The position numbers were made by a program, and so were the translations under genes. Below, piece after piece: positions 1-64,000 of a stretch of 64,000 nt of DNA. Location of the stretch: IMG/VR virus record IMGVR_UViG_3300008954_002609, positions 40,468 to 104,467 of that record, one strand, 5' to 3'. This stretch comes from a virus. Each line of letters starts with the position of its first letter. The first letter of the stretch is position 1. Below the pieces are notes generated by a model. That model did not search any database. It saw only the letters and a list, made by a program, of their open reading frames with translations, and had not been told where the DNA came from.

Positions 1-3000
1 TGATCTCCCGCTTCCCACTTGGCTGCTCCAGCTAAATATGTATTGGTTGAAGCACTCACCTTAAGGAAGTTTGCCAACAGAGACACATGCCTTATCCCTG
101 TACGCACAGTCTCGACCCTGGCACCGTCCATGCTGGTGTTGAGAGTATAGTCGGTGCCCGAAAATCCGCCTCGGTACCCTGATGTTGGCCAACGGGACTT
201 TTCATGAACCCCCCTAAATTCTAGAGTCACCTTGGCTCCACTAGAACTAGCCTTTATCCTAGGCTTTATACCACTGTGTGTATTTATTGTTTCCTTTATT
301 GCATCGGCAATACCTGCTTTGGTGTAACTAGACTGCGACAGGCAAACTGCTATAGTGGGTCTACCCGTGCCCCAAATCTGTGTCTCTCTTGTTACCTTCA
401 ATGCTTCCGTCTTAACGAAGACCAGAGAAAACTCGTGTTCCGTACCTGGACCGTTAAAGACAATTTCCATGTAGCTGTTTTCTACGCCACCTGTTGAATA
501 CGTGTTCCAGCTGTCGCCGTAAGTGGATTTATTCCAATAATTTTCTCTGTTAGCCTCTTCCACAGTTAAGCAATAGGTCCATGGAGTTTCTGGGAATTTT
601 CTAGCATACAAGGCTGAAGCACTTGGGTTGCCCCACCAAGTATTACTCCCAGACCTGAATAAACTATAAGAAGACATCAATTCGCCCTCTCCAAAGGTTC
701 CCGGAACATCAGTGCCTAGGCTTATCTCTTTCGAAGTCCCAAAATTCTCTTGTGCATCGAGGGGCCACATGCTGCTTGTGATTCCGATGTGTTCGCCCTG
801 TGAGTTTGGCTCTGAGACGCCTCTATCCGACCTCTTTGTCTTCCACCAATCTATAACAAAATTTTCTCTCTTTCTTGACTTGTTTGAATAAGAGTTAACA
901 TCTCTTGGGTATATCGTGACAGGATACACTGATTGCACTATATTTTTCGGCATCTTGGTGCTTAGTGCCTCTGACATATCGAATATTTGATCAATTTGTA
1001 AGAACCTTACCAATTCAGGGTTCGAGAATGTCACCAAATCATTCAAGTATGTGATCTTTCCTCCCGAAGCAATAGATCTACCTCCTGGTGTTCTAAGTAG
1101 GGCTGCTCTCATGGTGGTGAGTGCTACGGGAACGTTAGACGATTCATCGATAGAAGCAATTGCAGTGGTTGTAAGCGGCTTGGAGTAGGTGACCACTGAT
1201 TCGGTAAATCTGTACCTTTGTGAAGAGATTGTTCTGCTTGTTCTTGTTTTCGTGTGTTCGATATTTTCCGGCCAAGAATAATCTCCATCCGTAAAATAGG
1301 ATGGAGAGAAGGACATCATTTCGGGATCATCTCTCCTAACTGCAAGTGAAAATATATTTTCTTTTCTTAATTTTCTTGCAACAGGGTGGTCGCCTGCCCT
1401 TAATTGCTTCCATGTCGGGTACCCATGTATAGATCCTCTGTTTAGTAACATGTGATTGAGGGTGTGTGCCCTCAATCGAGCCTCGATTGAACTAGTGAGT
1501 AGACCACCACGGGAATCAATTGGTGCCAAGCCACCTAGCGTGTTGTTGCTTTGTGAGACATGCTCGTATATAATAGAATTCAGTCCGAGAAAGTCAGTTG
1601 GTATACCAGGGTCCGGGCGGTTAGTTAGTGCATGATCAACCCCGTAAGAGAGGAGCCTATTTGCATCGCTTGTTCTCAGACCCCTATCGCTCGCGGAAAG
1701 AAAAGTGGGGGACTCAAAGTCGACCGCATTTGCTTCATTCGTCTCAAATATTTTTTCGTTGGTCTGGGACTTTGGATAGGTAAAGTTCGATTCAAGTCTG
1801 TTATAACTACATGTTGTCTCTAAGGTCGAATTTCTAATCCATGCGTACCCGAGATCACTCTGTGGTATTTGATGTTGTACAAAATTGTTGTCATACTTTG
1901 GTCTGCATTCATGCCCAGACTCATCACTCGATGTTGCAACGTATCTGGGGTTTCCTTGCACCTTATGATAGGATGCTGTAGTTGTTGATGAAGTTATCGA
2001 ACTGTTATGCGTGGCACCAAATTGTCCCATCCTGTCAGTAGACCACTCATTTAGCGCCAGTCTTGCCATAAGGTTTCTATAATTTAGGGTATTATAAACC
2101 GAATATTGATTTGTTGCGACATCGAGACCAGGACCACCTAAACTATCGCCCGCTGTCTCGACTCCGCCAGGGGCAGAGAATCTGTTAACAAAGACATTCT
2201 TTCTTTTCGGTCTTTCATACTTCCTTCTTTCGTTAATCTCTACGAAGTATGGAGAATTAGTTGTTGTGCCAATAGGCTCATTCGACGCAGTGCGTATCAA
2301 GAACACTGGACTCATCTCCACTGATGTTCCCTGAACTATTTCATATTCGTGCTTGTAGTTGCCGATATTTAATACTGTGTCCTTTGCGTACTCACTTGCT
2401 GTAGTCTTTATATTTCTTATATTGACTGGCCTCTTTGCCAATGGCTCCCTAAGCACTCTGGACCTATTATGGGTACTAGAGGTCAAAGACACATGAAAAG
2501 TTCCCGGTGGCTCGTGATTCAATGCATACAAATTCGGGGAAGTAACGTACAACTGACCTTGAGACATTGTTAATGCAAACGCCTCGAATCGTCGACCCTT
2601 GTGGTCCAGGCTCATTGTTGTGTTTTGCAAGGCTGGGTCGGCTTGTGGTATCTTTGGTCTCATCATGTTCAGGTGCTGATGTCTGTGAGAGTGTCCACCC
2701 ACCCAATGTTCCGTAAATGGAGACTGAATAGGGATCTCCCTGTCGTCACCATAAGCATCTGAGTGGAGATTTGTTATGTCTATGCCCTTCTTAAAGTTAT
2801 CATAAATTTCAGCCTTGTAGTCAGTTGGCACATCTGTTGAGCTACTATACATACTAAAAGGGGCTATTGTATTAAGGTCAAAGTCAGCATTTGTGTTTGA
2901 TATGTCTGCTTTGCCTCCAAGCCTCTTCTTTTCAAAAACCTCTGATCCAATGCCGTTTCCATATCTTGGATGATAAACGTCTGTGCATTCTTTTCCAAAA

Positions 3001-6000
3001 TCAACATCGGACCCACTTATTCTAATAAAATCTTTCGCGCCAGGATTACTTGTCCCAAGAAAGAAATCCTTTTTCTTGTTTAGGTGAAAGTTGTCTCCAG
3101 CGTGCACAACAGGCTGAATTTCTGCCTTTAGTCTATATGGCTTTGTTAAGCTACGAAGAGTATAACTGGTACCTGAAACCTCAGTGTAAATTGTCCTTCT
3201 TAGCGTTTCTCTCTCGGCGTCTGTTGCAGATATACCAGATGATAAAGAAGTTTCTTTTCTCCCTGCTCTCTCTGACCACCACAAACAATTCTCAGTCTGC
3301 AAGGCACTGCCAGAAGGCTTGTATATGCCGGTATGCTTGAGTAGTGGAGCGTGACCAAACTTCCAGTTATACACTAGTTCATTTATTGATTTAATTTGAC
3401 CAGGTTCTGGCTCTGCTTGCTTCCCCTCCAAAGTAGGGAACTTAGCCCAGTACTTGTTTCTTTCGAGAACATGACTCTCTATCATATTCCTTATATCTTC
3501 GGAAAAATCTGCAGATGCTGGCTTCAACTGGTCTAGCATTGAAGACAGTGCCGAGTCTATCCACTTATAAAACTCAACGTACTTCTCTATGTCTGGAGTA
3601 TTCTCTATTCTGTCAAAAAAGAGTTGCCTTAGCTTCTCCATTGACTTATAGTTTGGTCTGTATCTATTTACGGGCTCTCCGATTAAATTACTAAAGTCCT
3701 TTATTGTTGCAAACATATCTAACATCTCTTGAGATATTGCCTGATACATGCTCTTTTCTATTGAAAAGTTATAATTTATCGGTTTAGAGTCTCTGGTAAA
3801 TGTCTGTTCATCTCTAGACAGGACCCTAACCATATTCGAGCTTTGCACGTTTTCTGGTATGTTTTGTCGGGACATCTCCAGGAAAGCAACCGTCACACTG
3901 GAAGTGGAGTTTGATTGAAAGAAATCTCCGCGACCAGGGTGGTTTGTTGCCACCACGTCACCTGCCCAGCCATAATCCCTCTTGTTTTTGAAAGAGCCAG
4001 ATGTTATGTCGTCTATTATAAATTGACCACCTGTCGAAGAGCCTGTAACCGTAGTAAAATCCCAATTCAACGCAAGAGTGTCGATTGATGGGACGGGATT
4101 GTCCAATCCTGGCATAAAAGTGTACGCATTCCTCATTGGGTGAGGCACACCGTAAGCCTTTGGATCTATCGAGTGAGCTTTAATAGTCTCGTTATCTAGA
4201 TAAGATAACCAATGACGCAAAGAAGAAACATGAACGTCCGACAAAGTCTTTGTGGAGCCTGCAAAGTCTGTTCTGTGGGCTCCGGCGTACAATCTTTTAG
4301 AATATTGGTGGAACCTTTGACCTTGGGCGTTAGTTAAGGAGGATGTTAGATAAAATTTATCCTTTACCTCTCCTGCGTCTGTTCTAATTCCGTAGTACTC
4401 TATTTGATAAGAATTCGTAGATCCAGAAATCGTGTTACCAAACGTTCCCTTCGGTGCAACTCTAACTGCGAAATTCCACTTTGTTCCGTCATACACGTCA
4501 TAGAATACCGGGGATTCCATTGCGGATACTATCCCAGAGGTAGACCTTATGACAAATTTTGCATTTCTAGAGTGTCGTTCGTCCTTTACAGCATAGGTCT
4601 CGAAATTCGCAAAGTCTTTTGCGCTGGCTGGCCAAGCCAAATCAGTCCCTGCTCCTTTGACAGTGTGTGCACCAAACAAGGAGCTTGATACGTTGGTGGA
4701 GATGAACCCAGGCTCGCCAGGGCGGTGTACCTTCGGAAAAACAACCTCTGCTTCCGTCGTGAAAGATAAGCCAACAGAGGAATCATTTCCGTGAGCACCA
4801 GTAATATATCCAGAAACAGGAAATTCTGAAGATTTGTTGCCCCTCCCAAGACTGGAACTATACTGATATATGGTTGCAGAATGATTATGAGGGTGATAGA
4901 AATTTATACACCTTGTCTTAAGGCTTGATACACGATAATTTTGCTCTACAGGATAATCTACTCCGTCGGCATACATGTTTATCTTTACAATCTCTTCATC
5001 TATTCCGTAACACCTTAACAGATTTCTGAATGCCTTCTCCGTGCCTTTGGATTTATAAATGTGGACAAGATTGTTATAAATGTTTTGATATATTACATTT
5101 TTTACATCTTCTAATCTCTGTTCATAATTTCTCTTTTCATCTCGTGAGGCGAATGCGGATAGCACATCTGCTTCTATGAAGATCTCCGGCGTTTCAAAAC
5201 CAGCAGATCTTAGCATGGTATCCATGAAAGGGAGTGGCTTGTTACCATAATCTTGGTTTCTAAGGTGCTTTAAACTTGCTAAGTGCTGTATTTGCAGGAA
5301 CAATTCATCAAAGTACGAGCCCATTATTTGGGTAAGCTTTCTTAATTCTCCATTGTCATCCTCTTCCAGAATCCACCCAGGTACAGAGTGATATATTGCA
5401 GCGTTGTTTGAGACGTCATACGTTTTTCCCAATTCCCTCACATCATCCAAGTACTTGTTGAGCTTGGGGTTCTCCACATGTATTATTGGTTCCGCGAACT
5501 CCGTTGCCGAAGCCGAAGATTGGATTATTGCTGACTTGATACTTCTTGCTCCGGAGGCATAGCCAACCCAGTTTCCGTTAGATACTCGACCCGAATAATC
5601 CAGAACAACCTTGTCTATACTGCTTGTTAGGGTTATCCCCTCATTAAACTTATAATAGATGCCCAAATCAACATTTGGATCTTCAACGTTCGACCCACCA
5701 TCAACCTGAGCGAACCAATTGCGCCCAATGTCCTTGGATGACCTTTTCGTCTTCCAAAACCTAAACTCGTCCAATGAGCCAGATAGCTTACCAAATCCCA
5801 AACCAGGATTCAAAGAAGAATCCGAATCGTTCAAATCTGTCCCACTTGCGTCTTTTGCTGCAACAAGTGATCCGATGTTTGCCACCAGCGTGGTGTTCAA
5901 GCCACCTACGGATGAACCAGTGAGGAGCTGATGATTCAGGTCTCCGTCCACATACATTCTGTAGTTGACCTGGCTTCCAGTATTCTGGAAGGCAAATGCG

Positions 6001-6764
6001 TAGTGGTGCCATTCTCCGTCTGATGCACTAGCGTAAAGACCAGCTGCACCTGAGACTATTAGATTCTTGAAGCCTGTTGATCCTGACCTGTAAGTGACTA
6101 CCCACGGAGAGTTCTCCGTGGAAAGAGAACTGTCAAGCTCTATTGTTAGACGACCATATTTATGATCACCAGGTGTAGAACCCGATGTCCAAGCATCAAA
6201 GAGAACTTCTCTCTTTGTCAGAGACTGGTATGCGTCCTTCTTTAACCAAAATTCTACCGTGTTGCCGCGGCCGCCGTTAATGGTTAAATTCGATGTTCTA
6301 TTGCTTGCCGTGCTCCACACGTTGTCAATATTAGGTCCGCCCTTTATGTAGACATATTCTTTTGTAGCGGGATTTCCATAGCTTCCTGATGTTGATACTC
6401 TAGATCCCCAGCCTGAAGGTGAAAACTTTATATAACCGTGAGTTCTCGGGTATTCGTTCTCAAGTAAATAAAGATCAAGACCAGGAGAGTCGTTCACCCA
6501 TTTTATTTTTTCAAACGAAGAGCCATCATACGGATATTGTTCGTAAATTCTCTTTACGGCTGATTCATAGTATTCTTCCGCTAAACCAAACTTCGCAAAG
6601 TTGGAAGCGGTGGAATAGTTCACATGAGGTTTGAATTTTATCTTTCTCTTTACATACTCATCAATGTATTGACCGGATTCGATATCCTCAGTCAGATTAT
6701 TGATCGTCGTTCCTGGCAGCATTTGCAAGGATTTTGTTTTGCTAAAAAGATTTTTTAAACTCAT
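1..6764 (-). CDS. Giant virion protein with LamG domain (C-terminus cut by window edge)
   Basis: The minus-strand frame opens with ATG at 6764 and is still open at base 1, so at least 2254 residues are encoded; I checked the frame at both ends and at three internal points. The N-terminus begins MSLKNLFSKTKSLQ. Residues about 165-365 read as a LamG/concanavalin A-like lectin domain (segments EFWLKKDAYQSL, GEWHHYAFAF, MYVDGDLN, SLDEFRFW), a fold that usually binds glycans. The rest is rich in Ser, Thr, Gly and Asn, as is common in phage structural proteins. It starts immediately after the stop of the DNRLRE-like gene and ends the baseplate gene series, so a tail-tip or adhesin role is likely. 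The family is not recognised. The start is firm; the true end lies outside the window. Confidence 0.8.
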   Translation of the reverse strand, partial: MSLKNLFSKTKSLQMLPGTTINNLTEDIESGQYIDEYVKRKIKFKPHVNYSTASNFAKFGLAEEYYESAVKRIYEQYPYDGSSFEKIKWVNDSPGLDLYLLENEYPRTHGYIKFSPSGWGSRVSTSGSYGNPATKEYVYIKGGPNIDNVWSTASNRTSNLTINGGRGNTVEFWLKKDAYQSLTKREVLFDAWTSGSTPGDHKYGRLTIELDSSLSTENSPWVVTYRSGSTGFKNLIVSGAAGLYASASDGEWHHYAFAFQNTGSQVNYRMYVDGDLNHQLLTGSSVGGLNTTLVANIGSLVAAKDASGTDLNDSDSSLNPGLGFGKLSGSLDEFRFWKTKRSSKDIGRNWFAQVDGGSNVEDPNVDLGIYYKFNEGITLTSSIDKVVLDYSGRVSNGNWVGYASGARSIKSAIIQSSASATEFAEPIIHVENPKLNKYLDDVRELGKTYDVSNNAAIYHSVPGWILEEDDNGELRKLTQIMGSYFDELFLQIQHLASLKHLRNQDYGNKPLPFMDTMLRSAGFETPEIFIEADVLSAFASRDEKRNYEQRLEDVKNVIYQNIYNNLVHIYKSKGTEKAFRNLLRCYGIDEEIVKINMYADGVDYPVEQNYRVSSLKTRCINFYHPHNHSATIYQYSSSLGRGNKSSEFPVSGYITGAHGNDSSVGLSFTTEAEVVFPKVHRPGEPGFISTNVSSSLFGAHTVKGAGTDLAWPASAKDFANFETYAVKDERHSRNAKFVIRSTSGIVSAMESPVFYDVYDGTKWNFAVRVAPKGTFGNTISGSTNSYQIEYYGIRTDAGEVKDKFYLTSSLTNAQGQRFHQYSKRLYAGAHRTDFAGSTKTLSDVHVSSLRHWLSYLDNETIKAHSIDPKAYGVPHPMRNAYTFMPGLDNPVPSIDTLALNWDFTTVTGSSTGGQFIIDDITSGSFKNKRDYGWAGDVVATNHPGRGDFFQSNSTSSVTVAFLEMSRQNIPENVQSSNMVRVLSRDEQTFTRDSKPINYNFSIEKSMYQAISQEMLDMFATIKDFSNLIGEPVNRYRPNYKSMEKLRQLFFDRIENTPDIEKYVEFYKWIDSALSSMLDQLKPASADFSEDIRNMIESHVLERNKYWAKFPTLEGKQAEPEPGQIKSINELVYNWKFGHAPLLKHTGIYKPSGSALQTENCLWWSERAGRKETSLSSGISATDAERETLRRTIYTEVSGTSYTLRSLTKPYRLKAEIQPVVHAGDNFHLNKKKDFFLGTSNPGAKDFIRISGSDVDFGKECTDVYHPRYGNGIGSEVFEKKRLGGKADISNTNADFDLNTIAPFSMYSSSTDVPTDYKAEIYDNFKKGIDITNLHSDAYGDDREIPIQSPFTEHWVGGHSHRHQHLNMMRPKIPQADPALQNTTMSLDHKGRRFEAFALTMSQGQLYVTSPNLYALNHEPPGTFHVSLTSSTHNRSRVLREPLAKRPVNIRNIKTTASEYAKDTVLNIGNYKHEYEIVQGTSVEMSPVFLIRTASNEPIGTTTNSPYFVEINERRKYERPKRKNVFVNRFSAPGGVETAGDSLGGPGLDVATNQYSVYNTLNYRNLMARLALNEWSTDRMGQFGATHNSSITSSTTTASYHKVQGNPRYVATSSDESGHECRPKYDNNFVQHQIPQSDLGYAWIRNSTLETTCSYNRLESNFTYPKSQTNEKIFETNEANAVDFESPTFLSASDRGLRTSDANRLLSYGVDHALTNRPDPGIPTDFLGLNSIIYEHVSQSNNTLGGLAPIDSRGGLLTSSIEARLRAHTLNHMLLNRGSIHGYPTWKQLRAGDHPVARKLRKENIFSLAVRRDDPEMMSFSPSYFTDGDYSWPENIEHTKTRTSRTISSQRYRFTESVVTYSKPLTTTAIASIDESSNVPVALTTMRAALLRTPGGRSIASGGKITYLNDLVTFSNPELVRFLQIDQIFDMSEALSTKMPKNIVQSVYPVTIYPRDVNSYSNKSRKRENFVIDWWKTKRSDRGVSEPNSQGEHIGITSSMWPLDAQENFGTSKEISLGTDVPGTFGEGELMSSYSLFRSGSNTWWGNPSASALYARKFPETPWTYCLTVEEANRENYWNKSTYGDSWNTYSTGGVENSYMEIVFNGPGTEHEFSLVFVKTEALKVTRETQIWGTGRPTIAVCLSQSSYTKAGIADAIKETINTHSGIKPRIKASSSGAKVTLEFRGVHEKSRWPTSGYRGGFSGTDYTLNTSMDGARVETVRTGIRHVSLLANFLKVSASTNTYLAGAAKWEAGD

Positions 6765-8705
6765 TTACTTTTCTACTCTAAACTTAAAAACCTTATCTTG
6801 CACAACGTGTCTACCCTCCAGATCATAAGCAAACTGAATACCATATGAGTAGCCAGATTCGAACAGAGACATGTTAAGGTCAAAGTAATTCCCCTTCTTA
6901 TCATACGATAACTTCGTATATTTTGTCTGCTGACCGGCAGAACCCGTCCCAAATGGTACCACGTCTAGCCGATCAATTATCCTATAAATTCGATAATATC
7001 CTTCTTTTACTATTGAAGGAGAAGTCTCGGCTGTCGCAACATTGTAAATATTTGGTTGCCAATTCCTCTCTCTAATAAAAACCCTGAATCTAACTTTGTC
7101 ACTTTGTGAGTATGATTCTTTAAAATTGCTTATACTAGTGACATAACCTTGGATACCTGGGTTATAATCATACGCATTGTGTTTCTTTACCTTAAATACT
7201 GAACCAGTCACCAACTGTATCCCTTGAGATACTCCTGTCGGCTTACTCCAGACGTCGAATATTTCGCTTTCAGATCCTGTAAATGCAAAAGAAGCAGAAT
7301 AAATGCCAGTACTGACCCAGCCTCCGGTTACAACTGTGGCACCATCGACGGTTACGCCACCTCCTATTGGCAACGTTTTCGCCTTTATAGCTGTATTTTT
7401 TACGTTACCTGATGGAAATAACTGTAGGTTTATTTGTGTATACGCGCTGTTGCTGCCAGAATTTCCGCCTAAGACTGGAATGTTCTTTAATTTTCCATTT
7501 ACGATATTGTATAAATATAGAGTATTTAAATTGTCTTCACCTGTTAGAAGCGAGCTACTAAGATGAAAGTCTCCCCTGTCGTCACCTATTGAGTCATCCC
7601 AGCGGGCTTCAATGAGCGGTCTCTTATAGAAATACTCAGACCCTCTTGCGAAAAATTTCTTAGTATAATAGGACCTGTTGTATCCTCCATTCTCATACGA
7701 CCCAGACATCTTAAGCATGATACCATAGTTCTCTCTATCGGGGTCCACCGTTGATTCAGCTTCTATCCATTCTTCCACCAAGGCGGTTACATTTAATTCT
7801 AAGTCTTCTGTACCTTTTTCAAAATACTTGGAATAGTTTGGCAAATTACGGCCGGCAGTGTATCCAACTTCATGATAATCACCGCCCTCGGTGGACCATC
7901 GGATTTTACCACCGTGCTGAACCGTAGTAACAGTCAGGTGGCTAGTAGATATGTTTCCCTGGAATGATCCAGAAACTCCTGCTGATCCCGTTGTTGTGAT
8001 CCTAACTGTTGCCCCTGCTGAATCATCCGTATCGTCATAAGACACAGATGCAGATAGTCCCGTTTCGTATGTTCTGATGGATCCGCTCAATATATTAGCC
8101 ATCTGTTTGACTGTGCTTATACTGCCAGTGAACGGAACCGTAATCTCTACTCCAGGCAAAGCTGCTGTGATTGCGTCGGAATCTGTTTGAAAAACAAAAT
8201 TAAACCTTTTGTTATCCGCGTTATAAATAGTAAAATATTCGTTCTTGAGGTTTCCTTTTGTGGTTGTTATAAACTTTACGTCTGTTATGTTCTGCTGTAG
8301 CGTGTTTGAAGCCATAATCCAACTAGCTTCGTCATTGTCCGTGTACTCTTCCATATCAAGACCCTGTCCCTCGTCCCAGGACCTAGAAACAGGAAGAACA
8401 TGCAAATTGAATTTCTTAGGTAGGCTGTCACCGTGAGGACAATTAAACATTCTTAAGAAAAACCTTACAGACCCAGACTCAGGTATATCTCCGTTTGTTC
8501 GATCCGTGGTGATAGTATCTACAGGAAACTTAACCAACGCTCTTGCTTTTTCTAGAGACGAAGTTGTCGATTGTCCATATATGGAAAAGACTTCTAAAAT
8601 ATCTGACTCACCCATATTTGACCCAGTAGCCCTCGTGGATAAGTCGTTCTTAAATGCGTTTGTAATGGTTGTGTCTGCGTTTGCAGTATATCTCTTTATA
8701 GCCAT
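6765..8705 (-). CDS. Tail/baseplate structural protein, DNRLRE-like N-terminus
   Basis: A 646-residue protein with no signal peptide or membrane segment. The N-terminal 130 residues (start MAIKRYTANADTTI, then RALVKFPVDTI and VRFFLRMFN) follow the pattern of DNRLRE-type beta-sandwich domains, found in extracellular carbohydrate-associated proteins. The remainder is beta-rich with many Ser, Gly and Thr. Its start overlaps the stop of the gp6-like gene by one base (TAATG), and the giant LamG gene follows directly, so it belongs to the baseplate/tail operon. Probably a baseplate-attached or fibre-attachment protein. The domain match is by eye and moderate; the structural role comes from position. 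Confidence 0.65.
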   Translation of the reverse strand: MAIKRYTANADTTITNAFKNDLSTRATGSNMGESDILEVFSIYGQSTTSSLEKARALVKFPVDTITTDRTNGDIPESGSVRFFLRMFNCPHGDSLPKKFNLHVLPVSRSWDEGQGLDMEEYTDNDEASWIMASNTLQQNITDVKFITTTKGNLKNEYFTIYNADNKRFNFVFQTDSDAITAALPGVEITVPFTGSISTVKQMANILSGSIRTYETGLSASVSYDDTDDSAGATVRITTTGSAGVSGSFQGNISTSHLTVTTVQHGGKIRWSTEGGDYHEVGYTAGRNLPNYSKYFEKGTEDLELNVTALVEEWIEAESTVDPDRENYGIMLKMSGSYENGGYNRSYYTKKFFARGSEYFYKRPLIEARWDDSIGDDRGDFHLSSSLLTGEDNLNTLYLYNIVNGKLKNIPVLGGNSGSNSAYTQINLQLFPSGNVKNTAIKAKTLPIGGGVTVDGATVVTGGWVSTGIYSASFAFTGSESEIFDVWSKPTGVSQGIQLVTGSVFKVKKHNAYDYNPGIQGYVTSISNFKESYSQSDKVRFRVFIRERNWQPNIYNVATAETSPSIVKEGYYRIYRIIDRLDVVPFGTGSAGQQTKYTKLSYDKKGNYFDLNMSLFESGYSYGIQFAYDLEGRHVVQDKVFKFRVEK

Positions 8706-10495
8706 TAGACAATTCTACCTTCTATATCAATTTGTGGATATTTCATTTCCAAGATAGCAGTGCTTGGAGGAGTTATGACGCGACCACCTTCAGATGAATT
8801 ACTCTTTATACTGAAAAGGATCTCAGAATATGGTGCGCCTGCTTTATTGAATATTTCAACATTTGCAACGTCAACCACTGCTGGAACATCTTTAAGAGCC
8901 TTGAATATGTCTGATACAGTGATCGGTTCGCCTATTTCTCTTACCTCTGTAGTAATTTCCTCTACCACCAACTGAGACTCTCTCAGTGCTTGGTGTCGGT
9001 TCGCGTTTTCGTCTATCACTATGTCGTATCTTACCCCGTAGTTTATAATTCTTGCATCTAGAATGTCAATAGTGTCGTTTATCATTCTAGCACTATTGAG
9101 CCAAGTTCTTAAATTTCTCTTTATTGTTGAGTTAGCCCTGGTTAGAGTTCCGTCGGGAGCCTCAGACAAGACATACAAGTTAAGATTCCTTTTGAAAGAA
9201 TCTCTATCTTTTTGAATGGTGCATCTCTTTATGGCTCCAAAATTAGCCGGCATGGCATAAGTCATGCTCACGTAGTCCTGTTTTGTTACTGCTCTGTTTT
9301 GTGCCGCGAAATTAGCCATGGCGCGGAGCTTGACCTCCTCTACGTTGGGTAGAGAAACATCTCCAATAATGGGCTCCGAGTTTGAAACTTCCAGGCTGCT
9401 TGCTATGAATCTTCTGGTTGATCTATCCAAATTTAATACGTCAACAAAGTCCATAATCGGAGAGGTAACTCTCACTATCCTGTTGGCTCCAGCGTTGACG
9501 CTCTCTGCTGTATTCGCCCTGTATACTATTCTTAACATAGTATTCGCTGGGGCGACTCCAAACTTATCTGTAGATGTTAACTTAACTGGATCGAAGTTTG
9601 TATCTGATATAAAGTTTTTACCGTGCCTCTTAAGTGTGATGTTCGCAGGATCAGCCACCGAACCTGAAACTAATTCTGTTTCTGATCCGTATCCAAATTG
9701 CAGGGAAGTCATTGTGTCAATGTGAGTGACGCTGAACCTCCTAGGGACAGACATTGCTTTTAATAAATTTGGCACAGAATCATTCTTAGCATTACTGTTG
9801 GTCACAGGCTTGAACACCGTATCTTGTGATAAATGCTCCACTTCATGATAAATATGACCTTCTGAGTCAGATACCGATATCACTTCTGTTATATTTGTAT
9901 CTGGAATATCGATCGAGAGGAACCTCTGGAAATCTCCAACTTCGACTGTGTGGACCCTATTTTCTCCGGACATTACTCGCCCTTCGGACTTCACAGCATA
10001 ATAAGTAGGTGCGCCGGTTTCCTCGTTGACCCTTGCAACAACAACCTCGTTTGATGATTCTGCGAAAGATATATCGTCCATCAGTGAATACGGCATACCA
10101 CGCTCTGTCTCAACCCGCGTGCCCGTTCTAAGAATCGGGGCGTATCTCAGGTCTGGTCCCCCATCTGAAGCCGCTGGGACTAGCGCGTAAAATTGACACA
10201 TCCCATACGAAGCAGGGGATTTGTTTAATTTATATCCCAAGAACTGGGACAGCTTTAGAACATTTGTATACTCCCCGGCTGTTGCAAAAAAAGACTCATT
10301 TGCCTGATAGTCTAAATAAAACGATAGCATATCTCCAACATACGCCACCGTGTCTATCATCAGAGAACCAAAAGAAGCTTCACTGAAATCCTTAAATGTA
10401 TCCGGATAATACCTCTTTGTGTGTTGTAGTAGGGACCTTCTTATACTCGTAAAGTCTCTACTTGTGTAATCAATGGGTATATTCTTCTTTGGCAT
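8705..10495 (-). CDS. Baseplate wedge protein, gp6/J-like
   Basis: A 596-residue protein resembling T4 gp6-type baseplate wedge subunits. The N-terminus has the characteristic PIDYTSRDFTSIRRSLL segment, followed by DTFKDFSEASFGSLMIDTVAYVGDMLSFYLDYQ split over residues 35-67. The C-terminal half has the J-like pattern, for example NFAAQNRAVTKQDYVSM and a VVDVANVEIFNK segment. In T4 this protein forms dimers that link baseplate wedges and trigger sheath contraction. A strong Shine-Dalgarno (GGAGAGGGAG) precedes the ATG. The gp25-like gene lies just upstream, the same order as in many contractile injection systems, which supports the call. Confidence 0.88.
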   Translation of the reverse strand: MPKKNIPIDYTSRDFTSIRRSLLQHTKRYYPDTFKDFSEASFGSLMIDTVAYVGDMLSFYLDYQANESFFATAGEYTNVLKLSQFLGYKLNKSPASYGMCQFYALVPAASDGGPDLRYAPILRTGTRVETERGMPYSLMDDISFAESSNEVVVARVNEETGAPTYYAVKSEGRVMSGENRVHTVEVGDFQRFLSIDIPDTNITEVISVSDSEGHIYHEVEHLSQDTVFKPVTNSNAKNDSVPNLLKAMSVPRRFSVTHIDTMTSLQFGYGSETELVSGSVADPANITLKRHGKNFISDTNFDPVKLTSTDKFGVAPANTMLRIVYRANTAESVNAGANRIVRVTSPIMDFVDVLNLDRSTRRFIASSLEVSNSEPIIGDVSLPNVEEVKLRAMANFAAQNRAVTKQDYVSMTYAMPANFGAIKRCTIQKDRDSFKRNLNLYVLSEAPDGTLTRANSTIKRNLRTWLNSARMINDTIDILDARIINYGVRYDIVIDENANRHQALRESQLVVEEITTEVREIGEPITVSDIFKALKDVPAVVDVANVEIFNKAGAPYSEILFSIKSNSSEGGRVITPPSTAILEMKYPQIDIEGRIV

Positions 10496-10513
10496 GTATA
10501 CTCCCTCTCCTTA

Positions 10514-10909
10514 TTAAATAGTCTGCGATGTACTTATTTCAAGAATATCATCTGTCTGGAGACCGTCAATCGTATACAACAATTGTATTGATATTGGGAC
10601 CCCCGATGACATGTAAAGCCCTTGTTCTGGTGCCTTTATTGCTATGTTCTTTATTTTCACGAATGGCATATATCTCTTTATCTGTTGGGTGATCTTACCT
10701 CTTATATCATCGTAGGTGAACTCGTTAGCTAATTCGAAAAGATACCTTCTCAAACCAACGCCGAAAAGAGGATCCATGACTCTCTCTCCAGGGGAAGTCA
10801 ATATAAGCATTTTTAAATTTTGTTTCACGGCGGCATACACCGTTTTATTCATGACGTAGCCGTCTTGGGCATCTATCTGTAACGGCAATTTTACTGAAAC
10901 TGAAGGCAT
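10514..10909 (-). CDS. Baseplate wedge protein, gp25-like (GPW_gp25 family)
   Basis: A 131-residue protein of the gp25/lysozyme-like wedge family. Diagnostic features are the NLKMLILTSPGERVMDP segment and the GVGLRRYLFE segment at about residues 30-58, with the conserved GER. In contractile tails this protein nucleates sheath assembly together with gp6-like and gp53-like subunits. It has a clear AGGAG ribosome site at 10919-10923 and a perfect TATAAATA late-promoter box just upstream, inside the 3' end of the giant gene. The length is typical for the family (about 110-140 residues). Confidence 0.92.
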   Translation of the reverse strand: MPSVSVKLPLQIDAQDGYVMNKTVYAAVKQNLKMLILTSPGERVMDPLFGVGLRRYLFELANEFTYDDIRGKITQQIKRYMPFVKIKNIAIKAPEQGLYMSSGVPISIQLLYTIDGLQTDDILEISTSQTI

Positions 10910-10913
10910 TATT

Positions 10914-13900
10914 TTAGTCTCCTAATAAATTATTTATACTATCGCGCAAATCTTGTGCCTGCTCTTCTTCCGGGTCGGATTTGCCAGCTGGCTTATTGTC
11001 ATCGCATACCTTAAATACTTGTTCAGGATCTTTTTTAAGCCTATCTCTGTATCTTTCTCCTGACATTTCTGATAATCCCATAGCCAGTAGCCCAAAAGGT
11101 GTCAAAAATGACCCGTATCTGTCGCTGGTCCTCTTTGTTATCGAGTTCTCTATTCTTGTTGTGATGGTTAGCAAATCCCCTGCCCCATCTATTAACAGTG
11201 GTATGCCCGCGCCCGGTGGTATCATACTCATCCCAGCTGCTATTTTTCCTGCCGCTACTGCAGTATCTATTGGTCCTTGTATGTTCATTGGGACAAAAGT
11301 CTTTTTCGGGGTAAAACCGTTTTTGACTGAGAGGTCGGCGGTGGACAACTCTCCAGATTCAATGGACAAGGACTGTATGTTTAGACCTGCCTTTGTGTTT
11401 CGTGGGTTCTTATCAAATGTCTTTTTAAGATCCTTGTATGCAGGATCTAATCCGCCGGCAACAGTCCTCACCAACCTAGGGATGAATGTCTTAAACATTT
11501 TTTCAACAATTTTACTTATATCTGGGATACTCTGCATCGCTGCATCTCCAAGACCAGTGGATGTCTGGTCAGAAGTTAGTAGATTGTAACTTGAGGCTCC
11601 ACCTAAAGGTAATTGATTAGAAGCAGTGTTAATGTCCGTGTCACCTAATGCTTGAACCATCTTCTGAGTTAGCTTTCTTGTTGGCATAAAAATTTGTACC
11701 AGATCCGGAGATAGGTCGAACATGCTTTGGATATAAATCGTATACATCTCCTGATACCTGTCTAGAGGAAATACGAAGTCGAAAAAGTACCTCATATTAA
11801 ACCCTGGCTCCTCGACCAGTGACCTTTTGCCGTTGTCTTCTATATATTCTCCGAGTCCCAGGGCGTTCCTTATCGCATTATCATCCACCTTGTTTAAGAG
11901 TTTCCGCAACCTATCCAGGTGGACCCCTTCCGTGGCTTCTATTTGGTCTTGGCTGGGATTACCTAAATCTAAAAATGCACGAGGCTCAAACATGGCTTCT
12001 ACTTCTTTAAATATTTCGCGGTGGCATGATGGCCACTGTTCGGAAGCTATAGGGGTTGGAAACATAAGACCAATTGGTTGCGCTGTAACCTGGTTGATCC
12101 CCAGAGCACCACCCAATTCAGGCATGATCACTCTAAATCCACCATCGCCGCCTGCTTCTGCGGCTACACCCAAGCCGGTTGTCCAATATGCAACATTAAC
12201 GAACGGGACCCCATATACGAATTCTGCTCTAAACTTACCGTAGTCGTTTGTGGATGTATCAGGGTGTATCTCAAGTGCCGGTGATGGTGTAAACGTCTCA
12301 TGAAGCCAATTTTTTGCCAACCTCCTCACTTTCTGTTCTTCCTCCGCATTGCCGGCATTAAAGTCAGTGAAAAATTTCAACTGTGCTTCTCGTCTGCCTG
12401 ACCTGTGTGGAGTCGTAGTCCCTATATAAGCCCTGTTCTTGGCAACCAACTCTGATTTAGGAACAAATTTATGTTCCAGGCGAAGACCGGGATTGATCAT
12501 ACTATTTACGTTTACCCCGGCCCAATAAGACCAATCAGTCATGATATTAGAGCCTAGCAGGGAAAACTCATCGATAGTGTTTGGAGTTTCAATGTCAGCG
12601 TTATCATGGAGGTTTAATGTGCGTCGTTGGGCACCAATGAAGTCTCTATACATGTCTGGATCAAGTGCCTCGATTGGGTCTGGGTCGCCCATTGAACTGA
12701 GTATCTTTTTTGCCATTTGTTCTGCTAATTCGCTCGGGGTGGCATCGACCACCTCAAATGTACCGTCCTCATTCTGAACTGATTTAAAGGGTCTAAAATC
12801 TATTCCTGTCATTTTACCTGGACAAAATACCAACCTAATTCCCCTGAATGTATTAAATGCGTTTTCTACGATTTCCCGCTTTATCTGTTTTGCCAGAGCA
12901 ACCAAATTTGCCTTGCCCTCATTCATTCCCTGATTTCCAACAGGAATGCCATCTTCTGCCCGTATTATGCTTTGGATAAATAATAACAAATCAAGGTGTT
13001 CGTCTCGGTTGAATACCCCCTCATAACACCTCCAGGTCCTCCTCTTTTCAAGAAATGGGAAATATAACTCAGGTAATGACGGGGAATTTGCGTTTGGACC
13101 CAAAGTGGCGACGGCTTCTTGTATAAGATTATGTTCCAATATTTGACTCAGGGATCCCTTGATCCTGTTCTGAATAAATTCTTCTGAGAATTTATAGTAC
13201 TTTTCTAAGTAAAATTTGCCTTGCTCATATTCTCTCAGGTCTGATAAAGTGGTCCCTCCGAAGATCCTCGGTCCTGAATCGTGAGATTTATGCAACGGCA
13301 ACAGACCTCTGTACTGGTCAATGCCGTTTAACCGCATTGCCTCTCTGTTTTCAGGGTTTGGTCTGATGCTCTCGCGAGACACTACTTCTGTGGCTGTTTC
13401 TGAAAGTTCGTTGAAAAACTCTTCTTTGAGAGACTTAAAAGAAGGAGAGAATATTCTATCTATGGTATCGCTCATGTCTTCGCTATCCAACACTACGTCT
13501 AATATATTCTTTACAGCTGCTCGTATATTACTGTCATTTCCCACCTTCCTCACCTCTTCAAGGAAGGGATTTCCATCAATTCCGGCGGAGCTTGCTGCCT
13601 CGTGACCCCAATTGCCGGCAATGGTGGCTACGAAATAGTCATGTATATAGTCTGAGATTATTTCAGATTTTAATATTTCACTTGCCGAATATGCAGAAAA
13701 TACATACATTCCCTTTAAAACAAATTCCAAAACATAGGTCTTGACATAGAAGATAACCAACTGAGAAATCATGCCCTCTTCAAGTGGACCAGGCTTTGAA
13801 AAGTCTCTATTTTCTGGTTTGTTGTTTTTATTTCCTAGTGACTTCTTATATTTTGACAACATATCCTTTCTCATTTGATCAAAATTTATAACACCTTCAT

Positions 13901-16900
13901 TTGACACATAACATGACTTTTCTTCGTTTCGCAAAAACTCAGATGATATGAAATCTCCAAAATCTTCTACTATGTTTTTATCAAAGAAAATTGATTCACT
14001 AATGGATTCCGATATTTTTTCTAAAAAGTATTGGGACATCATGCCATAAGCACCGATTTCTGTGGCGGATGCCGTGGATGAATCAGACTTGCCAGTGCCC
14101 ACAAGCTTGGTCCAAATGCTGTTTCTGAATCCGTCCACTTCTTCGGATGATATATCTGTCTCGTCTTGCTCCAACACGGATTGCCAAGAAGCACAAAATA
14201 TTTCCGCAAAAGCGTTTGGTCTCAATAGCTTTTCCTCATTTGGTGCAAGCCTGATATCTCTCGCGGATCGTCGTAATCCTAGGAACTCTTCCGGTATTTC
14301 GCTTCTATATGTCTTACCCTTCCAATCATTAAACAACAGTCTACTTGGGCGATGGAAATTATAACAATCTTTTATATTGTCAGAGGAAACAAAAGGGATT
14401 TCCTGATATAAAATGCTTTGATTAGAAATAGGCGCATCTGTACTCTCTAAAATATCAAAAATATTAGTTGGCAAAGCTATCTTTATTTCAAAATTCTTTG
14501 TTTCCCCCACTCTCAAGGGAGCCTCTGGATTTATTTGAACTGGAGTTTCGTCGTCGTTGTCGTCGTCCTCCATCGCTGGTGGAATAGTGGCGGCATGATA
14601 GCCCAGTCCGAGGTCGTATGCTGGATATTGAGCTGGCGAAGCGAGAATTGTATCGTCCGAGTTAACAAGCAAGCGTTTGAGCCAAGGGACGGGAACTGCA
14701 TCGTCTAGCATGTTTCTCATAGGAAATTGCATTATATGAGACAATTCCATTTGGTCCTGTCTTTCAGCTAGATTGTAGAACTTTGGCTTTCCACCGCGAG
14801 AAGCCCTTATTTGAAGGAGTCTATTTCTACTCTCCTCCATCTTTAAGCGATAATATGCGTGAGTATCTGGCTGTAAATCGGCTCTGTCTCCGCCAGTGGC
14901 AAGTCTCATTCTATCGTTGCCTCGTATTTCCGTTACTCGCTCTAGGGCTGCCATCTCCCGAACATGTTGTGCTTCTGCTTCCTCCAGGAGGGCTTCTATA
15001 TCGTCAGCTGTCTCCATCGCACCGTAGCACTGGTACCCTATTGGATTAGCGTCTTTGTCCACCTCTAGGGCAGCGCCGGGCTTTTGAATTCTCCCTCCAC
15101 CTTCTTGCATGGCTCTTAGTTTGTTTTTCAAAAATGCAATTGCATTCCTCGCGGGCTGGTGAAATAAATAATATGTTTCAAAAATTCGTATTATCCAGAA
15201 GACTTTGTTTCCGTTGTTGCGGTTGAGGACGGCTTTTGTTATCTGTATATCATCCGCCTCTGAACTATCGGTTTGGAGCCAATTTTCCGCATCCATATCA
15301 TCATCCAAGGCAAGCATTCCACGACTTAAGGAATATCTCACTGGGGCGGTGGCGTTGCCTGCCTGGGCGCGTTGCTCGTGAACCCTATCGAAGATTGATT
15401 CTATGTGAAAGTCAGGATTGATACCGCCGTCGTCATTGAGATAACCATTATTGTTCATTCGCAAGCCGCCCTGCTCTTCTGGGAAGAAGCCATTTTTGTC
15501 TCGTTCAATTTGCTGTGCGTAGCTAGCCAACACATCCGATTCACGGTTTCTAGAAGTATCCTTAAGTTCTTGTAATTGTTTTTTTAGAAATTCATATTCT
15601 GCTGCTTCTATAGGGTTAAAACCTGCTTCGCCGGGTTCTTTCTGTTTCGACACCATGTCGAATAATGATGGCACAAAACTAGAAATGTCCATTTTAAAGG
15701 CTATTGCGACATTATCCATAAGAGCTTTCGAGGCTAAATCAGCCATCTTGTTAGTCTCTGGAGCATCGTAGGGTCCTGGTAAGTTGCCATCGAAAAAGCC
15801 CGCAAGAGGATCCCTATCGAATAGGTCCTTCAAGGAAGCCCTCCTCTTCTCAGCAGATACAAGCGCCTCTGCTATTTCTTCTGGTGTAGCATTTTGACCC
15901 TCAAGTCGTTGTCTCAGTGAGGGATTTCCATCGGGACATAGGTCTCCCAGTATTATTTCTGATGAATTAGCAAGCTTTGCGCAAAGGGCTGGGTCTACAA
16001 AATTTCCTAAGATTTCAAAAAATTCTTGTATCTCCGCTTCGCTTGTTAGGAAATTCTTTATATTAGAGTAATGATTATCTATTAGATTCTTTGTTATCGT
16101 CAACGTTTCAAAGCCGGCTGCGCCTTCGAGCAAAGCACACATTTCGGGCGGGGTTAATGCTAACGCCAAAGCGTCGAACAGATCTGCTAAGTCGGAAAAG
16201 GACCCTACCGGGATGTTCATTCTTTCCAAGGACTGTGCTGCCTTTTTCATCAGTTCTAGTTTTTTATCTGTCCCCTCTTTAGATCCAAAGGCATCTTCCC
16301 ACACAGCGGCACCATAATCCAGCAAATCTTGACAACTTGGTAGACCTACACTTCCTATTAGATCAAGTATTCCCCTGACTATCCCACACAAAAAAGCAAT
16401 CAACAGATCCAATAAAGCAGCCTCAATCATGGGTATCATTATAGCCAAAGGGTCCCACCTAGGAATATCTGGCAGAGTCGGAAGACTAAAATCAAAATCC
16501 CACTTAAAACTTATTGGCCAAGGGATGTCGGGAATACAGGAAGCGTAACTACAGAACAACATTTCAAAATCAAATTTGTCCAAAAATTCCTGGTATAGCT
16601 CCTCTAGAGTACATAAGTCTTCTTTAGGGACCGGATCAATAATAGAATAAGTTTTGCCCCTCTCGAACCTTATTAGCTTTCCCCGCAAGGCGTTGGAGGT
16701 GGGGTTCTTGCCATCTAAATTATAATCCTCATTCAGCCTGTCCTCATATGTCTTTATTTGGCTTTCCAACTTTATGATTTCTTTGCTTACGCTCGATGTA
16801 TCTATTTCAAAAATTCCGCCGGTTGACTTCAGTACAACAACAAAAGGACTCGTATACTTCTGTATGTTTGTGAACATTGCCTCATCTGGAGTTTCTACCA

Positions 16901-19900
16901 AATCTAGAGCTTCAACAAAACAATTCTCTTCTGACTCAAGGGCTGCCTCGTACAAGTCATGCAAATTGGCTAGAAAATTCATTGTCTTCGGAAAATTCCA
17001 GGGAGGCTTTTCTAATATTGCTGGATATCCCTGCATTAGATCTTGCTTGGGTTTTCTGCCGGTACGCTCATAAGATATTCTAAGAGGCACTGCTCCGGAC
17101 CTGTCCACAATCATTTCTCTCTTACTTATTTTTCTTGCACTAACTGTTTCATCAAAGTGAATGGATAACCAATCTTTTGGCTTTGATTTTGCAATTCCAT
17201 TTTTTTGCAGGTACCTCTTTACGGCGGCTTTTACTGATCTAAGATTTTCTGACTCTTTCTTGAAGTTTATATAAGGATCAAGTCTTCCGCCTTCCAGTTG
17301 AAATATCGCGATGTCCCTGGCGTATTTTAGAAACATATCCGAGACCTTGTCTATCATCTTCTCGAACTCGTCCATAGGATAACTGACGTCAACAGGGAAG
17401 CTTTCCATATCGCGTTCGCGTGCCCTCAGCTGTGTTCTTCTTGCTAGCTCTTGTGCATTAGATAATGGCAGACCCTTACTAGCGCCCGTCAAGCCTTGAA
17501 TTTCCGCCTCCCTGGAGTATTTCTTTGTCGCTCTAAGTGCGGATTTTGCGCCGGATTTAGCAGCCTCTTTCTTGTTTTGTGAAGCCCATTTCAAGCCAGC
17601 GCGGGCTGACTTCTCTGCATTATCAATTGCTTCTTCAGCGCGGTTCAACTCACTGTTCATTCGTTCACGAGCTTCCCTAGCTGCCTCAGACATTCTCTCT
17701 GGGGCGTTCTCTACAAAATCCGCAACCCTCTTTGCAGTTTGTCTAGCCTTCTCTATTGTCTCTCCTATCGTCATCGCACGATACGACCCAGGAGGATAGG
17801 TAATTTCCTTGAACATTTTCTTTCTTAGTCGTATTATAAACTTAAACGTAGAGCCTGGTCTCGGAGTTGGGCTTTGAATTTTATGTATCGATGCGAATAT
17901 TGGTCTAGCGCCAGGCTTCAGAGATTGACCAAACAAAACGTCTACAGGTTTTGGCGACTCTCTCATAGCAGCCTCCAGATCAACATCAGAAGTCTCGTCA
18001 GGATCAGGAGGAGGAATTGGTGGAATCTGCAAATTGTCTGACAGACTTTGACTTTCTATTGTCATCGTGAATCTCTTACTAGAATCGAATTCAGACAAAG
18101 AGTCTATTCTGGTCTGATAAGATAACAAATCCGCATAAGCTTCCTTGTGTTCCTCAACACTTCCCTTTATTTCCCACGAAGTATCTTTTCTATAAAAATC
18201 AAAGATCTGGGCTACACCGTTTCTCAATGCAGATTCGCTGTTGTTCTTTAGGAAAAGAGAATAAGATTCGGGATTCATCGAATTTACTTCTTTCCTGGTC
18301 GTATTCGTGAAGTATGCATGATAAATATAGTCCCCATCTTCCCACGGTTCCGTGGGGGTGTCACCCACTTGCCTGTCAGTTAGGGACTCTACGGTACTGC
18401 TTGAGGTTCCAGTGATTCCTCCGCTTATACCTTCAAGGAAGTCCATTGCCTCCGTTGCGGCGGCTCTCAACCCTCCCCTATACATAAACAAATATGTTGG
18501 GGTATCAACAATTCCAATTTGCTGATTGAAATCTTGGCTCGGTGTATTCGAGTACCTACTGGTTTTTTCCTTATCTTCGGATGGAGAAATTCCCTGCATT
18601 ATATTTATGAGTTGTAGCTGATTTTCTTTCTGAAGTCTCGATAAAGCTTTTTTTGTATCCTCGTCAAAATAATCATCAATGCCAAGTTTTGTATCGAGAA
18701 GGTCTTTCAGATAATACTTGATTATCAAAGTCTGAATACTTTTTGTGCCCTTCTTTATTGGTAGGTTGAATTCTATACTTCTATTTTTGTTGTCGACAAG
18801 AATAAATCTCTTATTATTTAGTGCACTCTGAACCTCTGGATTAGCTCTTATCCTTCTAGTTGTTTCTGGACCTGTAGCTACTTCTGGGTCGCCAACTATG
18901 CTCTGAACACCTTGATCTGCTTCTGCCGCCATTGATTCATATTCTTCCCTCATCGGGTCAAGAAGTTCTCGATGGGCGTTAACTCGCTGAATGAGGAGGT
19001 TTCTCATCTGCTCGTCTGTAAATCTGTTGATCCTTCTCTCTATGATATCTAATCTATTCGTGGTTTCCAGTATTCCACTTAAAACCTCACGTATTGTTGA
19101 ATCAGGAGACGAAGCAAGCTCTTGGAGTTCTTGTATCGTCTCTTCAAAATCCAACAACCTAGACTCCACTTCTGCCTTCTGGACTTCTTGTTCAGCGGAT
19201 TCCAGAATAGCCCTTGAGTGCATCTTTAATTGCCGCTGTGGAGTGAACGTTGCTGTGGGGTGTGGTTTACCTTCTGTGTAAAAATTGTGATCCGTATATA
19301 CAACGTTGATAGAAATTATCTTGTCCCAGTCGTCGTTCAAAGGTTCTGTTCTTACATTTATGTGGTTTATTCCATAAGCTGCGATCTCGGGATCTAATCT
19401 AATAAGGTTTCTCCTTACTGGATCAGTGCTCCTGGGGTCTGATGAAAATAATTTCCAATAGTTTATCAGCCTGTCTATCTCCCTCTCTACTGGCTGGAGT
19501 GGTGTAGACGTAGCCGTACCGTCATAAGAAGACTCATTATAGCCATCTTGTGCCCTCAACACAAAGCCTTCTTCCCATGCATCCGAAACTCTGTTCCACT
19601 CTTCTACAATATCGGCTGATACTGTGCCACGGTGGGCTCTCCTGGTTTGGTTCCCCAGTTCACCTTGCCAATTGTATCTTATTATTGTCTCGTCATTTGT
19701 GGCTGTGACCGCCTCAATTACAATATTATACCTTTCCCTTATTGCCTGATCTTCCTCCTCAAGCCTCGCATCCAAAGCTGGGTTTGACATTAGGGATTTT
19801 CTTATCTCTGTTAAAGAAGTCAATAATTCAGAAACTGTCCCTAATCTTGCCACGATCATATTGTTTAGAGATGGGTCTGTAGATCTACTAGAAGCCTCTC

Positions 19901-20387
19901 TCCTTCTTGCATCCTGCAAATAAGGCGGAGGAGGATCTAAGAGTATCTTGTTTTCCATATCAAACAAGACAGAACGAAAAGCCTCGTCTTCAGAAATATT
20001 AGACGGATCTCCATATCCCCTGTAACGCTCAGAATATGTTTTAACTGATATAGGGTCATACCTCTGTCTACGACCAGTTACCGGATCTGGAGGTCCTGGC
20101 AAGGCAAGGGCAGTAAACTCTGTTTCGAGAATCATCATCAGCCCGCCGTCATTCATCGGATCATCTATTGGAACAATATTCAAATAATCACTTCTTGTTA
20201 ATGCTTGGTTCCATTCTAGGTCTCTACGGGTACCCGGTTCTATATCGAACTGCTGATGGGATACGTGAGTTAATCTCTGCTCCTCTGTAGGCGCACCTGT
20301 ATCCAACATCCTGGCTGTTGGCTCCCTAAGTAGCCTGCCTATAAGTTGGGTGAATATTCCCCTCTGTTCTTCTCTAGTATAACTCAT
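10914..20387 (-). CDS. Giant 3157-residue tail/baseplate-associated protein
   Basis: The largest gene in the window, 9.5 kb with no interruption. I do not recognise the full-length family. Visible parts: a peptidoglycan-binding-like patch near residues 560-592 (LGIDDYFDEDTKKALSRLQ); an Ala/Arg/Glu-rich coiled-coil region near residues 875-960; a strongly hydrophobic stretch near residues 1310-1350 (IMIPMIEAALLDLLIAFLCG); and another hydrophobic, glycine-rich stretch near residue 3060. No signal peptide is seen. It sits between the spike-like gene and gp25, so it is almost certainly a virion component. Its length suggests a tape-measure-like, hub-like or ejected protein. A TATAAATA box lies about 95 bases upstream of its ATG. 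Confidence 0.75.
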   Translation of the reverse strand: MSYTREEQRGIFTQLIGRLLREPTARMLDTGAPTEEQRLTHVSHQQFDIEPGTRRDLEWNQALTRSDYLNIVPIDDPMNDGGLMMILETEFTALALPGPPDPVTGRRQRYDPISVKTYSERYRGYGDPSNISEDEAFRSVLFDMENKILLDPPPPYLQDARRREASSRSTDPSLNNMIVARLGTVSELLTSLTEIRKSLMSNPALDARLEEEDQAIRERYNIVIEAVTATNDETIIRYNWQGELGNQTRRAHRGTVSADIVEEWNRVSDAWEEGFVLRAQDGYNESSYDGTATSTPLQPVEREIDRLINYWKLFSSDPRSTDPVRRNLIRLDPEIAAYGINHINVRTEPLNDDWDKIISINVVYTDHNFYTEGKPHPTATFTPQRQLKMHSRAILESAEQEVQKAEVESRLLDFEETIQELQELASSPDSTIREVLSGILETTNRLDIIERRINRFTDEQMRNLLIQRVNAHRELLDPMREEYESMAAEADQGVQSIVGDPEVATGPETTRRIRANPEVQSALNNKRFILVDNKNRSIEFNLPIKKGTKSIQTLIIKYYLKDLLDTKLGIDDYFDEDTKKALSRLQKENQLQLINIMQGISPSEDKEKTSRYSNTPSQDFNQQIGIVDTPTYLFMYRGGLRAAATEAMDFLEGISGGITGTSSSTVESLTDRQVGDTPTEPWEDGDYIYHAYFTNTTRKEVNSMNPESYSLFLKNNSESALRNGVAQIFDFYRKDTSWEIKGSVEEHKEAYADLLSYQTRIDSLSEFDSSKRFTMTIESQSLSDNLQIPPIPPPDPDETSDVDLEAAMRESPKPVDVLFGQSLKPGARPIFASIHKIQSPTPRPGSTFKFIIRLRKKMFKEITYPPGSYRAMTIGETIEKARQTAKRVADFVENAPERMSEAAREARERMNSELNRAEEAIDNAEKSARAGLKWASQNKKEAAKSGAKSALRATKKYSREAEIQGLTGASKGLPLSNAQELARRTQLRARERDMESFPVDVSYPMDEFEKMIDKVSDMFLKYARDIAIFQLEGGRLDPYINFKKESENLRSVKAAVKRYLQKNGIAKSKPKDWLSIHFDETVSARKISKREMIVDRSGAVPLRISYERTGRKPKQDLMQGYPAILEKPPWNFPKTMNFLANLHDLYEAALESEENCFVEALDLVETPDEAMFTNIQKYTSPFVVVLKSTGGIFEIDTSSVSKEIIKLESQIKTYEDRLNEDYNLDGKNPTSNALRGKLIRFERGKTYSIIDPVPKEDLCTLEELYQEFLDKFDFEMLFCSYASCIPDIPWPISFKWDFDFSLPTLPDIPRWDPLAIMIPMIEAALLDLLIAFLCGIVRGILDLIGSVGLPSCQDLLDYGAAVWEDAFGSKEGTDKKLELMKKAAQSLERMNIPVGSFSDLADLFDALALALTPPEMCALLEGAAGFETLTITKNLIDNHYSNIKNFLTSEAEIQEFFEILGNFVDPALCAKLANSSEIILGDLCPDGNPSLRQRLEGQNATPEEIAEALVSAEKRRASLKDLFDRDPLAGFFDGNLPGPYDAPETNKMADLASKALMDNVAIAFKMDISSFVPSLFDMVSKQKEPGEAGFNPIEAAEYEFLKKQLQELKDTSRNRESDVLASYAQQIERDKNGFFPEEQGGLRMNNNGYLNDDGGINPDFHIESIFDRVHEQRAQAGNATAPVRYSLSRGMLALDDDMDAENWLQTDSSEADDIQITKAVLNRNNGNKVFWIIRIFETYYLFHQPARNAIAFLKNKLRAMQEGGGRIQKPGAALEVDKDANPIGYQCYGAMETADDIEALLEEAEAQHVREMAALERVTEIRGNDRMRLATGGDRADLQPDTHAYYRLKMEESRNRLLQIRASRGGKPKFYNLAERQDQMELSHIMQFPMRNMLDDAVPVPWLKRLLVNSDDTILASPAQYPAYDLGLGYHAATIPPAMEDDDNDDETPVQINPEAPLRVGETKNFEIKIALPTNIFDILESTDAPISNQSILYQEIPFVSSDNIKDCYNFHRPSRLLFNDWKGKTYRSEIPEEFLGLRRSARDIRLAPNEEKLLRPNAFAEIFCASWQSVLEQDETDISSEEVDGFRNSIWTKLVGTGKSDSSTASATEIGAYGMMSQYFLEKISESISESIFFDKNIVEDFGDFISSEFLRNEEKSCYVSNEGVINFDQMRKDMLSKYKKSLGNKNNKPENRDFSKPGPLEEGMISQLVIFYVKTYVLEFVLKGMYVFSAYSASEILKSEIISDYIHDYFVATIAGNWGHEAASSAGIDGNPFLEEVRKVGNDSNIRAAVKNILDVVLDSEDMSDTIDRIFSPSFKSLKEEFFNELSETATEVVSRESIRPNPENREAMRLNGIDQYRGLLPLHKSHDSGPRIFGGTTLSDLREYEQGKFYLEKYYKFSEEFIQNRIKGSLSQILEHNLIQEAVATLGPNANSPSLPELYFPFLEKRRTWRCYEGVFNRDEHLDLLLFIQSIIRAEDGIPVGNQGMNEGKANLVALAKQIKREIVENAFNTFRGIRLVFCPGKMTGIDFRPFKSVQNEDGTFEVVDATPSELAEQMAKKILSSMGDPDPIEALDPDMYRDFIGAQRRTLNLHDNADIETPNTIDEFSLLGSNIMTDWSYWAGVNVNSMINPGLRLEHKFVPKSELVAKNRAYIGTTTPHRSGRREAQLKFFTDFNAGNAEEEQKVRRLAKNWLHETFTPSPALEIHPDTSTNDYGKFRAEFVYGVPFVNVAYWTTGLGVAAEAGGDGGFRVIMPELGGALGINQVTAQPIGLMFPTPIASEQWPSCHREIFKEVEAMFEPRAFLDLGNPSQDQIEATEGVHLDRLRKLLNKVDDNAIRNALGLGEYIEDNGKRSLVEEPGFNMRYFFDFVFPLDRYQEMYTIYIQSMFDLSPDLVQIFMPTRKLTQKMVQALGDTDINTASNQLPLGGASSYNLLTSDQTSTGLGDAAMQSIPDISKIVEKMFKTFIPRLVRTVAGGLDPAYKDLKKTFDKNPRNTKAGLNIQSLSIESGELSTADLSVKNGFTPKKTFVPMNIQGPIDTAVAAGKIAAGMSMIPPGAGIPLLIDGAGDLLTITTRIENSITKRTSDRYGSFLTPFGLLAMGLSEMSGERYRDRLKKDPEQVFKVCDDNKPAGKSDPEEEQAQDLRDSINNLLGD
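10931..10938 (-). promoter_or_regulatory. Late promoter box TATAAATA before gp25-like gene
   Basis: Exact T4 late-promoter -10 box on the minus strand, inside the 3' end of the giant gene. Transcription would begin near 10925, leaving a short leader with AGGAG (10919-10923) and ATG at 10909. The phage encodes its own gp55-like sigma factor, the expected reader of this box. Confidence 0.6.
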
Positions 20388-20409
20388 TTAACTAATTACT
20401 TACTTCCCG

Positions 20410-22242
20410 TTAATTAACATTATTGTATTTACTTCTTATTGACTTTTTTGCACCTGCTCTAGTATACTGGTATCTCCACTTATTTATATTCCATTTTCCT
20501 GCTGCACTAGAAAAAGTGTCTATACTTGCAAGTTTCGCAACATCCGTAGCGCAAAGAACCGCAAGCGAAGGAGATGGGGACGTGGGTCCAGGTCCAGCTG
20601 TAATATGGATGTGCGTGCCCAAAGCAGCCTCCAAGATAGCTATGTGCTTTATTATCGATTGAACTGCGCCGACCGTTTCGCTTAGTATTTCTGACAGGTC
20701 ATTTACACATTCCACCATATTATTTCCTAAAATCATCGGCTGAAGTTCCGAACCCTTATACTGTCCGTTTCCTGCTATGATATCTACGCCCTTCCTAGCT
20801 GTCATCAAACCACCCTGAGAATTGTATCCATCTACTCCGGTTATCAATTTAATCCCCTCTCTGGCTATTACACGAACGCCGTCCGCTTTGAGGGCGATGG
20901 CAGAGCGAGGATTAGAATCCTTCTGGATAGGTTTTTCTTCGTTGTTTCCGATGCGACCAGGGGCAAGCCTAAAATTTTGATCTACATAAGTTTTTTGACT
21001 CAAATAAATTCTAGCAGCATCCATCGCTGGCGATCCCGCACGACCTGTGGTTCCTGGATCTCTAGCTGTATTGAAAATGGGGTCCACAGTCATTGGTTTG
21101 TTTTTTCTATCTACTGCTCTCGGATTAGGACTCATTCTTCCTACGACAATATCTATTGCTCCGCATTGTGTATTTCCCTTGCCACCGAAGCCGCTGCCAA
21201 GATTGTCAGTCCTGTCCCTACCTAAGACAATCCAAGAATTATATCTATTTGATATAACCTTCTCTGTCTTTGCTTGTCTAAAATCTGGCACCGGGTCCAA
21301 CATGTGATCTCCGTAAGTACCTGAGCTTTTTATCTTTTCGTCTTCCGATAGACCCTCTAAGCTCTCCATCTGCTCCTTAGACGCCCCCTCTTGCTGGACT
21401 GACTTCTTCACCTTTGGTACTACCGGCTTCTTTATTTGGGGGGGACTATCTGGACTCGTAGCGGGGGCATCGTCGTCGCAAGGCTTTAGGTTTTTATTTT
21501 TTTTAGCTTTCTTCTTACTCTCATCGATAACCATTTCATAAACGTTTCCGCGAAGGTTTATCGTATTAATATCTATGTTTTCCCTAATCTCCCTGTCTGT
21601 GTCGGCGGCGCACAATGGGCGAGTGGGTCGCTGTGCTGGTGGTGGTGGTTCTACTGAAAAGTCGGATCCGGCGACCATAAACTTGTTTTTAAGATCCTCT
21701 CCGTATATCCTCAATAATTCCGCTCGCTCTTCTCCTGAGCCGTCGACAAAATCATCCAGTTCAAAATAATCTAATTGGTCAACAATATCTGGTGGCGTGC
21801 CGGCAGAGGGCACAACCGATAGTGTAGTAGGTTGATCTTCATCTTCGAAATTTCGTATTTCTCTATCTATTGCTGCGTCGGTTTGAGCGCCCGCTGTGGC
21901 CGCGTCCCTCATGGTCGTGGTGCGCCCCTCTATCGCAAGGCTTCCGTCTGCTTTTGTCACGACTATTGGTCTTGTTATGTCATCTCTTCTGTCTACTATC
22001 TCTTCCACACTCCTCGCTTCTTCGAGGTCTGACATGGGTGCCTCTGGAAATCCCTCTGATGTGTATGAGAAATCTTGATATTGCCCTTTTATTCTTTCTC
22101 TTGCCTCTACGAGTCCTTGATAGTTGGGAGCAATGGACATAGTCTCTTCTTTTAAAATGGCTCCAGTAGCAGGATCATAGATTACTATCCTGATATCTTG
22201 ATTTGAATTATTTTTTATATGGGCTTTTACAATGTCAACCAT
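20410..22242 (-). CDS. Putative baseplate spike/hub protein
   Basis: A 610-residue protein starting MVDIVKAHIKNNSNQDIR. The first half is acidic and Pro-rich with a Lys-rich linker around residues 230-290. Residues about 345-500 carry regular beta-strand text (NSWIVLGRD, GAIDIVVGRM, GVRVIAREGIKLITG, GVDIIAGN), like gp5/VgrG-type spike stems. Near residue 547 is THIHITAGPGPTSPSP, similar to the H-x-H segments near the metal-bound tip of phage spikes. It lies between the M15 peptidase and the giant protein genes, where a central spike is expected. A spike role is plausible but not proven; part of it could act as a hub. Confidence 0.6.
   Translation of the reverse strand: MVDIVKAHIKNNSNQDIRIVIYDPATGAILKEETMSIAPNYQGLVEARERIKGQYQDFSYTSEGFPEAPMSDLEEARSVEEIVDRRDDITRPIVVTKADGSLAIEGRTTTMRDAATAGAQTDAAIDREIRNFEDEDQPTTLSVVPSAGTPPDIVDQLDYFELDDFVDGSGEERAELLRIYGEDLKNKFMVAGSDFSVEPPPPAQRPTRPLCAADTDREIRENIDINTINLRGNVYEMVIDESKKKAKKNKNLKPCDDDAPATSPDSPPQIKKPVVPKVKKSVQQEGASKEQMESLEGLSEDEKIKSSGTYGDHMLDPVPDFRQAKTEKVISNRYNSWIVLGRDRTDNLGSGFGGKGNTQCGAIDIVVGRMSPNPRAVDRKNKPMTVDPIFNTARDPGTTGRAGSPAMDAARIYLSQKTYVDQNFRLAPGRIGNNEEKPIQKDSNPRSAIALKADGVRVIAREGIKLITGVDGYNSQGGLMTARKGVDIIAGNGQYKGSELQPMILGNNMVECVNDLSEILSETVGAVQSIIKHIAILEAALGTHIHITAGPGPTSPSPSLAVLCATDVAKLASIDTFSSAAGKWNINKWRYQYTRAGAKKSIRSKYNNVN
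20481..20488 (-). promoter_or_regulatory. Late promoter box TATAAATA before the giant gene
   Basis: A second exact TATAAATA on the minus strand, near the 3' end of the spike-like gene. The 3157-residue gene starts at 20387, about 90 bases downstream of the expected start site. It could give the giant gene a separate late transcript. Lying inside a coding region, it may also be fortuitous. Confidence 0.45.
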
Positions 22243-22253
22243 TCTCTATATTC

Positions 22254-23807
22254 CTATGACGGCAACTGCGCGTATTTTCTGAAATCTGGCATGGTGTTGT
22301 AGGAAGATGTGAGAAACTCCGGTGGAACATACTTAAGCAGCACATTTATTGTATTGTTCTTTTTTGCAAAGGCTCTGCACTTCGAAATAGCATTGAAACT
22401 TCCCTTCTTTTGTCCCAAGGCTGCTAAATCAGATTTGTGAAGATAGAGCCACGCAAGACCCCTTCCTGCAAAGCCTCTTCCTCCGTTTGCCTTATTCCAT
22501 GCATCCATGTGTGTATTGTTCTTTCTTGTATCAACATGTCGGACTCCCCACCGATCAAACCCGAAGTCGGTCCAGCCTGCTGCCTGGAAATAGCCTATCT
22601 GCCTTCTGACGAAGTTGTGGTGCCCATCGTTGTTTCCTGGTGGTGGAAAGTCAGTCCTATTATCCATCCTTTTGCCGCGAGCGCCCACGCTAGTTCGATA
22701 AATATCTATACCTAGTCCGTACCCGTGGGCTGACCACTTTGCCCCACTCTGCCGCAAACTGTTGGACAATCCGTATATTCCTGGACCTGGCCATGTATTC
22801 AAAAACTCTATCCATCTCCTCATTGTATCTTCTGTCAGAATAACGGGGAATGTTCGTGTCAAATTCGGGTGAGACAAAAGAATTCCAGAAAACGGGAGAC
22901 ATGGTTCTGGAAATTGCTGTGTGAAGCCGTCTTTATCTTCGACAAGTCCACGGGTCAGTAACTTTTGCAATTCGTCCCCCTTAAGCCATCTTTGCTTTTT
23001 TGGGGATTTATTATACCTTAAATGGAATCTTTTTAATGGTTTTATTGTTTCTCTTCCCGTGACTGCAATTGGCGGAGGAAGGACGCCGGAAGCACCAACG
23101 CCACGGTTAGCTCCGGCTCCAACTCCCTGCTGACGGGCGGGGGTTCCATCTGGACCGAGGATGGCTGATGCTGATGCACCAGGCGTAGTAGTGGCGACCG
23201 TTTGAACCTGAGCACCTGGAGCGAATGCGTTAGTGGCTCCGCCGCCTTGGTTCCAATATTTAGATTTGTATCCCTCAATCGTTGTAGAATCAGCCTCCAA
23301 CATACTGTGAAATATTCCGTACTGTCCTGTTTCCTGATCAGTGATCTCGATTAAGCACTCTCTTAAAGAAAAATCCGCTATATCTTGAAAGTCATTATTC
23401 AATGTATAAAACCTGGGGAGTTGATATATTCTTTCTAAATCGTCCTTGCTCCTAGGTGGCAGCAACATTGAGCATATACCCCCAGCTGGAACACAGTAGT
23501 AAATGTGTACCATGGACTGATTAAATGCTTCAGTAGCATTTTGGTTGGAATTAAATATATGGACCGGGTCAAAGCACTGGTGAATTGGTCGGGTTTCATA
23601 GTGAAATATTATTCCCGTTCTCACGCCGGAAAAGCCAGCATCGAGCCTCTTGGCTGTCGATTCTTTTTGGACAAATCTTATTGCTGACCCAATAAGGTCG
23701 AGGTCCTTTCCGATTCCATGCTTTGTGTTTACACTTATGGTCTTATCGGAAAAGAGGTTACTTTGCTTGGTCTTTATTCCCCAATCTGGATCGAAAACGT
23801 CAGTCAT
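22254..23807 (-). CDS. Virion-associated M15-type peptidase (tail peptidoglycan hydrolase)
   Basis: A 517-residue protein in three parts: an N-terminal structural domain (residues 1-185); a Gly/Ala/Pro/Thr-rich linker (about 188-250); and a C-terminal region with VanY/D,D- or L,D-carboxypeptidase-type metal ligands. SAHGYGLGID gives His361 and Asp368, and FDRWGVRHVD gives His424, as in zinc peptidases of family M15. Such enzymes cleave peptide cross-links in peptidoglycan. The location between the spike and small tail genes suggests it is carried on the baseplate to open the cell wall at injection, taking the place of the T4 gp5 lysozyme domain. It overlaps the upstream small gene by 8 bases. 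Confidence 0.75.
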   Translation of the reverse strand: MTDVFDPDWGIKTKQSNLFSDKTISVNTKHGIGKDLDLIGSAIRFVQKESTAKRLDAGFSGVRTGIIFHYETRPIHQCFDPVHIFNSNQNATEAFNQSMVHIYYCVPAGGICSMLLPPRSKDDLERIYQLPRFYTLNNDFQDIADFSLRECLIEITDQETGQYGIFHSMLEADSTTIEGYKSKYWNQGGGATNAFAPGAQVQTVATTTPGASASAILGPDGTPARQQGVGAGANRGVGASGVLPPPIAVTGRETIKPLKRFHLRYNKSPKKQRWLKGDELQKLLTRGLVEDKDGFTQQFPEPCLPFSGILLSHPNLTRTFPVILTEDTMRRWIEFLNTWPGPGIYGLSNSLRQSGAKWSAHGYGLGIDIYRTSVGARGKRMDNRTDFPPPGNNDGHHNFVRRQIGYFQAAGWTDFGFDRWGVRHVDTRKNNTHMDAWNKANGGRGFAGRGLAWLYLHKSDLAALGQKKGSFNAISKCRAFAKKNNTINVLLKYVPPEFLTSSYNTMPDFRKYAQLPS

Positions 23808-24105
23808 TCTTTTCAGACTCCTGATCTTGTATCAAATCAAAAAGCTCGTCTTTTTCTTCTTCTGTTATTTTTTCATTTGTATTTGATTGTTTGTGGAGGA
23901 GTGCGGTCAACTTAACCATTTGCTCATTGGATCTTTGTAGAGTTTCCACGTACTTAGCAGCTATCATGCCAACCTCCTTGTGTCGGTCATCTGATACTAC
24001 CATGTATTTCATCAATGTTGTCAGTAGGGTTTTGGTAACAGCCCTATCTTCGTTTATATTGTTTACTGATTTTTCTATAAAATCTTGTAGTTTAAATTTA
24101 CTCAT
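23800..24105 (-). CDS. Small hypothetical protein, helical
   Basis: A 101-residue protein (start MSKFKLQDFIEKSVNNIN) predicted to be almost entirely alpha-helical and ending in an acidic tail (residues 78-101, rich in Glu and Asp). No family is recognised. It overlaps the start of the M15 peptidase gene by 8 bases and follows the sigma-factor gene by 29 bases, so it is probably co-transcribed with both. It could be a tail chaperone or a small structural part, but nothing in the sequence decides this. Confidence 0.7.
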   Translation of the reverse strand: MSKFKLQDFIEKSVNNINEDRAVTKTLLTTLMKYMVVSDDRHKEVGMIAAKYVETLQRSNEQMVKLTALLHKQSNTNEKITEEEKDELFDLIQDQESEKND

Positions 24106-24134
24106 AACGTCAGTAATTAGTCGACTACGGCATT

Positions 24135-24839
24135 TTATCGCTTCTCATAATCGCCTCGATCCCACTTAAGCTTAAAGATCCGATACTTCGCCCTTAATTT
24201 ATTTAAATTGTTGACAATTTGTTTTGTATTTAATCCCGTCAATTCTCGCAAATAGAGATATACCGCCTTTTTGTTAAAAATCTCTATTTGCTCTGCGCTG
24301 TTCAAAAGTATCTTTACAGCCTCTATTACTCTTCTTTCGTTAACTTTCAAGTCTGCTCGTTCCCACCTATCGACTTCAAAGAGCAAAGATTGCCAAAATT
24401 CCTTCTGTTCTCTAGTGTTAGCATAGATGTCCTCATCTGTAACCAAATCTTCATGCACGGTTTCCCTAACGAGTTCTTCGTAGCTAACTTCTTTTTTTGT
24501 TTTTGCTGAATTTTTCTTTAATTTGTGTATAAACCAATGCTTTGTTATAACACTGAAATAGGAGAATGCTTTAGATCCCTTTGACGGATCATATTTATCC
24601 AATATGGTTGTGAGCCATATTTTACATTCCTCTTTCAAGGGATCTATATTTGGAAGGGTTGTGAATTTGTATGTATATGTTATTTTCTCAACCATCTCGT
24701 GAAATGCTGGTTGTATATAATCCACATACAAATGTGTTCTGATTTTGTTATCTTCAGTTTTCGTATACTCAATGATTGCGTTCTCATGAACTTTTGTAAA
24801 ATAAAGATTTTTAGTTCGTGGACGCCGCTTCTTCATCAT
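24135..24839 (-). CDS. Late transcription sigma factor, T4 gp55-like
   Basis: A 234-residue protein when started at ATG 24839; a TTG nine bases upstream is possible, but both lie inside the end of the upstream gene. The centre carries sigma region 2-like text: KYDPSKGSKAFSYFSVITKH followed by WFIHKLKK, very close to the DPSK...AFAYFT...IR pattern of T4 gp55, which replaces sigma70 on host RNA polymerase and recognises TATAAATA. A helical C-terminal extension makes it longer than T4 gp55 (185 residues). Two exact TATAAATA boxes in the adjacent tail block fit this specificity. It would act in the host cytoplasm late in infection. Confidence 0.85.
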   Translation of the reverse strand: MMKKRRPRTKNLYFTKVHENAIIEYTKTEDNKIRTHLYVDYIQPAFHEMVEKITYTYKFTTLPNIDPLKEECKIWLTTILDKYDPSKGSKAFSYFSVITKHWFIHKLKKNSAKTKKEVSYEELVRETVHEDLVTDEDIYANTREQKEFWQSLLFEVDRWERADLKVNERRVIEAVKILLNSAEQIEIFNKKAVYLYLRELTGLNTKQIVNNLNKLRAKYRIFKLKWDRGDYEKR

Positions 24840-25146
24840 CTTCGCCAAGTTCCGTTACCTCTCCTGTTTCTTCGTTTTCTTCCTCATCAATGAGGGTATA
24901 TATGTCTTCATATTGATCGATATCCTCTAAAATATCCTTACTGTGGTTCATTAGTGCTTCCAAGGATTTATCTCCGTAAAACATTTCAGACTCATGCAGT
25001 ACGTCAACATGTGCCCTAAATATAGTAAACTTCTCTTGCAAAGAATTTAAATTACTAGCAACTGTTAATAACCTTCTTGCACACTTTATGGAATATGGCA
25101 ACAATATTACATTCGCCAGTAGTGATACTATTAATATTACCTCCAT
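24811..25146 (-). CDS. Small membrane-anchored acidic protein
   Basis: A 111-residue protein with one hydrophobic N-terminal helix (residues 1-20, VILIVSLLANVILLPYSI), then a helical middle and a strongly acidic C-terminus (residues 78-108). This looks like an inner-membrane protein with a cytoplasmic helical part. No family is recognised. Its 3' end overlaps the start of the gp55-like gene, so translation is probably coupled. Confidence 0.65.
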   Translation of the reverse strand: MEVILIVSLLANVILLPYSIKCARRLLTVASNLNSLQEKFTIFRAHVDVLHESEMFYGDKSLEALMNHSKDILEDIDQYEDIYTLIDEEENEETGEVTELGEDDEEAASTN

Positions 25147-25149
25147 ACT

Positions 25150-25395
25150 CTACCGCTTTTCCTCTCTGGATGTTTTCTTGTCACCTTGTAAATCTCTCTT
25201 TGCATCCTTTATAAATTTCTCTACTATTTCGCCTGGCTTCTTTTCCATACTTATTCTTGGAGCCAGGGAGGAAGGGACCTTGACGGTGAAGCCCTCCTCT
25301 CCACACAATATACACTCTTCCTGCTCGTGAGACATTGAATGTGCTATGTCAAAAAAATCTTCACATTTTTCACATTTATAGGTGTATCTTGGCAA
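25150..25395 (-). CDS. FmdB-type zinc-ribbon protein (copy 1)
   Basis: An 81-residue protein with the FmdB/zinc-ribbon start MPRYTYKCEKC, and a second pair of Cys in CILCGEE around residues 34-37, giving a four-Cys zinc site. The tail is basic and charged. The start is TTG at 25395; it is preferred because the family begins M-P-x-Y-x-Y-x-C. Members are common in large phages and are usually labelled as putative regulators, though the function is unknown. A second member occurs at 56548-56739. Neighbours are only 2-3 bases away on both sides. Confidence 0.75.
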   Translation of the reverse strand: MPRYTYKCEKCEDFFDIAHSMSHEQEECILCGEEGFTVKVPSSLAPRISMEKKPGEIVEKFIKDAKRDLQGDKKTSREEKR

Positions 25396-25397
25396 GA

Positions 25398-25667
25398 CTA
25401 ATCGCTTCCCACAGTCTTTGTGTTTTCTTCAATTTCTTCCAGTGAGTCATCGTCTTCAGCAGCGCAATCAAGATCATCTTCTCCCTCTGTGTCAAAAAGG
25501 ACCTCTTGATCAAATTGAAAAACGGGTGGATTTACAACAATCAACTCCTCACTCTGGTTGGTTTGAAAATCCATTCCTCTCAAGATTGGGACGATGTCCG
25601 CCTGCTCTGCTAGAGACTTCTGTAGAGCCATCATAATGGCTCCTAGTGCTTGATCTGAAATTTTCAT
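25398..25667 (-). CDS. Small acidic hypothetical protein
   Basis: An 89-residue protein starting MKISDQALGAIMMALQKSLAEQ, with a helical first half and an extremely acidic second half (many Glu and Asp from residue 55 on). A perfect AAGGAG ribosome site stands 7 bases before the ATG, showing that it is translated. No family is recognised. It is the first gene after the glycan cluster in map order, and the zinc-ribbon gene follows two bases after its stop. Confidence 0.7.
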   Translation of the reverse strand: MKISDQALGAIMMALQKSLAEQADIVPILRGMDFQTNQSEELIVVNPPVFQFDQEVLFDTEGEDDLDCAAEDDDSLEEIEENTKTVGSD

Positions 25668-25692
25668 AGTTTCTCCTTATTTCGTAATTTCA

Positions 25693-26529
25693 TTATACAA
25701 CCGCACGACCCTTGAGGTTTTCCCAATCTTTTTCTGGTCGTACTTCTAAATTTGTCTGCCATGCTGCCTTGATAACATTCGCATTGACTCCGCATTGGCC
25801 GGCGAAGGCAATAAATGCGTTAATGTCCTTTGGAAAGCAGCTGCCTCCGAATCCCCATTTCCCGTCTGGTCCTGGAACGTTCAAGTGCGAATCCCCAACT
25901 CTTCCATCTGCTGCAAATCCAGCAAGTGCCAAGTCCCAATCCACGTTTGCTTTTTCACAAACTAGCTTCATTTCATTCGCAAAAGCAACCTTGACTGAGA
26001 AGAACACATTGTTAAAATATTTTATAAATTCAGCAGTATTGAAATCTGTCTTCATTATATTACAGTGCTTGAACCTCGTCCTATAAAGTTCCGCGACCTT
26101 GCTTGTGTTCTCCGGAGAGCCCCCCAGGACTATCCTAGCCTGATTTAAGAAATCATATTTCGCATGTCTCTCTGTTAAGAATTCAGGATTAAAAACAAGA
26201 TTTAAATTTGGAAACTCATCCGAGAAAGACTGAGTGGTTCCGGGGACTATTGTGGACTTAATTACCACTACATTATCGTTTCTATCACTAACATTGCTTA
26301 TATCCCCCAACACCTCTCTCACTATACCAAGATTTATGGACCCATCTTTGTTCATCGGGGTTGGCACAGAAACGAAAATTATATCAGACTCATTAACCGT
26401 TTCCTCTAGTGAATTCATGCTCCTAAGAGGGTCCTTATCGTGAACCAATACCGGGATTACGGGAACAAAACCAAAGCCTATTGCTTGCCCCACGAATCCA
26501 TTTCCAATAATACCTACTGCCTTAATCAT
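25693..26529 (-). CDS. Truncated UDP-glucose/UDP-ManNAc dehydrogenase-like protein
   Basis: A 278-residue protein from ATG 26529 (a TTG at 26535 is less likely). It has a Rossmann motif GIIGNGFVGQAIG (residues 6-18), the VSVPTP segment (53-58), FNPEFL (113-118) and the catalytic Cys231 in GFGGSCFPKD. The family oxidises the C6 hydroxyl of a UDP-sugar to an acid with two NAD. Normal members have 390-450 residues; here the C-terminal UDP-binding domain is missing and the protein stops soon after the central dimerisation helix. It may use another substrate or need a partner. It is the last gene of the glycan cluster and overlaps the end of the epimerase gene. Confidence 0.85.
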   Translation of the reverse strand: MIKAVGIIGNGFVGQAIGFGFVPVIPVLVHDKDPLRSMNSLEETVNESDIIFVSVPTPMNKDGSINLGIVREVLGDISNVSDRNDNVVVIKSTIVPGTTQSFSDEFPNLNLVFNPEFLTERHAKYDFLNQARIVLGGSPENTSKVAELYRTRFKHCNIMKTDFNTAEFIKYFNNVFFSVKVAFANEMKLVCEKANVDWDLALAGFAADGRVGDSHLNVPGPDGKWGFGGSCFPKDINAFIAFAGQCGVNANVIKAAWQTNLEVRPEKDWENLKGRAVV

Positions 26530-27364
26530 TCGCAAACTCCAAAAAACACTCTCTTATTCCCTCAGATATCTCCACTTGAGGTCTCCACCCCAAATCAAGC
26601 AAAGGCTTCACATTTGCCTTAGTCAACCTGACATCTCCTGGGCGCTCTTCAACATAATCAAACTTTAAATCTGGCAGTGTCTCTTTTACCAGCTTCTTCA
26701 TTTCGTTTAGGGAAATATTGTTTCCAGTTCCGACATCGTAAACATTGCCAGAAACAGAATCCATATTGTTCATACAGAAGATGTTCGCAGATACGACATC
26801 ACTGACATGTGCCATGTCCCTCCTCTGATCTCCGTCTCCCGTTATATACGGGATCTTCCCATCTTTTATAAACCTTCTCCAATTAGCAACACATGTGGCG
26901 TATGGCCCATCAGCGACCTGGTCCACCGAATATACATTAAAGTACCTTAATGCGACGGTATCTACATCATAAAGCCTTTTATATAGCAAGGTTTCGACTT
27001 CTCCAACATGTTTGGACAGCGCATACGGGCTTTCTGGTCCAGATCCGTTACCTACCACGGACGACGAGCTAGAATATACCACTTTAGCTCCTACTTTTTT
27101 TGCAAATTCCAAAACAAGAGACGTAGAGTGAACGTTGTTGTGCATAACTTCCACTGGGTTCTCAATGCTATAAACTACTCTTGGGATCGCTGCCAAATGG
27201 AAGATGACTTCTGGTTTAAAAGCCAGGTGCTTTTCCTGGAACCCGTCCAAGATGTCTTCTCCCATCTTGAGATCTATTCCCATAACATTGTGACCCAAAG
27301 AGTTAAGTTTCCAAAACAAATTCTGACCAATGTATCCCATGTGACCAGTCACCATCACGTTCAT
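26522..27364 (-). CDS. NAD-dependent sugar epimerase/dehydratase (extended SDR)
   Basis: A 280-residue extended short-chain dehydrogenase with the NAD motif GHMGYIG (residues 7-13), acidic Asp31 at the end of beta-2, a Ser-rich catalytic strand, and the YxxxK pair Tyr114/Lys118 in SPYALSKH. ALRYFNVYS and the GDQRRDMAHVSDV segment are typical of UDP-glucose 4-epimerase-like enzymes acting on nucleotide sugars. It overlaps the downstream dehydrogenase and the upstream sulfotransferase (TAATG), so it is part of the same operon. The exact sugar cannot be read from the sequence. Confidence 0.9.
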   Translation of the reverse strand: MNVMVTGHMGYIGQNLFWKLNSLGHNVMGIDLKMGEDILDGFQEKHLAFKPEVIFHLAAIPRVVYSIENPVEVMHNNVHSTSLVLEFAKKVGAKVVYSSSSSVVGNGSGPESPYALSKHVGEVETLLYKRLYDVDTVALRYFNVYSVDQVADGPYATCVANWRRFIKDGKIPYITGDGDQRRDMAHVSDVVSANIFCMNNMDSVSGNVYDVGTGNNISLNEMKKLVKETLPDLKFDYVEERPGDVRLTKANVKPLLDLGWRPQVEISEGIRECFLEFAND

Positions 27365-28044
27365 TAAATGTACCCCGAAATCTTTAACTGGTTCTCAAAA
27401 TCTCCCAGTTCTTCATCAGTACAAATATTTTTATATGCGTTGACATCCTTGCCAATGCCCTTGTCACTCAACTTTCTTTTTCCATAATCTGAATCATTTC
27501 CTTTTCCAGCCCTGGCAAGAACAGAGACATTCCAATCATAAACCCAGTCTTTTACAAACTCAGGATAATCAGAAAAGTGATTTGCCTTTTGGATACCAAA
27601 AACATTGCAAATGTTGTCTTGTACGCAATTTGGATTCCTTATAAGGTCCTCGTATTTGACCTCAAGGTCTATAATATCCGAGTATTCGTTCCTTTGTTTC
27701 ATGGAATCTATCCATCTCTTAGGCTTAACATAATTTCCATCTGACAAGATCACGTCTCTTCCGTCCCTTGTCACGTTGATAATTCCGATGTCCTGCTTTC
27801 TTATCCAAGACAATTGGTCTTCGAATTCTGGTGTTTCAGAATTACTCAACACAAAGGGAGGTAGCCTCTTTCCTATCAAAAACCTCTTGTCCGTCTTGAT
27901 GTTCAAGAACTCACTCAGTGTCATTTCATGACCGTTAAATCCTTTTCTATAGAGAACGTCAGTGCTTTGAAACGCATAACACATTCTCAACAAAAGAGTC
28001 GTCCCACTCTTGGCGCATCCTGTAATAAATATTCTCTTTGTCAT
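27364..28044 (-). CDS. Sulfotransferase (PAPS-dependent type)
   Basis: A 226-residue protein with the sulfotransferase 5'-phosphosulfate loop near the N-terminus, GCAKSGTTLLLRM (residues 9-21), and a 3'-phosphate-binding region with INVTRDGRDVILS (about residues 89-101). Such enzymes move sulfate from PAPS to sugars or other acceptors. It is shorter than typical sulfotransferases (about 250-300 residues). In this cluster the acceptor is most likely the glycan. A second, different sulfotransferase lies at 34288-35196. PAPS would have to come from the host, since no PAPS synthesis gene is seen here. Confidence 0.8.
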   Translation of the reverse strand: MTKRIFITGCAKSGTTLLLRMCYAFQSTDVLYRKGFNGHEMTLSEFLNIKTDKRFLIGKRLPPFVLSNSETPEFEDQLSWIRKQDIGIINVTRDGRDVILSDGNYVKPKRWIDSMKQRNEYSDIIDLEVKYEDLIRNPNCVQDNICNVFGIQKANHFSDYPEFVKDWVYDWNVSVLARAGKGNDSDYGKRKLSDKGIGKDVNAYKNICTDEELGDFENQLKISGYI

Positions 28045-28047
28045 CTA

Positions 28048-28665
28048 CTATACTTCCCACGTCTTATATTCTGGTTGCTTGGTTTTATTGGTGTCATGCA
28101 TTCTGTATCTGTAAAATGGAACTCTCAAATGGTGAATTCGATATTTGTCGCCCAAGCGTTTTCTTAGTTCCTCTTCCTCCCTATGTCTCATCTTTGGATT
28201 ATATCCACCTAGCGATAAGAACAGGTCTCTTCGATACATTATACCACAGGATATGTTTTCATTTTCAGCATATTTTCTTTCAATGGTGTTCTCATAATCA
28301 TCCACCATCAAGTAGTCCGAAGATACACAAAATGCGTCATGGTTAGACTCTAGATATTTCTTCATAACAAACGACATATCTTTGTTAATATAATCATCGG
28401 CGTCGACTCTAAAGAAGAACTGACCTCTGGCATTTTCAATTCCTAAGTTAGACGCTACTGCTACTCCGGAATTCTTGTCCGTCTTGAGGAATCTTATGCG
28501 ATCAGCGAAGGGTCTCAGCATATCTTGCGAGTTGTCTGTACTACAGTCATCCACCACTATCACCTCAAATCTGACCCTCTCCTGATTAAGACAACTCCTC
28601 AAACACCTAGAGACATATTTGCCATAGTTGTAGTTTGTTATAATTATCGATACGTCAGGTACCAT
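28048..28665 (-). CDS. Glycosyltransferase family 2
   Basis: A 205-residue GT-A enzyme. VSIIITNYNYGKYVSRCL at the N-terminus and VIVVDDCSTDNS (residues 36-47) are the GT2 nucleotide-sugar-binding segments; the DxD metal motif is in FRVDADDYIN (Asp88-Asp90). RHREEEELRKR near residue 160 supplies the acidic catalytic base region. Compact compared with many GT2 proteins, but complete for the catalytic core. It transfers a sugar from a nucleotide donor in the cytoplasm. It starts at the stop of the NeuB-like gene, so translation is coupled. Confidence 0.9.
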   Translation of the reverse strand: MVPDVSIIITNYNYGKYVSRCLRSCLNQERVRFEVIVVDDCSTDNSQDMLRPFADRIRFLKTDKNSGVAVASNLGIENARGQFFFRVDADDYINKDMSFVMKKYLESNHDAFCVSSDYLMVDDYENTIERKYAENENISCGIMYRRDLFLSLGGYNPKMRHREEEELRKRLGDKYRIHHLRVPFYRYRMHDTNKTKQPEYKTWEV

Positions 28666-29378
28666 TATTCTTTCCTCCGATTTAATATTTCGATTTCCTT
28701 GATTAGGTTTTTAAACTGTTTAAGAGATCCGTGATCAAAAGACCCCAAGTGCCCTCCCTCAAACCTTGATTGTGCAAAAATGTTCTCACTATAATGCTTC
28801 TCTAATATGGTAGCACCGCTGAAATATGCTTTCAATGGGGCGGCGATGCCGACGGAGTGGTCACTATATCCGCGATACCCATATCTCTTAAATTCTTTTG
28901 GCATATTTTTCAAGTTATCATCGTGCAAAAAAGTTGGATACCTGGATACACAAAATAAGTAAGATATCTTCTCACTGTGTCCGAATGGAAATTCACCAAT
29001 AGCACATTGTCCGGTGGATATGATTGTCGGTTTATTCTCTTTTAAGATAGCTTCGCATAAATCTGGATCTTCTTTTACGGTTCTACTTGCTATCTTGTGC
29101 CTATCAAATCCGAGGTTCCGCAGCCAATCCAATCTCTCTTTATCAAAGGGTGTAGCCATCAGTGGTATACCAAGATTATCACAAAAGTCCTTGAGGGATG
29201 CAAGTGTTTGGTAGTCGATGTCCCTGTATTCTCTTTCAGTGTTTCCAAAAAATGCCACAGAATCCATTAACTGAACTTTCACAACATCTGCTCCTGCGGA
29301 CCATGCATTTAGTGACATTCTTTTTAGTTCTTCCAGCGAGCCATGGTGCTGGTTACAAAGATCAACTATTATTTCCAT
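28665..29378 (-). CDS. NeuB-like nonulosonic acid synthase, without SAF domain
   Basis: A 237-residue TIM-barrel protein of the NeuB family, which condenses phosphoenolpyruvate with a 6-carbon sugar such as ManNAc to give a sialic-acid-type sugar. Visible family motifs are KVQ (34-36), ATPFD (75-79), KIAS (95-98) and ISTGQC (120-125), plus YSDHSVG and LEKHYS near the C-terminus. Normal NeuB has about 340 residues with a C-terminal antifreeze-like (SAF) domain covering the active site; that domain is absent. The CMP-transferase, deacetylase and formyltransferase genes are immediate neighbours, supporting a nonulosonate route. A related PEP-aldolase activity is also possible. Confidence 0.82.
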   Translation of the reverse strand: MEIIVDLCNQHHGSLEELKRMSLNAWSAGADVVKVQLMDSVAFFGNTEREYRDIDYQTLASLKDFCDNLGIPLMATPFDKERLDWLRNLGFDRHKIASRTVKEDPDLCEAILKENKPTIISTGQCAIGEFPFGHSEKISYLFCVSRYPTFLHDDNLKNMPKEFKRYGYRGYSDHSVGIAAPLKAYFSGATILEKHYSENIFAQSRFEGGHLGSFDHGSLKQFKNLIKEIEILNRRKE

Positions 29379-30069
29379 TTAAATACTCCTTCAATAAAAT
29401 TGGAGTCTTGTATGATATCTCCAACATTCTTCCATAATTCATGTCTTTTAATTGATATAGTTTCCCGCCTGGTTCTACGTGATAAGGCTCTACTGAATTA
29501 TTGATTATATTATACACGTTTTTCTCCAAAATGTCAAACCCTGTAATGCAAGTTCTCATGAAAATATCTTCTGGTGTGTCAGAGATATCCATCCCTTCTG
29601 TTTTAGATTGAGCTATTACCCTACCCTTGTCAATTGACGAGTTTATATAGTGAATAGTTGCCCCTATCTCTTCCGGTTTTCCCTCGTAGAGAGCCCAATA
29701 CGGGCTGTCTACCCCTCTGTGGTGCTGTACTAAGCCCGTATGTATGTTTATACAGCCTCCGGAAGGTACACTAAAGATGTGCTTTTTGAGTAGAGGGGCA
29801 CCGAAGACAAAACAAAGGTCAGGAGAAACCTCTGATATCATATCCTTCATCCTTCTAGAATTTACTTGTTCTGGAGTGCACATAACTAAATTTCCTAGTA
29901 TCTCGCTACCTCTTGCGTGTCCAAAAAATCTTCGCTCTGATAGGCAGAATTTCGCATTTCCGGGCTTTTTATCCACTACAATGACCATAGAAAGATCGAC
30001 ATACTTCTGCAATCTAGATATGAACTCCCTGTGCCTCAGTTGGTTTGATGTTATTGCGATGTGGCTCAT
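29362..30069 (-). CDS. Sugar N-formyltransferase-like protein
   Basis: A 235-residue member of the methionyl-tRNA formyltransferase/GART fold. The catalytic triad seems present: Asn108 and His110 in INIHTG, HHRGVDSPYWAL (116-127), and Asp147 in SSIDKGRVI. These enzymes move a formyl group from 10-formyltetrahydrofolate to an amine. The substrate is probably an amino sugar rather than Met-tRNA, because the gene sits between a PIG-L deacetylase, which can expose an amine, and NeuB. The C-terminal OB domain of true Fmt is missing. It overlaps neighbours on both sides (ATGA and 17 bases). Confidence 0.8.
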   Translation of the reverse strand: MSHIAITSNQLRHREFISRLQKYVDLSMVIVVDKKPGNAKFCLSERRFFGHARGSEILGNLVMCTPEQVNSRRMKDMISEVSPDLCFVFGAPLLKKHIFSVPSGGCINIHTGLVQHHRGVDSPYWALYEGKPEEIGATIHYINSSIDKGRVIAQSKTEGMDISDTPEDIFMRTCITGFDILEKNVYNIINNSVEPYHVEPGGKLYQLKDMNYGRMLEISYKTPILLKEYLNGNNS

Positions 30070-30749
30070 AACTTTATTGGGCTTCTCCCCAGGCTCTTAA
30101 ACGCCTCTCCTCGGGCTTCACCTATTGAATACCCCCTCACTTTCGTAATTCCATCCAGGTACCTCTCTATTTCATTTAAAATATCGAGCTGAGACATATA
30201 TACCTTCAACGCTTCCATCTTCAATCCGTATTGCTCAGTAATATCGACAACGTAATCAGGATCATCAAAAGGATCCAAAATTTCAAAAGACCATATGGCC
30301 CCAACAGTGTGTACTCCACCTAACTCCTCCATTATGTTTTCCGAAGCTTTCCAGCAGGCTTCTTCTACAATCGCAGAAGTCCTCTTATGATCTCTGTGTT
30401 TGCACACTTGATTGTGTGTTATGACCAGGTCTGGCTTCACCTCTCTTATGATTTTTATAACTTTGTGAAAATTTTGCTTCCTATTAGAGACCTTCTGACA
30501 AGGTAGACCGAGGTTGTGAATCTTTTGAATGCCCAAGATCTTTGCTGCAATAATTGCTTCTTTGTTTCTTGTTTCTACGATTTCAGAACCATCAGTACCT
30601 TGTTTAATACCAGTGGAGCCGTCGGTCATAAAACAAACTTCTACCCGGCAGCCCCTGTCTGCCCACTTCCTTATGGTGCCGCCGCAGCCAATTGTCTCAT
30701 CGTCCTGATGTGCTGCGAAAACTAGAACTTTTTTAGGTATTTTGATCAC
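30066..30749 (-). CDS. PIG-L/LmbE-family N-deacetylase
   Basis: A 227-residue zinc-dependent deacetylase. AAHQDDETIGCGG at residues 12-24 supplies the AHxDD zinc/catalytic motif, and CKHRDHKRTS (near residue 120) the second His pair. The family removes acetyl groups from N-acetylglucosamine derivatives and similar sugars. Together with the formyltransferase immediately downstream (ATGA overlap), it suggests an acetyl-to-formyl swap on an amino sugar. It starts inside the end of the NeuA-like gene (17-base overlap). Confidence 0.88.
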   Translation of the reverse strand: MIKIPKKVLVFAAHQDDETIGCGGTIRKWADRGCRVEVCFMTDGSTGIKQGTDGSEIVETRNKEAIIAAKILGIQKIHNLGLPCQKVSNRKQNFHKVIKIIREVKPDLVITHNQVCKHRDHKRTSAIVEEACWKASENIMEELGGVHTVGAIWSFEILDPFDDPDYVVDITEQYGLKMEALKVYMSQLDILNEIERYLDGITKVRGYSIGEARGEAFKSLGRSPIKL

Positions 30750-31362
30750 TTCTTTTCTCTATAAACTTTACATCTTCAATAGTGTGAACGTCATGCACAT
30801 CGCAAATAAAGGCTCCCGTTTTCACACTCAAATCTCTCTGGTGAACGTACCATAGTTTCATTATTCTAAATGCTGCATTCATCATTAAATCTCTGTCTAC
30901 GCTCATCAACTCATTTCTATCATTAATAATGAACGACTCGATTGCATTATCCAATGTTCTTCCTGTAATTTCAGGAGAATTTGCTTGCAGGGAGACGACA
31001 GTCTCTGGCTTAAAATGATTTCTCTCTATATAAGAACAAGCCTCTCTAATTGCCTCCATCTTGTAGACGTGGTCTGCCGCTGTTCTTGGATCCCTGTCGT
31101 GGACATTTGCACCATACTTAATTGCTATTTTTTTTATCTCTTCATCTTCTGTGGTTACCCACACGTCGGTTATATATTCACTGTCCTTTGCTGCCTTTAT
31201 CGCCCAAGATAACATAGGCTTGCCCCAAATGGGATAAATGTTCTTGCGCTTGAGCCTTTTAGACCCTCCCCGTGCAGGTATGATGGCTACTATTCTTTCT
31301 TTTTTAGTCTTATTGCTTGCGCCAATCAGGTCAGATAAGCCCGTCATTAATGACTCTATCAT
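30733..31362 (-). CDS. CMP-nonulosonate cytidylyltransferase, NeuA-like
   Basis: A 209-residue nucleotidyltransferase. I chose ATG 31362 because it forms a classic ATGA overlap with the upstream stop; a start at 31419 would only add shadow sequence. The CMP-NeuAc synthetase signature IIPARGGSKRLKRKN is at residues 27-41, followed by VWVTTEDEEI and VVSLQANSPEI, the CTP and metal-binding parts. It activates sialic-acid-like sugars with CTP. With NeuB three genes downstream, it forms the core of a CMP-nonulosonate pathway. Other members activate KDO, which remains an alternative. Confidence 0.88.
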   Translation of the reverse strand: MIESLMTGLSDLIGASNKTKKERIVAIIPARGGSKRLKRKNIYPIWGKPMLSWAIKAAKDSEYITDVWVTTEDEEIKKIAIKYGANVHDRDPRTAADHVYKMEAIREACSYIERNHFKPETVVSLQANSPEITGRTLDNAIESFIINDRNELMSVDRDLMMNAAFRIMKLWYVHQRDLSVKTGAFICDVHDVHTIEDVKFIEKRSDQNT

Positions 31363-31949
31363 GGCGGGAACCCTTTCGTGTGATGGGGTTTTCCGTATTT
31401 CTTGAGATTTGCCATCCATTTGGCTTTAGGTCTCAGCACTGCTATACCACCAACCTCTTCAACTAGATCATACCACTCTAAAGCAGCCTTATATCTAGGT
31501 CTGTAGTATTCACACAGAAAAACAATTGTGTCTTTGTGGGAGTACCTTGTAGCCATCTCGCAACATTGCACTCTCGCTCGACCATCGATAATGAAAAAAT
31601 CATACTTTTTTTTACCAAAATGATCAATAGCCTTTATATAACTTTTAAACTCTTCGTTCCTATTGTCTAAAAGAATAGAGTGTCCTCTTTCCCAAATATT
31701 CCACGGAATATCTGCAGGAGCATAGTAGAGTTTCACATTCTTTATCTCCTGCTCCTGAATCATGTCTGCAACCTTATCTGCCCACTTGTCGTCGTGTTCT
31801 ACCGAGTTGTAACTCTTTACAAATTTAGAAAAATGAATAGTGCTGCCGCCTGGTCCCCATTCGAACAGTGTTTTGCCTTTTGACAAACGACTTTCAATAT
31901 AGTCAATCTCTTCCTGATTCATTAGTGGCTTATTTTTTATATTTTTCAT
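31359..31949 (-). CDS. Class I methyltransferase-like protein
   Basis: A 196-residue protein. LFEWGPGGSTIHFSKF (about residues 28-43) resembles the glycine-rich SAM-binding loop of class I methyltransferases, followed by an acidic strand end in YNSVEHDDKW, and FFIIDGRAR as the motif after strand 4. It could methylate a sugar of the cluster. Some related proteins have lost methylation activity, so the function is uncertain. It is five bases from the upstream GT-B-like gene and ends in the ATGA overlap with the NeuA-like gene. Confidence 0.6.
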   Translation of the reverse strand: MKNIKNKPLMNQEEIDYIESRLSKGKTLFEWGPGGSTIHFSKFVKSYNSVEHDDKWADKVADMIQEQEIKNVKLYYAPADIPWNIWERGHSILLDNRNEEFKSYIKAIDHFGKKKYDFFIIDGRARVQCCEMATRYSHKDTIVFLCEYYRPRYKAALEWYDLVEEVGGIAVLRPKAKWMANLKKYGKPHHTKGFPP

Positions 31950-31954
31950 ACTTG

Positions 31955-32965
31955 CTATACTAACACATCAAGTAAATTTTTGCAAGTATCTTTACTGTCG
32001 AACAAATAATCTTTTCTTGCTTTTCGGAATTCAGGATCCAAATCCGTTAAATTTAGGTAGGTAATCGCTGCTGCAAATTCAGCATGAGTGAACTTTTTGT
32101 TCATATCAACACAATAACCATACCTATATAGATAATCATGAGTCACCCTATAAGGTCTCTTGCTTCCGTTTCTAAATTCTGGCTTTATGTCAAAATTAAT
32201 TAATGGCACATTGTGCATCACACACTCTTCTACAGTTGTTGATCCAAAATTTATTGCTATGTCGCTTATCGATAACAATTCCTGGGTTGTATGAGGGTAC
32301 CAAGAATCGTCTAAGAAACAATAGTGACCGTTTGATTTAAGTGCTTGTTTCCAGGTAGAACTAACTGGGTCTTTTCCTCGACTTTTAAACAAAACTGTAT
32401 AGCCCATCATATCCAAACAGGCCATCAGGTTCGGAAAGTCTACATGTGCTTGGTCTCTTCCTTTAGGAGATATGAGTGTCGCAAACTTACCGTCTTTCGG
32501 CAAAGAGTATTTATTAAGAACACTTGATTTGTCGATTTCAATATCATATTTTGGTATCCCCAAATAAAGATTTTTATCCGTATGGAGATTATAATAATCT
32601 GCTATCGACCGACTAGGCATAAGCACATGATCTGCAACATCTATATAGTGTTTGTAACTTTCAATGAAGTCTGTTTGATAAGTGCAGACAACCTTCTTTG
32701 TATCCTTTGCTTTAGCAACAAAATTTACACCTGTTTTTTCATTTGAAAACAAGAGACCCTTTGCAGATTTTACATCTGCTATATCCTTAAATAATACGTT
32801 GTGATGAATGACAAGTTGCGCCAATACTGATTCATACTTGTGAGGACAATTATATTTGTGGGATGGTGCAATGTAAAAAACAGATTGAATACCCCTCTTG
32901 TTCCCCTCTATCACTAGTGGCATCCAGTACCTAAGATGCGTCATTTCCATTAACAAAAAATTCAT
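31955..32965 (-). CDS. GT-B type transferase (CDP-glycerol transferase/epimerase-like fold)
   Basis: A 336-residue protein with a two-Rossmann GT-B plan. The second half has FATLISPKGRDQAHVDFPNL, HTTQELLSISDIAINFGST and TVEECVMHNVPLINFD, the pattern seen in CDP-glycerol glycerophosphotransferase-like and UDP-GlcNAc 2-epimerase-like proteins (phosphate-binding Ser/Thr and a conserved Glu in EE). Either a sugar/polyol-phosphate transferase or an epimerase is possible. If it were a 2-epimerase it could supply ManNAc-type substrate for the NeuB-like enzyme nearby. Start ATG overlaps the next stop (ATGA). Confidence 0.6.
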   Translation of the reverse strand: MNFLLMEMTHLRYWMPLVIEGNKRGIQSVFYIAPSHKYNCPHKYESVLAQLVIHHNVLFKDIADVKSAKGLLFSNEKTGVNFVAKAKDTKKVVCTYQTDFIESYKHYIDVADHVLMPSRSIADYYNLHTDKNLYLGIPKYDIEIDKSSVLNKYSLPKDGKFATLISPKGRDQAHVDFPNLMACLDMMGYTVLFKSRGKDPVSSTWKQALKSNGHYCFLDDSWYPHTTQELLSISDIAINFGSTTVEECVMHNVPLINFDIKPEFRNGSKRPYRVTHDYLYRYGYCVDMNKKFTHAEFAAAITYLNLTDLDPEFRKARKDYLFDSKDTCKNLLDVLV

Positions 32966-33591
32966 TTTTCTATAATCTCCGCCAATACATAAATTCTACC
33001 TTTTATCGGATCTTTTAAAACAGAATAGTCACCAAATTCCAAGCCCGCCTGATTCAACATATCGGTAGTAAATAAATTGTCAGAATGACTCACACTATGT
33101 TGCATGTCCATTCCTTCAGGTATCGCTTCCTTAAAGTGTGGAATTAAATTAGTGCTACCCGCCGGCCAGGACTGCAATAATGTATCTGGACCCAAAGCCA
33201 CTATATTTCCGGTATTAAAGTCGAACATAACCCTCTTATTGTTTTGAACAGCATATTTTAGATTCCTTATCAAGCCTGACGATGATTGCACAAGATAGGC
33301 GAGCCTTAAACCTAAAACAAGATCATATCCCTTTATAGCGTTTTCCCATTTGTCGTGGACATCCCACTTGTTATTTATGGGGGGTTCGTCCTCATTCAAT
33401 ATATCATAGAAGTGGTGCTCAAGACCTTCAACTTGTATTTTTAGATTAATACATGAAAACATATCAGAATATTTCCCAATCTGTTGTTGTCCAAGCCAGG
33501 CGACCTTATTTCCTGGTTTTAGATTTTCATTTATATAGTCCCCAACCAAATGTGCATATTTGGGTATTATAAAGTGATCCGTCATTCCCAC
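32962..33591 (-). CDS. Hypothetical protein in glycan cluster
   Basis: A 209-residue protein starting at GTG 33591, chosen because GGAGG stands seven bases upstream; an ATG six bases further in is possible. NKVAWLGQQQIGKYSDMF near residue 28 and GYDLVLGLRLAYLV near residue 90 resemble parts of a methyltransferase-like Rossmann fold, but no clear SAM motif is seen. It lies between the polysaccharide deacetylase and the GT-B gene, overlapping both by a few bases. Function unknown. Confidence 0.55.
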   Translation of the reverse strand: MGMTDHFIIPKYAHLVGDYINENLKPGNKVAWLGQQQIGKYSDMFSCINLKIQVEGLEHHFYDILNEDEPPINNKWDVHDKWENAIKGYDLVLGLRLAYLVQSSSGLIRNLKYAVQNNKRVMFDFNTGNIVALGPDTLLQSWPAGSTNLIPHFKEAIPEGMDMQHSVSHSDNLFTTDMLNQAGLEFGDYSVLKDPIKGRIYVLAEIIEK

Positions 33592-34298
33592 TATAAATCC
33601 TCCATAAATACAAACTCTATATCGTCTCTGTGCTGCAACAAAAAATCTATCAGCTCTTTTGTATGATTTTCGTGTAAATAATTTCTATCCCACTCGCAAG
33701 CATGATAAACTATGCCGCAGCTCTCTTTAATTTCCAGTGGGCGGTAAGGGGGAAACACGGTTGAATAATTAGACTTATACTCCTTGTCTTTCCCCTGGTA
33801 AGATTCGAGTGCATAGTCAATATCTGACACAGCAAACAGCTTGAACCCCTCTTCATTTAAAGCGTCCCAAGCTTGCGGTCCCATTCTCCACGCTGGTGGT
33901 CTAAATATTGGTTTGAACACTTCAGACAATCCTGCCTTCTCAACCCTATCCTTCATACTCTGAGCCCTCTTGATGGCATCTTCATAGGAGATGTCCAGAA
34001 ACTCGTTATTGTCGTTTTCCCACGGAATTCCGTGATAATATCCATGATAACATATTTCAAAATTAAAAGGGTTCAAGGATTTTAGAGTTTCACAGAAATC
34101 CGGGTGCTTCCAAATAACTAGCGGGTCCTTTGTTTGGACCCCTAATCTCATGGTCCTCCAATAGGCAATCGGCACAAAAAGACTAATCTTGATGTCCGGA
34201 AAGGCGGATATCAGCTCCATACACCTGTCCAAAACCTTTACAGACGCCATCGGGTGAGGAGAGACATCATCAATACTTATATTAACCCTATACTTCAA
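33591..34298 (-). CDS. Polysaccharide deacetylase-like (NodB/DUF2334 type)
   Basis: A 235-residue protein of the carbohydrate esterase 4 type fold. SIDDVS (Asp10-Asp11) near the start, EICYHGYYHG in the middle (the His-x3-His zinc pair) and FRPPAWRMG (arginine/proline motif) match NodB-like deacetylases. They remove N- or O-acetyl groups from glycans using a metal. It is the second deacetylase of the cluster; unlike PIG-L it usually acts on polymeric or lipid-bound sugars. Its start overlaps the end of the zinc-ribbon sulfotransferase gene by 11 bases. No signal peptide, so it works in the cytoplasm. Confidence 0.82.
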   Translation of the reverse strand: MKYRVNISIDDVSPHPMASVKVLDRCMELISAFPDIKISLFVPIAYWRTMRLGVQTKDPLVIWKHPDFCETLKSLNPFNFEICYHGYYHGIPWENDNNEFLDISYEDAIKRAQSMKDRVEKAGLSEVFKPIFRPPAWRMGPQAWDALNEEGFKLFAVSDIDYALESYQGKDKEYKSNYSTVFPPYRPLEIKESCGIVYHACEWDRNYLHENHTKELIDFLLQHRDDIEFVFMEDL

Positions 34299-35196
34299 TT
34301 TTTAATTCGTCCATAAAGTCACCTAATAACACGTCAAACACCTTACGATCTTTGTCGCGCAAATACTCCTCATTGCGATAATAGTCTACCATGTCTTTTC
34401 CAAAAAGCTTTTCAAATTTTGTAGAGATCTCTTTTACATCTGCTTTGCTTTTCCACGAATTCAGGAACGAAGAGTCTTCTTTTCTAATGTAATTGTATTC
34501 TCCAGGGCCGAGAACCTCGCCGTGGCGAGGACAATGAAGAACACTTTCCTGCCCCCTTCTAATCTTAAGCTCCTTGACCTCCACCTTCTCCGTTCCGCAA
34601 ACATTACACTTTTCCATAACAGCTAGATCTTCATTTTTGATAGTTTTAACACCCAAACAATCATAAATTCTCTGTAACTCAAAATCGGTGCTGTTAAAAA
34701 AATGTTCAAAACTCACTATATTATCTCTTTTGCTGTCAAAATTCTGAGCCAATTCATACAACGATGACATGAAGGTCACCTTAAACCACTCAAAAACCTG
34801 ATCTTTCGAAATGTTTCTTCCATATCTGCTGTCTCCGTATTCTTTCCATTTCCTGATCCAAGTGTAATAGAAAGAAACAGGATTTCGAAAAATGTAAAGC
34901 ACGGGAATTTCCGGATGGAATGCTCTGTGATAGTTTACCCTCTTGAGTGGCGGTTTGTTTAAAATGACCCATTCACTATTCTTTACATCCTTTTTCGGAT
35001 GCAATTGCTCAGGGTTCAGATTTGGCAATACCTTCTTAGATAGGAAATTCTTTAATTCTCTTTTTGAGGTGCCGCCTTGGCTTCGAAATGCGCTCTCCTT
35101 GAGTGTCACTATATTTTCGTGCCCTTGAAGCTTATGCAAAACATAGTGCGATCCGATTCCGCCGCTGGCAGTTATAAGGGCTGCTATTTTTGGCAA
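34288..35196 (-). CDS. Sulfotransferase with inserted zinc-ribbon
   Basis: A 302-residue protein. The N-terminus IAALITASGGIGSHYVLHKL contains a sulfotransferase-like phosphate loop, and VLYIFRNPVSFYYTWIRKW near residue 100 matches the 3'-phosphate-binding segment. In the C-terminal third there is an unusual CNVCGTEKV ... LHCPRHGEV insertion (about residues 197-229) with three Cys and one His that could bind zinc. I know of no common sulfotransferase with this insertion. The acceptor is probably a cluster sugar. It overlaps the GT4 gene upstream by 13 bases. Confidence 0.7.
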   Translation of the reverse strand: MPKIAALITASGGIGSHYVLHKLQGHENIVTLKESAFRSQGGTSKRELKNFLSKKVLPNLNPEQLHPKKDVKNSEWVILNKPPLKRVNYHRAFHPEIPVLYIFRNPVSFYYTWIRKWKEYGDSRYGRNISKDQVFEWFKVTFMSSLYELAQNFDSKRDNIVSFEHFFNSTDFELQRIYDCLGVKTIKNEDLAVMEKCNVCGTEKVEVKELKIRRGQESVLHCPRHGEVLGPGEYNYIRKEDSSFLNSWKSKADVKEISTKFEKLFGKDMVDYYRNEEYLRDKDRKVFDVLLGDFMDELKIEV

Positions 35197-36107
35197 GATA
35201 AAGCCTCCTCTATTATGTTAATATATTTATTAACCACGCCTGAATTATCCTCAGTATATTCCATAACCCTGCTCTTATATTTATCATACTCGGAAAGCAC
35301 ACTTCTAATAGATGACATCATCTGTTCAAAAGAAGAAAATCCTATTCCATAATCAGAGCAGTAGTTGTCTATGCTTCCACCATCTAAATGATAGACTACT
35401 GGGAGACCAGCCGCCATAGCCTCCAGTACATGATTGGCTCCAGCCTCCTCAATCGAAGCAGTTATGTATATATCGTGTTTTGGGAGTTCTTTGGAAAGCT
35501 CATCTGCTCCAATGGGAGTTATATGATTCCTTATTTTGGTTCCCTCTGGCATTCTTCCTATGTAGGTAAATTCAAAGTCACCGAAGGCATCTATATGCTC
35601 CTGTAATTCCTCATATATATGAAATCCCTTTTTTGGATTCATGGACCAGTGATGAGTAACTATTCTAGGGGTGCGGGATGAGTCGAATTCCGACCTCTTA
35701 TGATTGTGAAAGATCGGCATTGGAGCGTTGTGCACCACAGAATGATTGTCTCCTGTGAAGCCTATCCAGTCCCTAGCCCATTCACTAGGAAAGATAAAGT
35801 AATCCGAAAACTGCAAAGTCTGTTTCACCAGACTCGTCAACTCCGGTTTACTGTGTGTTCCGAGATCTCCTACTCTTTGCACTATCTTTGTTTTTGGGTT
35901 ACTTTGTTTGTAGTTTACAAAGTCTTGGTACCACTCTCTAGCCTGATTGGGTCGTGGGTCTATACAGAATATAACATCTATGCCTTTTTCAAGGCGGAAT
36001 ACAACGTCGTGGCCGGCATCCTTCAGGGAGTCGACTAACTTGTTTACAGTTTTTATTCCGCCGCCCCAGGGACCAAGTTTCGGCTCTCGATTGATGTAGA
36101 CCTTCAT
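35184..36107 (-). CDS. Glycosyltransferase, GT4-like (GT-B fold)
   Basis: A 307-residue GT-B enzyme. I chose ATG 36107, which forms an ATGA overlap with the upstream stop and leaves a clean MKVYINREPKLGPWGGG start. FIFPSEWARDW, VTHHWSMNPKKGFHIYEEL and the donor-site segment ITASIEEAGANHVLEAMAAGLPVV (split around the E-x7-E pair) are typical of retaining GT4 transferases. Slightly short for the family. It adds a sugar from a nucleotide donor in the cytoplasm. Confidence 0.88.
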   Translation of the reverse strand: MKVYINREPKLGPWGGGIKTVNKLVDSLKDAGHDVVFRLEKGIDVIFCIDPRPNQAREWYQDFVNYKQSNPKTKIVQRVGDLGTHSKPELTSLVKQTLQFSDYFIFPSEWARDWIGFTGDNHSVVHNAPMPIFHNHKRSEFDSSRTPRIVTHHWSMNPKKGFHIYEELQEHIDAFGDFEFTYIGRMPEGTKIRNHITPIGADELSKELPKHDIYITASIEEAGANHVLEAMAAGLPVVYHLDGGSIDNYCSDYGIGFSSFEQMMSSIRSVLSEYDKYKSRVMEYTEDNSGVVNKYINIIEEALSCQK

Positions 36108-37030
36108 ACAGGAATGCCTATCATATTCGGAGGATTCTTTAGTTTTATCCATGCCCCATTGTCGTCAATAGGGAGATTCCAGCCAATTGATTCCGAGATA
36201 TCTTCTATCGAAACAGGAGTATCACCCCCTCCAAGACTCTCTACAACATCAGCATAATCATGTATCTTGTAGTATTTTACTCCGGACTCATCCTTTGGCG
36301 GTGCCCAGTAATCTCCATACCTCATGATGCCACGGACGCGGGCGTTACCCCCCTTTTCGTTAAAGATGCCAACTGATACAGGTACCACAGGTGCACAATA
36401 AAAGACGGTCATACCCTTGGCTTTTAAAACTTCTTCTATCTTTTTAAGCATCTTAGTCTCTGAGTCTTCGCCTCCTTCATGAGCCGAATTGTCGGTATCC
36501 CAAGGATATATTAGATCTAGCATTTCCTTAGAAACCATGCAGTTCATCGCGCCCATAACCGGATTGCGATTATAGTGATACAAGAATTTAAACTCGTCGT
36601 TCCCGAGAGTATTTGAGTATGTTCCTGCCTGATTCCTCACTCTCCTCTGAGCATCAAAAGAGATACAACCAGTAGTGTCTTCATATTTTTCGAAGAAATC
36701 AACATACTCCTTTAGCCAACCACCCTTCACAACAAATTGAACATCTGCTGGAATAAGAGATACATATTTCCCTGTTGCATTCTCGGTTGCAATATTTAGA
36801 GCCTTCGCATATTCGTTTGATGGATCTCTCTCTTGTTGCCTAAATACCTTGAATCCCCTTTCTTTCAGCTCCTCTAAGTACTCGTCTGTACCTTCCTCTG
36901 TCGAAGCGTTATCAACAACTATGATTTCTTTTTCAGAATAATCCTCGGTGCACTCTAAAAAAGACTCCAAACAACTTCTCAAATAATGAAGTCTATTACA
37001 ATTTATAAATCCAAAAGTTACTTTTATCAT
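36104..37030 (-). CDS. Glycosyltransferase family 2-like
   Basis: A 308-residue GT-A enzyme with VTFGFINCNRLHYLRSCL at the start and IIVVDNASTEEGT near residue 36, both GT2 signatures. The DxD position reads SLIPADVQF, so the metal motif is weaker than usual (PAD instead of DxD). HEGGEDSET near residue 184 gives the acidic catalytic region. A C-terminal extension of about 60 residues is not recognised. ATGA couplings on both sides show it is co-translated with the methyltransferase and GT4 genes. Confidence 0.85.
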   Translation of the reverse strand: MIKVTFGFINCNRLHYLRSCLESFLECTEDYSEKEIIVVDNASTEEGTDEYLEELKERGFKVFRQQERDPSNEYAKALNIATENATGKYVSLIPADVQFVVKGGWLKEYVDFFEKYEDTTGCISFDAQRRVRNQAGTYSNTLGNDEFKFLYHYNRNPVMGAMNCMVSKEMLDLIYPWDTDNSAHEGGEDSETKMLKKIEEVLKAKGMTVFYCAPVVPVSVGIFNEKGGNARVRGIMRYGDYWAPPKDESGVKYYKIHDYADVVESLGGGDTPVSIEDISESIGWNLPIDDNGAWIKLKNPPNMIGIPV

Positions 37031-37806
37031 TCTTTTTCCTTTTTCTCTTTTTCTGATTCTAGTGGCTCATCTAATTTCTGTTCTTCTTTTCTTCCCTTTT
37101 CCGATCTCTCTTTTAACTGTTCTTCTGTCAAAGGGACCCCTTCTGGGTCGGTGCTAGGCACCAACTCAACCTCTGATCTCCTATATATCAGAACTGGCTC
37201 ATGACCGGGGTGGACTGCGTCCGTAGCAACCCACTCTGGGTTTGCTTCCAGGAATTCATCAATGGCGGGCTTAACTCCCTTCTTTTCTGGATGCTCCGTG
37301 CCCTCCCTCTTTGTTGCCAGCTCATTATCTTCATAACCTGGTAATTCCGAGAAGTACTCGTCTTTATTCGCCCACCTGTCGGAATAATCATCAAATATTA
37401 TGACTCCGCCAGGTTTAAGGAGCTTTGGAATATATTTAAATTCTTCTGTAACGGTATAATAATTGTGATCCCCGTCCACCAGAATTACGTCAAACATCCC
37501 TGGATACGAGTTTGACTCCATCCACGATGCGAATTCCGGTAAAATATTGAGACTTGAATTTTCGTAAAAAAGAATGACTTGATTCTCCTCATCAACTTCC
37601 TTCTTCATCAATTCAAGATTCACATGCAAATTGTCCTGAAACTTTATATCCACACCTACGATCATGAAGTCTTCATGGTTGTTTATTAAATAACTTGTCA
37701 AGGGGACAAACATTTGACCCTTATCAACGCCCACCTCCATTACGGTTGGTTGTTCCAGGGCGGCTAACTTGCTTTTTATAAAATCATAATATCCCCAATA
37801 AGCCAT
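37027..37806 (-). CDS. Class I SAM-dependent methyltransferase (Methyltransf_24 type)
   Basis: A 259-residue protein. VMEVGVDKGQMFVPL is motif I, VGVDIKF the acidic end of strand 2, FDVILVDGDHNYYTV the post-strand-4 motif, and LLKPGGVIIFDDYSD motif III, exactly the order of the small-molecule/sugar O-methyltransferases found in glycan clusters. The last 60 residues are a highly charged Glu/Lys tail of unknown use. It follows a 62-base gap after the formyltransferase gene, one of the larger gaps in the cluster. Confidence 0.85.
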   Translation of the reverse strand: MAYWGYYDFIKSKLAALEQPTVMEVGVDKGQMFVPLTSYLINNHEDFMIVGVDIKFQDNLHVNLELMKKEVDEENQVILFYENSSLNILPEFASWMESNSYPGMFDVILVDGDHNYYTVTEEFKYIPKLLKPGGVIIFDDYSDRWANKDEYFSELPGYEDNELATKREGTEHPEKKGVKPAIDEFLEANPEWVATDAVHPGHEPVLIYRRSEVELVPSTDPEGVPLTEEQLKERSEKGRKEEQKLDEPLESEKEKKEKE

Positions 37807-37868
37807 ACTAATACCTCTCCTTTTCTAAAATTTCTTGTATATTTGCGCCCACAGCATGAACTATCTTT

Positions 37869-38831
37869 TTATCTTTCAATTAAGCTTTCTCCCACTTTCA
37901 AACTCACCCCTGGTGTGCTTGCCCACTCGTCTGCCCACATCTCGATGCCATCTAGGGAGACTCTTTCCAGCCAAACACACTTAAAGCCTGCAACTTTGAC
38001 CAACACCCCTTTTCCCTTGACCACTGCACATATCAAGCCTGGTGACCCGTGAACCTTACAAATATCTGTAGACGTTTGCCACAGGCTCAGTTTACCAAAC
38101 CTTGTTTCCACAAATGCTCCTGGGTAGGGGTGAGTTAGTGCTCTGACATAGTCGTTTATTTTTGTGGCGGACCATGACAAATCTATTTTACCATCTTCTG
38201 GAGATCTTTTATAGTATCTTGTTGCCAGCGCCTTGTCTTGCGGTAGTTTAATCTCAAGTCTATTGGCTATTTTTGGGATCGCCATCCGGACCATATCTAC
38301 TGCGGTTTGATCTACTTTATGATAAATCGTCCTAATATTGTCTCTTGGTTCGATAACAAAAGATCGGAACTCTAACACTGCGCCAGTATCAGTCTTCTCT
38401 TCCATAATGAATAGACTATTTCCCCAGGGTACCGGGTTACCGTCACTTTCTAATATTTTCCAGTTAAGCACAGCGGCTCCGCGGCCCACTGGAAGAGGGG
38501 ATGGGTGAATACCCAAGCAATATCTTTTTGGTATTTTCAATATATTGGATTTAAATATTTGAGACCAGCCGCACTGTATTATTACATCCGGATTCTGTTG
38601 TCTTATCCACTCTTCTGTCTCTTTATTGTTTATATCTTTTGTGAAAAATGGATCACATATATCTCCCAGACTATCATAGTTTGATTTTGACAACCCCAAG
38701 TCAGGATGAAGGTTGACTGCTCCGACAAAATTTGATTCTTCTTTTGCGCATTGAATAACTTTTCTTGCGAGTGGGGTGCACCCAATGATTAGGGTTCTTA
38801 GGTCTGGGATGTTAGGATTTTTGTTGCCCAT
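37869..38831 (-). CDS. Formyltransferase, Fmt/ArnA-like, with C-terminal domain
   Basis: A 320-residue protein with the formyltransferase fold. HPSPLPVGRG at residues 109-118 and Asp148 in EEKTDTG supply the His and Asp of the catalytic set, but the usual Asn two positions before the His is Gly107, so the classical triad is incomplete. The C-terminal 110 residues look like the OB-type Fmt C domain (DGKIDLSWSATKINDYVRAL is diagnostic for this region). It is distinct from the shorter formyltransferase at 29362-30069. The substrate is probably an amino sugar. The start lies inside the end of the SGNH gene, preceded by AAGGAG. Confidence 0.82.
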   Translation of the reverse strand: MGNKNPNIPDLRTLIIGCTPLARKVIQCAKEESNFVGAVNLHPDLGLSKSNYDSLGDICDPFFTKDINNKETEEWIRQQNPDVIIQCGWSQIFKSNILKIPKRYCLGIHPSPLPVGRGAAVLNWKILESDGNPVPWGNSLFIMEEKTDTGAVLEFRSFVIEPRDNIRTIYHKVDQTAVDMVRMAIPKIANRLEIKLPQDKALATRYYKRSPEDGKIDLSWSATKINDYVRALTHPYPGAFVETRFGKLSLWQTSTDICKVHGSPGLICAVVKGKGVLVKVAGFKCVWLERVSLDGIEMWADEWASTPGVSLKVGESLIER

Positions 38832-39355
38832 CGATTTGCTATCTCCTTATGACCAGCGTTCGTAAAATGAACGCCATCGATATAATGCTCTTCGACTCCG
38901 GACATATCACACATGTCCAGCCCGAGGTCAGCAGATAGCCTCACTATAACATCATTGTATGAATTAATCAAGTGAGAATTTTTATAATATAAGGGAGTCA
39001 TGCCCAACTTCGGAAGAGTCGAGATAATGATGTGCATACCGTGAATCTTGCATATGTCAATTATTTGACGCAAATTGTCTTCATAGATCTCTGGTGGGAT
39101 TGCCTTTTGTGTATCATTTGTGCCAATCATAATAAAAGCAATGTTGGCAACCTTGTGGGCAGAAGCCGCTCTCCAAGTTCTTTTGAGAAGATCAACACTT
39201 GTTTCTCCACTTATTCCGTAATTGTGACAAATGTAGACTTCTCCAGTCTTCTCCTTCATTATCTTTGATAATTCAATAGTGGGAGATCTAGCATATTCGT
39301 CTCTTGCTCCGTATGTGATGGAGTCTCCCAAGCAAACTATTTCATTCCAAATCAT
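38798..39355 (-). CDS. SGNH/GDSL-type hydrolase
   Basis: A 185-residue esterase/lipase-fold protein with block I CLGDSITYG (catalytic Ser12), block II GISGETS, block III MIGTNDTQ (Asn) and block V DGVHFTNAGH (Asp and His). The full catalytic set is therefore present. Cytoplasmic SGNH enzymes in glycan clusters often add or remove O-acetyl groups. There is no signal peptide. The gene precedes the formyltransferase with a 34-base overlap. Confidence 0.88.
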   Translation of the reverse strand: MIWNEIVCLGDSITYGARDEYARSPTIELSKIMKEKTGEVYICHNYGISGETSVDLLKRTWRAASAHKVANIAFIMIGTNDTQKAIPPEIYEDNLRQIIDICKIHGMHIIISTLPKLGMTPLYYKNSHLINSYNDVIVRLSADLGLDMCDMSGVEEHYIDGVHFTNAGHKEIANRWATKILTSQT

Positions 39356-39374
39356 TCAAAAAACCTCCTATAAC

Positions 39375-40235
39375 CTATTTCAAACTACTGATATATTCTA
39401 AAAGCGGAGCAGCCGCTTCTTCTGGGTGTTGCCAATCCCAAGAAAACTTAAATTGCTCATGTGTCTTCCTTATTAAATCTTCGAATTCTTCTTCCTTGTC
39501 TTCAAACTCTTCAACGTAAGCCAGCTTAGTCAGCGGGGTCCACTCCACCAATAATGCATCTATCTTCTTGTAAAACCCCGTCTCAAATAGCTTCGAAATA
39601 ATATCATATTCGGTGCCCTCTATGTCTAGCTTTAAAATCACAAATTCTTTTTTAAGGTCTAGGCTTTCCTTCATCCAGGAAACTAAATCAACCGATTCAA
39701 CGTCAACCGAATCGTACAAGAGATGTTCATTTTTAAAAAATCCGGTGCGTATGAGTTTTCTAAATATCTCTCCGTTGATTGGAGTGAATGCAGAAAGCCT
39801 CTCATCTTCCTTTTCGAGTTCTTCTTGTTCCTCCAGATTCTCATTCATTCTATATTTTAAATCTACATACATCTTCTTTCCTGGATTGTTGGGGTCGGGT
39901 AGACATACTGCGATTTGGCCAAAGAACCCTATTTGCTTTATAATCGATTCTTTAAATCTATGAAGAGAGGACCCAGTTCTTGACCCCCAGTTTTGCAGAT
40001 AAAACTTCTTTTTAGATTTTTCTATATCAACTGCGTTGTTGTGAACCGTTAGCGTTCCTTTTTCAATTAATTCAGAATTTGCTTCTTCTATGGCTTTTGA
40101 AAGTTTCGGATTTGCCTCAAAACAGTCAATCTTCAATTCACATCCTGGTATAGGAGAGAGGTACCTCCAAGCCCATTGGGCTGACTGTCCAATATTTGCG
40201 CCGCAGTCAATAAATCTAATTATTTTCTTTTTCAT
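39375..40235 (-). CDS. FkbM-family methyltransferase
   Basis: A 286-residue protein from ATG 40235, which forms an ATGA overlap with the upstream stop; a GTG at 40274 is an alternative. FIDCGANIGQSAQWAW is the FkbM motif I, DCFEANPK motif II, and FVILKLDIEGTEYDII the family signature with Asp/Glu. ALLVEWTPL follows. FkbM enzymes methylate hydroxyls of sugars and similar molecules. A Glu-rich insertion around residue 150 is unusual. Probably makes an O-methyl sugar in the glycan. Confidence 0.88.
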   Translation of the reverse strand: MKKKIIRFIDCGANIGQSAQWAWRYLSPIPGCELKIDCFEANPKLSKAIEEANSELIEKGTLTVHNNAVDIEKSKKKFYLQNWGSRTGSSLHRFKESIIKQIGFFGQIAVCLPDPNNPGKKMYVDLKYRMNENLEEQEELEKEDERLSAFTPINGEIFRKLIRTGFFKNEHLLYDSVDVESVDLVSWMKESLDLKKEFVILKLDIEGTEYDIISKLFETGFYKKIDALLVEWTPLTKLAYVEEFEDKEEEFEDLIRKTHEQFKFSWDWQHPEEAAAPLLEYISSLK

Positions 40236-41179
40236 AATCTGTAATGTTCTTTCATCCACTGGACCGTTTCCCACACACCCTCTTCCAAGGTGACAGTGTT
40301 CTTGTGGTCCAGATCCATCACAGATTTTGATGCATCTACATGCTTATGTTTTGTTGTTAATATTTCCGAATGTTCTCGGTAATCAACTAGCGAGGGGTCT
40401 GCTTTTGTGTACTTTACTAACGTCTCAGCCAAAAGCTCAATAGTGTGCTCTTGATCTGAAGCTATATTATATGTTTTTCCGTCAATGAAGTTGTCTGCAA
40501 TATTAGCCAATGTTCTTACACTGTCATAGATATATGTGCTAGTCCTAGTATGCCCTTTAAAGACGGTTATGGGCTTTCCGTGCAGAAGATTGTAGGTGAA
40601 CAAGCAGTTTACACTTCGAAAGGGGTGAAACCATTCGCCGGGACCATATGTGTTGAAGAACCTTACCAACACAGTTTCTGTCCCAAAGTGCTCCCTGGAA
40701 TTGTGAACCTGCATCTCGTTAACCCTCTTACTCATCGCATAATCATTCATTTGAATAATAGGGGTCTGACTTAAGACGTCTTCGTACATAACACCCTCAT
40801 AATCACCGTAAACCTCTGATGAAGAACAATGGACAAGCTTAAATTTATGTTTTTCCTGAAGCCTAATAATGTGCTTCATTCCTATAACGTTTGATTTCCA
40901 AACCTTTTCATAGAAGTTTTCGCCATTCCAGCGACCGAATTCCGCTGCACAGTTGTAGACCAGGTCTGGTTTAACGTACTCTATGATCTGTTCTATTTGC
41001 CTAAACTCTCCAATATCACATCGAAAGTAGTTGTCGTCAGCAACTTTACCTAGACCGTGACCATAATTCCTATTAGTATGATAGAGGTCAACACCAAAAA
41101 CTTCATGTCCTCTAATTTTTAATATCTCTTCGAGCTTGCTGCCGATTACTCCCAAGACACCTGTAACTAAAATCTTCAC
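40232..41179 (-). CDS. NAD-dependent sugar epimerase/4,6-dehydratase-like SDR
   Basis: A 315-residue extended SDR. The NAD loop GVLGVIG is at residues 7-13, Asp31 at the end of strand 2 (FGVDLYH), the catalytic Ser in CSSSEVYG, and the YxxxK pair in NDYAMSKRV. VLVRFFNTYGPGEWFHP and HTRTSTYIYDSV are typical of dTDP-glucose 4,6-dehydratase and related epimerases. It would convert a nucleotide sugar in the cytoplasm. Directly adjacent to the carbamoyltransferase stop, so the product may be the sugar that gets carbamoylated. Confidence 0.88.
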   Translation of the reverse strand: MKILVTGVLGVIGSKLEEILKIRGHEVFGVDLYHTNRNYGHGLGKVADDNYFRCDIGEFRQIEQIIEYVKPDLVYNCAAEFGRWNGENFYEKVWKSNVIGMKHIIRLQEKHKFKLVHCSSSEVYGDYEGVMYEDVLSQTPIIQMNDYAMSKRVNEMQVHNSREHFGTETVLVRFFNTYGPGEWFHPFRSVNCLFTYNLLHGKPITVFKGHTRTSTYIYDSVRTLANIADNFIDGKTYNIASDQEHTIELLAETLVKYTKADPSLVDYREHSEILTTKHKHVDASKSVMDLDHKNTVTLEEGVWETVQWMKEHYRL

Positions 41180-42805
41180 TTATTTTCTCCTCTTGACCAA
41201 GAGACCTTGCTCATAAAAATATAAATAATCTATTTCTGTGCCCAAGTAGCAGTTTATAGCGTGCTCTGGGGTTTCGCAAATAGGCTCCCTGTCATTAAAA
41301 CTTGTATTAAGTAGGATTGGAACCCCACTCTTATCATACCATTTTTTGATAAAATTGTAATACCATTTATTATCATTTTCTGTAACGGTCTGAAGTCTTG
41401 CTGATCCGTCGAAATGAACTACAGCTGGGACCTTGTCCCTCTTTTCTTTTTTAAATTTTAATACGAAACTCATGTATGGGCTGTCTTTCTCCTTTTCAAA
41501 CCAGTTAACGGCTTCCTCTCTTAGGATAGATGGTGCAAAAGGGCGGAACCATTGCCTATGCTTGACCTTATCATTGATAATTCCCTTCATGTCTTCGCTT
41601 CTAGGGTCTGCGAGAATACTTCTGTTTCCCAGAGCACGTCGGCCGGATTCGGAGCCTCCCCCAAAGACGGCTACTATTTTTTGATCATCGAGAAGATCCA
41701 CTACGTCCTCATCAGTAACTTTGCTGTACTCTATCTCCTTATTTCTATCCTCTAGTGTCTTCTCGACTAGGTCAGAGTGGTCACAGCCAAGATATGGGGT
41801 GTAATTGTCTTCCCATATTATTCTCGGATTATCAAGTATCTGGTGCCATAAAAACTGTGCAGAACCCAAGGTAAGACCACCATCATGAGGGGTCGGTGTT
41901 ACATAAACGTTTTTATCAGGGAACCAATCCAAAATCTTCCCCATTGCTACAGAGTTCAAAGAGACGCCGCCAGCAAAGCAGATATTCTTATGTTGGGGGT
42001 GCTTCTCCAAGAACATAGTTAACAACTCCCTAAGATATGTTTCAGTTGCCATTTGTAGACCTGCTGCTAGGTCGAATTGTTCCTGCTCTCCCTTTTTCGC
42101 TATATCCGCCCATCGCCATAAGTATGGGTGCCTAGGGTCGGTTCCGACATTAGCACCGCGTGGCTGACCTGGTGGCTTGAATGAAACCGCAGCTGAGTCC
42201 TTCCTGAACATCTTCAAAAAATCTGAAAAATATTTCTTTCCATCTCCCATGCAAGCCATAGCCATAACAGACCCAGCCTGGTGACCTCTTGGCCACCCAG
42301 ACTGCAATCCAAAGACGTACCTTGTTACTCTAGTCCATACACCTCCGATGTTTACGTCAGTAATTGGAAAAGCATGTACTGGTGATATTTTATTATCTTT
42401 TCCCTCCCAGACTGTGAACGCTGTTATGTTACCGCCCTCTGACTCAAAGCCTCCTCCGTCCATTGTAAAAATTAATGCGTCTTCATGATTGCTGGAAAAG
42501 AATGCATTCGCGGCATGTGCCTGGTGGTGACCAATCGCATACATCTGTCCCCCATTTCTCTCAATGATATCCCTTAATTTATTAAGTGAGTCGGGATGAT
42601 CACTTAACTTAGAAAAAGAATAATTGGTCGCAAAGTATTTAATATCTTGATGAGCAAGATATTCATCGAACATAAATTGAACTCCATCTCCTGCTGGCTC
42701 CTTTTCTCTTATATATCTCTCGTATTCTGCATGTACTATCGGTATTCCGTTGTCCAATATACAAAATGAACAATCATGACCTGACCATGCGCTAGCTACT
42801 TTCAT
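41180..42805 (-). CDS. Carbamoyltransferase, NodU/CmcH/TobZ family
   Basis: A 541-residue protein with both family domains. N-terminal Kae1-like: GHDCSFCILDNG, the metal motif HHQAHA (residues 93-98), MDGGG (115-119) and FAGGVSLNS (277-285). C-terminal YrdC-like part: FGGGSESGRRALGNRSILAD (381-400, ATP/carbamoyl site), WFRPFAPSIL, and LNTSFNDREPI. The enzymes carbamoylate sugar hydroxyls (nodulation factors, antibiotics) via carbamoyladenylate. Length is typical. An AGGAG site precedes ATG 42805, which overlaps the upstream stop (ATGA). In the glycan cluster a carbamoylated sugar is expected; DNA base modification is a less likely role. Confidence 0.93.
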   Translation of the reverse strand: MKVASAWSGHDCSFCILDNGIPIVHAEYERYIREKEPAGDGVQFMFDEYLAHQDIKYFATNYSFSKLSDHPDSLNKLRDIIERNGGQMYAIGHHQAHAANAFFSSNHEDALIFTMDGGGFESEGGNITAFTVWEGKDNKISPVHAFPITDVNIGGVWTRVTRYVFGLQSGWPRGHQAGSVMAMACMGDGKKYFSDFLKMFRKDSAAVSFKPPGQPRGANVGTDPRHPYLWRWADIAKKGEQEQFDLAAGLQMATETYLRELLTMFLEKHPQHKNICFAGGVSLNSVAMGKILDWFPDKNVYVTPTPHDGGLTLGSAQFLWHQILDNPRIIWEDNYTPYLGCDHSDLVEKTLEDRNKEIEYSKVTDEDVVDLLDDQKIVAVFGGGSESGRRALGNRSILADPRSEDMKGIINDKVKHRQWFRPFAPSILREEAVNWFEKEKDSPYMSFVLKFKKEKRDKVPAVVHFDGSARLQTVTENDNKWYYNFIKKWYDKSGVPILLNTSFNDREPICETPEHAINCYLGTEIDYLYFYEQGLLVKRRK

Positions 42806-43524
42806 TTAAATACTCCTGCAATTAATATGTCTAAATCCGTACAGTATCTAAAACTGTATTTTTGATTTATAGATTTTAGAGACTCTAATGTCTTTTCAAT
42901 TGTTGGCCAACCTGGGGTGCCCATCATCCTAATATCATCTATTAAGATCATATGATTTTTCTCTTTGTGTTTTCCTATTTCTTCAATTTCCTGAATTAGC
43001 GGGCAATGCCCGTATATTTCAGAGGTGTGCGTGTTCGCTTGTGATTCTGCCGCATCATTAATGCGACCTGAAAAGTGAGCATCCAGAAAGAACACGCACC
43101 TCTTATCAGACTCTGGTCTCTTGTCTATCTCTGAAAGAATTTCCGGCAATATTTCTGGAGATTCTCCGTGAAATAGTTTTACATTTTTTCTTACCGGATG
43201 TTGGGTCCTGATTAAAGAATGTTGAAAGCAACTCTCTTGAGCCTCTATAGACCAATTGTATAAAAAGTTAGGAGACACGGACATTAGGGTCTCTGCCAAA
43301 TAAGTTCCCGTTTCTACAAAAAAACCTATATTTGATATCTCTGGTAAACTAGAAATTAAAAACGCCTTACCATAAACGCAATGCGTGCCACTTCTAGACA
43401 CGTCACTTTCAAAGCCCTTCTTTGTGTCTAAGCGACCATCCTTCATGAAATGATGTTTCATTCTTTCCTGGAAGCCCTCATCGGGGTCATTGTCGATACT
43501 GAAGAATGTTATCTCTTCTTTCAA
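42802..43524 (-). CDS. Methyltransferase-like hypothetical protein
   Basis: A 240-residue protein with FFVETGTYLAETLMSV (SAM-loop-like), IEAQESCF, NVKLFHGESPEILPEIL, CVFFLDAHFSGRIND and MILIDDIRM, which follow the layout of class I methyltransferase-like proteins found near glycosyltransferases. The first 60 residues are charged. The HC and HF-rich segments near residue 150 are not typical. A sugar methyltransferase role is likely but not certain. ATGA overlap couples it to the carbamoyltransferase. Confidence 0.6.
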   Translation of the reverse strand: MKEEITFFSIDNDPDEGFQERMKHHFMKDGRLDTKKGFESDVSRSGTHCVYGKAFLISSLPEISNIGFFVETGTYLAETLMSVSPNFLYNWSIEAQESCFQHSLIRTQHPVRKNVKLFHGESPEILPEILSEIDKRPESDKRCVFFLDAHFSGRINDAAESQANTHTSEIYGHCPLIQEIEEIGKHKEKNHMILIDDIRMMGTPGWPTIEKTLESLKSINQKYSFRYCTDLDILIAGVFK

Positions 43525-43525
43525 C

Positions 43526-44035
43526 CTAATCTCCTTTTATGATTCGGTAAGAATCTGAATCAAAATGCTGAGTCGAAAATTCATACAACTCTGAGTCTTC
43601 TAGGGCTTCCATTTGGTGTCTCAATCCCCTATAAATGTGAAGTGCATCGCCGGGGTTCATGATTGATTCTTCCGCTTTTTCTATATCATCTTCATCCGAA
43701 AGTCTTACTAGTAATTTCCCGGAATGAAGAAAGAAGACCTCATCCTTTAATTTGTGATAATGCCAAGAGCACTTCTTTCCCTTATTGAAGAAGAGCAGCT
43801 TCCCGCAGTACTCTTCTTTGTTCACAATCCACATTTCGTGGCCCCAGCCTTTCCTTATATATTGTGGAAACTGCCAAGTTTTCATAAAGAGCGGCTCCTT
43901 ATGCTCATTCTTTTTAACGTACTTTATCTCATAAAATGTGGGAGCGGGTGCCTCACTCTCCTTGTCTAATGTCCAATGGCGGTCCTTTTTCTTGTCTTCG
44001 CCTTTGTCTTTTTCGCTATTTGAAGAATCTGACAT
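43526..44035 (-). CDS. Cupin-domain sugar isomerase/oxygenase-like protein
   Basis: A 169-residue protein. After a charged N-terminal tail (residues 1-25), KGWGHEMWIVNKEEYCGKLL, SWHYHKLKDEVFFLHSG and DALHIYRGLRHQMEAL form the two cupin motifs, with His residues for a metal. The closing segment YEFSTQHFDSDSYRI is shared with type-II phosphomannose-isomerase-like cupins. Beside the HAD and heptose genes it may act on a sugar phosphate; the reaction is unknown. Confidence 0.75.
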   Translation of the reverse strand: MSDSSNSEKDKGEDKKKDRHWTLDKESEAPAPTFYEIKYVKKNEHKEPLFMKTWQFPQYIRKGWGHEMWIVNKEEYCGKLLFFNKGKKCSWHYHKLKDEVFFLHSGKLLVRLSDEDDIEKAEESIMNPGDALHIYRGLRHQMEALEDSELYEFSTQHFDSDSYRIIKGD

Positions 44036-44333
44036 CTCTTATTCCTTTATCATCCACATAGACATCTCCTGCTGGCTTGCCCAAGAATAAATCATTATAT
44101 TTGACACCCCACTTGTTTAACTGATTCCTTGTTAGGTCATAAAACATTTTATACGATAACATGACGTCATTCTTTGTTCGACCCATACCTCGTGCAGTGT
44201 GAAATATTATTGTATTTCCCGAATCATAAAGCTCATTGATTTTATCTATTCGATCTTGTATCGGGACACTGTTGTTGTAATCGCTGTTCTCGGTATGGCA
44301 AATGGTCTCGTCTATATCAAAAACATAAATCAC
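44016..44333 (-). CDS. HAD-family phosphatase (capsule-type)
   Basis: A 105-residue HAD protein. Motif I is VFDIDETI (nucleophile Asp6 and acid Asp8), motif II IIFHTARG, motif III Lys in FLGKPAGD, and VYVDDKG supplies the last acidic pair. It is very small; such minimal HADs appear in capsule and heptose clusters. Here it lies next to a heptose-7-phosphate kinase, so it could remove the 7-phosphate of heptose 1,7-bisphosphate, the job of GmhB, although GmhB is longer (about 180 residues) and has a zinc loop absent here. Confidence 0.82.
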   Translation of the reverse strand: MIYVFDIDETICHTENSDYNNSVPIQDRIDKINELYDSGNTIIFHTARGMGRTKNDVMLSYKMFYDLTRNQLNKWGVKYNDLFLGKPAGDVYVDDKGIRDVRFFK

Positions 44334-45115
44334 TTAACGTCCTCCAATGATACCACGTAATTGCCAAACTTTTTAACCGAAATTGCAGCACACTTGTTTG
44401 CAAATTCTATTGCGATGGGAAAGGAAAAGAAGGACATGTATGCTGTAACAAATGCTGCCAGGAATGTGTCTCCTGCCCCACAAACATCAAAAACCTTGGC
44501 AGGTTCTGTTTCAAATTCTCGTCCGCGCCAAGATGCGCCGCGAGAACCCAAAGTTACAATCATTTCAGAATTGATAGGTTGCTTTTCTATTTTTGAAAAT
44601 TCTAGTTCGTTTAACTTGATTATACAATCTTCATAACATGATAAATCTGTCTTTTTTGAATCAACAAAGATTACACAATTTTCCCCCCTCAGAGAGTCAA
44701 TGATCTTGTTACAATTCTTATTACAGATGAACCCCTTATCATAATCTGATATTACTACACAATCATACTCAAATCCTGATTTTTTTACCGTTTCTATGAG
44801 GCTCTCGCTCATCGGGGGAAGCCTATTTGCCTCACCTGCATCTACCCTAAGAAGGTGCTGCATTGTCTTTTCATCGACAAACCTCTCCTTTATTATTTCT
44901 TTTGTATTGGTCAGGACTCTCGTATCGTGCCCAAAAGACTCCAGATTCCTCTGAACATTCAATACCATGCCAGGCTTATCCTCAATGCGTGAGGTTTTAA
45001 GCACTGGAACAGGCGCTTCTGGGCTTATCCTGTCGCAAGTTCCATAGTTATACCTGTCTATGCAGGAGTCACCTATTATCAATATCTTGAATGATTTGAG
45101 TTGTTGAATATCCAT
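44330..45115 (-). CDS. Heptose-7-phosphate kinase-like (RfaE domain I, PfkB fold)
   Basis: A 261-residue PfkB-family kinase. ILIIGDSCIDRYNYGTCDRISPEAP (split at residues 12-36) matches the N-terminal half of HldE/RfaE, and VFDVCGAGDTFLAAF is the PfkB signature with the catalytic Asp. The glycine pair of the usual PGGAANVA segment is changed to PGMVLNVQ. It is shorter than the HldE kinase domain (about 315 residues). It phosphorylates heptose 7-phosphate at C1 in ADP-heptose synthesis. The adenylyltransferase gene overlaps its start by 47 bases in another frame; both ends look genuine. Confidence 0.85.
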   Translation of the reverse strand: MDIQQLKSFKILIIGDSCIDRYNYGTCDRISPEAPVPVLKTSRIEDKPGMVLNVQRNLESFGHDTRVLTNTKEIIKERFVDEKTMQHLLRVDAGEANRLPPMSESLIETVKKSGFEYDCVVISDYDKGFICNKNCNKIIDSLRGENCVIFVDSKKTDLSCYEDCIIKLNELEFSKIEKQPINSEMIVTLGSRGASWRGREFETEPAKVFDVCGAGDTFLAAFVTAYMSFFSFPIAIEFANKCAAISVKKFGNYVVSLEDVK

Positions 45116-45467
45116 CTAAATAATTAAAGATTATCACCGAATTACACAAGTCTTTTCCAATTACTTGATCTTCGGTATAGTCTCCACCCTTTACAATAAT
45201 GTCAGGCTTTATTTTTTTTACTAACTCTAGCGGAGTATCTTCGTCAAAAATAATTACTTTATCAACATATCTACATGACTCCAGTAAAAATTTTCTATCT
45301 TTTTGTGAAAAGATTGGTCTTGACGATCCCTTGAGCCTTCTAACGCTAACATCACTGTTCAGTCCGACAATCACCCTTCCATATGCCTTACAAAATTTTA
45401 ATAATTCTATATGACCTCGGTGGACAATATCGAAGCATCCGTTAGTAAAGATTTTCTTTTTAGCCAT
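45069..45467 (-). CDS. Heptose-1-phosphate adenylyltransferase-like (RfaE domain II)
   Basis: A 132-residue nucleotidyltransferase. FTNGCFDIVHRGHIELL contains the GCFDxxHxGH cytidylyltransferase-fold motif (residues 10-19), VGLNSDVSVRRLKG and EDTPLELVKKIKPDIIVKGG match RfaE domain II closely, and GYSTTQII is the family C-terminus. It would join ATP and heptose 1-phosphate to ADP-heptose. In E. coli it is fused behind the kinase; here it is a separate gene and precedes the kinase. Its last 47 bases also encode the start of that kinase. Confidence 0.9.
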   Translation of the reverse strand: MAKKKIFTNGCFDIVHRGHIELLKFCKAYGRVIVGLNSDVSVRRLKGSSRPIFSQKDRKFLLESCRYVDKVIIFDEDTPLELVKKIKPDIIVKGGDYTEDQVIGKDLCNSVIIFNYLDGYSTTQIIQDIDNR

Positions 45468-45474
45468 GAATGCA

Positions 45475-46308
45475 TTATAACAGAGTATCTAGTACTTTGT
45501 CAACTATTTCTTTTTCATTGTGATTGTTTACTTCAGATGCGCACTCTTCGCATTTTATCTTAAGTCCGCATGGTTCGTGATTTCCAATATTTATATTAAT
45601 ATTCTGAGGATATGCAACCATGTCCTCAGACTGGTACCCTGTTATTATCACTAGCGACTTCGTATCTACAGTCGTGGCCGCGTGAACAAGACCACCTTCG
45701 GTACTGAGGAACATTTCAGATTCTCCTATAAGAATCGCCGCTTCTCTGAAAGATGTTTTACCCCTGTAATCGATTACGTTTTCTAAGAGTGGGCTCGACG
45801 TGCTTCCTATTTGCACAATCTGTATATGGTCCTTCAACACATTCACTATACTTTGCCACTTACTTAGTGGGTATGCTCTGTTTGGTGTGTAGTTTGTTTT
45901 TGAATAAGGTTCTATAGTTACAAATCTATCCCCTAGTTTATCTGTGAGGTCTTTTACTTTCTCTCTTTCTCGATCAGTAAAGAACATTTCACATCTAAGT
46001 TCTGGATCTTCTATTCCGTAGACTTCGCACATTTGTTCGATTATATGCTTGTCTTTCCTGTGGTAGGCTTTTATTGGTGTGTCTGTTTTGCAATAATTCG
46101 CTTCCGGGTTATTCATAAACATCGGAAACGCCTCATCTCCATCTCCAGTTTTGTATATATTTGGATTATTTTCAAACACTGGGCTTCTGATAAGTTTTGT
46201 TACGTTTTTGCCGTCTCCTTCGCATGGAAGGACTTTGACTTTCTCTGGTAGCTTCTTCTTTAACTCTCTTGCTACTGCTGTCCAGGCAAGATAACCTCCT
46301 AAGCCCAT
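45475..46308 (-). CDS. Glycosyltransferase family 9 (heptosyltransferase-like)
   Basis: A 277-residue GT-B protein. The second half shows FVTIEPYSKTNYTPNRAYPL, IVQIGSTSSPLLENVIDYRG and EMFLSTEGGLVHAATTVDTKSLVIITG, the pattern of ADP-heptose:LPS heptosyltransferases (GT9), with the glycine-rich EGG motif. It is shorter than bacterial heptosyltransferases because part of the first Rossmann domain is reduced. Genes for ADP-heptose synthesis stand immediately downstream, so a heptose transfer is expected. AGGATT precedes the ATG. Confidence 0.82.
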   Translation of the reverse strand: MGLGGYLAWTAVARELKKKLPEKVKVLPCEGDGKNVTKLIRSPVFENNPNIYKTGDGDEAFPMFMNNPEANYCKTDTPIKAYHRKDKHIIEQMCEVYGIEDPELRCEMFFTDREREKVKDLTDKLGDRFVTIEPYSKTNYTPNRAYPLSKWQSIVNVLKDHIQIVQIGSTSSPLLENVIDYRGKTSFREAAILIGESEMFLSTEGGLVHAATTVDTKSLVIITGYQSEDMVAYPQNININIGNHEPCGLKIKCEECASEVNNHNEKEIVDKVLDTLL

Positions 46309-46312
46309 AATC

Positions 46313-47284
46313 CTACTCGCAATACTTTATCATTAAATCATACGCATCATTTGCATATCTCTCGTATCCGGCGTGTTGCAGTATATATTCTCTAGGCGAC
46401 AATGGCATAGGAATCTCTCCACCTAGAAACTGCTTTATCTTCTCGATATAAGGCTGGGCAGAGTCATCATTTCTTTTTAGATACTTTTCTGTCATTCTAT
46501 CAGTTCCGTGAACCCAAAAATTCTGATCAAATATGCTGGGCGTATTATGAGGAGATCCGATTACTGGCACATCTAAAAACATGGCTTCATAAGTCGCTAT
46601 TCCTGGACACTCATCTAAGCTAAGGTTGATGCAACATTTTGACTTCAATAAGGCATCAAAATATTCTTCTCTTTTATAGTCTCCGTAAGTTAGTTCAATA
46701 TAGGATATCTCGTTGTTTTCAAGACCTTCGATTATACCATCATGAAAATTAAAATAATTATCATCATATCTTCGCCTCTTCGAGTAGACAAGGCAATCAT
46801 ATTCTATATTCTTATTGTTTATCAAATCTGGGTCAATATCGAAGGTTACACATTTATCTAGAAAATCAGCTCTGTGTACCTGGTCTTTTGGTAAGAATTT
46901 CTTTACATGATCGTTATAATACTTAACTTGGTCAATGTATAGATCGAACTCAACATTCTCAACAAACCACTTGTCCCACGAGTCAGCAGGACCAATGTCT
47001 GGATAATCTAATAAAACATTCGGTCCAAAAACAAACTTCTTTTTTGGAAATGCTTTTTTCAAATTAGCATAAAGATTGGGATCAAAACCCTTCGCATAAA
47101 ACCAGAAAACGTCAGTCCGATTAATGTCATAGTTTTCTTTAAGCTTCCAAAGCTCTTTCACATCAAATCTATCATGTTTATCTTGATTGAGTGCGTCCAC
47201 ATGATGGCTAAAAGTCAGCCCAGGGCCGCGGTCGCCCCCAGGTCGAGAGCACATTAGAATATTAAACTTCTTATAGGTAGTCAC
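46313..47284 (-). CDS. Glycosyltransferase-like protein (GT-B)
   Basis: A 323-residue protein. ILMCSRPGGDRGPGLTFSHHVDAL at the start (split near residue 20) and, in the second half, YDCLVYSKRRRYDDN, FDALLKSKCCINLSLDE and PGIATYEAMFLDVPVIGSPHN fit the GT-B acceptor and donor halves, with the Glu of TYEAM in the usual EX7E place. The donor is unknown. It overlaps the GT2 gene upstream by 14 bases. Confidence 0.75.
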   Translation of the reverse strand: MTTYKKFNILMCSRPGGDRGPGLTFSHHVDALNQDKHDRFDVKELWKLKENYDINRTDVFWFYAKGFDPNLYANLKKAFPKKKFVFGPNVLLDYPDIGPADSWDKWFVENVEFDLYIDQVKYYNDHVKKFLPKDQVHRADFLDKCVTFDIDPDLINNKNIEYDCLVYSKRRRYDDNYFNFHDGIIEGLENNEISYIELTYGDYKREEYFDALLKSKCCINLSLDECPGIATYEAMFLDVPVIGSPHNTPSIFDQNFWVHGTDRMTEKYLKRNDDSAQPYIEKIKQFLGGEIPMPLSPREYILQHAGYERYANDAYDLMIKYCE

Positions 47285-48041
47285 TTATTGGAAGCTCCTT
47301 TAGCCTCGCATGTGGCTTCTTTTGTTTCAACTCCGCCTCTATGCGTAACTGGTCTGCCCTATGCACTCTGTCCACTGCTAGAGGATTCTCCCTATTGTAT
47401 ACATAAGTGATTCTCTTAACTGGGTGAAAGTGATTTGGTCCTGCCATCTCTACCATGGGATACATTATCACCCGGTCCCACGTAAATTTATAAAAGTCAC
47501 CATCACTATCCAGCATGTCTTCTTTGTTGATGCTCATAAACAATTCTTTTCTGAATGTCCTTAGATGAGAGAGCGTCCACTCCTTGTGTCTTATGTTCCC
47601 TTCCCAATAATCGTCCGTAACTTTGGGTCTTACAATTTTGCCACCTACCGACTCGATATAGGATCCTGCAGTTATCCAAACTTTTGGATTTTGATATATT
47701 TCATTTAAGTGTTGGAGAACATACCTGTTTGCTAGCCAGTCATCGCCATCTAGAGCCAGTATTATAGATCCAGGCTTTGCACAGTCCACCGCTTGATATA
47801 AGTTGGTCAAAGCCCTTACATTTTGTCGGTTATGTTGTATTGTCAACTGACCGGGTCTCGACTCCCTGAATTCTTGAAATAGAGCGTCTGCACGCTGACC
47901 AGTCATATCAGAAGATGCATCGTTTATGAACCGAATATCATAATTCCCATAATCCTGCTTTATAGCTGAGTTTATATTCTTCTCTACCCACGACTCATTG
48001 TTATAGGACAAGATAACTATTGTGAAGTGATTTTCTATCAA
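47271..48041 (-). CDS. Glycosyltransferase family 2
   Basis: A 256-residue GT2 enzyme. I prefer TTG 48041 as start: GGGAG stands eight bases before it and it overlaps the TGA of the upstream gene; a further TTG at 48056 would give five more residues. FTIVILSYNNESWVEKNI and IRFINDASSDMTGQ are the donor-binding segments, and LALDGDDWLANRY holds the DxD-type metal motif. DRVIMYPMVEM gives the acidic catalytic area. A complete GT-A core. Confidence 0.88.
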   Translation of the reverse strand: MIENHFTIVILSYNNESWVEKNINSAIKQDYGNYDIRFINDASSDMTGQRADALFQEFRESRPGQLTIQHNRQNVRALTNLYQAVDCAKPGSIILALDGDDWLANRYVLQHLNEIYQNPKVWITAGSYIESVGGKIVRPKVTDDYWEGNIRHKEWTLSHLRTFRKELFMSINKEDMLDSDGDFYKFTWDRVIMYPMVEMAGPNHFHPVKRITYVYNRENPLAVDRVHRADQLRIEAELKQKKPHARLKELPISDYL

Positions 48042-50128
48042 AATGCATTCTCCCAAAAATACGAAGGTCTAGATTTTAGATATTCAACAACTTCTTTATA
48101 GTCCTTATTGAACCATTCCTCGTCGCGGTGTTGCACATTATCGTTAATCTCCAATTGACAACCAAGAAGCTTTGCCTCAATTACCAACCTTGGACAAGTA
48201 TCTAAGCCGCCGGGCTTGAAACACAATCCACGGGATAAGGAAAGTTTCTTTAGAAATTCCATAGGTTCTACTCCCCACAAAACTTCGTATTCATAACTCT
48301 TCTCTTTGCACCAGTCCTCTGATTCTTGTGCGCCCTTGACCCAACTATCTGACCCTAAGACGACCCATTTGCTGCTTCTCTTCTTCTTTGATTCTTCTCT
48401 AAGGTTGTCAATCAATTCAAAGAAATTCTCAGAAAAAAGAGAAGACAGTACATGCAAGTTTTCAGTATTAGACAAATCTAGAGATTCTATGTGTATCTTC
48501 TTCTGATTCTCTGACATAAAGAACACAGATTTTGCGTTCTCTGCAAAATCTTTTAATCTCTTTCCCTGTTCTGTGCTGGAGTATTCGCACTTTTCTCCCT
48601 CGACCATCTCGTAAAGAGTTGGATTCCTGTGTTTGCAAAACTTATAATCAAACTCAATAAATGAATATTCTATATTTAGTTTTTTTATTGCCTCAAAGGC
48701 TTCTGGTTTCATATTCGCGATATTACCAAAAACCCATTTTGCATCTTTGTGATCTGTCAACAACTCTTCAGTAAGCATTTGAGAATTGACTGCTCCTAAT
48801 TTGTCAGAAGGAGCAGACTCAATTATGGTTTGAAGACTCATTTCCGCGCCTCCAGCATACTGACTAGCGAACATATCGCTGACATAGATGTATTCTGGGG
48901 GGTGTAAAATATTTTCCGGAAGAACAGCTTCTAGCATTCTACTTTGGATCTTTTCTTCTGAAAAGTTTTCTAGTACATGCTTTTGTAGCTTCTTAGCCCA
49001 AGACAAGTACATCCCATGATTGGTATACATCGCTCTTATTTTCTTTTTAAAGTCAACCTTGTTTGGGTAGCACCACATAGTACCTTCATGTATGATGTTT
49101 TTCCAAACAGCTTCCTTTGGAATAGGAGCTAGAACATAATCAACACGAGCAAATAATGGCTTCCTCTTTGTCTTTCCCTTCTTATTTCTAACAGGTGCAT
49201 ACAAGAAATCCAAATGGCCGCTCCAACCTGGCGCAACTACTGGGAGCCCGTTACAGGCTGCTTCGAATAGAGGAAGTCCATATCCTTCACCGTGTGTTGC
49301 GCTAATTATCGCTTTAATCTTCGGATGAGTATATAGTGAATTTAATTCTTCTCGGGTCATATCGCCGTGAAGGAAGTATATTTTGCACTTTCTATCTTGA
49401 AACTCTTTCTGACTCAATAGCATTTCAAGATTGCGTTGTGTCATTCGTCGGTCCATTATAGAATTCTTTGAGGTATTTGTTTTCACGACCAAACCAACTT
49501 CTTGATTCTTAAATTCGTCAACAAACCACCTTATCGTGTTTTCGAGGTTCTTTCTCACAGACCATTGAGCTATTACCAAAAAGTTGAATTCTGTATCAAC
49601 TTCTAAATTAAAATCTTCATCTTTGTCCAGACTGCCCACTGGGTAATGAACCACGTCGATTGGCGCTCCGCAACCCAATATTTTCTTTTCACCTTCTTCG
49701 TTCTGGAATTCATACTTGGAGTTTTCAAACCCCCACTTTGCGAATTCCGATGGGACAACAATCTTATTCATGGTATAGCTCTTCTCTATCCATGCTGGAG
49801 CTACCTTTGTTGTTTCTATTCCTGCGGTGACGGTGACTGCATAGGGAGCCAGTCTGTTAAACTCGTTAGGTATTCCCACTCTGATATGGAAATCAAAATT
49901 CCTCTGATCTTCAGGTAGAGATGTGAGTTTATGCATCAATTGATCCATCCACTCTCTTTCTTCTGTGTCGCCTAATAACCAAGAGGTTGTTCCCCAATTT
50001 AAGGGAGACAGATAAATGTCTAGAAGATCGTCCCTCTTTCTGAGTGACCTCAACACCAATCTCGTATGTTCCCCGTATCCCGACTGAGTGAGAGCGGGTC
50101 CCTCTACTATAACTTTATATTTCTTCAT
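48038..50128 (-). CDS. Two-domain glycosyltransferase (GT4-like)
   Basis: A 696-residue protein starting at ATG 50128, chosen for its ATGA overlap with the upstream stop and the GGAG seven bases before it. Residues 1-410 are a full GT4 enzyme (GPALTQSGYGEHTRLVL; FLVIAQWSVRKNLENTIRWF; SATHGEGYGLPLFEAACNG followed by LPVVAP). Residues about 420-696 form a second GT-like region (VSDMFASQYAGGAEMSLQTI; LCFKPGGLDTCPRLVIEAK), in which the donor site is degenerate. It may add two sugars in sequence or use the second part for acceptor binding. Confidence 0.85.
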   Translation of the reverse strand: MKKYKVIVEGPALTQSGYGEHTRLVLRSLRKRDDLLDIYLSPLNWGTTSWLLGDTEEREWMDQLMHKLTSLPEDQRNFDFHIRVGIPNEFNRLAPYAVTVTAGIETTKVAPAWIEKSYTMNKIVVPSEFAKWGFENSKYEFQNEEGEKKILGCGAPIDVVHYPVGSLDKDEDFNLEVDTEFNFLVIAQWSVRKNLENTIRWFVDEFKNQEVGLVVKTNTSKNSIMDRRMTQRNLEMLLSQKEFQDRKCKIYFLHGDMTREELNSLYTHPKIKAIISATHGEGYGLPLFEAACNGLPVVAPGWSGHLDFLYAPVRNKKGKTKRKPLFARVDYVLAPIPKEAVWKNIIHEGTMWCYPNKVDFKKKIRAMYTNHGMYLSWAKKLQKHVLENFSEEKIQSRMLEAVLPENILHPPEYIYVSDMFASQYAGGAEMSLQTIIESAPSDKLGAVNSQMLTEELLTDHKDAKWVFGNIANMKPEAFEAIKKLNIEYSFIEFDYKFCKHRNPTLYEMVEGEKCEYSSTEQGKRLKDFAENAKSVFFMSENQKKIHIESLDLSNTENLHVLSSLFSENFFELIDNLREESKKKRSSKWVVLGSDSWVKGAQESEDWCKEKSYEYEVLWGVEPMEFLKKLSLSRGLCFKPGGLDTCPRLVIEAKLLGCQLEINDNVQHRDEEWFNKDYKEVVEYLKSRPSYFWENAF

Positions 50129-51390
50129 TTTATCTCCACCATCTTCCACCCTTTGTGCTTTCTATTCGACCAAGAGCCGCCCTCTTCGTGAATCTTGGTG
50201 AGGGTTTCATCCCACAAATTTACATAACTTTCAAAGCCGTAATTATCGAGGACATGCTTTCTTGCCTTTTTGCCCATCTCTGCTCTCTCTTCTTTTGTCA
50301 TGTTATACATCTTCTCTAGTGCATTGATGAAATCATCCTTGGAGATCCTATCCTCATAAATATATGGAACCTGCTGAGAACCTATTATTGACTTGGAAAC
50401 AGGTTCAATGCCGGTGCCGAACCATTCTTTCCCATCTGTCACCTGTTCTTGCAAACCACCAGTCATATTTACAATGATTGGAACCTCACAAGCTAAAGAT
50501 TCGAGAGTCGCTAGACCAAAACCCTCTGCATCTGAAATATTTATCGTGCAATCGCAAACATTGTATATCATAGACAAATCGCGGGCTGGCATCTTGTTTA
50601 CTGATAAGAGCACTTCTCCGTTGTTTAGACCTCTTTCCGCCATGATTGCTTCTAGGTCTTGCCCATTCGGATCTTTTGGTTCCGTGTGCATAATGAGACA
50701 AGCATTTTCTCTACCAATACGATCCAAAAACTCGGAAAACCACCAAATAAGTGTACCTGATTGTTTTCTTCTTGCATTTCTATTGTTCCAAAAGAATAAA
50801 AATTTCTTTTCGCCATTTTTCTTGTAGGCTAGCTTGTTCTTTTTCCTAAAATCATCGGCTAATTCGTCTGGAACCTTTTTATATATTTCTGTATTTGCTG
50901 TGTGTGGGATTCTAACCCTAGGTACGCTCGGTGCCACCTTTGAAACGATATCGTCGGTCACCTTGCTTATCGTTGCTATAAAGTCGTTTGATTCATAGAA
51001 AGGTCGATTGAACATCGGAGGGGGATAATTGTCCCAAACATGATAATATACCAAAGGAACAACCGATCTTACTTCGTTCTCTATCTCCCATAGCCAGGGC
51101 CAGAAGCGCGGGTCTGTCATTATCCACATAATGTCTGGCTTTTCTGTTTGAAGTAGCGTTCTTACCTTATCTTGTGTTCCGTATCCATCTACTGGATAGA
51201 TAACCCAGTCGTCTTCGTATCCCTGTATCTTAATCGGGTCGTAACTGGGGTGTTTTATTGCTCCACCAAAACAAACAAACTGAAACCTACCAGTCCTAAG
51301 CAACCCTTCAATCATGTATCTTGTCTGTCCTGCTACACCGGAGGGTGCCAGTGGGTTGTCCGCCAAGACAAAGACCTTAATCTTTTTCAT
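50125..51390 (-). CDS. Glycosyltransferase family 4
   Basis: A 421-residue GT4 enzyme, the first gene of the glycan cluster in the direction of transcription. FVLADNPLAPSGVAGQTRYM is the N-terminal GT-B loop, FLFFWNNRNARRKQSG the linker to the donor domain, and NISDAEGFGLATLESLACEV plus PIIVNMTGG the donor site with its E-x7-E pair. Length is typical. It is 13 bases downstream of the nuclease gene, so no separate promoter space is visible. Confidence 0.92.
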   Translation of the reverse strand: MKKIKVFVLADNPLAPSGVAGQTRYMIEGLLRTGRFQFVCFGGAIKHPSYDPIKIQGYEDDWVIYPVDGYGTQDKVRTLLQTEKPDIMWIMTDPRFWPWLWEIENEVRSVVPLVYYHVWDNYPPPMFNRPFYESNDFIATISKVTDDIVSKVAPSVPRVRIPHTANTEIYKKVPDELADDFRKKNKLAYKKNGEKKFLFFWNNRNARRKQSGTLIWWFSEFLDRIGRENACLIMHTEPKDPNGQDLEAIMAERGLNNGEVLLSVNKMPARDLSMIYNVCDCTINISDAEGFGLATLESLACEVPIIVNMTGGLQEQVTDGKEWFGTGIEPVSKSIIGSQQVPYIYEDRISKDDFINALEKMYNMTKEERAEMGKKARKHVLDNYGFESYVNLWDETLTKIHEEGGSWSNRKHKGWKMVEIK

Positions 51391-51403
51391 CTATCATCTT
51401 CCT

Positions 51404-52357
51404 TTATGGGCAATAAGGTGTTTTGTGAAATTCACACTTACTGCATGATAACTTATTTTTCATATAATTTTTACCTTTAATGTGAGTTAAGGCTTTATGA
51501 AGCAAATCAACTGCATTTGCCACACGTTTCGGTCCATTCGTTACTTTGAAAATTTCAACATTTTCTTTCTTTGCTGTTCTCTTCAGAAGAGCAAAGTATG
51601 TTTCAGCATTTTCTGGATCGATGTTGTGTTTTTTACAAAAATAATTTTTATAGAGACTCAATTGATAAACAGTCATTGGTTCCGATTTTCGCTGCATATT
51701 CCAGCCCCAAGAACAAGTCTTCCAATCAATTATGTGGTATTTCCCATCTTCAGTCTTGATAACAAGATCAATAAATCCTTTAAAGCTAACATCAGTATCG
51801 AACTCGGTAATACCCTCGAACAAAGATTCCTCCACGGAGACAAGATCGTACTTTCCAAACTGATCACTCAAAGCAGGTAGTATAAATTTGACCAGATGAA
51901 CTCCTTGATCTACCATCTCCAAAGACATTTTCTTGTTAATACACTCTTCCTTGAGTGCTTTTAATTCTTCTACAAATTTTTCCTTAAACATCTTTTCCCC
52001 ATTGCAGGTGGGGTCCTGAACTTTCATTTCGCAAACATAGTGAAGCGCCGTTCCGAAGGCTGTGTAATGGTTCCCCTCGAATCCTTTGAGTCCGTCAATA
52101 TAGGTTAGTTTATGTTTGAAGGGGCAGGAGTCCCAAATCTTAAGCTCCGAAAAGCTTATCTTTTTCTTCGGTGCTGAGTTCGCGCTTTTGTTTTGGAGCC
52201 CTTCTTCTTTTTGAGGTGGTTCGACTTGGTGTGGGCTTTTTTGGTTTTGGTTCTTCAATTGTTTCACTTTCTGCTTCTTGTTTATCAGGAATTTCTTTAG
52301 TTTCCTTGGTAACGAAACCAGCTTCCTTAACTTGTGCTTTTTCAAATTCCCATTCAC
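51404..52357 (-). CDS. PD-(D/E)XK exonuclease, AddB/Cas4-like with Fe-S cysteines
   Basis: The longest frame gives 317 residues, but the first 65 lie in the shadow of the upstream gene and may not be translated. ISFSELKIWDSCPFKHKL begins the real domain. Nuclease motifs are GFIDLV (Asp197), DWKT (Asp211, Lys213) and YQLSLY (the Q-x3-Y motif). Cys78 together with Cys305, Cys308 and Cys316 (CSKCEFHKTPYC) is the four-Cys Fe-S pattern of AddB/Cas4 nucleases. A role in phage DNA recombination or end processing is likely. No ATG or strong ribosome site is found near the domain start; GTG 52357 is provisional. Confidence 0.8.
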   Translation of the reverse strand: MNGNLKKHKLRKLVSLPRKLKKFLINKKQKVKQLKNQNQKSPHQVEPPQKEEGLQNKSANSAPKKKISFSELKIWDSCPFKHKLTYIDGLKGFEGNHYTAFGTALHYVCEMKVQDPTCNGEKMFKEKFVEELKALKEECINKKMSLEMVDQGVHLVKFILPALSDQFGKYDLVSVEESLFEGITEFDTDVSFKGFIDLVIKTEDGKYHIIDWKTCSWGWNMQRKSEPMTVYQLSLYKNYFCKKHNIDPENAETYFALLKRTAKKENVEIFKVTNGPKRVANAVDLLHKALTHIKGKNYMKNKLSCSKCEFHKTPYCP

Positions 52358-52559
52358 CTTCTAGCACTATATTTGAACTATAGTTGTTCAAGACAGTGTT
52401 GCTTTTACAATTGGTGACTTTTATTCCTTGTTGGCTCAAGTAAACTTCCGCATCAACAGGGTCTACATGAGTCCTCTTGTCTTTCGCTTTCTTTCTAAAA
52501 GGGATGGAGCATTTGACCACTACATATGTTTCTTCATTTTTTTTAATTTTAAATTCCAT
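52140..52559 (-). CDS. Hypothetical protein with basic Pro/Lys-rich tail
   Basis: A 139-residue protein. The first 75 residues form a small beta-rich domain (MEFKIKKNEETYVVVKCSIP, NIVLEGEWEFEKAQVKE); the rest is a charged, Pro/Lys/Arg-rich disordered tail. An ideal AAGGAG ribosome site precedes the ATG. No family is recognised. Its last 218 bases overlap the upstream extension of the nuclease frame, and its own stop falls a few codons into the nuclease domain, so the two products may be translationally coupled and might interact. Confidence 0.7.
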   Translation of the reverse strand: MEFKIKKNEETYVVVKCSIPFRKKAKDKRTHVDPVDAEVYLSQQGIKVTNCKSNTVLNNYSSNIVLEGEWEFEKAQVKEAGFVTKETKEIPDKQEAESETIEEPKPKKPTPSRTTSKRRRAPKQKRELSTEEKDKLFGA

Positions 52560-52560
52560 G

Positions 52561-53331
52561 TTATTTCTCCTTATTATAATCTAGTTTTTCAAGTTTGTCA
52601 AACAAAATAGGACTTATTGTTGCTAATCTTCCATGATCTCTCTTGTTGAAATAAGTTTCAAACCCACAGGCAAAATACTCGTGCAGCGAAGTTATCGCAT
52701 ATGGAGAGTAAAAAAGGTTAACACTCACAGCCGCAAGTAGTGGGTACCCCAAATGATAATATAAAAAATTATCAAACTCTCTAGAGTATTCTGGCTCTAG
52801 AAAATTCTGATACTCTAGATCTATTTCTTCGTGGGCAGAAAGAAGATGGAAAAGCCTTTCCCTCTTTGATATAAATTCCGATTCGATCTTCCCATCTGAG
52901 AATATTTCCATTGGGTATTTATCGTGAACCGCGTGTGCGATTTCGTGAATTATATCATCTATAAGATCATCTTCGTCATCTTGCTCATTCGTAACATATA
53001 TCGCGCCGTCCATGTAGGCAGCGTTTACGCTTCTAGAATTAAGTTCGGAAAACTGGCCCACAATCACATAATCGATCTCATCCAAAAAATGATCTGGAAC
53101 CTTTCTGGAAACCTCTCTCAGTACTGAATCTAAGTCTATGTTGTTATTGGTAAAGTTATCCTTTATCATAACATAGATCGATCCTATTCTAACCTTCCCT
53201 ACAGACATAGATGATTTTTTACTTGTATTTTTTATATATTCTTCACTCAAATCATTACTCGGAAGATTTTTCTTCTTCGTCAGAGTCGTTTGAAATTTCC
53301 TGATGTATTTTTTGCCCCTCTTCGACATCAT
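52561..53331 (-). CDS. Zinc metallopeptidase, gluzincin-like (HEIAH)
   Basis: A 256-residue protein with the zinc motif IIHEIAHAVHD (His129, Glu130, His133) and a downstream SLHEYFACGFETYF segment that could supply the third ligand (Glu218 or Glu225). The layout resembles anthrax-lethal-factor-like/minimal gluzincin peptidases. The first 40 residues are basic and poorly structured; ATG 53331 lies inside the upstream gene and has no clear ribosome site, and ATG 53208 (MSVGKVRIG) is an alternative. No signal peptide, so it works inside the cell or in the virion. The target is unknown. Confidence 0.75.
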   Translation of the reverse strand: MMSKRGKKYIRKFQTTLTKKKNLPSNDLSEEYIKNTSKKSSMSVGKVRIGSIYVMIKDNFTNNNIDLDSVLREVSRKVPDHFLDEIDYVIVGQFSELNSRSVNAAYMDGAIYVTNEQDDEDDLIDDIIHEIAHAVHDKYPMEIFSDGKIESEFISKRERLFHLLSAHEEIDLEYQNFLEPEYSREFDNFLYYHLGYPLLAAVSVNLFYSPYAITSLHEYFACGFETYFNKRDHGRLATISPILFDKLEKLDYNKEK

Positions 53332-53599
53332 TCAGTGCTTGGTGGTATCCTCTAATCCAATTTTCTTCAGCAACAGCCATCAAAAATTCCGGAAATTCTT
53401 CTGCCATTGTTTCAACGATCAAGCCTACAGTTACCTGATCTTCGTCTGGTGTCTTCTTTTCTCCCACATAGTTGACCAGCCACCTTTTTAATTCTGTGTC
53501 CGGGTTTGTTGCTTCCTTTAGCGCAGGGGTCACCTCATTCTCACCATTATCTGTAAATTCCACTTTCATGTTGTTTTCTTTATCTTCAACTAAACTCAT
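53255..53599 (-). CDS. Small acidic hypothetical protein
   Basis: A 114-residue protein with a helical core (VGLIVETMAEEFPEFLMAVA, ENWIRGYHQALNDVEEG) and a very acidic C-terminus. AAAGGAAAGGG stands before ATG 53599. It is probably a phage regulatory or accessory protein; no family is recognised. Its 3' end overlaps the basic N-terminal extension of the metallopeptidase by 77 bases. Confidence 0.7.
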   Translation of the reverse strand: MSLVEDKENNMKVEFTDNGENEVTPALKEATNPDTELKRWLVNYVGEKKTPDEDQVTVGLIVETMAEEFPEFLMAVAEENWIRGYHQALNDVEEGQKIHQEISNDSDEEEKSSE

Positions 53600-53614
53600 T
53601 TTAATCCCTTTCCT

Positions 53615-54955
53615 TTATAAAATTTTTGCTGCCACGGAAGCCACCTTAGACCTCTCTCCCTTTAACAAGGTTATGTGACCTGCTATATCTTGATCTTTAA
53701 ACTTTTCTACGACATAAGAGAGACCGTTGTTTGTTCCATCTATATAAACGTTATCTATTTGCTCTATATCTCCAGTAAGAACTATTTTTGTCCCTTCTCC
53801 GACTCTTGTCAGTACCGTCTTTATTTCATGTCTGTTCATGTTTTGAGCCTCATCAATAATTATAAACGCATTTGAAATCGATCGACCTCTTATATATGTC
53901 ATTGCCTCGACCTCTATTCGCCCCTCTTCAATGTGCATCTCTAGAGTCATCTTATCATTTCCGAAGAGAAATTGTAAATTATCTTGTATAGGTGCAAGCC
54001 AAGGCATCATTTTTTCTTCCATTGACCCAGGTAAGAAGCCTATATCTTTTCCGACGGGCTCGACTGGTTTTGTAACCACTATCTTGTTGTAAACCCTATC
54101 GTTGGCAGTTTCTCCAAAAGTTTGTTGAAGTGCAGATGCTAATGCCAACAGAGTCTTGCCTGAGCCGGCTTTACCAATTAAAGACACTACCGGAACCGAT
54201 GGGTCCATTAAGAGATCAGCTGCGAATGTTTGCTCCTTATTTCTAGGCTTCAATCCCCAGATAAACTTCTTACTTTGTCTGACTTTCTTGAGTGGTTCCC
54301 TGTAATTTAAAAACCTTACAAGTGACGCTTTTTTATCATTCGTATTAGACACAAGCATTATAAATTGGTTTTGATTTACCCTTACGTCTTCCTCTTCGAG
54401 ATAGAATGGAATATCGTTGTAAACATCATCAATGACTTGATCATCTACCAAGTGAGTCATGAATCCGGTATATAAACCGCTAACGTCCTCAACCACTTGT
54501 TCTAGATTATAGTCTTCACATTCTAATCCAAGAGAGTCACACTTGACTCTCATGTTTATATCACGAGAAACTACTATAACCTCTGAATCTTCATTATTAT
54601 TCTTTTCAGTCAACGCTGTAGCAATAATCTGGTTGTCTGGGTTGTCTAAATCCAAATCGTCAGGTAGTACGAAGGGGTCATAACTCTTAGCATAGACCAT
54701 GCCCTTAGCTTCTGAAATCTGAACGCCGTGATGCAGATTCCCATGTTCTCTTAGTTTGTCTAGTTTTCTTATTATGCTACGGGCGTGTGCGCCTACGGGA
54801 TCTTGTCTCTTCTTATGCTTATCAATCTCATCAAGAACCTTTAGTGGAATGACTATGTCTGATTCCCCGAAAGATTCTAAAGAATTTGCATCTGTTAAAT
54901 AAACATTGGTGTCGAGAACATAGATTTTTTTTGTTTTTGACAATTCGTCAGACAA
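53615..54955 (-). CDS. phoH: PIN-PhoH family ATPase
   Basis: A 446-residue protein with an N-terminal PIN domain (IYVLDTNVYLTD with Asp15; VIVVSRDINMRVK) and a C-terminal PhoH ATPase domain: Walker A GKAGSGKT (261-268), VTKPVEPVGKDIGFLPG, and Walker B FIIIDEAQNM. PhoH2-type proteins act as sequence-specific RNA helicase/RNases in bacteria, and PhoH genes are very common in marine phages. The start is TTG 54955, supported by AGGAAAGAGAG about eight bases upstream. Length fits the PIN-PhoH fusion exactly. Confidence 0.93.
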   Translation of the reverse strand: MSDELSKTKKIYVLDTNVYLTDANSLESFGESDIVIPLKVLDEIDKHKKRQDPVGAHARSIIRKLDKLREHGNLHHGVQISEAKGMVYAKSYDPFVLPDDLDLDNPDNQIIATALTEKNNNEDSEVIVVSRDINMRVKCDSLGLECEDYNLEQVVEDVSGLYTGFMTHLVDDQVIDDVYNDIPFYLEEEDVRVNQNQFIMLVSNTNDKKASLVRFLNYREPLKKVRQSKKFIWGLKPRNKEQTFAADLLMDPSVPVVSLIGKAGSGKTLLALASALQQTFGETANDRVYNKIVVTKPVEPVGKDIGFLPGSMEEKMMPWLAPIQDNLQFLFGNDKMTLEMHIEEGRIEVEAMTYIRGRSISNAFIIIDEAQNMNRHEIKTVLTRVGEGTKIVLTGDIEQIDNVYIDGTNNGLSYVVEKFKDQDIAGHITLLKGERSKVASVAAKIL

Positions 54956-54992
54956 TGTAATTACTCTCTTTCCTTATATAGTAATTAGATCT

Positions 54993-55226
54993 TTACTTTG
55001 ATTTTACCCAATCAGTTGGAGTAACTATATATATTTCCTTGATTGTTGCTCTTGTTTCGCCCTTTTTTGTCTTAAAATGAAATATTGGCTTCACATAACC
55101 TCTTTCCTCTAGGGTTCTTTTTTTTGTTTCTGCGAAAGTAAACTCATTGTTTGGACTCATTGGTGGAGCTGCAAGTGTGGCTATGGATGCCAATATTGTG
55201 GTTAATGCGTAAGCGTATAAATTCAT
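54993..55226 (-). CDS. Small exported protein
   Basis: A 77-residue protein from ATG 55226 (a TTG at 55238 is possible). MNLYAYALTTILASIATLAAP looks like a signal peptide or single membrane anchor, though it has no basic N-terminus. The mature part is basic and beta-rich (GYVKPIFHFKTKKGETRATI, EIYIVTP). Divergently oriented to the lipoprotein protease gene across 72 bases. No family is recognised; both flanking products seem to enter the envelope. Confidence 0.6.
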   Translation of the reverse strand: MNLYAYALTTILASIATLAAPPMSPNNEFTFAETKKRTLEERGYVKPIFHFKTKKGETRATIKEIYIVTPTDWVKSK

Positions 55227-55277
55227 GTTTTCTATCAAATCCTTTTTGTTTAAAAAAAATATCTTTGCTAATATACT

Positions 55278-55294
55278 TATAATATATAGGGGGT
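55278..55294 (+). promoter_or_regulatory. Candidate -10 box and ribosome site of the protease gene
   Basis: TATAAT at 55278-55283 followed by AGGGGG at 55289-55294, five bases before the ATG of the only plus-strand gene. No good -35 box is seen at the usual distance. The 72-base divergent spacer is very AT-rich. The ribosome site is convincing; the promoter is tentative, and the six bases between the two would leave almost no leader unless another start site is used. Confidence 0.35.
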
Positions 55295-55298
55295 TGAG

Positions 55299-56090
55299 AT
55301 GTTAAAGGTAATATTGTTAACAATAACGATGCTTATTTTATCGTGCCATTCCAGCGTAGGAGAAATCATAAAAACATCCAGAGCAGGGACAACGAAAACA
55401 AGCACCAAAAAGGAAATCCCCGTAAAGTCTTTCGCTAAAATAATAAAAACACTGCACGTAAAAAAGTGTAAAAAGATGAACATAACTCCATGCAAGGATG
55501 GAGACAAATTTACGTCTGTTGGGTCTGGGGTTTCCGTAGGCAAAACAAGTGGAGGATCATTGATTTTGACGGCTGGTCATGTGTGCACAATGCAGTTATC
55601 GGAAAACGCCAAAAGCCTTATGGAAGAGCATGAGATAATCATGGAAGCCATCAACATAAATAATGAAAAACGAAAAGCTATTATAATATCTTCAATTGTG
55701 GAACCAGATGGTGCTGATCTGTGCTTGTTGTTCGTGGAGGGTCTAGAAACAGAAGGAATACTACTATCTGATGAGGCTCCGAAAGTAGGTGACAAGGTAT
55801 ACAACATTGCTGCTCCTGCGGGGATATTTCATCCCCCGACCGTTCCAATAATGCATGGTATTTTCTCTGGTCCAGTAAATGATTCAAACGCAATGGTCAC
55901 TGTGCCAGCTATTGGAGGTAGTTCCGGTAGCGCAATAATAGACGAGGATATGAGACTTGTTGGAATATTATTTGCCACCCACCCAGGATTCAACACCATT
56001 ACTTTGTGTTCCACTTATGAGGTGATGGCCATTTTTCTAAACGAAGGTATAAAGAAGTTTCTCGCAATGAAACTTGGTTCTACGAATTAG
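55299..56090 (+). CDS. Secreted trypsin-like serine protease, lipoprotein
   Basis: A 263-residue protein, the only plus-strand gene. A signal peptide ends in the lipobox LILSC (Cys16), so it should be lipid-anchored in the envelope. The chymotrypsin/trypsin triad is complete: His94 in LTAGHVC, Asp140 in DGADLCLL, Ser209 in GGSSGSA, with the oxyanion region PAIGG. VGILFATHPG is the usual strand after the Ser. A cleavage-site-like basic region (residues 22-60) precedes the domain. Excellent AGGGGG ribosome site. It may act during infection on envelope proteins, in exclusion of other phages, or in release. Codon use seems like the neighbours. Confidence 0.85.
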   Translation: MLKVILLTITMLILSCHSSVGEIIKTSRAGTTKTSTKKEIPVKSFAKIIKTLHVKKCKKMNITPCKDGDKFTSVGSGVSVGKTSGGSLILTAGHVCTMQLSENAKSLMEEHEIIMEAININNEKRKAIIISSIVEPDGADLCLLFVEGLETEGILLSDEAPKVGDKVYNIAAPAGIFHPPTVPIMHGIFSGPVNDSNAMVTVPAIGGSSGSAIIDEDMRLVGILFATHPGFNTITLCSTYEVMAIFLNEGIKKFLAMKLGSTN

Positions 56091-56250
56091 AGATCCAAGA
56101 ATTTAAAATATTTAATTTTCTTTCCTTAATAAGTCTAAGCCGGTGCGCGAAATGAGGTCGGTTTGACTTCTCAGCCTTAGCAATTGTTTCTTCGATTTCC
56201 TCTATTTCCATTTTTAAAGAATTAATTCTTTTAGTTTTTATCTTCATCAT
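56080..56250 (-). CDS. Short coiled-coil protein (56 residues)
   Basis: A small minus-strand gene found by ATGA coupling: ATG 56250 overlaps the TGA of the upstream 107-residue gene. The product begins MMKIKTKRINSLKMEIEEIE, is strongly helical and highly charged, and ends NSWISNS. The last 11 bases overlap the 3' end of the plus-strand protease gene. No family is recognised. The coupling and the lack of other use for this stretch make it a credible gene. Confidence 0.6.
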   Translation of the reverse strand: MMKIKTKRINSLKMEIEEIEETIAKAEKSNRPHFAHRLRLIKERKLNILNSWISNS

Positions 56251-56570
56251 TTTTTAGTACCCCTGGTTTTTATTTCTTTTTTGTTAAACTTTATAAAAAG
56301 CCTATATCTTAGGTCTACACCGTATCCAGAGCCTCCAGGAGGCATCGAAGCACAGTGGTAAACGTCTTTAACTAGGTCACTGTCAATTAAACGACCAATT
56401 GCTTCATCAGAAATTTTATCTATTGTGACCTGGTATGTGTCTGTGGTCCTTGCCGTCTTCTTGAAATTGTCCCAATTTATACCCAAGTACTCTAAATCTG
56501 AAAGAGAATCTTTCAAAAATTTTAAAGATTCTGATCGTGTTAGAGATCTAACTCTTTTTGTCGTAGCCAT
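56247..56570 (-). CDS. Small hypothetical protein
   Basis: A 107-residue protein with a basic N-terminus (MATTKRVRSLTRSESLKFL), an alpha/beta middle (TYQVTIDKISDEAIGRLI) and a closing VDLRYRLFIKFNKKE strand pair. It may bind nucleic acid, but no family is recognised. The start lies 23 bases inside the end of the zinc-ribbon gene upstream and the stop is coupled to the 56-residue gene. Confidence 0.65.
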   Translation of the reverse strand: MATTKRVRSLTRSESLKFLKDSLSDLEYLGINWDNFKKTARTTDTYQVTIDKISDEAIGRLIDSDLVKDVYHCASMPPGGSGYGVDLRYRLFIKFNKKEIKTRGTKK

Positions 56571-56739
56571 CCTTATACCAACCCTTCCCTAATAATCGAA
56601 AACTAGTCATGCTTATGCACTTTTCTAAAGAATCCTCTTTCAAACACTTAGGGCACAAACTTAGTGGTTCCTCTTTGATTGTCTGAAGGGATTCAAATTC
56701 GTGTTCACACGAGCTGCATCTATATCTGTAAATAGGCAT
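56548..56739 (-). CDS. FmdB-type zinc-ribbon protein (copy 2)
   Basis: A 63-residue protein with MPIYRYRCSSCEHEFESLQ and LCPKCLKED, giving two CxxC pairs for one zinc; then MTSFRLLGKGWYKDGY, a segment shared with FmdB/putative regulatory zinc-ribbon proteins. It is closer to the family norm than the copy at 25150-25395. It follows the ClpP gene by two bases. Function in phages unknown; RNA or protein binding is possible. Confidence 0.8.
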   Translation of the reverse strand: MPIYRYRCSSCEHEFESLQTIKEEPLSLCPKCLKEDSLEKCISMTSFRLLGKGWYKDGYDKKS

Positions 56740-56741
56740 TG

Positions 56742-57377
56742 TTAAATAATCTCATCAACAAGACCATATTCAAGACATTGATCAGCATCCCACCAAATGT
56801 CATGCTTTAAAATTTCATCCATCTTATCTTCTGGAATCTTCGTATACCTTCTGTAAATGTTTTTAATTTTCTTCATTAACATTTCTGAATTTTGCATATC
56901 ATCTTGCATGTCTTGAAACTTTCCCCACAAGTGTCCGGACAACTGGTGCACTAACATGCAAGCGTTTTTGTGCATATATCTTTTGGATCCCACCACACTC
57001 ATCAAAGTGGCAGCACTTGCCGCGCAGCCTTCTATTATTGTTTCCACCGGAACTTTCGAATTCAAGATATAATCCACAGCTGACAATCCTGCAAAAACGC
57101 TACCTCCATAGCTGTTTATGTGCAATCTAATTGAGTCTGTTTTTTCAGAGTTATAGGTGAATGCCCTAGTTGCAAGATTGTTTCCCATATTCATCATAGC
57201 TTTGTTCAGCTTTAAAATTTTTGGTCTATTAACAGAAGAATAAAAGAAAATATTATTACCAGAATATTCAACCACGTTGAAGTCATCGCCATCTCCATTT
57301 TCCTTTGGCGTGGCAACCTTTCTAGTCACTGTTACCGTGCCTACTTCTTCCTCTAAGCCCCATCTATAATCTTTCAT
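56742..57377 (-). CDS. ClpP-like serine protease
   Basis: A 211-residue peptidase S14 protein. INSYGGSVFAGLSAVD (residues 88-103) is the substrate-groove motif, Ser121 in GCAASAATLM the nucleophile, His144 in MLVHQLSG the base, and Asp193 in KHDIWWDADQ a likely third member, followed by EYGLVDEI. The N-terminal 40 residues differ from bacterial ClpP, including the part that contacts ClpX/ClpA. No ClpX gene is visible. It could make proteolytic chambers with host ATPases or serve in head maturation, as ClpP-like enzymes do in some phages. First gene after the tRNA. Confidence 0.88.
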   Translation of the reverse strand: MKDYRWGLEEEVGTVTVTRKVATPKENGDGDDFNVVEYSGNNIFFYSSVNRPKILKLNKAMMNMGNNLATRAFTYNSEKTDSIRLHINSYGGSVFAGLSAVDYILNSKVPVETIIEGCAASAATLMSVVGSKRYMHKNACMLVHQLSGHLWGKFQDMQDDMQNSEMLMKKIKNIYRRYTKIPEDKMDEILKHDIWWDADQCLEYGLVDEII

Positions 57378-57401
57378 ACACCTTCCTTTTAAAAAAAATA
57401 G

Positions 57402-57475
57402 TGGACCTCCTCGGACTTGAACCGAGAACCTGCCGGTTATGAGCCGGATGCTCTAACCTATTGAGCTAGAGGTCC
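57402..57475 (-). tRNA. tRNA with CAU anticodon, most likely tRNA-Ile2 (AUA-reading)
   Basis: A complete 74-nt cloverleaf: 7-bp acceptor (GGACCUC/GAGGUCC), D stem GCUC/GAGC, anticodon stem with loop CUCAUAA, T stem CUCGG/CCGAG with loop UUCAAGU, discriminator A73. CCA is not encoded. The pair 27-43 (U-C) is a mismatch. The CAU anticodon could mean Met or Ile2. Acceptor pairs C4-G69 and C5-G68 are the ones reported as positive identity elements for E. coli TilS, while elongator tRNA-Met has U4-A69 and A5-U68. With tilS 13 bases upstream, tRNA-Ile2 whose C34 becomes lysidine is the better reading. Confidence 0.9.
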
Positions 57476-57488
57476 AAATACATTATAC

Positions 57489-58100
57489 TCAATAATCTTT
57501 ATAAATTTCAATTAATTTTTTTCGAATCGTTGTTCGTATACCTGGATTAACTTTCAGAACTTGCGGCATAACATTATGTCTAATATGGTTTCTCATTAAA
57601 CTCTTTGTCATTCTGTTAGATGGATCTTCAATCCACTCTACTTCCTTTCTATTAGCATAATCAACAACTGACTTCTTGTCAGTCATGAGAAATGGTCTAT
57701 AAATGTTTACTCCCCTTTTGTGGGGGATCATTTTTGGATTACCATGAAAAGAAGAAAATAGCCAAGTCTCTACAACATCGTCCAAGTGGTGACAAGTAAT
57801 TATAAATTTACTATTTAAAGATTCTAAAAACCTATACCTCTCATCACGCCAAAACTCTTCCATGGACCTCCTGCCTTTGCTGCCCTTAACTCGCCCTACT
57901 GTCAGAATAAGATTGTTTTTTGCCGCATACTCTCGAACAAATTTCTCTGCTTCTTTGGAGTGACTTGTGTCATGGTTAAAGTAGGCTAAGTCCACTTTCC
58001 TTTTTCCATTTATAAGAAAGTCTGTCATTACCATAGAATCTATTCCCCCGGAACAAGCAATCGTAACCCTTCGAGGTATTTTTCCAATAATTCTTATCAT
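57489..58100 (-). CDS. tilS: tRNA(Ile)-lysidine synthase, short form
   Basis: A 203-residue PP-loop enzyme: SGGIDS (17-22) binds ATP; AYFNHDTSHSKEAEKF and TCHHLDDVVETWLF (102-115) are the conserved TilS segments; WIEDPSNRMTKSLMRNHIR (156-174) is highly specific for TilS. It changes C34 of tRNA-Ile(CAU) to lysidine so that it reads AUA and is charged with Ile. Bacterial TilS is 300-430 residues; here only the N-terminal catalytic domain is left, as in some short bacterial forms. It has its own sigma70-type promoter and is followed by the matching tRNA gene. Confidence 0.93.
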   Translation of the reverse strand: MIRIIGKIPRRVTIACSGGIDSMVMTDFLINGKRKVDLAYFNHDTSHSKEAEKFVREYAAKNNLILTVGRVKGSKGRRSMEEFWRDERYRFLESLNSKFIITCHHLDDVVETWLFSSFHGNPKMIPHKRGVNIYRPFLMTDKKSVVDYANRKEVEWIEDPSNRMTKSLMRNHIRHNVMPQVLKVNPGIRTTIRKKLIEIYKDY

Positions 58101-58127
58101 AATATTCTTTTCTCATAAAGTCTATAT

Positions 58128-58156
58128 TTTATACCACTATTTGCTCAATAAGTCAA
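58128..58156 (-). promoter_or_regulatory. Sigma70-type promoter of tilS-tRNA-clpP
   Basis: On the minus strand TTGACT (58151-58156) and TATAAA (58128-58133) are separated by exactly 17 bases. This is 5/6 plus 5/6 matches to the sigma70 consensus. The start of transcription would be near 58121, about 20 bases before the tilS ATG. It lies in one of the few real intergenic gaps, after the stop of the fibre-like gene, so early host-polymerase transcription of the tRNA unit is plausible. Confidence 0.6.
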
Positions 58157-58164
58157 GTCTTTAT

Positions 58165-59877
58165 TTATCCGGATACACCAGAACCAGACAAAAATGTAAC
58201 TGTGAGAATATCATCTGAATCGAGAGATAAATCTTCATTCATAAATATCTTGATTTGATTCGACGTCCCGCTTCCACTATTGATTCTATAATCAGCATGT
58301 GGGGCACTGCTGCCTGTGGTGTTTGTGTCCCCTAGATCGTGTTCTCCGTGCAACAACACACCGTTTAAATAAACCATTAAAGTTCCAGACTGGGGCACTG
58401 CACCTAGAGATGCTGTTGTGTATGGTGTTGCCATGGCATGGGTTGCAAACATGCCCTTAGTTGGTACAGACCCGGATATGTTAGAACCATCAGCTCTCAC
58501 AAAAATCTTCTTTCTAAAGCCCACACTCAGGCGACCTCCACTGAATGATAGTCCTCCGTGAGCATCGGAATTATTTTGTACGATATTTTTATGAATATGT
58601 TCTTTTTTGATGAGGGTGTTGGGTCCTGAACCACTTATCTGTCCAAACACCTGTAACGTTTGAACGCTGATTCTACTACCTGAAATATGGCTCACAACAG
58701 ATTTATCAGCAGTTACGGTATGAGTAGTGACAGCAGATCCAGAAACAGTCCCTGCTGAAGTCACGCCGCCTGCTGTAACTGTACCCACTATACCAGCAGC
58801 GCCTGCAATAGACGCAGACATTGCACTAATGAGTGTATATCTCTTGGTTGCCGAACCTAGGGCCACTTTGTTGTCGTTCTGTGGTATTAAGTCTGTGGTC
58901 TGACCGCCCAAGAAAGATAAATCGTCAGTATTCGATGATCCCAAGATTACGCTATTTGAAGCAGTTATGCTACTGACCGCTATACCACCAAAGACACAAT
59001 CGTCCCCCGTTAAATCATGAAAATTTCCCGTTGCCCCAGACAAGATACCCCTGCTTGATAATATATGCGTTTCAACCTTCTGAGCCTGAAGTAATGAACC
59101 TGAAATAGACCCTGTAACTCCGAACCTCATTCCGGAAGTTCCAAGTATCGCTTGTGTTACTGATCCAGACTTAAAGCTTGCTCCGGCTTGGCCATCGACA
59201 TTCACTATTAGAGAGTCTCCTGTAAAAGTCCTAGATCCAAGAGTTAAAGACATTAGGGGACTAGATCCTGTTCCTTCAACCCCTGCAGTGCCTCCTAATT
59301 GAAATCCCGAACCAACAAAATCACCTGCACTTGAACCCGACACAGCTGCTATTATTAAGTTATCTTTTATCTCTAGAGAATCTTTTGTTACTGTTCTTGA
59401 TACTAATTCTTGTACTTCCAAAGACGTAATTTTTGCAAAAGACGCTGTTAAAGAAACAGTATTTATTTGATTGGACCCAACCCTATCCACATCAATGTAA
59501 TTAGAAGTCAAGGTTGATCCAGATATTCTATGAAAAGTGCCCAACGAACCTGAAAAAACATGTCCAAGATTAGTATTAAAATTTGAAGTTGAGCCAGATA
59601 TTTGATTTGTTATTATTCTATCTGCGTCAAAAAAATTAAATGTCCCGGTTGATCCTGAAATTTTGTGATACGTTGAATTTGAGCCGGAAATTATTCCGTA
59701 AGTAGCTAAGGATCCCGATATGATATCCAGATCGACGCCTCCGCCACCGCCAACGTCCAGAACGACGCGCCCTTCCGCATTGACTGCTAAGTAGCTTCCT
59801 TCTCCGGCGGCGGAACCAGAAGGAACAATGCCCCAGCCTATTTCACTTACGTGTACTTTTCTTTTAGTTCTTGCCAT
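58165..59877 (-). CDS. Fibre-like virion protein with ISGS repeats
   Basis: A 570-residue, Ser/Gly/Thr-rich protein beginning MARTKRKVHVSEIGWG. It carries many repeats of the form (I)SGS(L/N/T)xTxxxISGS, mainly residues 50-135 and later copies, as in trimeric beta-helical fibres, and an LGSATKRYTLISAMSASI segment like those of tail-fibre shaft proteins. The C-terminal 110 residues (GTLMVYLNGVLLHGEHD, IFMNEDLSLDSDDIL) form a likely knob or oligomerisation domain. No signal peptide. It overlaps the first leader-cassette gene by 14 bases. Confidence 0.78.
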   Translation of the reverse strand: MARTKRKVHVSEIGWGIVPSGSAAGEGSYLAVNAEGRVVLDVGGGGGVDLDIISGSLATYGIISGSNSTYHKISGSTGTFNFFDADRIITNQISGSTSNFNTNLGHVFSGSLGTFHRISGSTLTSNYIDVDRVGSNQINTVSLTASFAKITSLEVQELVSRTVTKDSLEIKDNLIIAAVSGSSAGDFVGSGFQLGGTAGVEGTGSSPLMSLTLGSRTFTGDSLIVNVDGQAGASFKSGSVTQAILGTSGMRFGVTGSISGSLLQAQKVETHILSSRGILSGATGNFHDLTGDDCVFGGIAVSSITASNSVILGSSNTDDLSFLGGQTTDLIPQNDNKVALGSATKRYTLISAMSASIAGAAGIVGTVTAGGVTSAGTVSGSAVTTHTVTADKSVVSHISGSRISVQTLQVFGQISGSGPNTLIKKEHIHKNIVQNNSDAHGGLSFSGGRLSVGFRKKIFVRADGSNISGSVPTKGMFATHAMATPYTTASLGAVPQSGTLMVYLNGVLLHGEHDLGDTNTTGSSAPHADYRINSGSGTSNQIKIFMNEDLSLDSDDILTVTFLSGSGVSG

Positions 59878-60394
59878 CCTGTATTAGCTCCAGAATTCTT
59901 TCTACATGACCTATAGCTTCTTTCAGGTCAAGTGCGTCATACCACGCCGAGGCGGTATTATCGCCAGTGTCAGGGGCGGCTGAATGTATCGTGTCTGCTG
60001 TTTCTATTTCATCTCTAGATTTGATAATATTCTTAATGTATGCTATTTTATTTTCTATTTCTTTTTTTGCCTCCGGAGTGACTCCTTTGTTGTTGATGGA
60101 GTCCTCCACGTCGTTGACAAAGAGTCCTAATTGTTTGCGTACATCTTTTCCCAAAGTTAAAGTAGGAAGGTTCAAAGGTCTATCTGACTTCTTAAAAATA
60201 TCTTTATCTTTTTGTAAAGCCTGCAAGGCAGATATCACATCTTGAGGATCTGCGTCAATTCTTCGGCTTTTCCTGCCCTTTACCATATCTGGGTAGTCGG
60301 GGTCTGGATTTGGCATTTCTTCAGGGCTAGATAGCTTTGGCATTGGCTTAAGCTTCTTTCTAAAGTCTCTCCAGTTTTCCATTATAAGTTTCAT
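59864..60394 (-). CDS. MKLIMENW-leader protein A
   Basis: A 176-residue protein beginning MKLIMENWRDFRKKL. After the leader come a Pro-rich charged linker (residues 16-45) and a helical domain (DPQDVISALQALQKDKD, TPEAKKEIENKIAYIKNII). No function is recognised. The start overlaps the stop of the PAP2 gene (ATGA). The leader is shared with four other complete genes and one broken copy nearby and resembles a T4 capsid-targeting sequence, so packaging in the head is a fair guess. Confidence 0.75.
   Translation of the reverse strand: MKLIMENWRDFRKKLKPMPKLSSPEEMPNPDPDYPDMVKGRKSRRIDADPQDVISALQALQKDKDIFKKSDRPLNLPTLTLGKDVRKQLGLFVNDVEDSINNKGVTPEAKKEIENKIAYIKNIIKSRDEIETADTIHSAAPDTGDNTASAWYDALDLKEAIGHVERILELIQDGKN
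60371..60394 (-). repeat. 24-bp leader repeat, copy 1 (five further copies)
   Basis: The DNA that codes for MKLIMENW is itself a near-identical 24-bp repeat. Copies end at 60394, 61077, 62008, 62742 and 63851 (copies 2, 4, 5 and 6 at 61054-61077, 61985-62008, 62719-62742 and 63828-63851), with a diverged copy near 61315-61344 that starts with GTG and has an insertion. Copies 1 and 6 are identical over all 24 bases. Such repeats can drive recombination that swaps coding modules behind one leader. Confidence 0.85.
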
Positions 60395-61077
60395 TGTCTC
60401 TTCTCCTGTAATTTTGGCAAAAAGTACTTTTTAGCTATATTTTTAGACTCTTTGTTATCGCTTGGGTAGTGTGCACCTCTAATTATCCTTGACTTTTCAA
60501 TTTTCTCTGCAATATCGAACAAATCTTCCTCACTATCAGGGTTTTCAGATGCAAAATAGTAGGCCAAAGTCCAAGCTTGTAGGGTATGACCACTAGGATA
60601 AGATGGTGTATCATCTGTCTCAGTCTTTATTGATCTTATATCATATCCAACTAAGTGACCCAACTGCTCAGGTCTAGGTCTTCCGTATCTCACTTTTAAC
60701 CTTAGAGCTATTATTGACACATCCCTCACTACATCTTTTATAAACTCTTTATCATATTCGATATCATTATCTTTCAAATATTTCGTAAACATATCTGTTG
60801 GCTTCTTATCAGCAGTTTCCAATTCTTTTTTACTAATATCTTTGTTATCGACCATGGTATCGAGAATGGTCTTAAGTTCCTTTTTCACTTCAGCACTATT
60901 GTTGGGTGGAAATTTTGTAATTGGAATCTCTGAGAGTGGGATGTCTATTATTTTCGGTTCTTCTGCAATTCTCTTTTTGTGCTTTTTGTTTTTTAATTCT
61001 CCGAACTTTAGATCTGCTATTTCTTGCTTTTTATTCTCTGTAAGAAATGAATTCCAATTTTCCATTATGAGCTTCAT
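60391..61077 (-). CDS. PAP2-type acid phosphatase with MKLIMENW leader
   Basis: A 228-residue protein with leader MKLIMENWNSFLTEN. All three PAP2/class A acid phosphatase motifs are exact: K-x6-RP (Lys128 to Arg135-Pro136), PSGH (161-164) and SR-x5-H-x3-D (Ser196, Arg197, His203, Asp207). The enzyme would remove phosphate from small molecules, lipids or proteins. Unlike membrane PAP2 it has no membrane helices and no export signal; the leader takes the N-terminus. A Lys-rich linker (28-40) joins leader and enzyme. FLTE in the leader matches the (L/I)xE cleavage pattern of T4 prohead protease. Confidence 0.88.
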   Translation of the reverse strand: MKLIMENWNSFLTENKKQEIADLKFGELKNKKHKKRIAEEPKIIDIPLSEIPITKFPPNNSAEVKKELKTILDTMVDNKDISKKELETADKKPTDMFTKYLKDNDIEYDKEFIKDVVRDVSIIALRLKVRYGRPRPEQLGHLVGYDIRSIKTETDDTPSYPSGHTLQAWTLAYYFASENPDSEEDLFDIAEKIEKSRIIRGAHYPSDNKESKNIAKKYFLPKLQEKRQ

Positions 61078-61080
61078 ATT

Positions 61081-61344
61081 TTAAAATTGTTCATCATCGT
61101 CGATAGTTAGGTGGTTTCTGATTGCCTCCAAATCTTCGTCATACGGGTCCCACCCTTCTCCTGTTTCGTCAAAGCTTTGATCGTACACTCCTACGACCAA
61201 ATCTCGAAAATTTTCAGGAGACATAGACAGAACATCCTCGGGTGGCATAATATCCTTTATTCTCATTGCTATCCTTGAAGATAGGTCAGTATCTTCTTCT
61301 TTTATAAAGTTATTCCAATTTTCCATTATCAAATCAATCTTCAC
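61081..61344 (-). CDS. LIMENW-leader protein B (small, acidic)
   Basis: An 87-residue protein beginning MKIDLIMENWNNFIKEED, a variant of the shared leader with two extra residues. The start is GTG 61344; a TTG at the Leu of LIMENW is another option. FIKE fits the (L/I)xE pattern. The rest is acidic and helical (RIAMRIKDIMPPEDVL, ENFRDLVVGVYDQSF). No function recognised. It overlaps the end of the upstream gene by 11 bases. Confidence 0.72.
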   Translation of the reverse strand: MKIDLIMENWNNFIKEEDTDLSSRIAMRIKDIMPPEDVLSMSPENFRDLVVGVYDQSFDETGEGWDPYDEDLEAIRNHLTIDDDEQF

Positions 61345-61663
61345 TAGAATCTTCCCCCTCTAATAGCCCTTGATCTCTTGCTATTTCTGCTTCTAAATAA
61401 TGTTTTACCATCCCTAAATAATCCGCAGCTTTTGTTATCTTGGACTCGACCCATTCAGGCAAGTTTGTTTCATCTTCGAACATTTGTGTTAATTCTGCAG
61501 CATAATTTGATGCCTTAAATAACTGTGATCTAGCCATTGACCCCTCCCTGTTGTGTTTTTCTAGGTCTGGCTCATACGTTGGGGCAGGGAGGCAGCCGCC
61601 TTCTGCTACTTTATCTAATTCTTCTCTAATTAGCTTTTTAATTTCCTTAGTCGTTATATCCAA
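61334..61663 (-). CDS. Small phage protein with ITTKEIKKLIREEL leader
   Basis: A 109-residue protein with another leader type, MDITTKEIKKLIREELDKV, of a kind that recurs at the N-termini of many proteins in marine phages. The remainder (EGSMARSQLFKASNYAAELTQMF; WVESKITKAADYLGMVKHYLE) is a widespread helical domain of large phages, often of unknown function and seen in structural genes. LIRE provides an (I)xE site. It sits inside the leader cassette, so it may be packaged too. Confidence 0.72.
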   Translation of the reverse strand: MDITTKEIKKLIREELDKVAEGGCLPAPTYEPDLEKHNREGSMARSQLFKASNYAAELTQMFEDETNLPEWVESKITKAADYLGMVKHYLEAEIARDQGLLEGEDSSED

Positions 61664-61681
61664 AACATTTCTCCTGTTCTC

Positions 61682-62008
61682 TTAATTCTTGCTGTTCCAC
61701 TGTCTGTAAAAGGATTTTTCGCCTTTCCCGATGTCGTCCAACCAAACTTGCGGGGGAACAAACCTGCCGTCGATATTTTTAAATTTTATTGCAAATTTCC
61801 AATATTTTCGTAAAAGGTTTGGTATCGGATCTCTCAAAAAGCCTTCTCCGTCTCTGTGTAAAATCTGATACGCTTCGTAATATTTTTCACGTAACATCCT
61901 ATCAAAAAGGCGGTCAATTCCCTTATCTGTAGGGGATGTGTCGCCCATACCAAGATTGAATTCTATTTCGTTTAGGTGTCTTCTCCAGCCTTCCATTATA
62001 AGTTTCAT
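61682..62008 (-). CDS. MKLIMEGW-leader protein C
   Basis: A 108-residue protein beginning MKLIMEGWRRHLNEIEF; Asn7 of the leader is Gly. HLNE is an (L/I)xE site. The rest (DRLFDRMLREKYYEAYQIL, KYWKFAIKFKNIDGRFVPP) is helical and basic with several Tyr and Trp residues. No function recognised. Its start overlaps the stop of protein D (ATGA), so the two are co-translated. Confidence 0.72.
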   Translation of the reverse strand: MKLIMEGWRRHLNEIEFNLGMGDTSPTDKGIDRLFDRMLREKYYEAYQILHRDGEGFLRDPIPNLLRKYWKFAIKFKNIDGRFVPPQVWLDDIGKGEKSFYRQWNSKN

Positions 62009-62742
62009 ATTCTTGCCCTTGATCCGTCTACTAACAGACTCTTTCCTAGTGAATTAAATTTCTCCAATGACTGAAAGGCTTCAGCGTCTCCGGATTTTCC
62101 TGCCTGAATTAGTTTTTGCATATAATCAAAAGCTCCGCGACTATATTTTCCTAAATCTTTAAGTTTTTCCGCGTCACCAGATTCATAGGCAGCGTCTAAA
62201 ACCTTAACTGCCTCTAGTACATCAACCTCAGACATGCCAGCATTTTGAGAATAAGTATCTAAGATACCCCTCATAACTAAGTATTTTTCTTTGCTTAATG
62301 ATTTTCCTCCGCCCACATCAATTGCCGCTTGGGCATCTCCAGAAGTTAAAATCATAATGCCAAACATAATAACCATAAAAGTAAGCACCATGCCTATTTT
62401 AAATAAAATAGGGTGACTACTCTTAAACTTTCCTAAAGCGCCCATCATCATATTTGCAGCTTTCTGTAAACCTTGGATACTCTTAGCTGCTATGTCCATC
62501 GCCTTTATGGAAAGTTTAAGAAAAAAATCATTTACCTTTACCATAGCCGCCTTTACTGCATCTGATATGTTATCTTTTATTTTAAGGGCACCTGTCTTTG
62601 TTTTCTCATATGCGCTTTTTACAAGATCAAACACGCCCTCGGATATTAACTTGTCCAACTCCTCGTTTAACACCCTCTCAAAGAGCATTAAAGGTTCCTG
62701 CTCTTCTTTATAGACGCGCCAATTTTCCATTATAAGCTTCAT
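62005..62742 (-). CDS. MKLIMENW-leader protein D with one membrane helix
   Basis: A 245-residue protein; ATG 62742 was chosen because it gives the shared leader MKLIMENWRVYKEE, while an upstream start would add only shadow sequence. Residues 35-105 are amphipathic helices; residues 112-132 (ILFKIGMVLTFMVIMFGIMIL) form one membrane helix; the C-terminal 105 residues are helical and Ala-rich. A capsid-packaged protein with a membrane helix could insert into the host membrane after delivery, but this is inference. LFE, LNE and ISE occur in the first 40 residues as (L/I)xE sites. Confidence 0.75.
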   Translation of the reverse strand: MKLIMENWRVYKEEQEPLMLFERVLNEELDKLISEGVFDLVKSAYEKTKTGALKIKDNISDAVKAAMVKVNDFFLKLSIKAMDIAAKSIQGLQKAANMMMGALGKFKSSHPILFKIGMVLTFMVIMFGIMILTSGDAQAAIDVGGGKSLSKEKYLVMRGILDTYSQNAGMSEVDVLEAVKVLDAAYESGDAEKLKDLGKYSRGAFDYMQKLIQAGKSGDAEAFQSLEKFNSLGKSLLVDGSRARI

Positions 62743-62761
62743 ATTAATAAATAGTATCCTA

Positions 62762-63052
62762 TTAACGAAACTGGAAACAAAAAGCAGCTCCAAAGAAATG
62801 GCTCGCGGTCCAATTGTGTTTTTTTGAATTTTCTAAATGGTAGTATGTCCTGTATCCTGCATTTTCGGATATTTTAAACTTCAAGCCAGCAATGAATGAG
62901 TTCTTTGAGAAAACATTATTCTCAAAAGTAATCTTCTCACCCACGAACACTTTCCCATATCCAACCTCCACCTTATTAGAAAACCAGATTTTGTCTTTGG
63001 CGATAGATTGTATGGGAAATAGAAGTATAAACATAAATAGAAGTATTTTCAT
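62762..63052 (-). CDS. Small exported beta-rich protein
   Basis: A 96-residue protein with a clear signal peptide (MKILLFMFILLFPIQSIA, cleavage after Ala18). The mature 78 residues alternate in beta-strand fashion (FSNKVEVGYGKVFVG, FIAGLKFKISENAGYRTYYHL, FFGAAFCFQFR) and end in aromatic-basic FQFR, reminiscent of outer-membrane beta-hairpins. AGGAT precedes the ATG. It may be inserted in the outer membrane or remain periplasmic, for example to block other phages. No family is recognised. Confidence 0.68.
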   Translation of the reverse strand: MKILLFMFILLFPIQSIAKDKIWFSNKVEVGYGKVFVGEKITFENNVFSKNSFIAGLKFKISENAGYRTYYHLENSKKHNWTASHFFGAAFCFQFR

Positions 63053-63127
63053 ATCCTATATATGCTCTAGAAACCTCAGTCTATGAAACAGTTATGTGAT
63101 AATCTGATGGAGTTTTGTAACTTTATA

Positions 63128-63523
63128 TCAAGGTGTTTTTTGCGAGAGGCTCTTGTTTTTATAATCTTTTATTGCTGATCTAATTGCATCTTCAGCTAAA
63201 ACAGAGCAGTGAATTTTTACAGGAGGGAGGGAGAGATGAGATGCAATATCTTTATTTTTAATTTCTTTTGCTTCTTCGAGACTTCTACCCTTTATCCACT
63301 CAGTAACAAGAGATGAAGAAGCTATTGCAGATCCACAACCATAGGTTTTAAATTTAGCATCCTGAATGATACCATCTTCATCTACTCTTATTTGGAGCTT
63401 CATAACGTCGCCGCAGGCAGGAGAGCCAACGATGCCGGTCCCAACAGAAACATCTTCTTTGTCTAGAGATCCCACGTTTCTGGGCTTCTCGAAATGATCC
63501 AAGACTTCTTTTGAGTATGACAT
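63128..63523 (-). CDS. iscU: Iron-sulfur cluster scaffold protein IscU
   Basis: A 131-residue IscU/NifU-N protein. The three cluster-ligand Cys are Cys37 (PACGDVMKL, with Asp39), Cys63 (TYGCGSAIASSS) and Cys106 (KIHCSVLAEDAI, with His105). LPPVK (99-103) is the motif bound by the HscA chaperone, so it should work with the host Isc system. The enzyme builds [2Fe-2S]/[4Fe-4S] clusters and passes them to target proteins. The sequence is complete and of usual length (about 128). A sigma70-like promoter with a very short leader stands before it. No other isc genes are in the window. Confidence 0.94.
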   Translation of the reverse strand: MSYSKEVLDHFEKPRNVGSLDKEDVSVGTGIVGSPACGDVMKLQIRVDEDGIIQDAKFKTYGCGSAIASSSLVTEWIKGRSLEEAKEIKNKDIASHLSLPPVKIHCSVLAEDAIRSAIKDYKNKSLSQKTP

Positions 63524-63529
63524 GATTTA

Positions 63530-63558
63530 AATATAACACCGGAAAGATATAATGTCAA
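63530..63558 (-). promoter_or_regulatory. Sigma70-type promoter of iscU, near-leaderless
   Basis: On the minus strand TTGACA (63553-63558, 6/6) and TATATT (63530-63535, 5/6) stand 17 bases apart. The -10 box is only six bases from the iscU ATG, so transcription should begin at or within a base or two of the start codon. No ribosome site fits in that space. Either the mRNA is leaderless, or the box is fortuitous and transcription comes from further upstream. Confidence 0.45.
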
Positions 63559-63592
63559 GAAGATTTACTAATAACATCAGAAGTGGTGTTAA

Positions 63593-63851
63593 TTATACAA
63601 CAGCGAGTATTTGTCGATATTTAAGAAGTGCCTGTTCTTTTCTTTTACACTCTAACATCATGTCATGAACTTGACCATAACTATTCACTGGGTTGTTGAT
63701 GTAGTCTGAGTGAGCCTGATTTCTAATTTTTGGATCGTTATACTCTATAGATTTAGATTCTGAAAGGTGGACCACTGGCTTGATGTGATTTGGCCAAGTG
63801 GATGCCGCTAACTTGAGAGCCTCTTCTCCAGTTTTCCATTATAAGTTTCAT
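63593..63851 (-). pseudogene. UvdE-type endonuclease remnant behind an MKLIMENW leader, out of frame
   Basis: ATG 63851 starts a perfect leader MKLIMENW but the frame ends after 32 codons. In the next frame the same stretch reads GEEALKLAASTWPNHIKPVV, then VHLSESKSIE, AHSDYINNPV and HDMMLECKRKEQALLKYR down to TAA at 63593. This is the C-terminal end of the UvdE/UvsE UV-damage endonuclease family (TW...HxS...HxDYI...DxMLExKxKexALL). About 220 N-terminal residues are missing and a one-base shift separates leader and remnant. A decayed gene fusion or an assembly join at the repeat are both possible. GTG 63775 could start a 60-residue product. Confidence 0.65.
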
Positions 63852-63908
63852 AATATTAATTAGTCTCCAATAAGAGAAAAATTGGTGGAGGTGGCGGGAG
63901 TTATTTGT

Positions 63909-64000
63909 TTACCAGTTTACACCGGTAGTGATGGCTGTTGCCCAATAATTGTTGACGTCAGGCACAAAGCTCAAGTGAACCGGTACACTAAATACACCGG
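63909..64000 (-). CDS. C-terminal end of a structural-type protein (cut by window edge)
   Basis: The last 30 codons of a minus-strand gene, ending TAA at 63909-63911. The residues read GVFSVPVHLSFVPDVNNYW then ATAITTGVNW, a beta-rich, aromatic ending typical of phage structural proteins. The rest is outside the window. The family cannot be named from so little. Confidence 0.55.
   Translation of the reverse strand, partial: GVFSVPVHLSFVPDVNNYWATAITTGVNW

What the first reader, a model, noticed from the sequence alone, without database searches (positions are those of the whole stretch)
25693..51390. A 31-gene glycan factory in a phage genome
The block holds nearly all enzyme types needed to make and decorate a complex surface glycan: nine glycosyltransferases plus heptose, nonulosonate, formyl, acetyl, methyl, sulfate and carbamoyl chemistry. 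LPS-type gene clusters are known in some marine T4-like phages, but one of this size and chemical variety is unusual. There is no flippase, polymerase or export gene, suggesting that the sugar is attached in the cytoplasm, e.g. to virion proteins, or fed into host pathways.
Basis: partly seen in the sequence, partly recalled or inferred. Interest (0 to 1): 0.75.

Follow-up and report, generated by a model that had tools for sequence, protein, structure and literature searches.

The report
Swappable sugar-coat locus in marine phages
A marine virus of bacteria carries a 26-kb block of 31 sugar-building genes, and its relatives carry a different block at exactly the same place between the same fixed genes, so it looks like a viral counterpart of the bacterial serotype loci and probably sugar-coats the virus particle.

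Summary
The block is real: 31 same-strand ORFs at 25693-51390 in a 104-kb fragment of a T4-like (probably Far-T4-like) marine phage. Most inventory claims hold; no acetyltransferase was found, and one of the nine glycosyltransferases is ambiguous.

The main new result is comparative. In all 23 relatives read across the whole locus, a 13-28 kb cassette of 13-31 genes sits in a constant frame: exonuclease, GT4c, GT4b, variable genes, three small genes, late sigma factor. Only the pair GT4c/GT4b is in all 24 cassettes; 146 families were counted and 72 occur in one cassette. Phages 83% identical in the sigma gene can share 6% of cassette families. Cultured Flavobacterium and Microcystis phages begin the same way; Rhodothermus phage RM378 has the pair alone.

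The missing flippase is a rule: 0 of 533 cassette proteins are polytopic, and no flippase, polymerase, initiating transferase or integrase was found in the genomes searched.

Best explanation (about 0.55): stepwise cytoplasmic glycosylation of a virion protein, a viral serotype locus. Host LPS-core remodelling (0.25) is not excluded; DNA glycosylation is unlikely. No glycan or acceptor has been demonstrated. New variant of a known kind.

The parts
51404..52357 (-). Constant left border: PD-(D/E)XK-type exonuclease
   Evidence: PHROG 69, E 8e-23; directly upstream of GT4c in 23/23 relatives apart from an occasional small inserted ORF and within two ORFs in 76/76 loci
50125..51390 (-). GT4c: constant GT-B glycosyltransferase
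   Evidence: PHROG 2170 E 3e-22; profile matches chlorovirus glycosyltransferase B736L (3OY2) full length, E 1e-15; present in all 24 cassettes
48038..50149 (-). GT4b: constant glycosyltransferase, 703 aa with a C-terminal half that is a separate gene in some relatives
   Evidence: Pfam Glycos_transf_1 E 6e-5, below cut-off, PHROG 2170 E 2e-12; within two ORFs downstream of GT4c in 71/71 loci
47271..48056 (-). GT2-family glycosyltransferase
   Evidence: Pfam E 5e-16
46313..47284 (-). Probable GT-B glycosyltransferase
   Evidence: Weak PHROG 4356; AlphaFold model pLDDT 70 matches glycosyltransferases, Foldseek E 1e-7 but TM 0.36
45475..46308 (-). GT9 (heptosyltransferase-family) glycosyltransferase
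   Evidence: Pfam E 7e-7, over cut-off
45069..45467 (-). HldE C-domain-like heptose-1-phosphate adenylyltransferase
   Evidence: TIGR02199 E 3e-46, below curated cut-off
44330..45115 (-). HldE N-domain-like heptose-7-phosphate kinase (PfkB)
   Evidence: TIGR02198 E 2e-49, below curated cut-off
44016..44333 (-). EcbF/BcbF-type HAD phosphatase
   Evidence: TIGR01689 E 2e-14, below curated cut-off
43526..44035 (-). Cupin (sugar isomerase-like)
   Evidence: Pfam Cupin_2 E 1e-7
42802..43524 (-). Unassigned, 240 aa
   Evidence: No Pfam or PHROG hit; a 33% relative in one other cassette
41180..42805 (-). O-carbamoyltransferase (NodU/TobZ type)
   Evidence: Pfam Carbam_trans_C E 8e-62 and N E 2e-17
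40232..41179 (-). NDP-sugar epimerase/dehydratase
   Evidence: Pfam Epimerase E 1e-37
39375..40274 (-). FkbM methyltransferase
   Evidence: Pfam E 3e-6
38798..39355 (-). GDSL esterase
   Evidence: Pfam E 5e-23
37869..38831 (-). Sugar N-formyltransferase-like (ArnA-like)
   Evidence: Pfam Formyl_trans_N and _C; NCBIfam ArnA E 9e-36, below cut-off
37027..37806 (-). Methyltransferase (Methyltransf_24)
   Evidence: Pfam E 9e-13
36104..37030 (-). GT2-family glycosyltransferase
   Evidence: Pfam E 3e-17
35184..36152 (-). GT4-family glycosyltransferase
   Evidence: Pfam E 2e-7
34288..35196 (-). Sulfotransferase-like
   Evidence: Pfam Sulfotransfer_3 E 1e-4, below cut-off
33591..34298 (-). DUF2334, polysaccharide deacetylase-like
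   Evidence: Pfam E 2e-10; deacetylase assignment is inference
32962..33591 (-). Unassigned, 209 aa
   Evidence: No Pfam or PHROG hit; relatives in four other cassettes
31955..32965 (-). GT-B fold protein: glycosyltransferase, TagF-like transferase or NeuC-like epimerase
   Evidence: Model pLDDT 87; Foldseek BshA, TagF, NeuC, E 2e-9 to 4e-7, TM up to 0.68
31359..31949 (-). Unassigned, possibly methyltransferase, 196 aa
   Evidence: No family hit; methyltransferase is a guess
30733..31419 (-). NeuA/PseF-type cytidylyltransferase
   Evidence: Pfam CTP_transf_3 E 3e-23; TIGR03584 E 1e-27, below curated cut-off
30066..30749 (-). PIG-L-type N-deacetylase
   Evidence: Pfam E 5e-31
29362..30069 (-). 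N-formyltransferase (short)
   Evidence: Pfam E 5e-15
28665..29378 (-). NeuB/PseI-type nonulosonate synthase, shorter than the solved enzymes
   Evidence: Pfam E 2e-33; PDB profile 6NCS, 8H2C
28048..28665 (-). GT2-family glycosyltransferase
   Evidence: Pfam E 4e-31
27364..28044 (-). Sulfotransferase
   Evidence: Pfam Sulfotransfer_3 E 2e-7, over cut-off
26522..27364 (-). NDP-sugar epimerase
   Evidence: Pfam E 1e-38
25693..26535 (-). UDP-glucose/GDP-mannose dehydrogenase, compact form without C-terminal domain
   Evidence: Pfam N and central domains, E about 1e-23
25398..25667 (-). Constant right border, small protein s89
   Evidence: Homologue called in 20 loci
25150..25395 (-). Constant right border, FmdB-like small protein s81
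   Evidence: PHROG 1076 E 3e-4; homologue called in 22 loci
24811..25146 (-). Constant right border, small protein s111 with one predicted TM segment
24135..24848 (-). Constant right border, gp55-like late sigma factor
   Evidence: PHROG 234 E 3e-7; at the same place in the relatives
53615..54955 (-). PhoH-like ATPase, first gene of the presumed transcription unit
   Evidence: tblastn PhoH
54982..54988 (-). CTAATTA, candidate late-type promoter about 30 nt before phoH
   Evidence: Most frequent intergenic 7-mer on the coding strand; CTA[AT]TTA in the stretch before phoH in 15/20 related loci

Best explanation
The block is the local allele of a fixed-site, polymorphic glycan locus of a lineage of marine Far-T4-like phages: a viral counterpart of bacterial O-antigen/capsule loci, but without any export machinery. 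A constant pair of cytoplasmic glycosyltransferases (GT4c, GT4b) starts or builds a common glycan stem. The exchangeable cassette then supplies activated sugars (here probably a heptose, an N-formylated or de-N-acetylated nonulosonate and a uronate, made from host precursors) plus further glycosyltransferases and O-/N-modifying enzymes that extend and cap it. Because no lipid-linked, flippase or polymerase step is encoded, sugars are most likely added one by one in the cytoplasm to a phage protein that is then built into the virion, giving each phage its own surface 'serotype'. Shown: gene content, fixed frame, constant pair, cassette turnover, absence of membrane steps. Inferred: the glycan, its sugars, the virion acceptor, the surface role and the timing of expression.
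For: Fixed frame with variable interior in 23/23 relatives read whole; exonuclease before GT4c in 76/76 and GT4b after it in 71/71 loci of a second, partly overlapping set. Only GT4c and GT4b are in all 24 cassettes; 146 families, 72 single-cassette; sigma identity 83% with 6% shared families against 55% with 46%. A cassette-free form, exo-GT4c-GT4b-s89-s81-s111-sigma, exists (L066), and RM378 has the pair without a cassette. Other cassettes sampled also encode sugar chemistry: GT2, GT4, GT15, GT47, DegT aminotransferase, methyltransferases. 533 cassette proteins with no polytopic one (control). No flippase, initiating transferase, polymerase/ligase or integrase family. GT4c's best solved-structure match, full length, is a chlorovirus glycosyltransferase; chlorovirus capsid glycans have a conserved core and virus-specific decorations (PMC9614988). 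Candidate late-type promoter before phoH in this and many related phages.
Against: No acceptor is identified and no glycan has been seen. B736L's own acceptor is unknown (PMC9614988), and B736L also turns up as an HHpred match of DNA glucosyltransferases (PMC6024577), so that match is only a lead. Cytoplasmic glycosyltransferases could instead extend the LPS core before export, and HldE/GT9 enzymes are typical of LPS. The promoter motif is unproven. The window contig is a fragment (no DNA polymerase was noticed in it), so its own missing genes cannot be excluded, although near-complete relatives agree.
Confidence: 0.55

Rival explanations
1. Host-surface remodelling: the enzymes act on nascent LPS core or another surface glycolipid in the infected cell, using the host's exporters, to exclude competing phages or stop progeny from re-adsorbing to debris.
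For: ADP-heptose and GT9 enzymes are LPS-type; this is the published reading for glycosyltransferases in the hypervariable host-recognition cluster of pelagimyophages (PMC7029224); tail-side genes lie next door; the cultured carriers found here infect hosts generally regarded as Gram-negative.
Against: No lipid-linked step, flippase, polymerase or ligase in any of 24 cassettes; no integrase, so no lysogenic conversion; a 13-31 gene investment for remodelling a cell about to lyse seems costly (inference).
Confidence: 0.25
2. DNA hypermodification: the glycosyltransferases and modifying enzymes decorate phage DNA against restriction.
For: T4-like phages glycosylate hydroxymethylcytosine; B736L is an HHpred match of DNA glucosyltransferases (PMC6024577).
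Against: No thymidylate synthase/dCMP hydroxymethylase family protein in this contig or ten related records, with a control that rings. The Tet/JBP search was also negative but its control did not ring, so it is uninformative. Nonulosonate, sulfate and carbamoyl chemistry together on DNA would be unprecedented to my knowledge.
Confidence: 0.05
3. Recent capture of a host polysaccharide locus without a settled phage function.
For: Bacterial homologues of individual genes exist, for example a short NeuB next to a GT2.
Against: Best bacterial identities are only about 37-46%; no bacterial block was found in the sampled phyla; GT4c in a bacterial and archaeal genome collection was found only in five loci, most of them evident phage pieces binned in MAGs; cassette GC follows the phage's own flanks, r 0.82; open frames are maintained.
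Confidence: 0.05
4. The glycan is attached to a host cytoplasmic protein or secreted as infected-cell exopolysaccharide.
For: Cytoplasmic enzymes would suit a cytoplasmic acceptor.
Against: Exopolysaccharide would need a synthase or export protein, and none was found; no candidate host acceptor.
Confidence: 0.1

Closest known systems
Host recognition cluster of pelagimyophages and cyanomyophages (PMC7029224)
   Same: Hypervariable island in marine T4-like phages carrying several glycosyltransferases; rfaE and UDP-glucose dehydrogenase genes are reported in these phages.
   Different: There the island lies between VrlC and gp14 and mixes tail fibres with sugar genes; here the cassette holds no recognised tail-fibre gene, is framed by exonuclease-GT4c-GT4b and the late sigma, and keeps a constant glycosyltransferase pair.
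LPS-type gene clusters of cyanophages such as P-SSM2 (from memory)
   Same: Large sets of LPS-type genes in T4-like marine phages.
   Different: Different lineage; not compared here.
Bacterial O-antigen/capsule loci, for example E. coli between galF and gnd
   Same: Constant flanking genes with exchangeable glycan cassettes.
   Different: Bacterial loci of this type encode flippase and polymerase; none here.
Chlorovirus capsid glycosylation (PMC9614988)
   Same: Virus-encoded, mostly soluble glycosyltransferases; conserved core glycan with virus-specific decorations; GT4c's best PDB match is a chlorovirus enzyme.
   Different: Eukaryotic viruses, genes not described as one exchangeable cassette, acceptor (Vp54) known; the functional parallel is inference.
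Far-T4 phages (PMC4360716), Flavobacterium phage immuto, Microcystis phage Mel-JY01, Rhodothermus phage RM378
   Same: Related phages; the three isolates carry the GT4c-GT4b pair, two of them preceded by the exonuclease.
   Different: The Far-T4 paper text holds no mention of glycosyltransferases or LPS; membership was not tested by a tree.

Membership tests
Wzx/Wzy- or ABC-type surface polysaccharide locus | Flippase, polymerase or exporter (polytopic membrane proteins) | tested here: not met
   0 of 533 cassette proteins polytopic (control); PF01943, PF02397 and PF04932 absent
O-antigen-like polymorphic locus (organisation only) | Constant flanks with exchangeable interior independent of core relatedness | tested here: met
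Phage virion glycosylation system | Glycan covalently attached to a virion protein | not testable with these tools
   Needs glycoproteomics
Phage virion glycosylation system | Phage-encoded cytoplasmic glycosyltransferases | tested here: met
Pelagimyophage host recognition cluster | Located between VrlC and gp14 and containing tail fibre genes | tested here: not met
   Lies between exonuclease and gp55-like sigma; the families named inside are sugar enzymes; tail-side genes lie beyond sigma
DNA hypermodification cluster | Enzyme making hydroxymethylated bases | tested here: not met
   PF00303 absent in 11 records with ringing control; PF12851 uninformative
Far-T4 phage lineage | T4-like core proteins grouping with Far-T4 references | tested here: inconclusive
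   Terminase nearest to Mel-JY01 and immuto at 42-43%, GT4c also in RM378, phoH near structural genes; no tree was built

The most novel reading that the evidence does not exclude
A lytic phage lineage carries a true viral serotype locus: a constant glycosyltransferase pair plus exchangeable cassettes that build different glycans on the virion, with cassettes swapped between phages independently of their core genomes.
Probability: 0.5. Interest if true: 0.8.

Novelty: new variant of a known kind. Interest (0 to 1): 0.6.

Why it matters
If right, some of the sea's large phages vary their surface sugars through cassette exchange much as bacteria vary O-antigens. That would turn 'what are LPS genes doing in phages' into a testable question, because the locus has a fixed address, a constant enzyme pair, a natural cassette-free form and cultured carriers. 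It also offers a large store of export-independent glycosylation enzymes.

Tried and rejected
DNA modification: no thymidylate synthase-family protein; Tet/JBP negative but without a ringing control. Recent host capture: bacterial matches too distant and not in the same block in the sampled genomes. Lysogenic conversion: no integrase. T4 late promoter TATAAATA: not above chance; CTA[AT]TTA found instead. PDB profile search with GT4b: no match. Model of 46313-47284: only moderate confidence. Literature searches for a description of this locus found none in the held library, but subscription papers are mostly missing.
Full report
What is there. The window is bases 40468-104467 of a 104,467-base viral contig. 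At 25693-51390 lie 31 tightly packed ORFs on the minus strand. Pfam and NCBIfam assign most of them to sugar-nucleotide enzymes, glycosyltransferases and glycan-decorating enzymes; GT4c was assigned by PHROG and PDB profile. The exceptions: 'acetyl' chemistry is deacetylase/esterase-like only, and of nine claimed glycosyltransferases seven have family support, one has a GT-B-like fold at moderate model confidence, and one (31955-32965) has a confident GT-B fold that fits a TagF-type transferase or NeuC-type epimerase as well. Three further ORFs remain unassigned. Several NCBIfam hits lie below their curated cut-offs, so exact substrates are not established.

The phage. Baseplate wedge proteins, a gp55-like sigma factor, a phoH gene and a terminase mark it as T4-like. 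The terminase is 42-43% identical to its nearest isolates, Microcystis phage Mel-JY01 and Flavobacterium phage immuto, and GT4c also has a relative in Rhodothermus phage RM378. This fits the Far-T4 group (PMC4360716), whose paper also notes phoH near the structural genes, but I built no tree. Near-complete relatives are 185-193 kb, so the window contig is a fragment.

The locus is a fixed frame with a variable interior. I fetched 23 relatives across the whole locus. All show exonuclease, GT4c, GT4b, variable genes, small genes s89/s81/s111 (one or another of which was not called in some loci) and the late sigma factor. Cassettes span 13.1-27.7 kb with 13-31 genes; the window has 25.7 kb and 31. 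In a second set of 80 GT4c loci, the exonuclease lies within two ORFs upstream in all 76 testable cases and GT4b within two downstream in all 71; this set overlaps partly with the first. At least 571 viral contigs hold GT4c. One relative, L066, has the frame with no cassette. The cultured phages immuto and Mel-JY01 begin their clusters in the same way, with one gene inserted between exonuclease and GT4c in each; RM378 has the pair and no cassette (its GT4b match is weak, E 9e-9).

Cassettes are exchanged. Clustering 533 proteins gives 146 families; only GT4c and GT4b are in all 24 cassettes, and 72 families are in one cassette only. G008 and G012 are 83% identical in the sigma factor but share 6% of cassette families, whereas G019 and G021 are 55% identical and share 46% (families at 40% identity). 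Pfam scans of proteins from two other cassettes found GT2, GT4, GT15, GT47, aminotransferase, oxidoreductase, methyltransferase, LicD-like and radical-SAM proteins, some with non-sugar assignments such as ketopantoate hydroxymethyltransferase and a TPP enzyme. Cassette GC follows flank GC across phages (r 0.82), which argues for long residence in phages.

No membrane step. A hydropathy predictor found 516 proteins with no, 16 with one and one with two segments; the same predictor finds 9 in E. coli flippases, 6 and 8 in polymerases and 4 in WcaJ. Family searches for Polysacc_synt, Bac_transf and Wzy_C were negative with ringing controls. No integrase was found.

Mechanism. Shown: the content, the frame, the constant pair, the exchange and the lack of a membrane step. 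Inferred: the constant pair builds a common stem; the cassette makes special sugars and adds them; the acceptor is cytoplasmic at the time. A virion protein fits best. GT4c's best solved relative is a chlorovirus glycosyltransferase (E 1e-15, full length), and chlorovirus capsid glycans have a conserved core with virus-specific decorations. This is only a lead, because that enzyme's acceptor is unknown and it is also an HHpred match of DNA glucosyltransferases. LPS-core remodelling remains a serious rival, and is the published reading for glycosyltransferases in pelagimyophages. DNA modification is weakened by the absence of a hydroxymethylase family.

Timing. CTAATTA is the most frequent intergenic 7-mer on the coding strand and precedes several structural genes. 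It precedes phoH here, and CTA[AT]TTA lies in the stretch before phoH in 15 of 20 related loci, though sometimes some 70 bases away. No intergenic copy lies in the cassette. The cluster may therefore be read through from phoH. This is a hypothesis.

Origin. In 398 genomes of one phylum the best NeuB is 39% identical, with no shared block beyond an adjacent GT2; carbamoyltransferase matches in 395 genomes of another are 33-46%. GT4c in the genome collection appears only in five loci from MAGs, most of them evident phage pieces. The host is unknown.

Verdict. The block is not an oddity of one phage but an allele of a widespread, export-free, exchangeable glycan locus. Glycan islands in marine T4-like phages are known, so this is a new variant of a known kind; its fixed frame and constant pair are what I found no description of in the held literature.

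Noticed in passing
window 57401-57475 (-) and 57489-58100 (-): ARAGORN calls tRNA-Met(CAT), but its acceptor stem (GGACCTC, with C4 and C5) and the neighbouring PP-loop TilS-like gene (Pfam ATP_bind_3, E 3e-33) suggest tRNA-Ile2(CAU) with its own lysidine synthetase.
   Followed up: partly
window 60394, 61077, 62008, 62742 (starts, minus strand): Four proteins begin MKLIMENW or MKLIMEGW, a repeated N-terminus with an (I/L)xE motif like T4 prohead-protease sites (from memory): candidate capsid-targeting sequences of internal head proteins.
   Followed up: partly
contig-wide; e.g. window 54982-54988 and 24114-24120: CTA[AT]TTA is a candidate late promoter of this phage group in place of T4's TATAAATA.
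   Followed up: partly
window 63128-63523 (-): Complete IscU/NifU-type iron-sulfur scaffold protein (Pfam NifU_N, E 2e-52).
   Followed up: no
window 55299-56090 (+): The one clear plus-strand gene in this part of the window: a trypsin-like peptidase with an N-terminal hydrophobic stretch.
   Followed up: no
L235 (CP070664.1, WOR-3 bacterium MAG chromosome): A phoH-exonuclease-GT4c phage segment next to runs of N inside a MAG 'chromosome': probably a mis-scaffolded phage contig.
   Followed up: partly

Follow-up and report, generated by a model that had tools for sequence, protein, structure and literature searches.

A virus-only, catalytic-domain TilS beside a tRNA-Ile2 gene: a probable two-gene unit for AUA decoding in a T4-type phage

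The 64,000-nucleotide stretch of viral DNA analyzed here (the window), which is part of a virus record of 104,467 bases, contains a gene for a tRNA lysidine synthetase (TilS) that has only the catalytic domain and, directly behind it, a gene for a CAU tRNA that classifies as tRNA-Ile2. We consider it likely that the two make up an AUA-decoding unit in which the phage TilS modifies the adjacent tRNA-Ile2 for reading AUA, and we regard the pair as a real and probably functional unit. The carrier is a marine-type virus that infects bacteria, and its record is, as judged from the genes, a large fragment of a T4-type myovirus, with the terminase, portal, capsid, and tail genes in the part that precedes the window. 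The terminase and capsid proteins are 36–46% identical to those of far-T4 phages of Microcystis, Flavobacterium, and Rhodothermus. We rejected naming a host by this route since relatives such as Microcystis phage Mel-JY01 and Flavobacterium phage immuto are, at such identities, too far off.

Transcription of the minus strand proceeds through a repetitive fiber-like gene (58165–59877), tilS (57489–58100, 203 residues), a spacer of 13 nt (57476–57488), the tRNA gene (57402–57475, 74 nt, CCA not encoded), the gene for a ClpP-like head maturation protease (56742–57377; PF00574, phrog_94), and then other phage genes. The first-pass annotation of this DNA had placed a CAU tRNA 13 bases behind a tilS gene, and both the spacing and the identity of the gene hold up. 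The ClpP-like protease, whose synteny is kept in 15/16 relatives, is a conserved neighbor that lies outside the AUA unit. Further along is a trypsin-like protease gene (55299–56090) on the plus strand, opposite to its neighbors, whose position between tilS and phoH is kept among relatives, and then the gene for a PIN-PhoH fusion protein (53615–54955, minus strand). The minus strand also carries genes for a NifU-like Fe-S scaffold (63128–63523), which is conserved near tilS in relatives, and for a Nol-like carbamoyltransferase (41180–42805). Five ORFs within 59864–62793 (minus strand), at 59864, 60391, 61081, 61682, and 62005, have in common an N-terminal signature, MKLIMENW with slight variations, the one at 62005 following an internal Met; it looks like a shared targeting or packaging signal. 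An ATAAATA element at 58161–58171 (minus strand), which overlaps the stop codon of the fiber gene upstream of tilS, is similar to the T4-type late promoter (TATAAATA) and is a candidate only.

The 203-residue protein matches TIGR02432, an equivalog-level model of the N-terminal domain of tRNA lysidine(34) synthetase, over the full model (1–189) at 121 bits (cut-off 93.6), and also PF01171; the TtcA and ThiI models gave matches only far below their cut-offs. Its best solved relative is the TilS of A. aeolicus (AaTilS, 1wy5, E 8e-27), and an AF2 model built from an alignment of 60 phage sequences has a mean pLDDT of 95.4 and the predicted fold of the TilS catalytic domain. With this model as the query, the top Foldseek match is AaTilS (2e21, E 7e-16, TM 0.83 by query length), and the top five are all TilS structures (E 7e-16 to 3e-12), with that of E. 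coli in fifth place; TtuA thiolases share the fold but rank well behind. Among the 60 phage sequences the PP-loop SGGxDS residues (S17, G18, G19, D21, and S22) are invariant, and so are D108, E111, and R174, which align with D137, E140, and R205 of AaTilS, residues that we take to be lysine contacts. Where dS could be computed, the dN/dS of phage tilS is 0.04–0.13, indicating strong purifying selection.

What sets the phage protein apart is where it ends. Bacterial TilS is either of type I, with CTD1 and CTD2, or of type II, with CTD1 (PMC12514573), and the phage sequence, which stops after the catalytic domain and has neither CTD1 nor CTD2, is of neither type. All 74 distinct phage TilS sequences examined are 189–214 residues long, and the alignment with the 317-residue type II enzyme of A. 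aeolicus stops at residue 226 of the latter. In a scan of bacterial genomes, intact TilS measured 276–502 residues, mostly 309 or about 440. The few odd calls of 21–221 residues include one of 221 residues that is probably a broken gene and two, of 21 and 24 residues, from Gracilibacteria, which use another genetic code. In a tree of 152 sequences, a single branch (99% support) separates the phage forms from all others, and the NTD-only TilS forms one virus-only clade. It is widespread, with ten IMG/VR relatives in a first scan and 80 of 531 confirmed candidate stretches in a profile scan.

The tRNA gene was reported by ARAGORN at 57401–57475 (minus strand) with the anticodon CAT and the label "tRNA-Met", which the program prints for every CAU tRNA. 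The Rfam tRNA model (RF00005) matches 57402–57475 with 68.3 bits (E 9e-13), and the fold has a z-score of -4.5. Its sequence, 5'-GGACCTCTAGCTCAATAGGTTAGAGCATCCGGCTCATAACCGGCAGGTTCTCGGTTCAAGTCCGAGGAGGTCCA, provides the pairs G1-C72, A3-U70, C4-G69, C5-G68, U12-A23, and C29-G41, an anticodon stem UCCGG/CCGGC, an anticodon loop CUCAUAA, and A37, A38, and A73; no other tRNA was detected in the 104-kb record. For classification we used a log-odds score trained on bacterial CAU tRNAs from several phyla, which in 28/30 genomes with at least two matches split by the presence or absence of C4-G69 and C5-G68; positions 4, 5, 68, and 69 were ignored by the score to avoid circularity, and leave-one-out recovered 63/64 labels. 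The window tRNA scores +15.5 for Ile2, compared with +17.1 for E. coli ileX and -8.4 for E. coli metT, while bacterial Met tRNAs range from -34.6 to -5.0 and 16 distinct relatives of the window's clade from +12 to +22. Because of this score and of A73, A37, A38, U12-A23, and C29-G41, we assign the CAU gene to tRNA-Ile2 and not to tRNA-Met, the class that had been named beforehand as the one that would speak against the unit. It has neither the non-CC pairs at 4-69 and 5-68 nor the Met-like body of an elongator tRNA-Met. An initiator tRNA-fMet has a 1-72 mismatch and three G-C pairs with G29–G31, and the window tRNA, with G1-C72 paired and its UCCGG/CCGGC stem, does not conform to that pattern either.

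The acceptor stem requires a separate comment. C4-G69 and C5-G68 are both kept in 16/17 members of the window's clade, the remaining one having U5-G68, and in distant tilS-linked tRNAs the CUCAUAA loop is always kept while C4-G69 often becomes A-U, U-A, or G-C, which rules out acceptor recognition of the E. coli type as a universal rule. In type I TilS it is CTD2 that contacts the acceptor stem and reads these two pairs (PMC12514573), and since the phage protein is without this domain, the E. coli recognition scheme cannot apply to it. The earlier argument from these pairs therefore survives in part, in that they mark the tRNA as Ile2, but it fails as an account of how the phage TilS would recognize it. 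In the window's clade they may serve IleRS or the host TilS instead.

The arrangement of the two genes is not a matter of chance, as a CAU tRNA is kept 9–25 nt downstream of tilS in 17/17 distinct members of the window's clade (support 100/99). Most of them keep the order tilS-tRNA-ClpP-PhoH, but ClpP lies anywhere between about 0.1 and 0.7 kb from tilS, and hence the tight spacing is specific to tilS and the tRNA. In the wider family, 28/74 distinct loci have a CAU tRNA within 100 nt of tilS, downstream of the gene in 23 and upstream in 5; the linkage is seen repeatedly in divergent lineages, on one side of the gene or the other. At loci with several tRNAs, the CAU tRNA is the one nearest to tilS in 16/24, where 5.4 would be expected from the tRNA content. 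A related clade, with 18 TilS sequences, has tilS and no tRNA detected, including six contigs of 47–95 kb with none; these contigs may be incomplete, and unless the missing parts hold the tRNA, the substrate of some phage TilS must be a host tRNA, or their role a different one. Among sampled bacterial tilS loci only 5/74 have a CAU tRNA nearby, antisense and 0.3–2 kb away. We rejected a bacterial origin of the pair because these five are antisense and have acceptor stems with G/A-4, which makes them Met-like. 

Most relatives have a sigma-70-like promoter at the end of tilS, ending about 6–12 nt before the tRNA. In the window it reads TTGAAA, 18 nt, TATAAT (11/12; 57482–57511, minus strand), overlaps the end of tilS, and leaves 6 nt between the end of the -10 box and the tRNA. 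With AT-matched positions its chance occurrence is about 0.03 per relative, and the -35 box lies inside conserved, constrained codons; the predicted promoter, which would allow separate synthesis of the tRNA, is only suggestive. In another phage group a tRNA-Leu(UAA) lies directly downstream of tilS, replacing the CAU tRNA or beside it (L063:10636-10722, L090:10636-10722, L300, L302, L307, and L082), with a gap of 7–14 nt in L063, L090, and L082. Some relatives have tmRNA genes (L007:5485-5788, L008:2224-2534, and L009:3273-3577, with tag peptides ANDDIEAMGEVALAA, ANDDVENFEDFALAA, and ANNDIEVEDFALAA, respectively); none was found in the window record.

As the first-pass annotation had noted, AUA is common in the genes of this phage and occurs at codons 2 and 8 of tilS itself. 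It is the commonest Ile codon, at 48% of Ile codons in the record and 32 per 1000 codons, where 42% would be expected from A at fourfold sites, so that the excess is modest (+0.06). A comparison with the AUA frequency of candidate hosts had been suggested; set against sampled bacterial loci, the phage value of 0.48 exceeds those of all 71, which reach at most 0.415 even at a GC content below 30% and have a median of 0.21 at 38–46% GC. AUA sites in homologous proteins (1439 sites) align with I at 0.40, V at 0.20, L at 0.17, and M at 0.04, the same profile as AUU and unlike that of AUG (M 0.41), and because of this likeness we conclude from the alignments that AUA is read as isoleucine and not as methionine. 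A high AUA load by itself does not require TilS, however, as our scan found no tilS in three T4-like phages with AUA/Ile of 0.41–0.45, among them Mel-JY01 (0.45) and immuto (0.44). The idea that a high AUA content sets phages with tilS apart was rejected, as Mel-JY01, immuto, and HTVC008M are all high.

Five sampled tilS phages, of three types, have CAU tRNAs with long, Leu/Ser-like variable arms. Recoding of AUA to Leu or Ser in these phages was considered and rejected, as their AUA sites align with I/V/L like AUU (74 sites). Such class II CAU tRNAs (L047:9899-9984, L085:10034-10121, and L061:7205-7288; also L046, L057, L287-L291, and L293) adjoin a phage tilS or sit within about 1 kb of it, and they have conserved acceptor and T arms but differ in the D and variable arms between phages with 95–96% identical TilS proteins; as AUA aligns with Ile there, they may be class II tRNA-Ile2. 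One of these contigs also has a suppressor-like tRNA called as Pyl/CUA (L085:11882-11957). The archaeal agmatidine synthetase for tRNA-Ile2 is TiaS, and in immuto, a far-T4 phage without tilS, a 105-residue protein (L282:7262-7576) is annotated as such, doubtfully, being far below the expected length.

The claim that the phage supplies both an AUA-reading tRNA and the enzyme that would switch its identity is thus supported at the level of sequence, by the class of the tRNA, the identity of the TilS, and the reading of AUA as isoleucine. What we infer beyond this, from catalysis and substrate choice to charging and benefit in the host, can be put as follows. A tRNA-Ile2 transcript with a CAU anticodon would arise from the region right behind tilS, and the phage TilS, a PP-loop catalytic domain alone, would use ATP to activate C34 and attach lysine. 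Lysidine is a determinant for IleRS and an antideterminant for MetRS (PMC9976931), and the tRNA with lysidine at position 34 would be rejected by MetRS and charged by the host IleRS, with AUA then decoded as isoleucine. The unit would aid translation of the AUA-rich phage genes in a host that is likely poor in this tRNA or in which its supply falls during infection, and a TilS of its own would guard the phage against a build-up of unmodified CAU tRNA, otherwise charged with methionine. As CTD1 and CTD2 make the tRNA contacts in known TilS, their absence means that the activity and specificity of the phage enzyme are not assured. Moreover, a vibriophage tRNA-Ile2 is modified by the host TilS, according to work cited in PMC13191261, and hence a phage does not strictly need an enzyme of its own. 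We tentatively suggest, as an idea that has perhaps one chance in three of being right, that the minimal virus-only TilS recognizes its partner by a new route, for instance with a C-terminal helix specific to the phages or by way of the anticodon stem-loop, and that the two are inherited together as an AUA-decoding pair that is partly orthogonal; if so, related phages could use tRNA bodies with long variable arms as tRNA-Ile2.

Other explanations must be set against the two-gene unit. The phage TilS could mainly boost or maintain the host tRNA-Ile2 pool, with the host TilS also modifying the phage tRNA and the adjacency reflecting a shared translation cassette. The 18-sequence clade with no detectable tRNA is in line with this, as are the C4-G69 and C5-G68 pairs of the window tRNA, which suit a type I TilS of the host (PMC12514573), and the T4-like phages that commonly have tRNA-Ile2 without a phage TilS (PMC1524935). 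However, the 9–25 nt linkage is invariant in the window's clade though the spacing of neighbors varies, and it reappears, before or behind tilS, in divergent lineages, and we consider this explanation unlikely. We are similarly doubtful that the unit makes up for the loss or cleavage of the host's tRNA-Ile2 or TilS in infection, by shut-off or an anticodon-nuclease defense, with AUA frequency being secondary: the high AUA load is already a sufficient reason for the pair, although the tRNA-Ile2 is the sole tRNA of the record and a vibriophage is described, via PMC13191261, in which host tRNA degradation occurs together with a phage tRNA bearing k2C34. 

It is hardly credible that the CAU gene encodes a plain tRNA-Met, elongator or initiator, and that the PP-loop protein does another job such as tRNA thiolation. 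This reading would agree with the ARAGORN label and with the existence of TtuA-type thiolases of the same fold, but it conflicts with an Ile2 score of +15.5 where Met tRNAs lie between -34.6 and -5.0, with a match to the TilS equivalog model where TtcA and ThiI stay below cut-off, and with a structural ranking led by TilS with TtuA well behind; the initiator variant is contradicted by G1-C72.

The most interesting part of the proposed AUA-decoding unit is the minimal enzyme. TilS sets the identity of a CAU tRNA as Met or Ile, and its selectivity has been credited to the very C-terminal domains that are absent in the phage family. With a natural TilS of 200 residues and its adjoining cognate tRNA, the smallest unit that sets AUA decoding becomes directly testable, and so compact a pair is also a possible tool for codon engineering. 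A phage tRNA carried with an identity-giving enzyme goes past tRNA abundance, the usual explanation for phage tRNAs, and the virus probably comes fully equipped to read AUA, a codon that it uses heavily.

Phage TilS and phage tRNA-Ile2 were each already known separately; in the literature searched, which included few subscription papers and no preprints, neither the adjacent tilS/tRNA-Ile2 pair nor a family of NTD-only TilS was found described. T4-like phages have a tRNA-Ile2 (PMC1524935) which, as here, has a CAU anticodon, is of the Ile type, and serves AUA, but no phage TilS was described with it. The same anticodon and codon apply to the vibriophage tRNA-Ile2, in which k2C34 was measured and host enzymes are thought to make the modification, as cited in PMC13191261. 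For chloroviruses, as for the phage studied here, a viral TilS has been proposed to overcome a host bias against AUA (PMC7589089), but these are viruses of algae, the proposed action is on tRNA-Met, and no adjacent tRNA-Ile2 was described. Group A pelagimyophages (PMC7029224) are, like the window phage, T4-like myoviruses, there marine, with an annotated TilS, which receives a single-sentence mention without tRNA pairing or domain analysis, and the TilS annotated in RsoM2USA is longer, at 349 residues (PMC8504454). The bacterial enzymes of type I (E. coli and G. kaustophilus) and type II (A. aeolicus and M. smegmatis) differ from the phage TilS in having CTD1, with CTD2 in addition in type I, and share with it the NTD, the SGGxDS motif, and the active-site residues. 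TilS was reported as new in phages for the Pseudomonas jumbo phage MIJ3, without discussion of a tRNA partner or of missing C-terminal domains (PMC6892783). Unlike in the window, the TilS genes of MIJ3 and PA5oct have no adjoining tRNA-Ile2, and in PA5oct three CAU tRNAs are clustered about 7–10 kb from tilS; like the window's enzyme, their TilS is a 203-residue protein of the virus-only clade, and the two are 44.5% identical.
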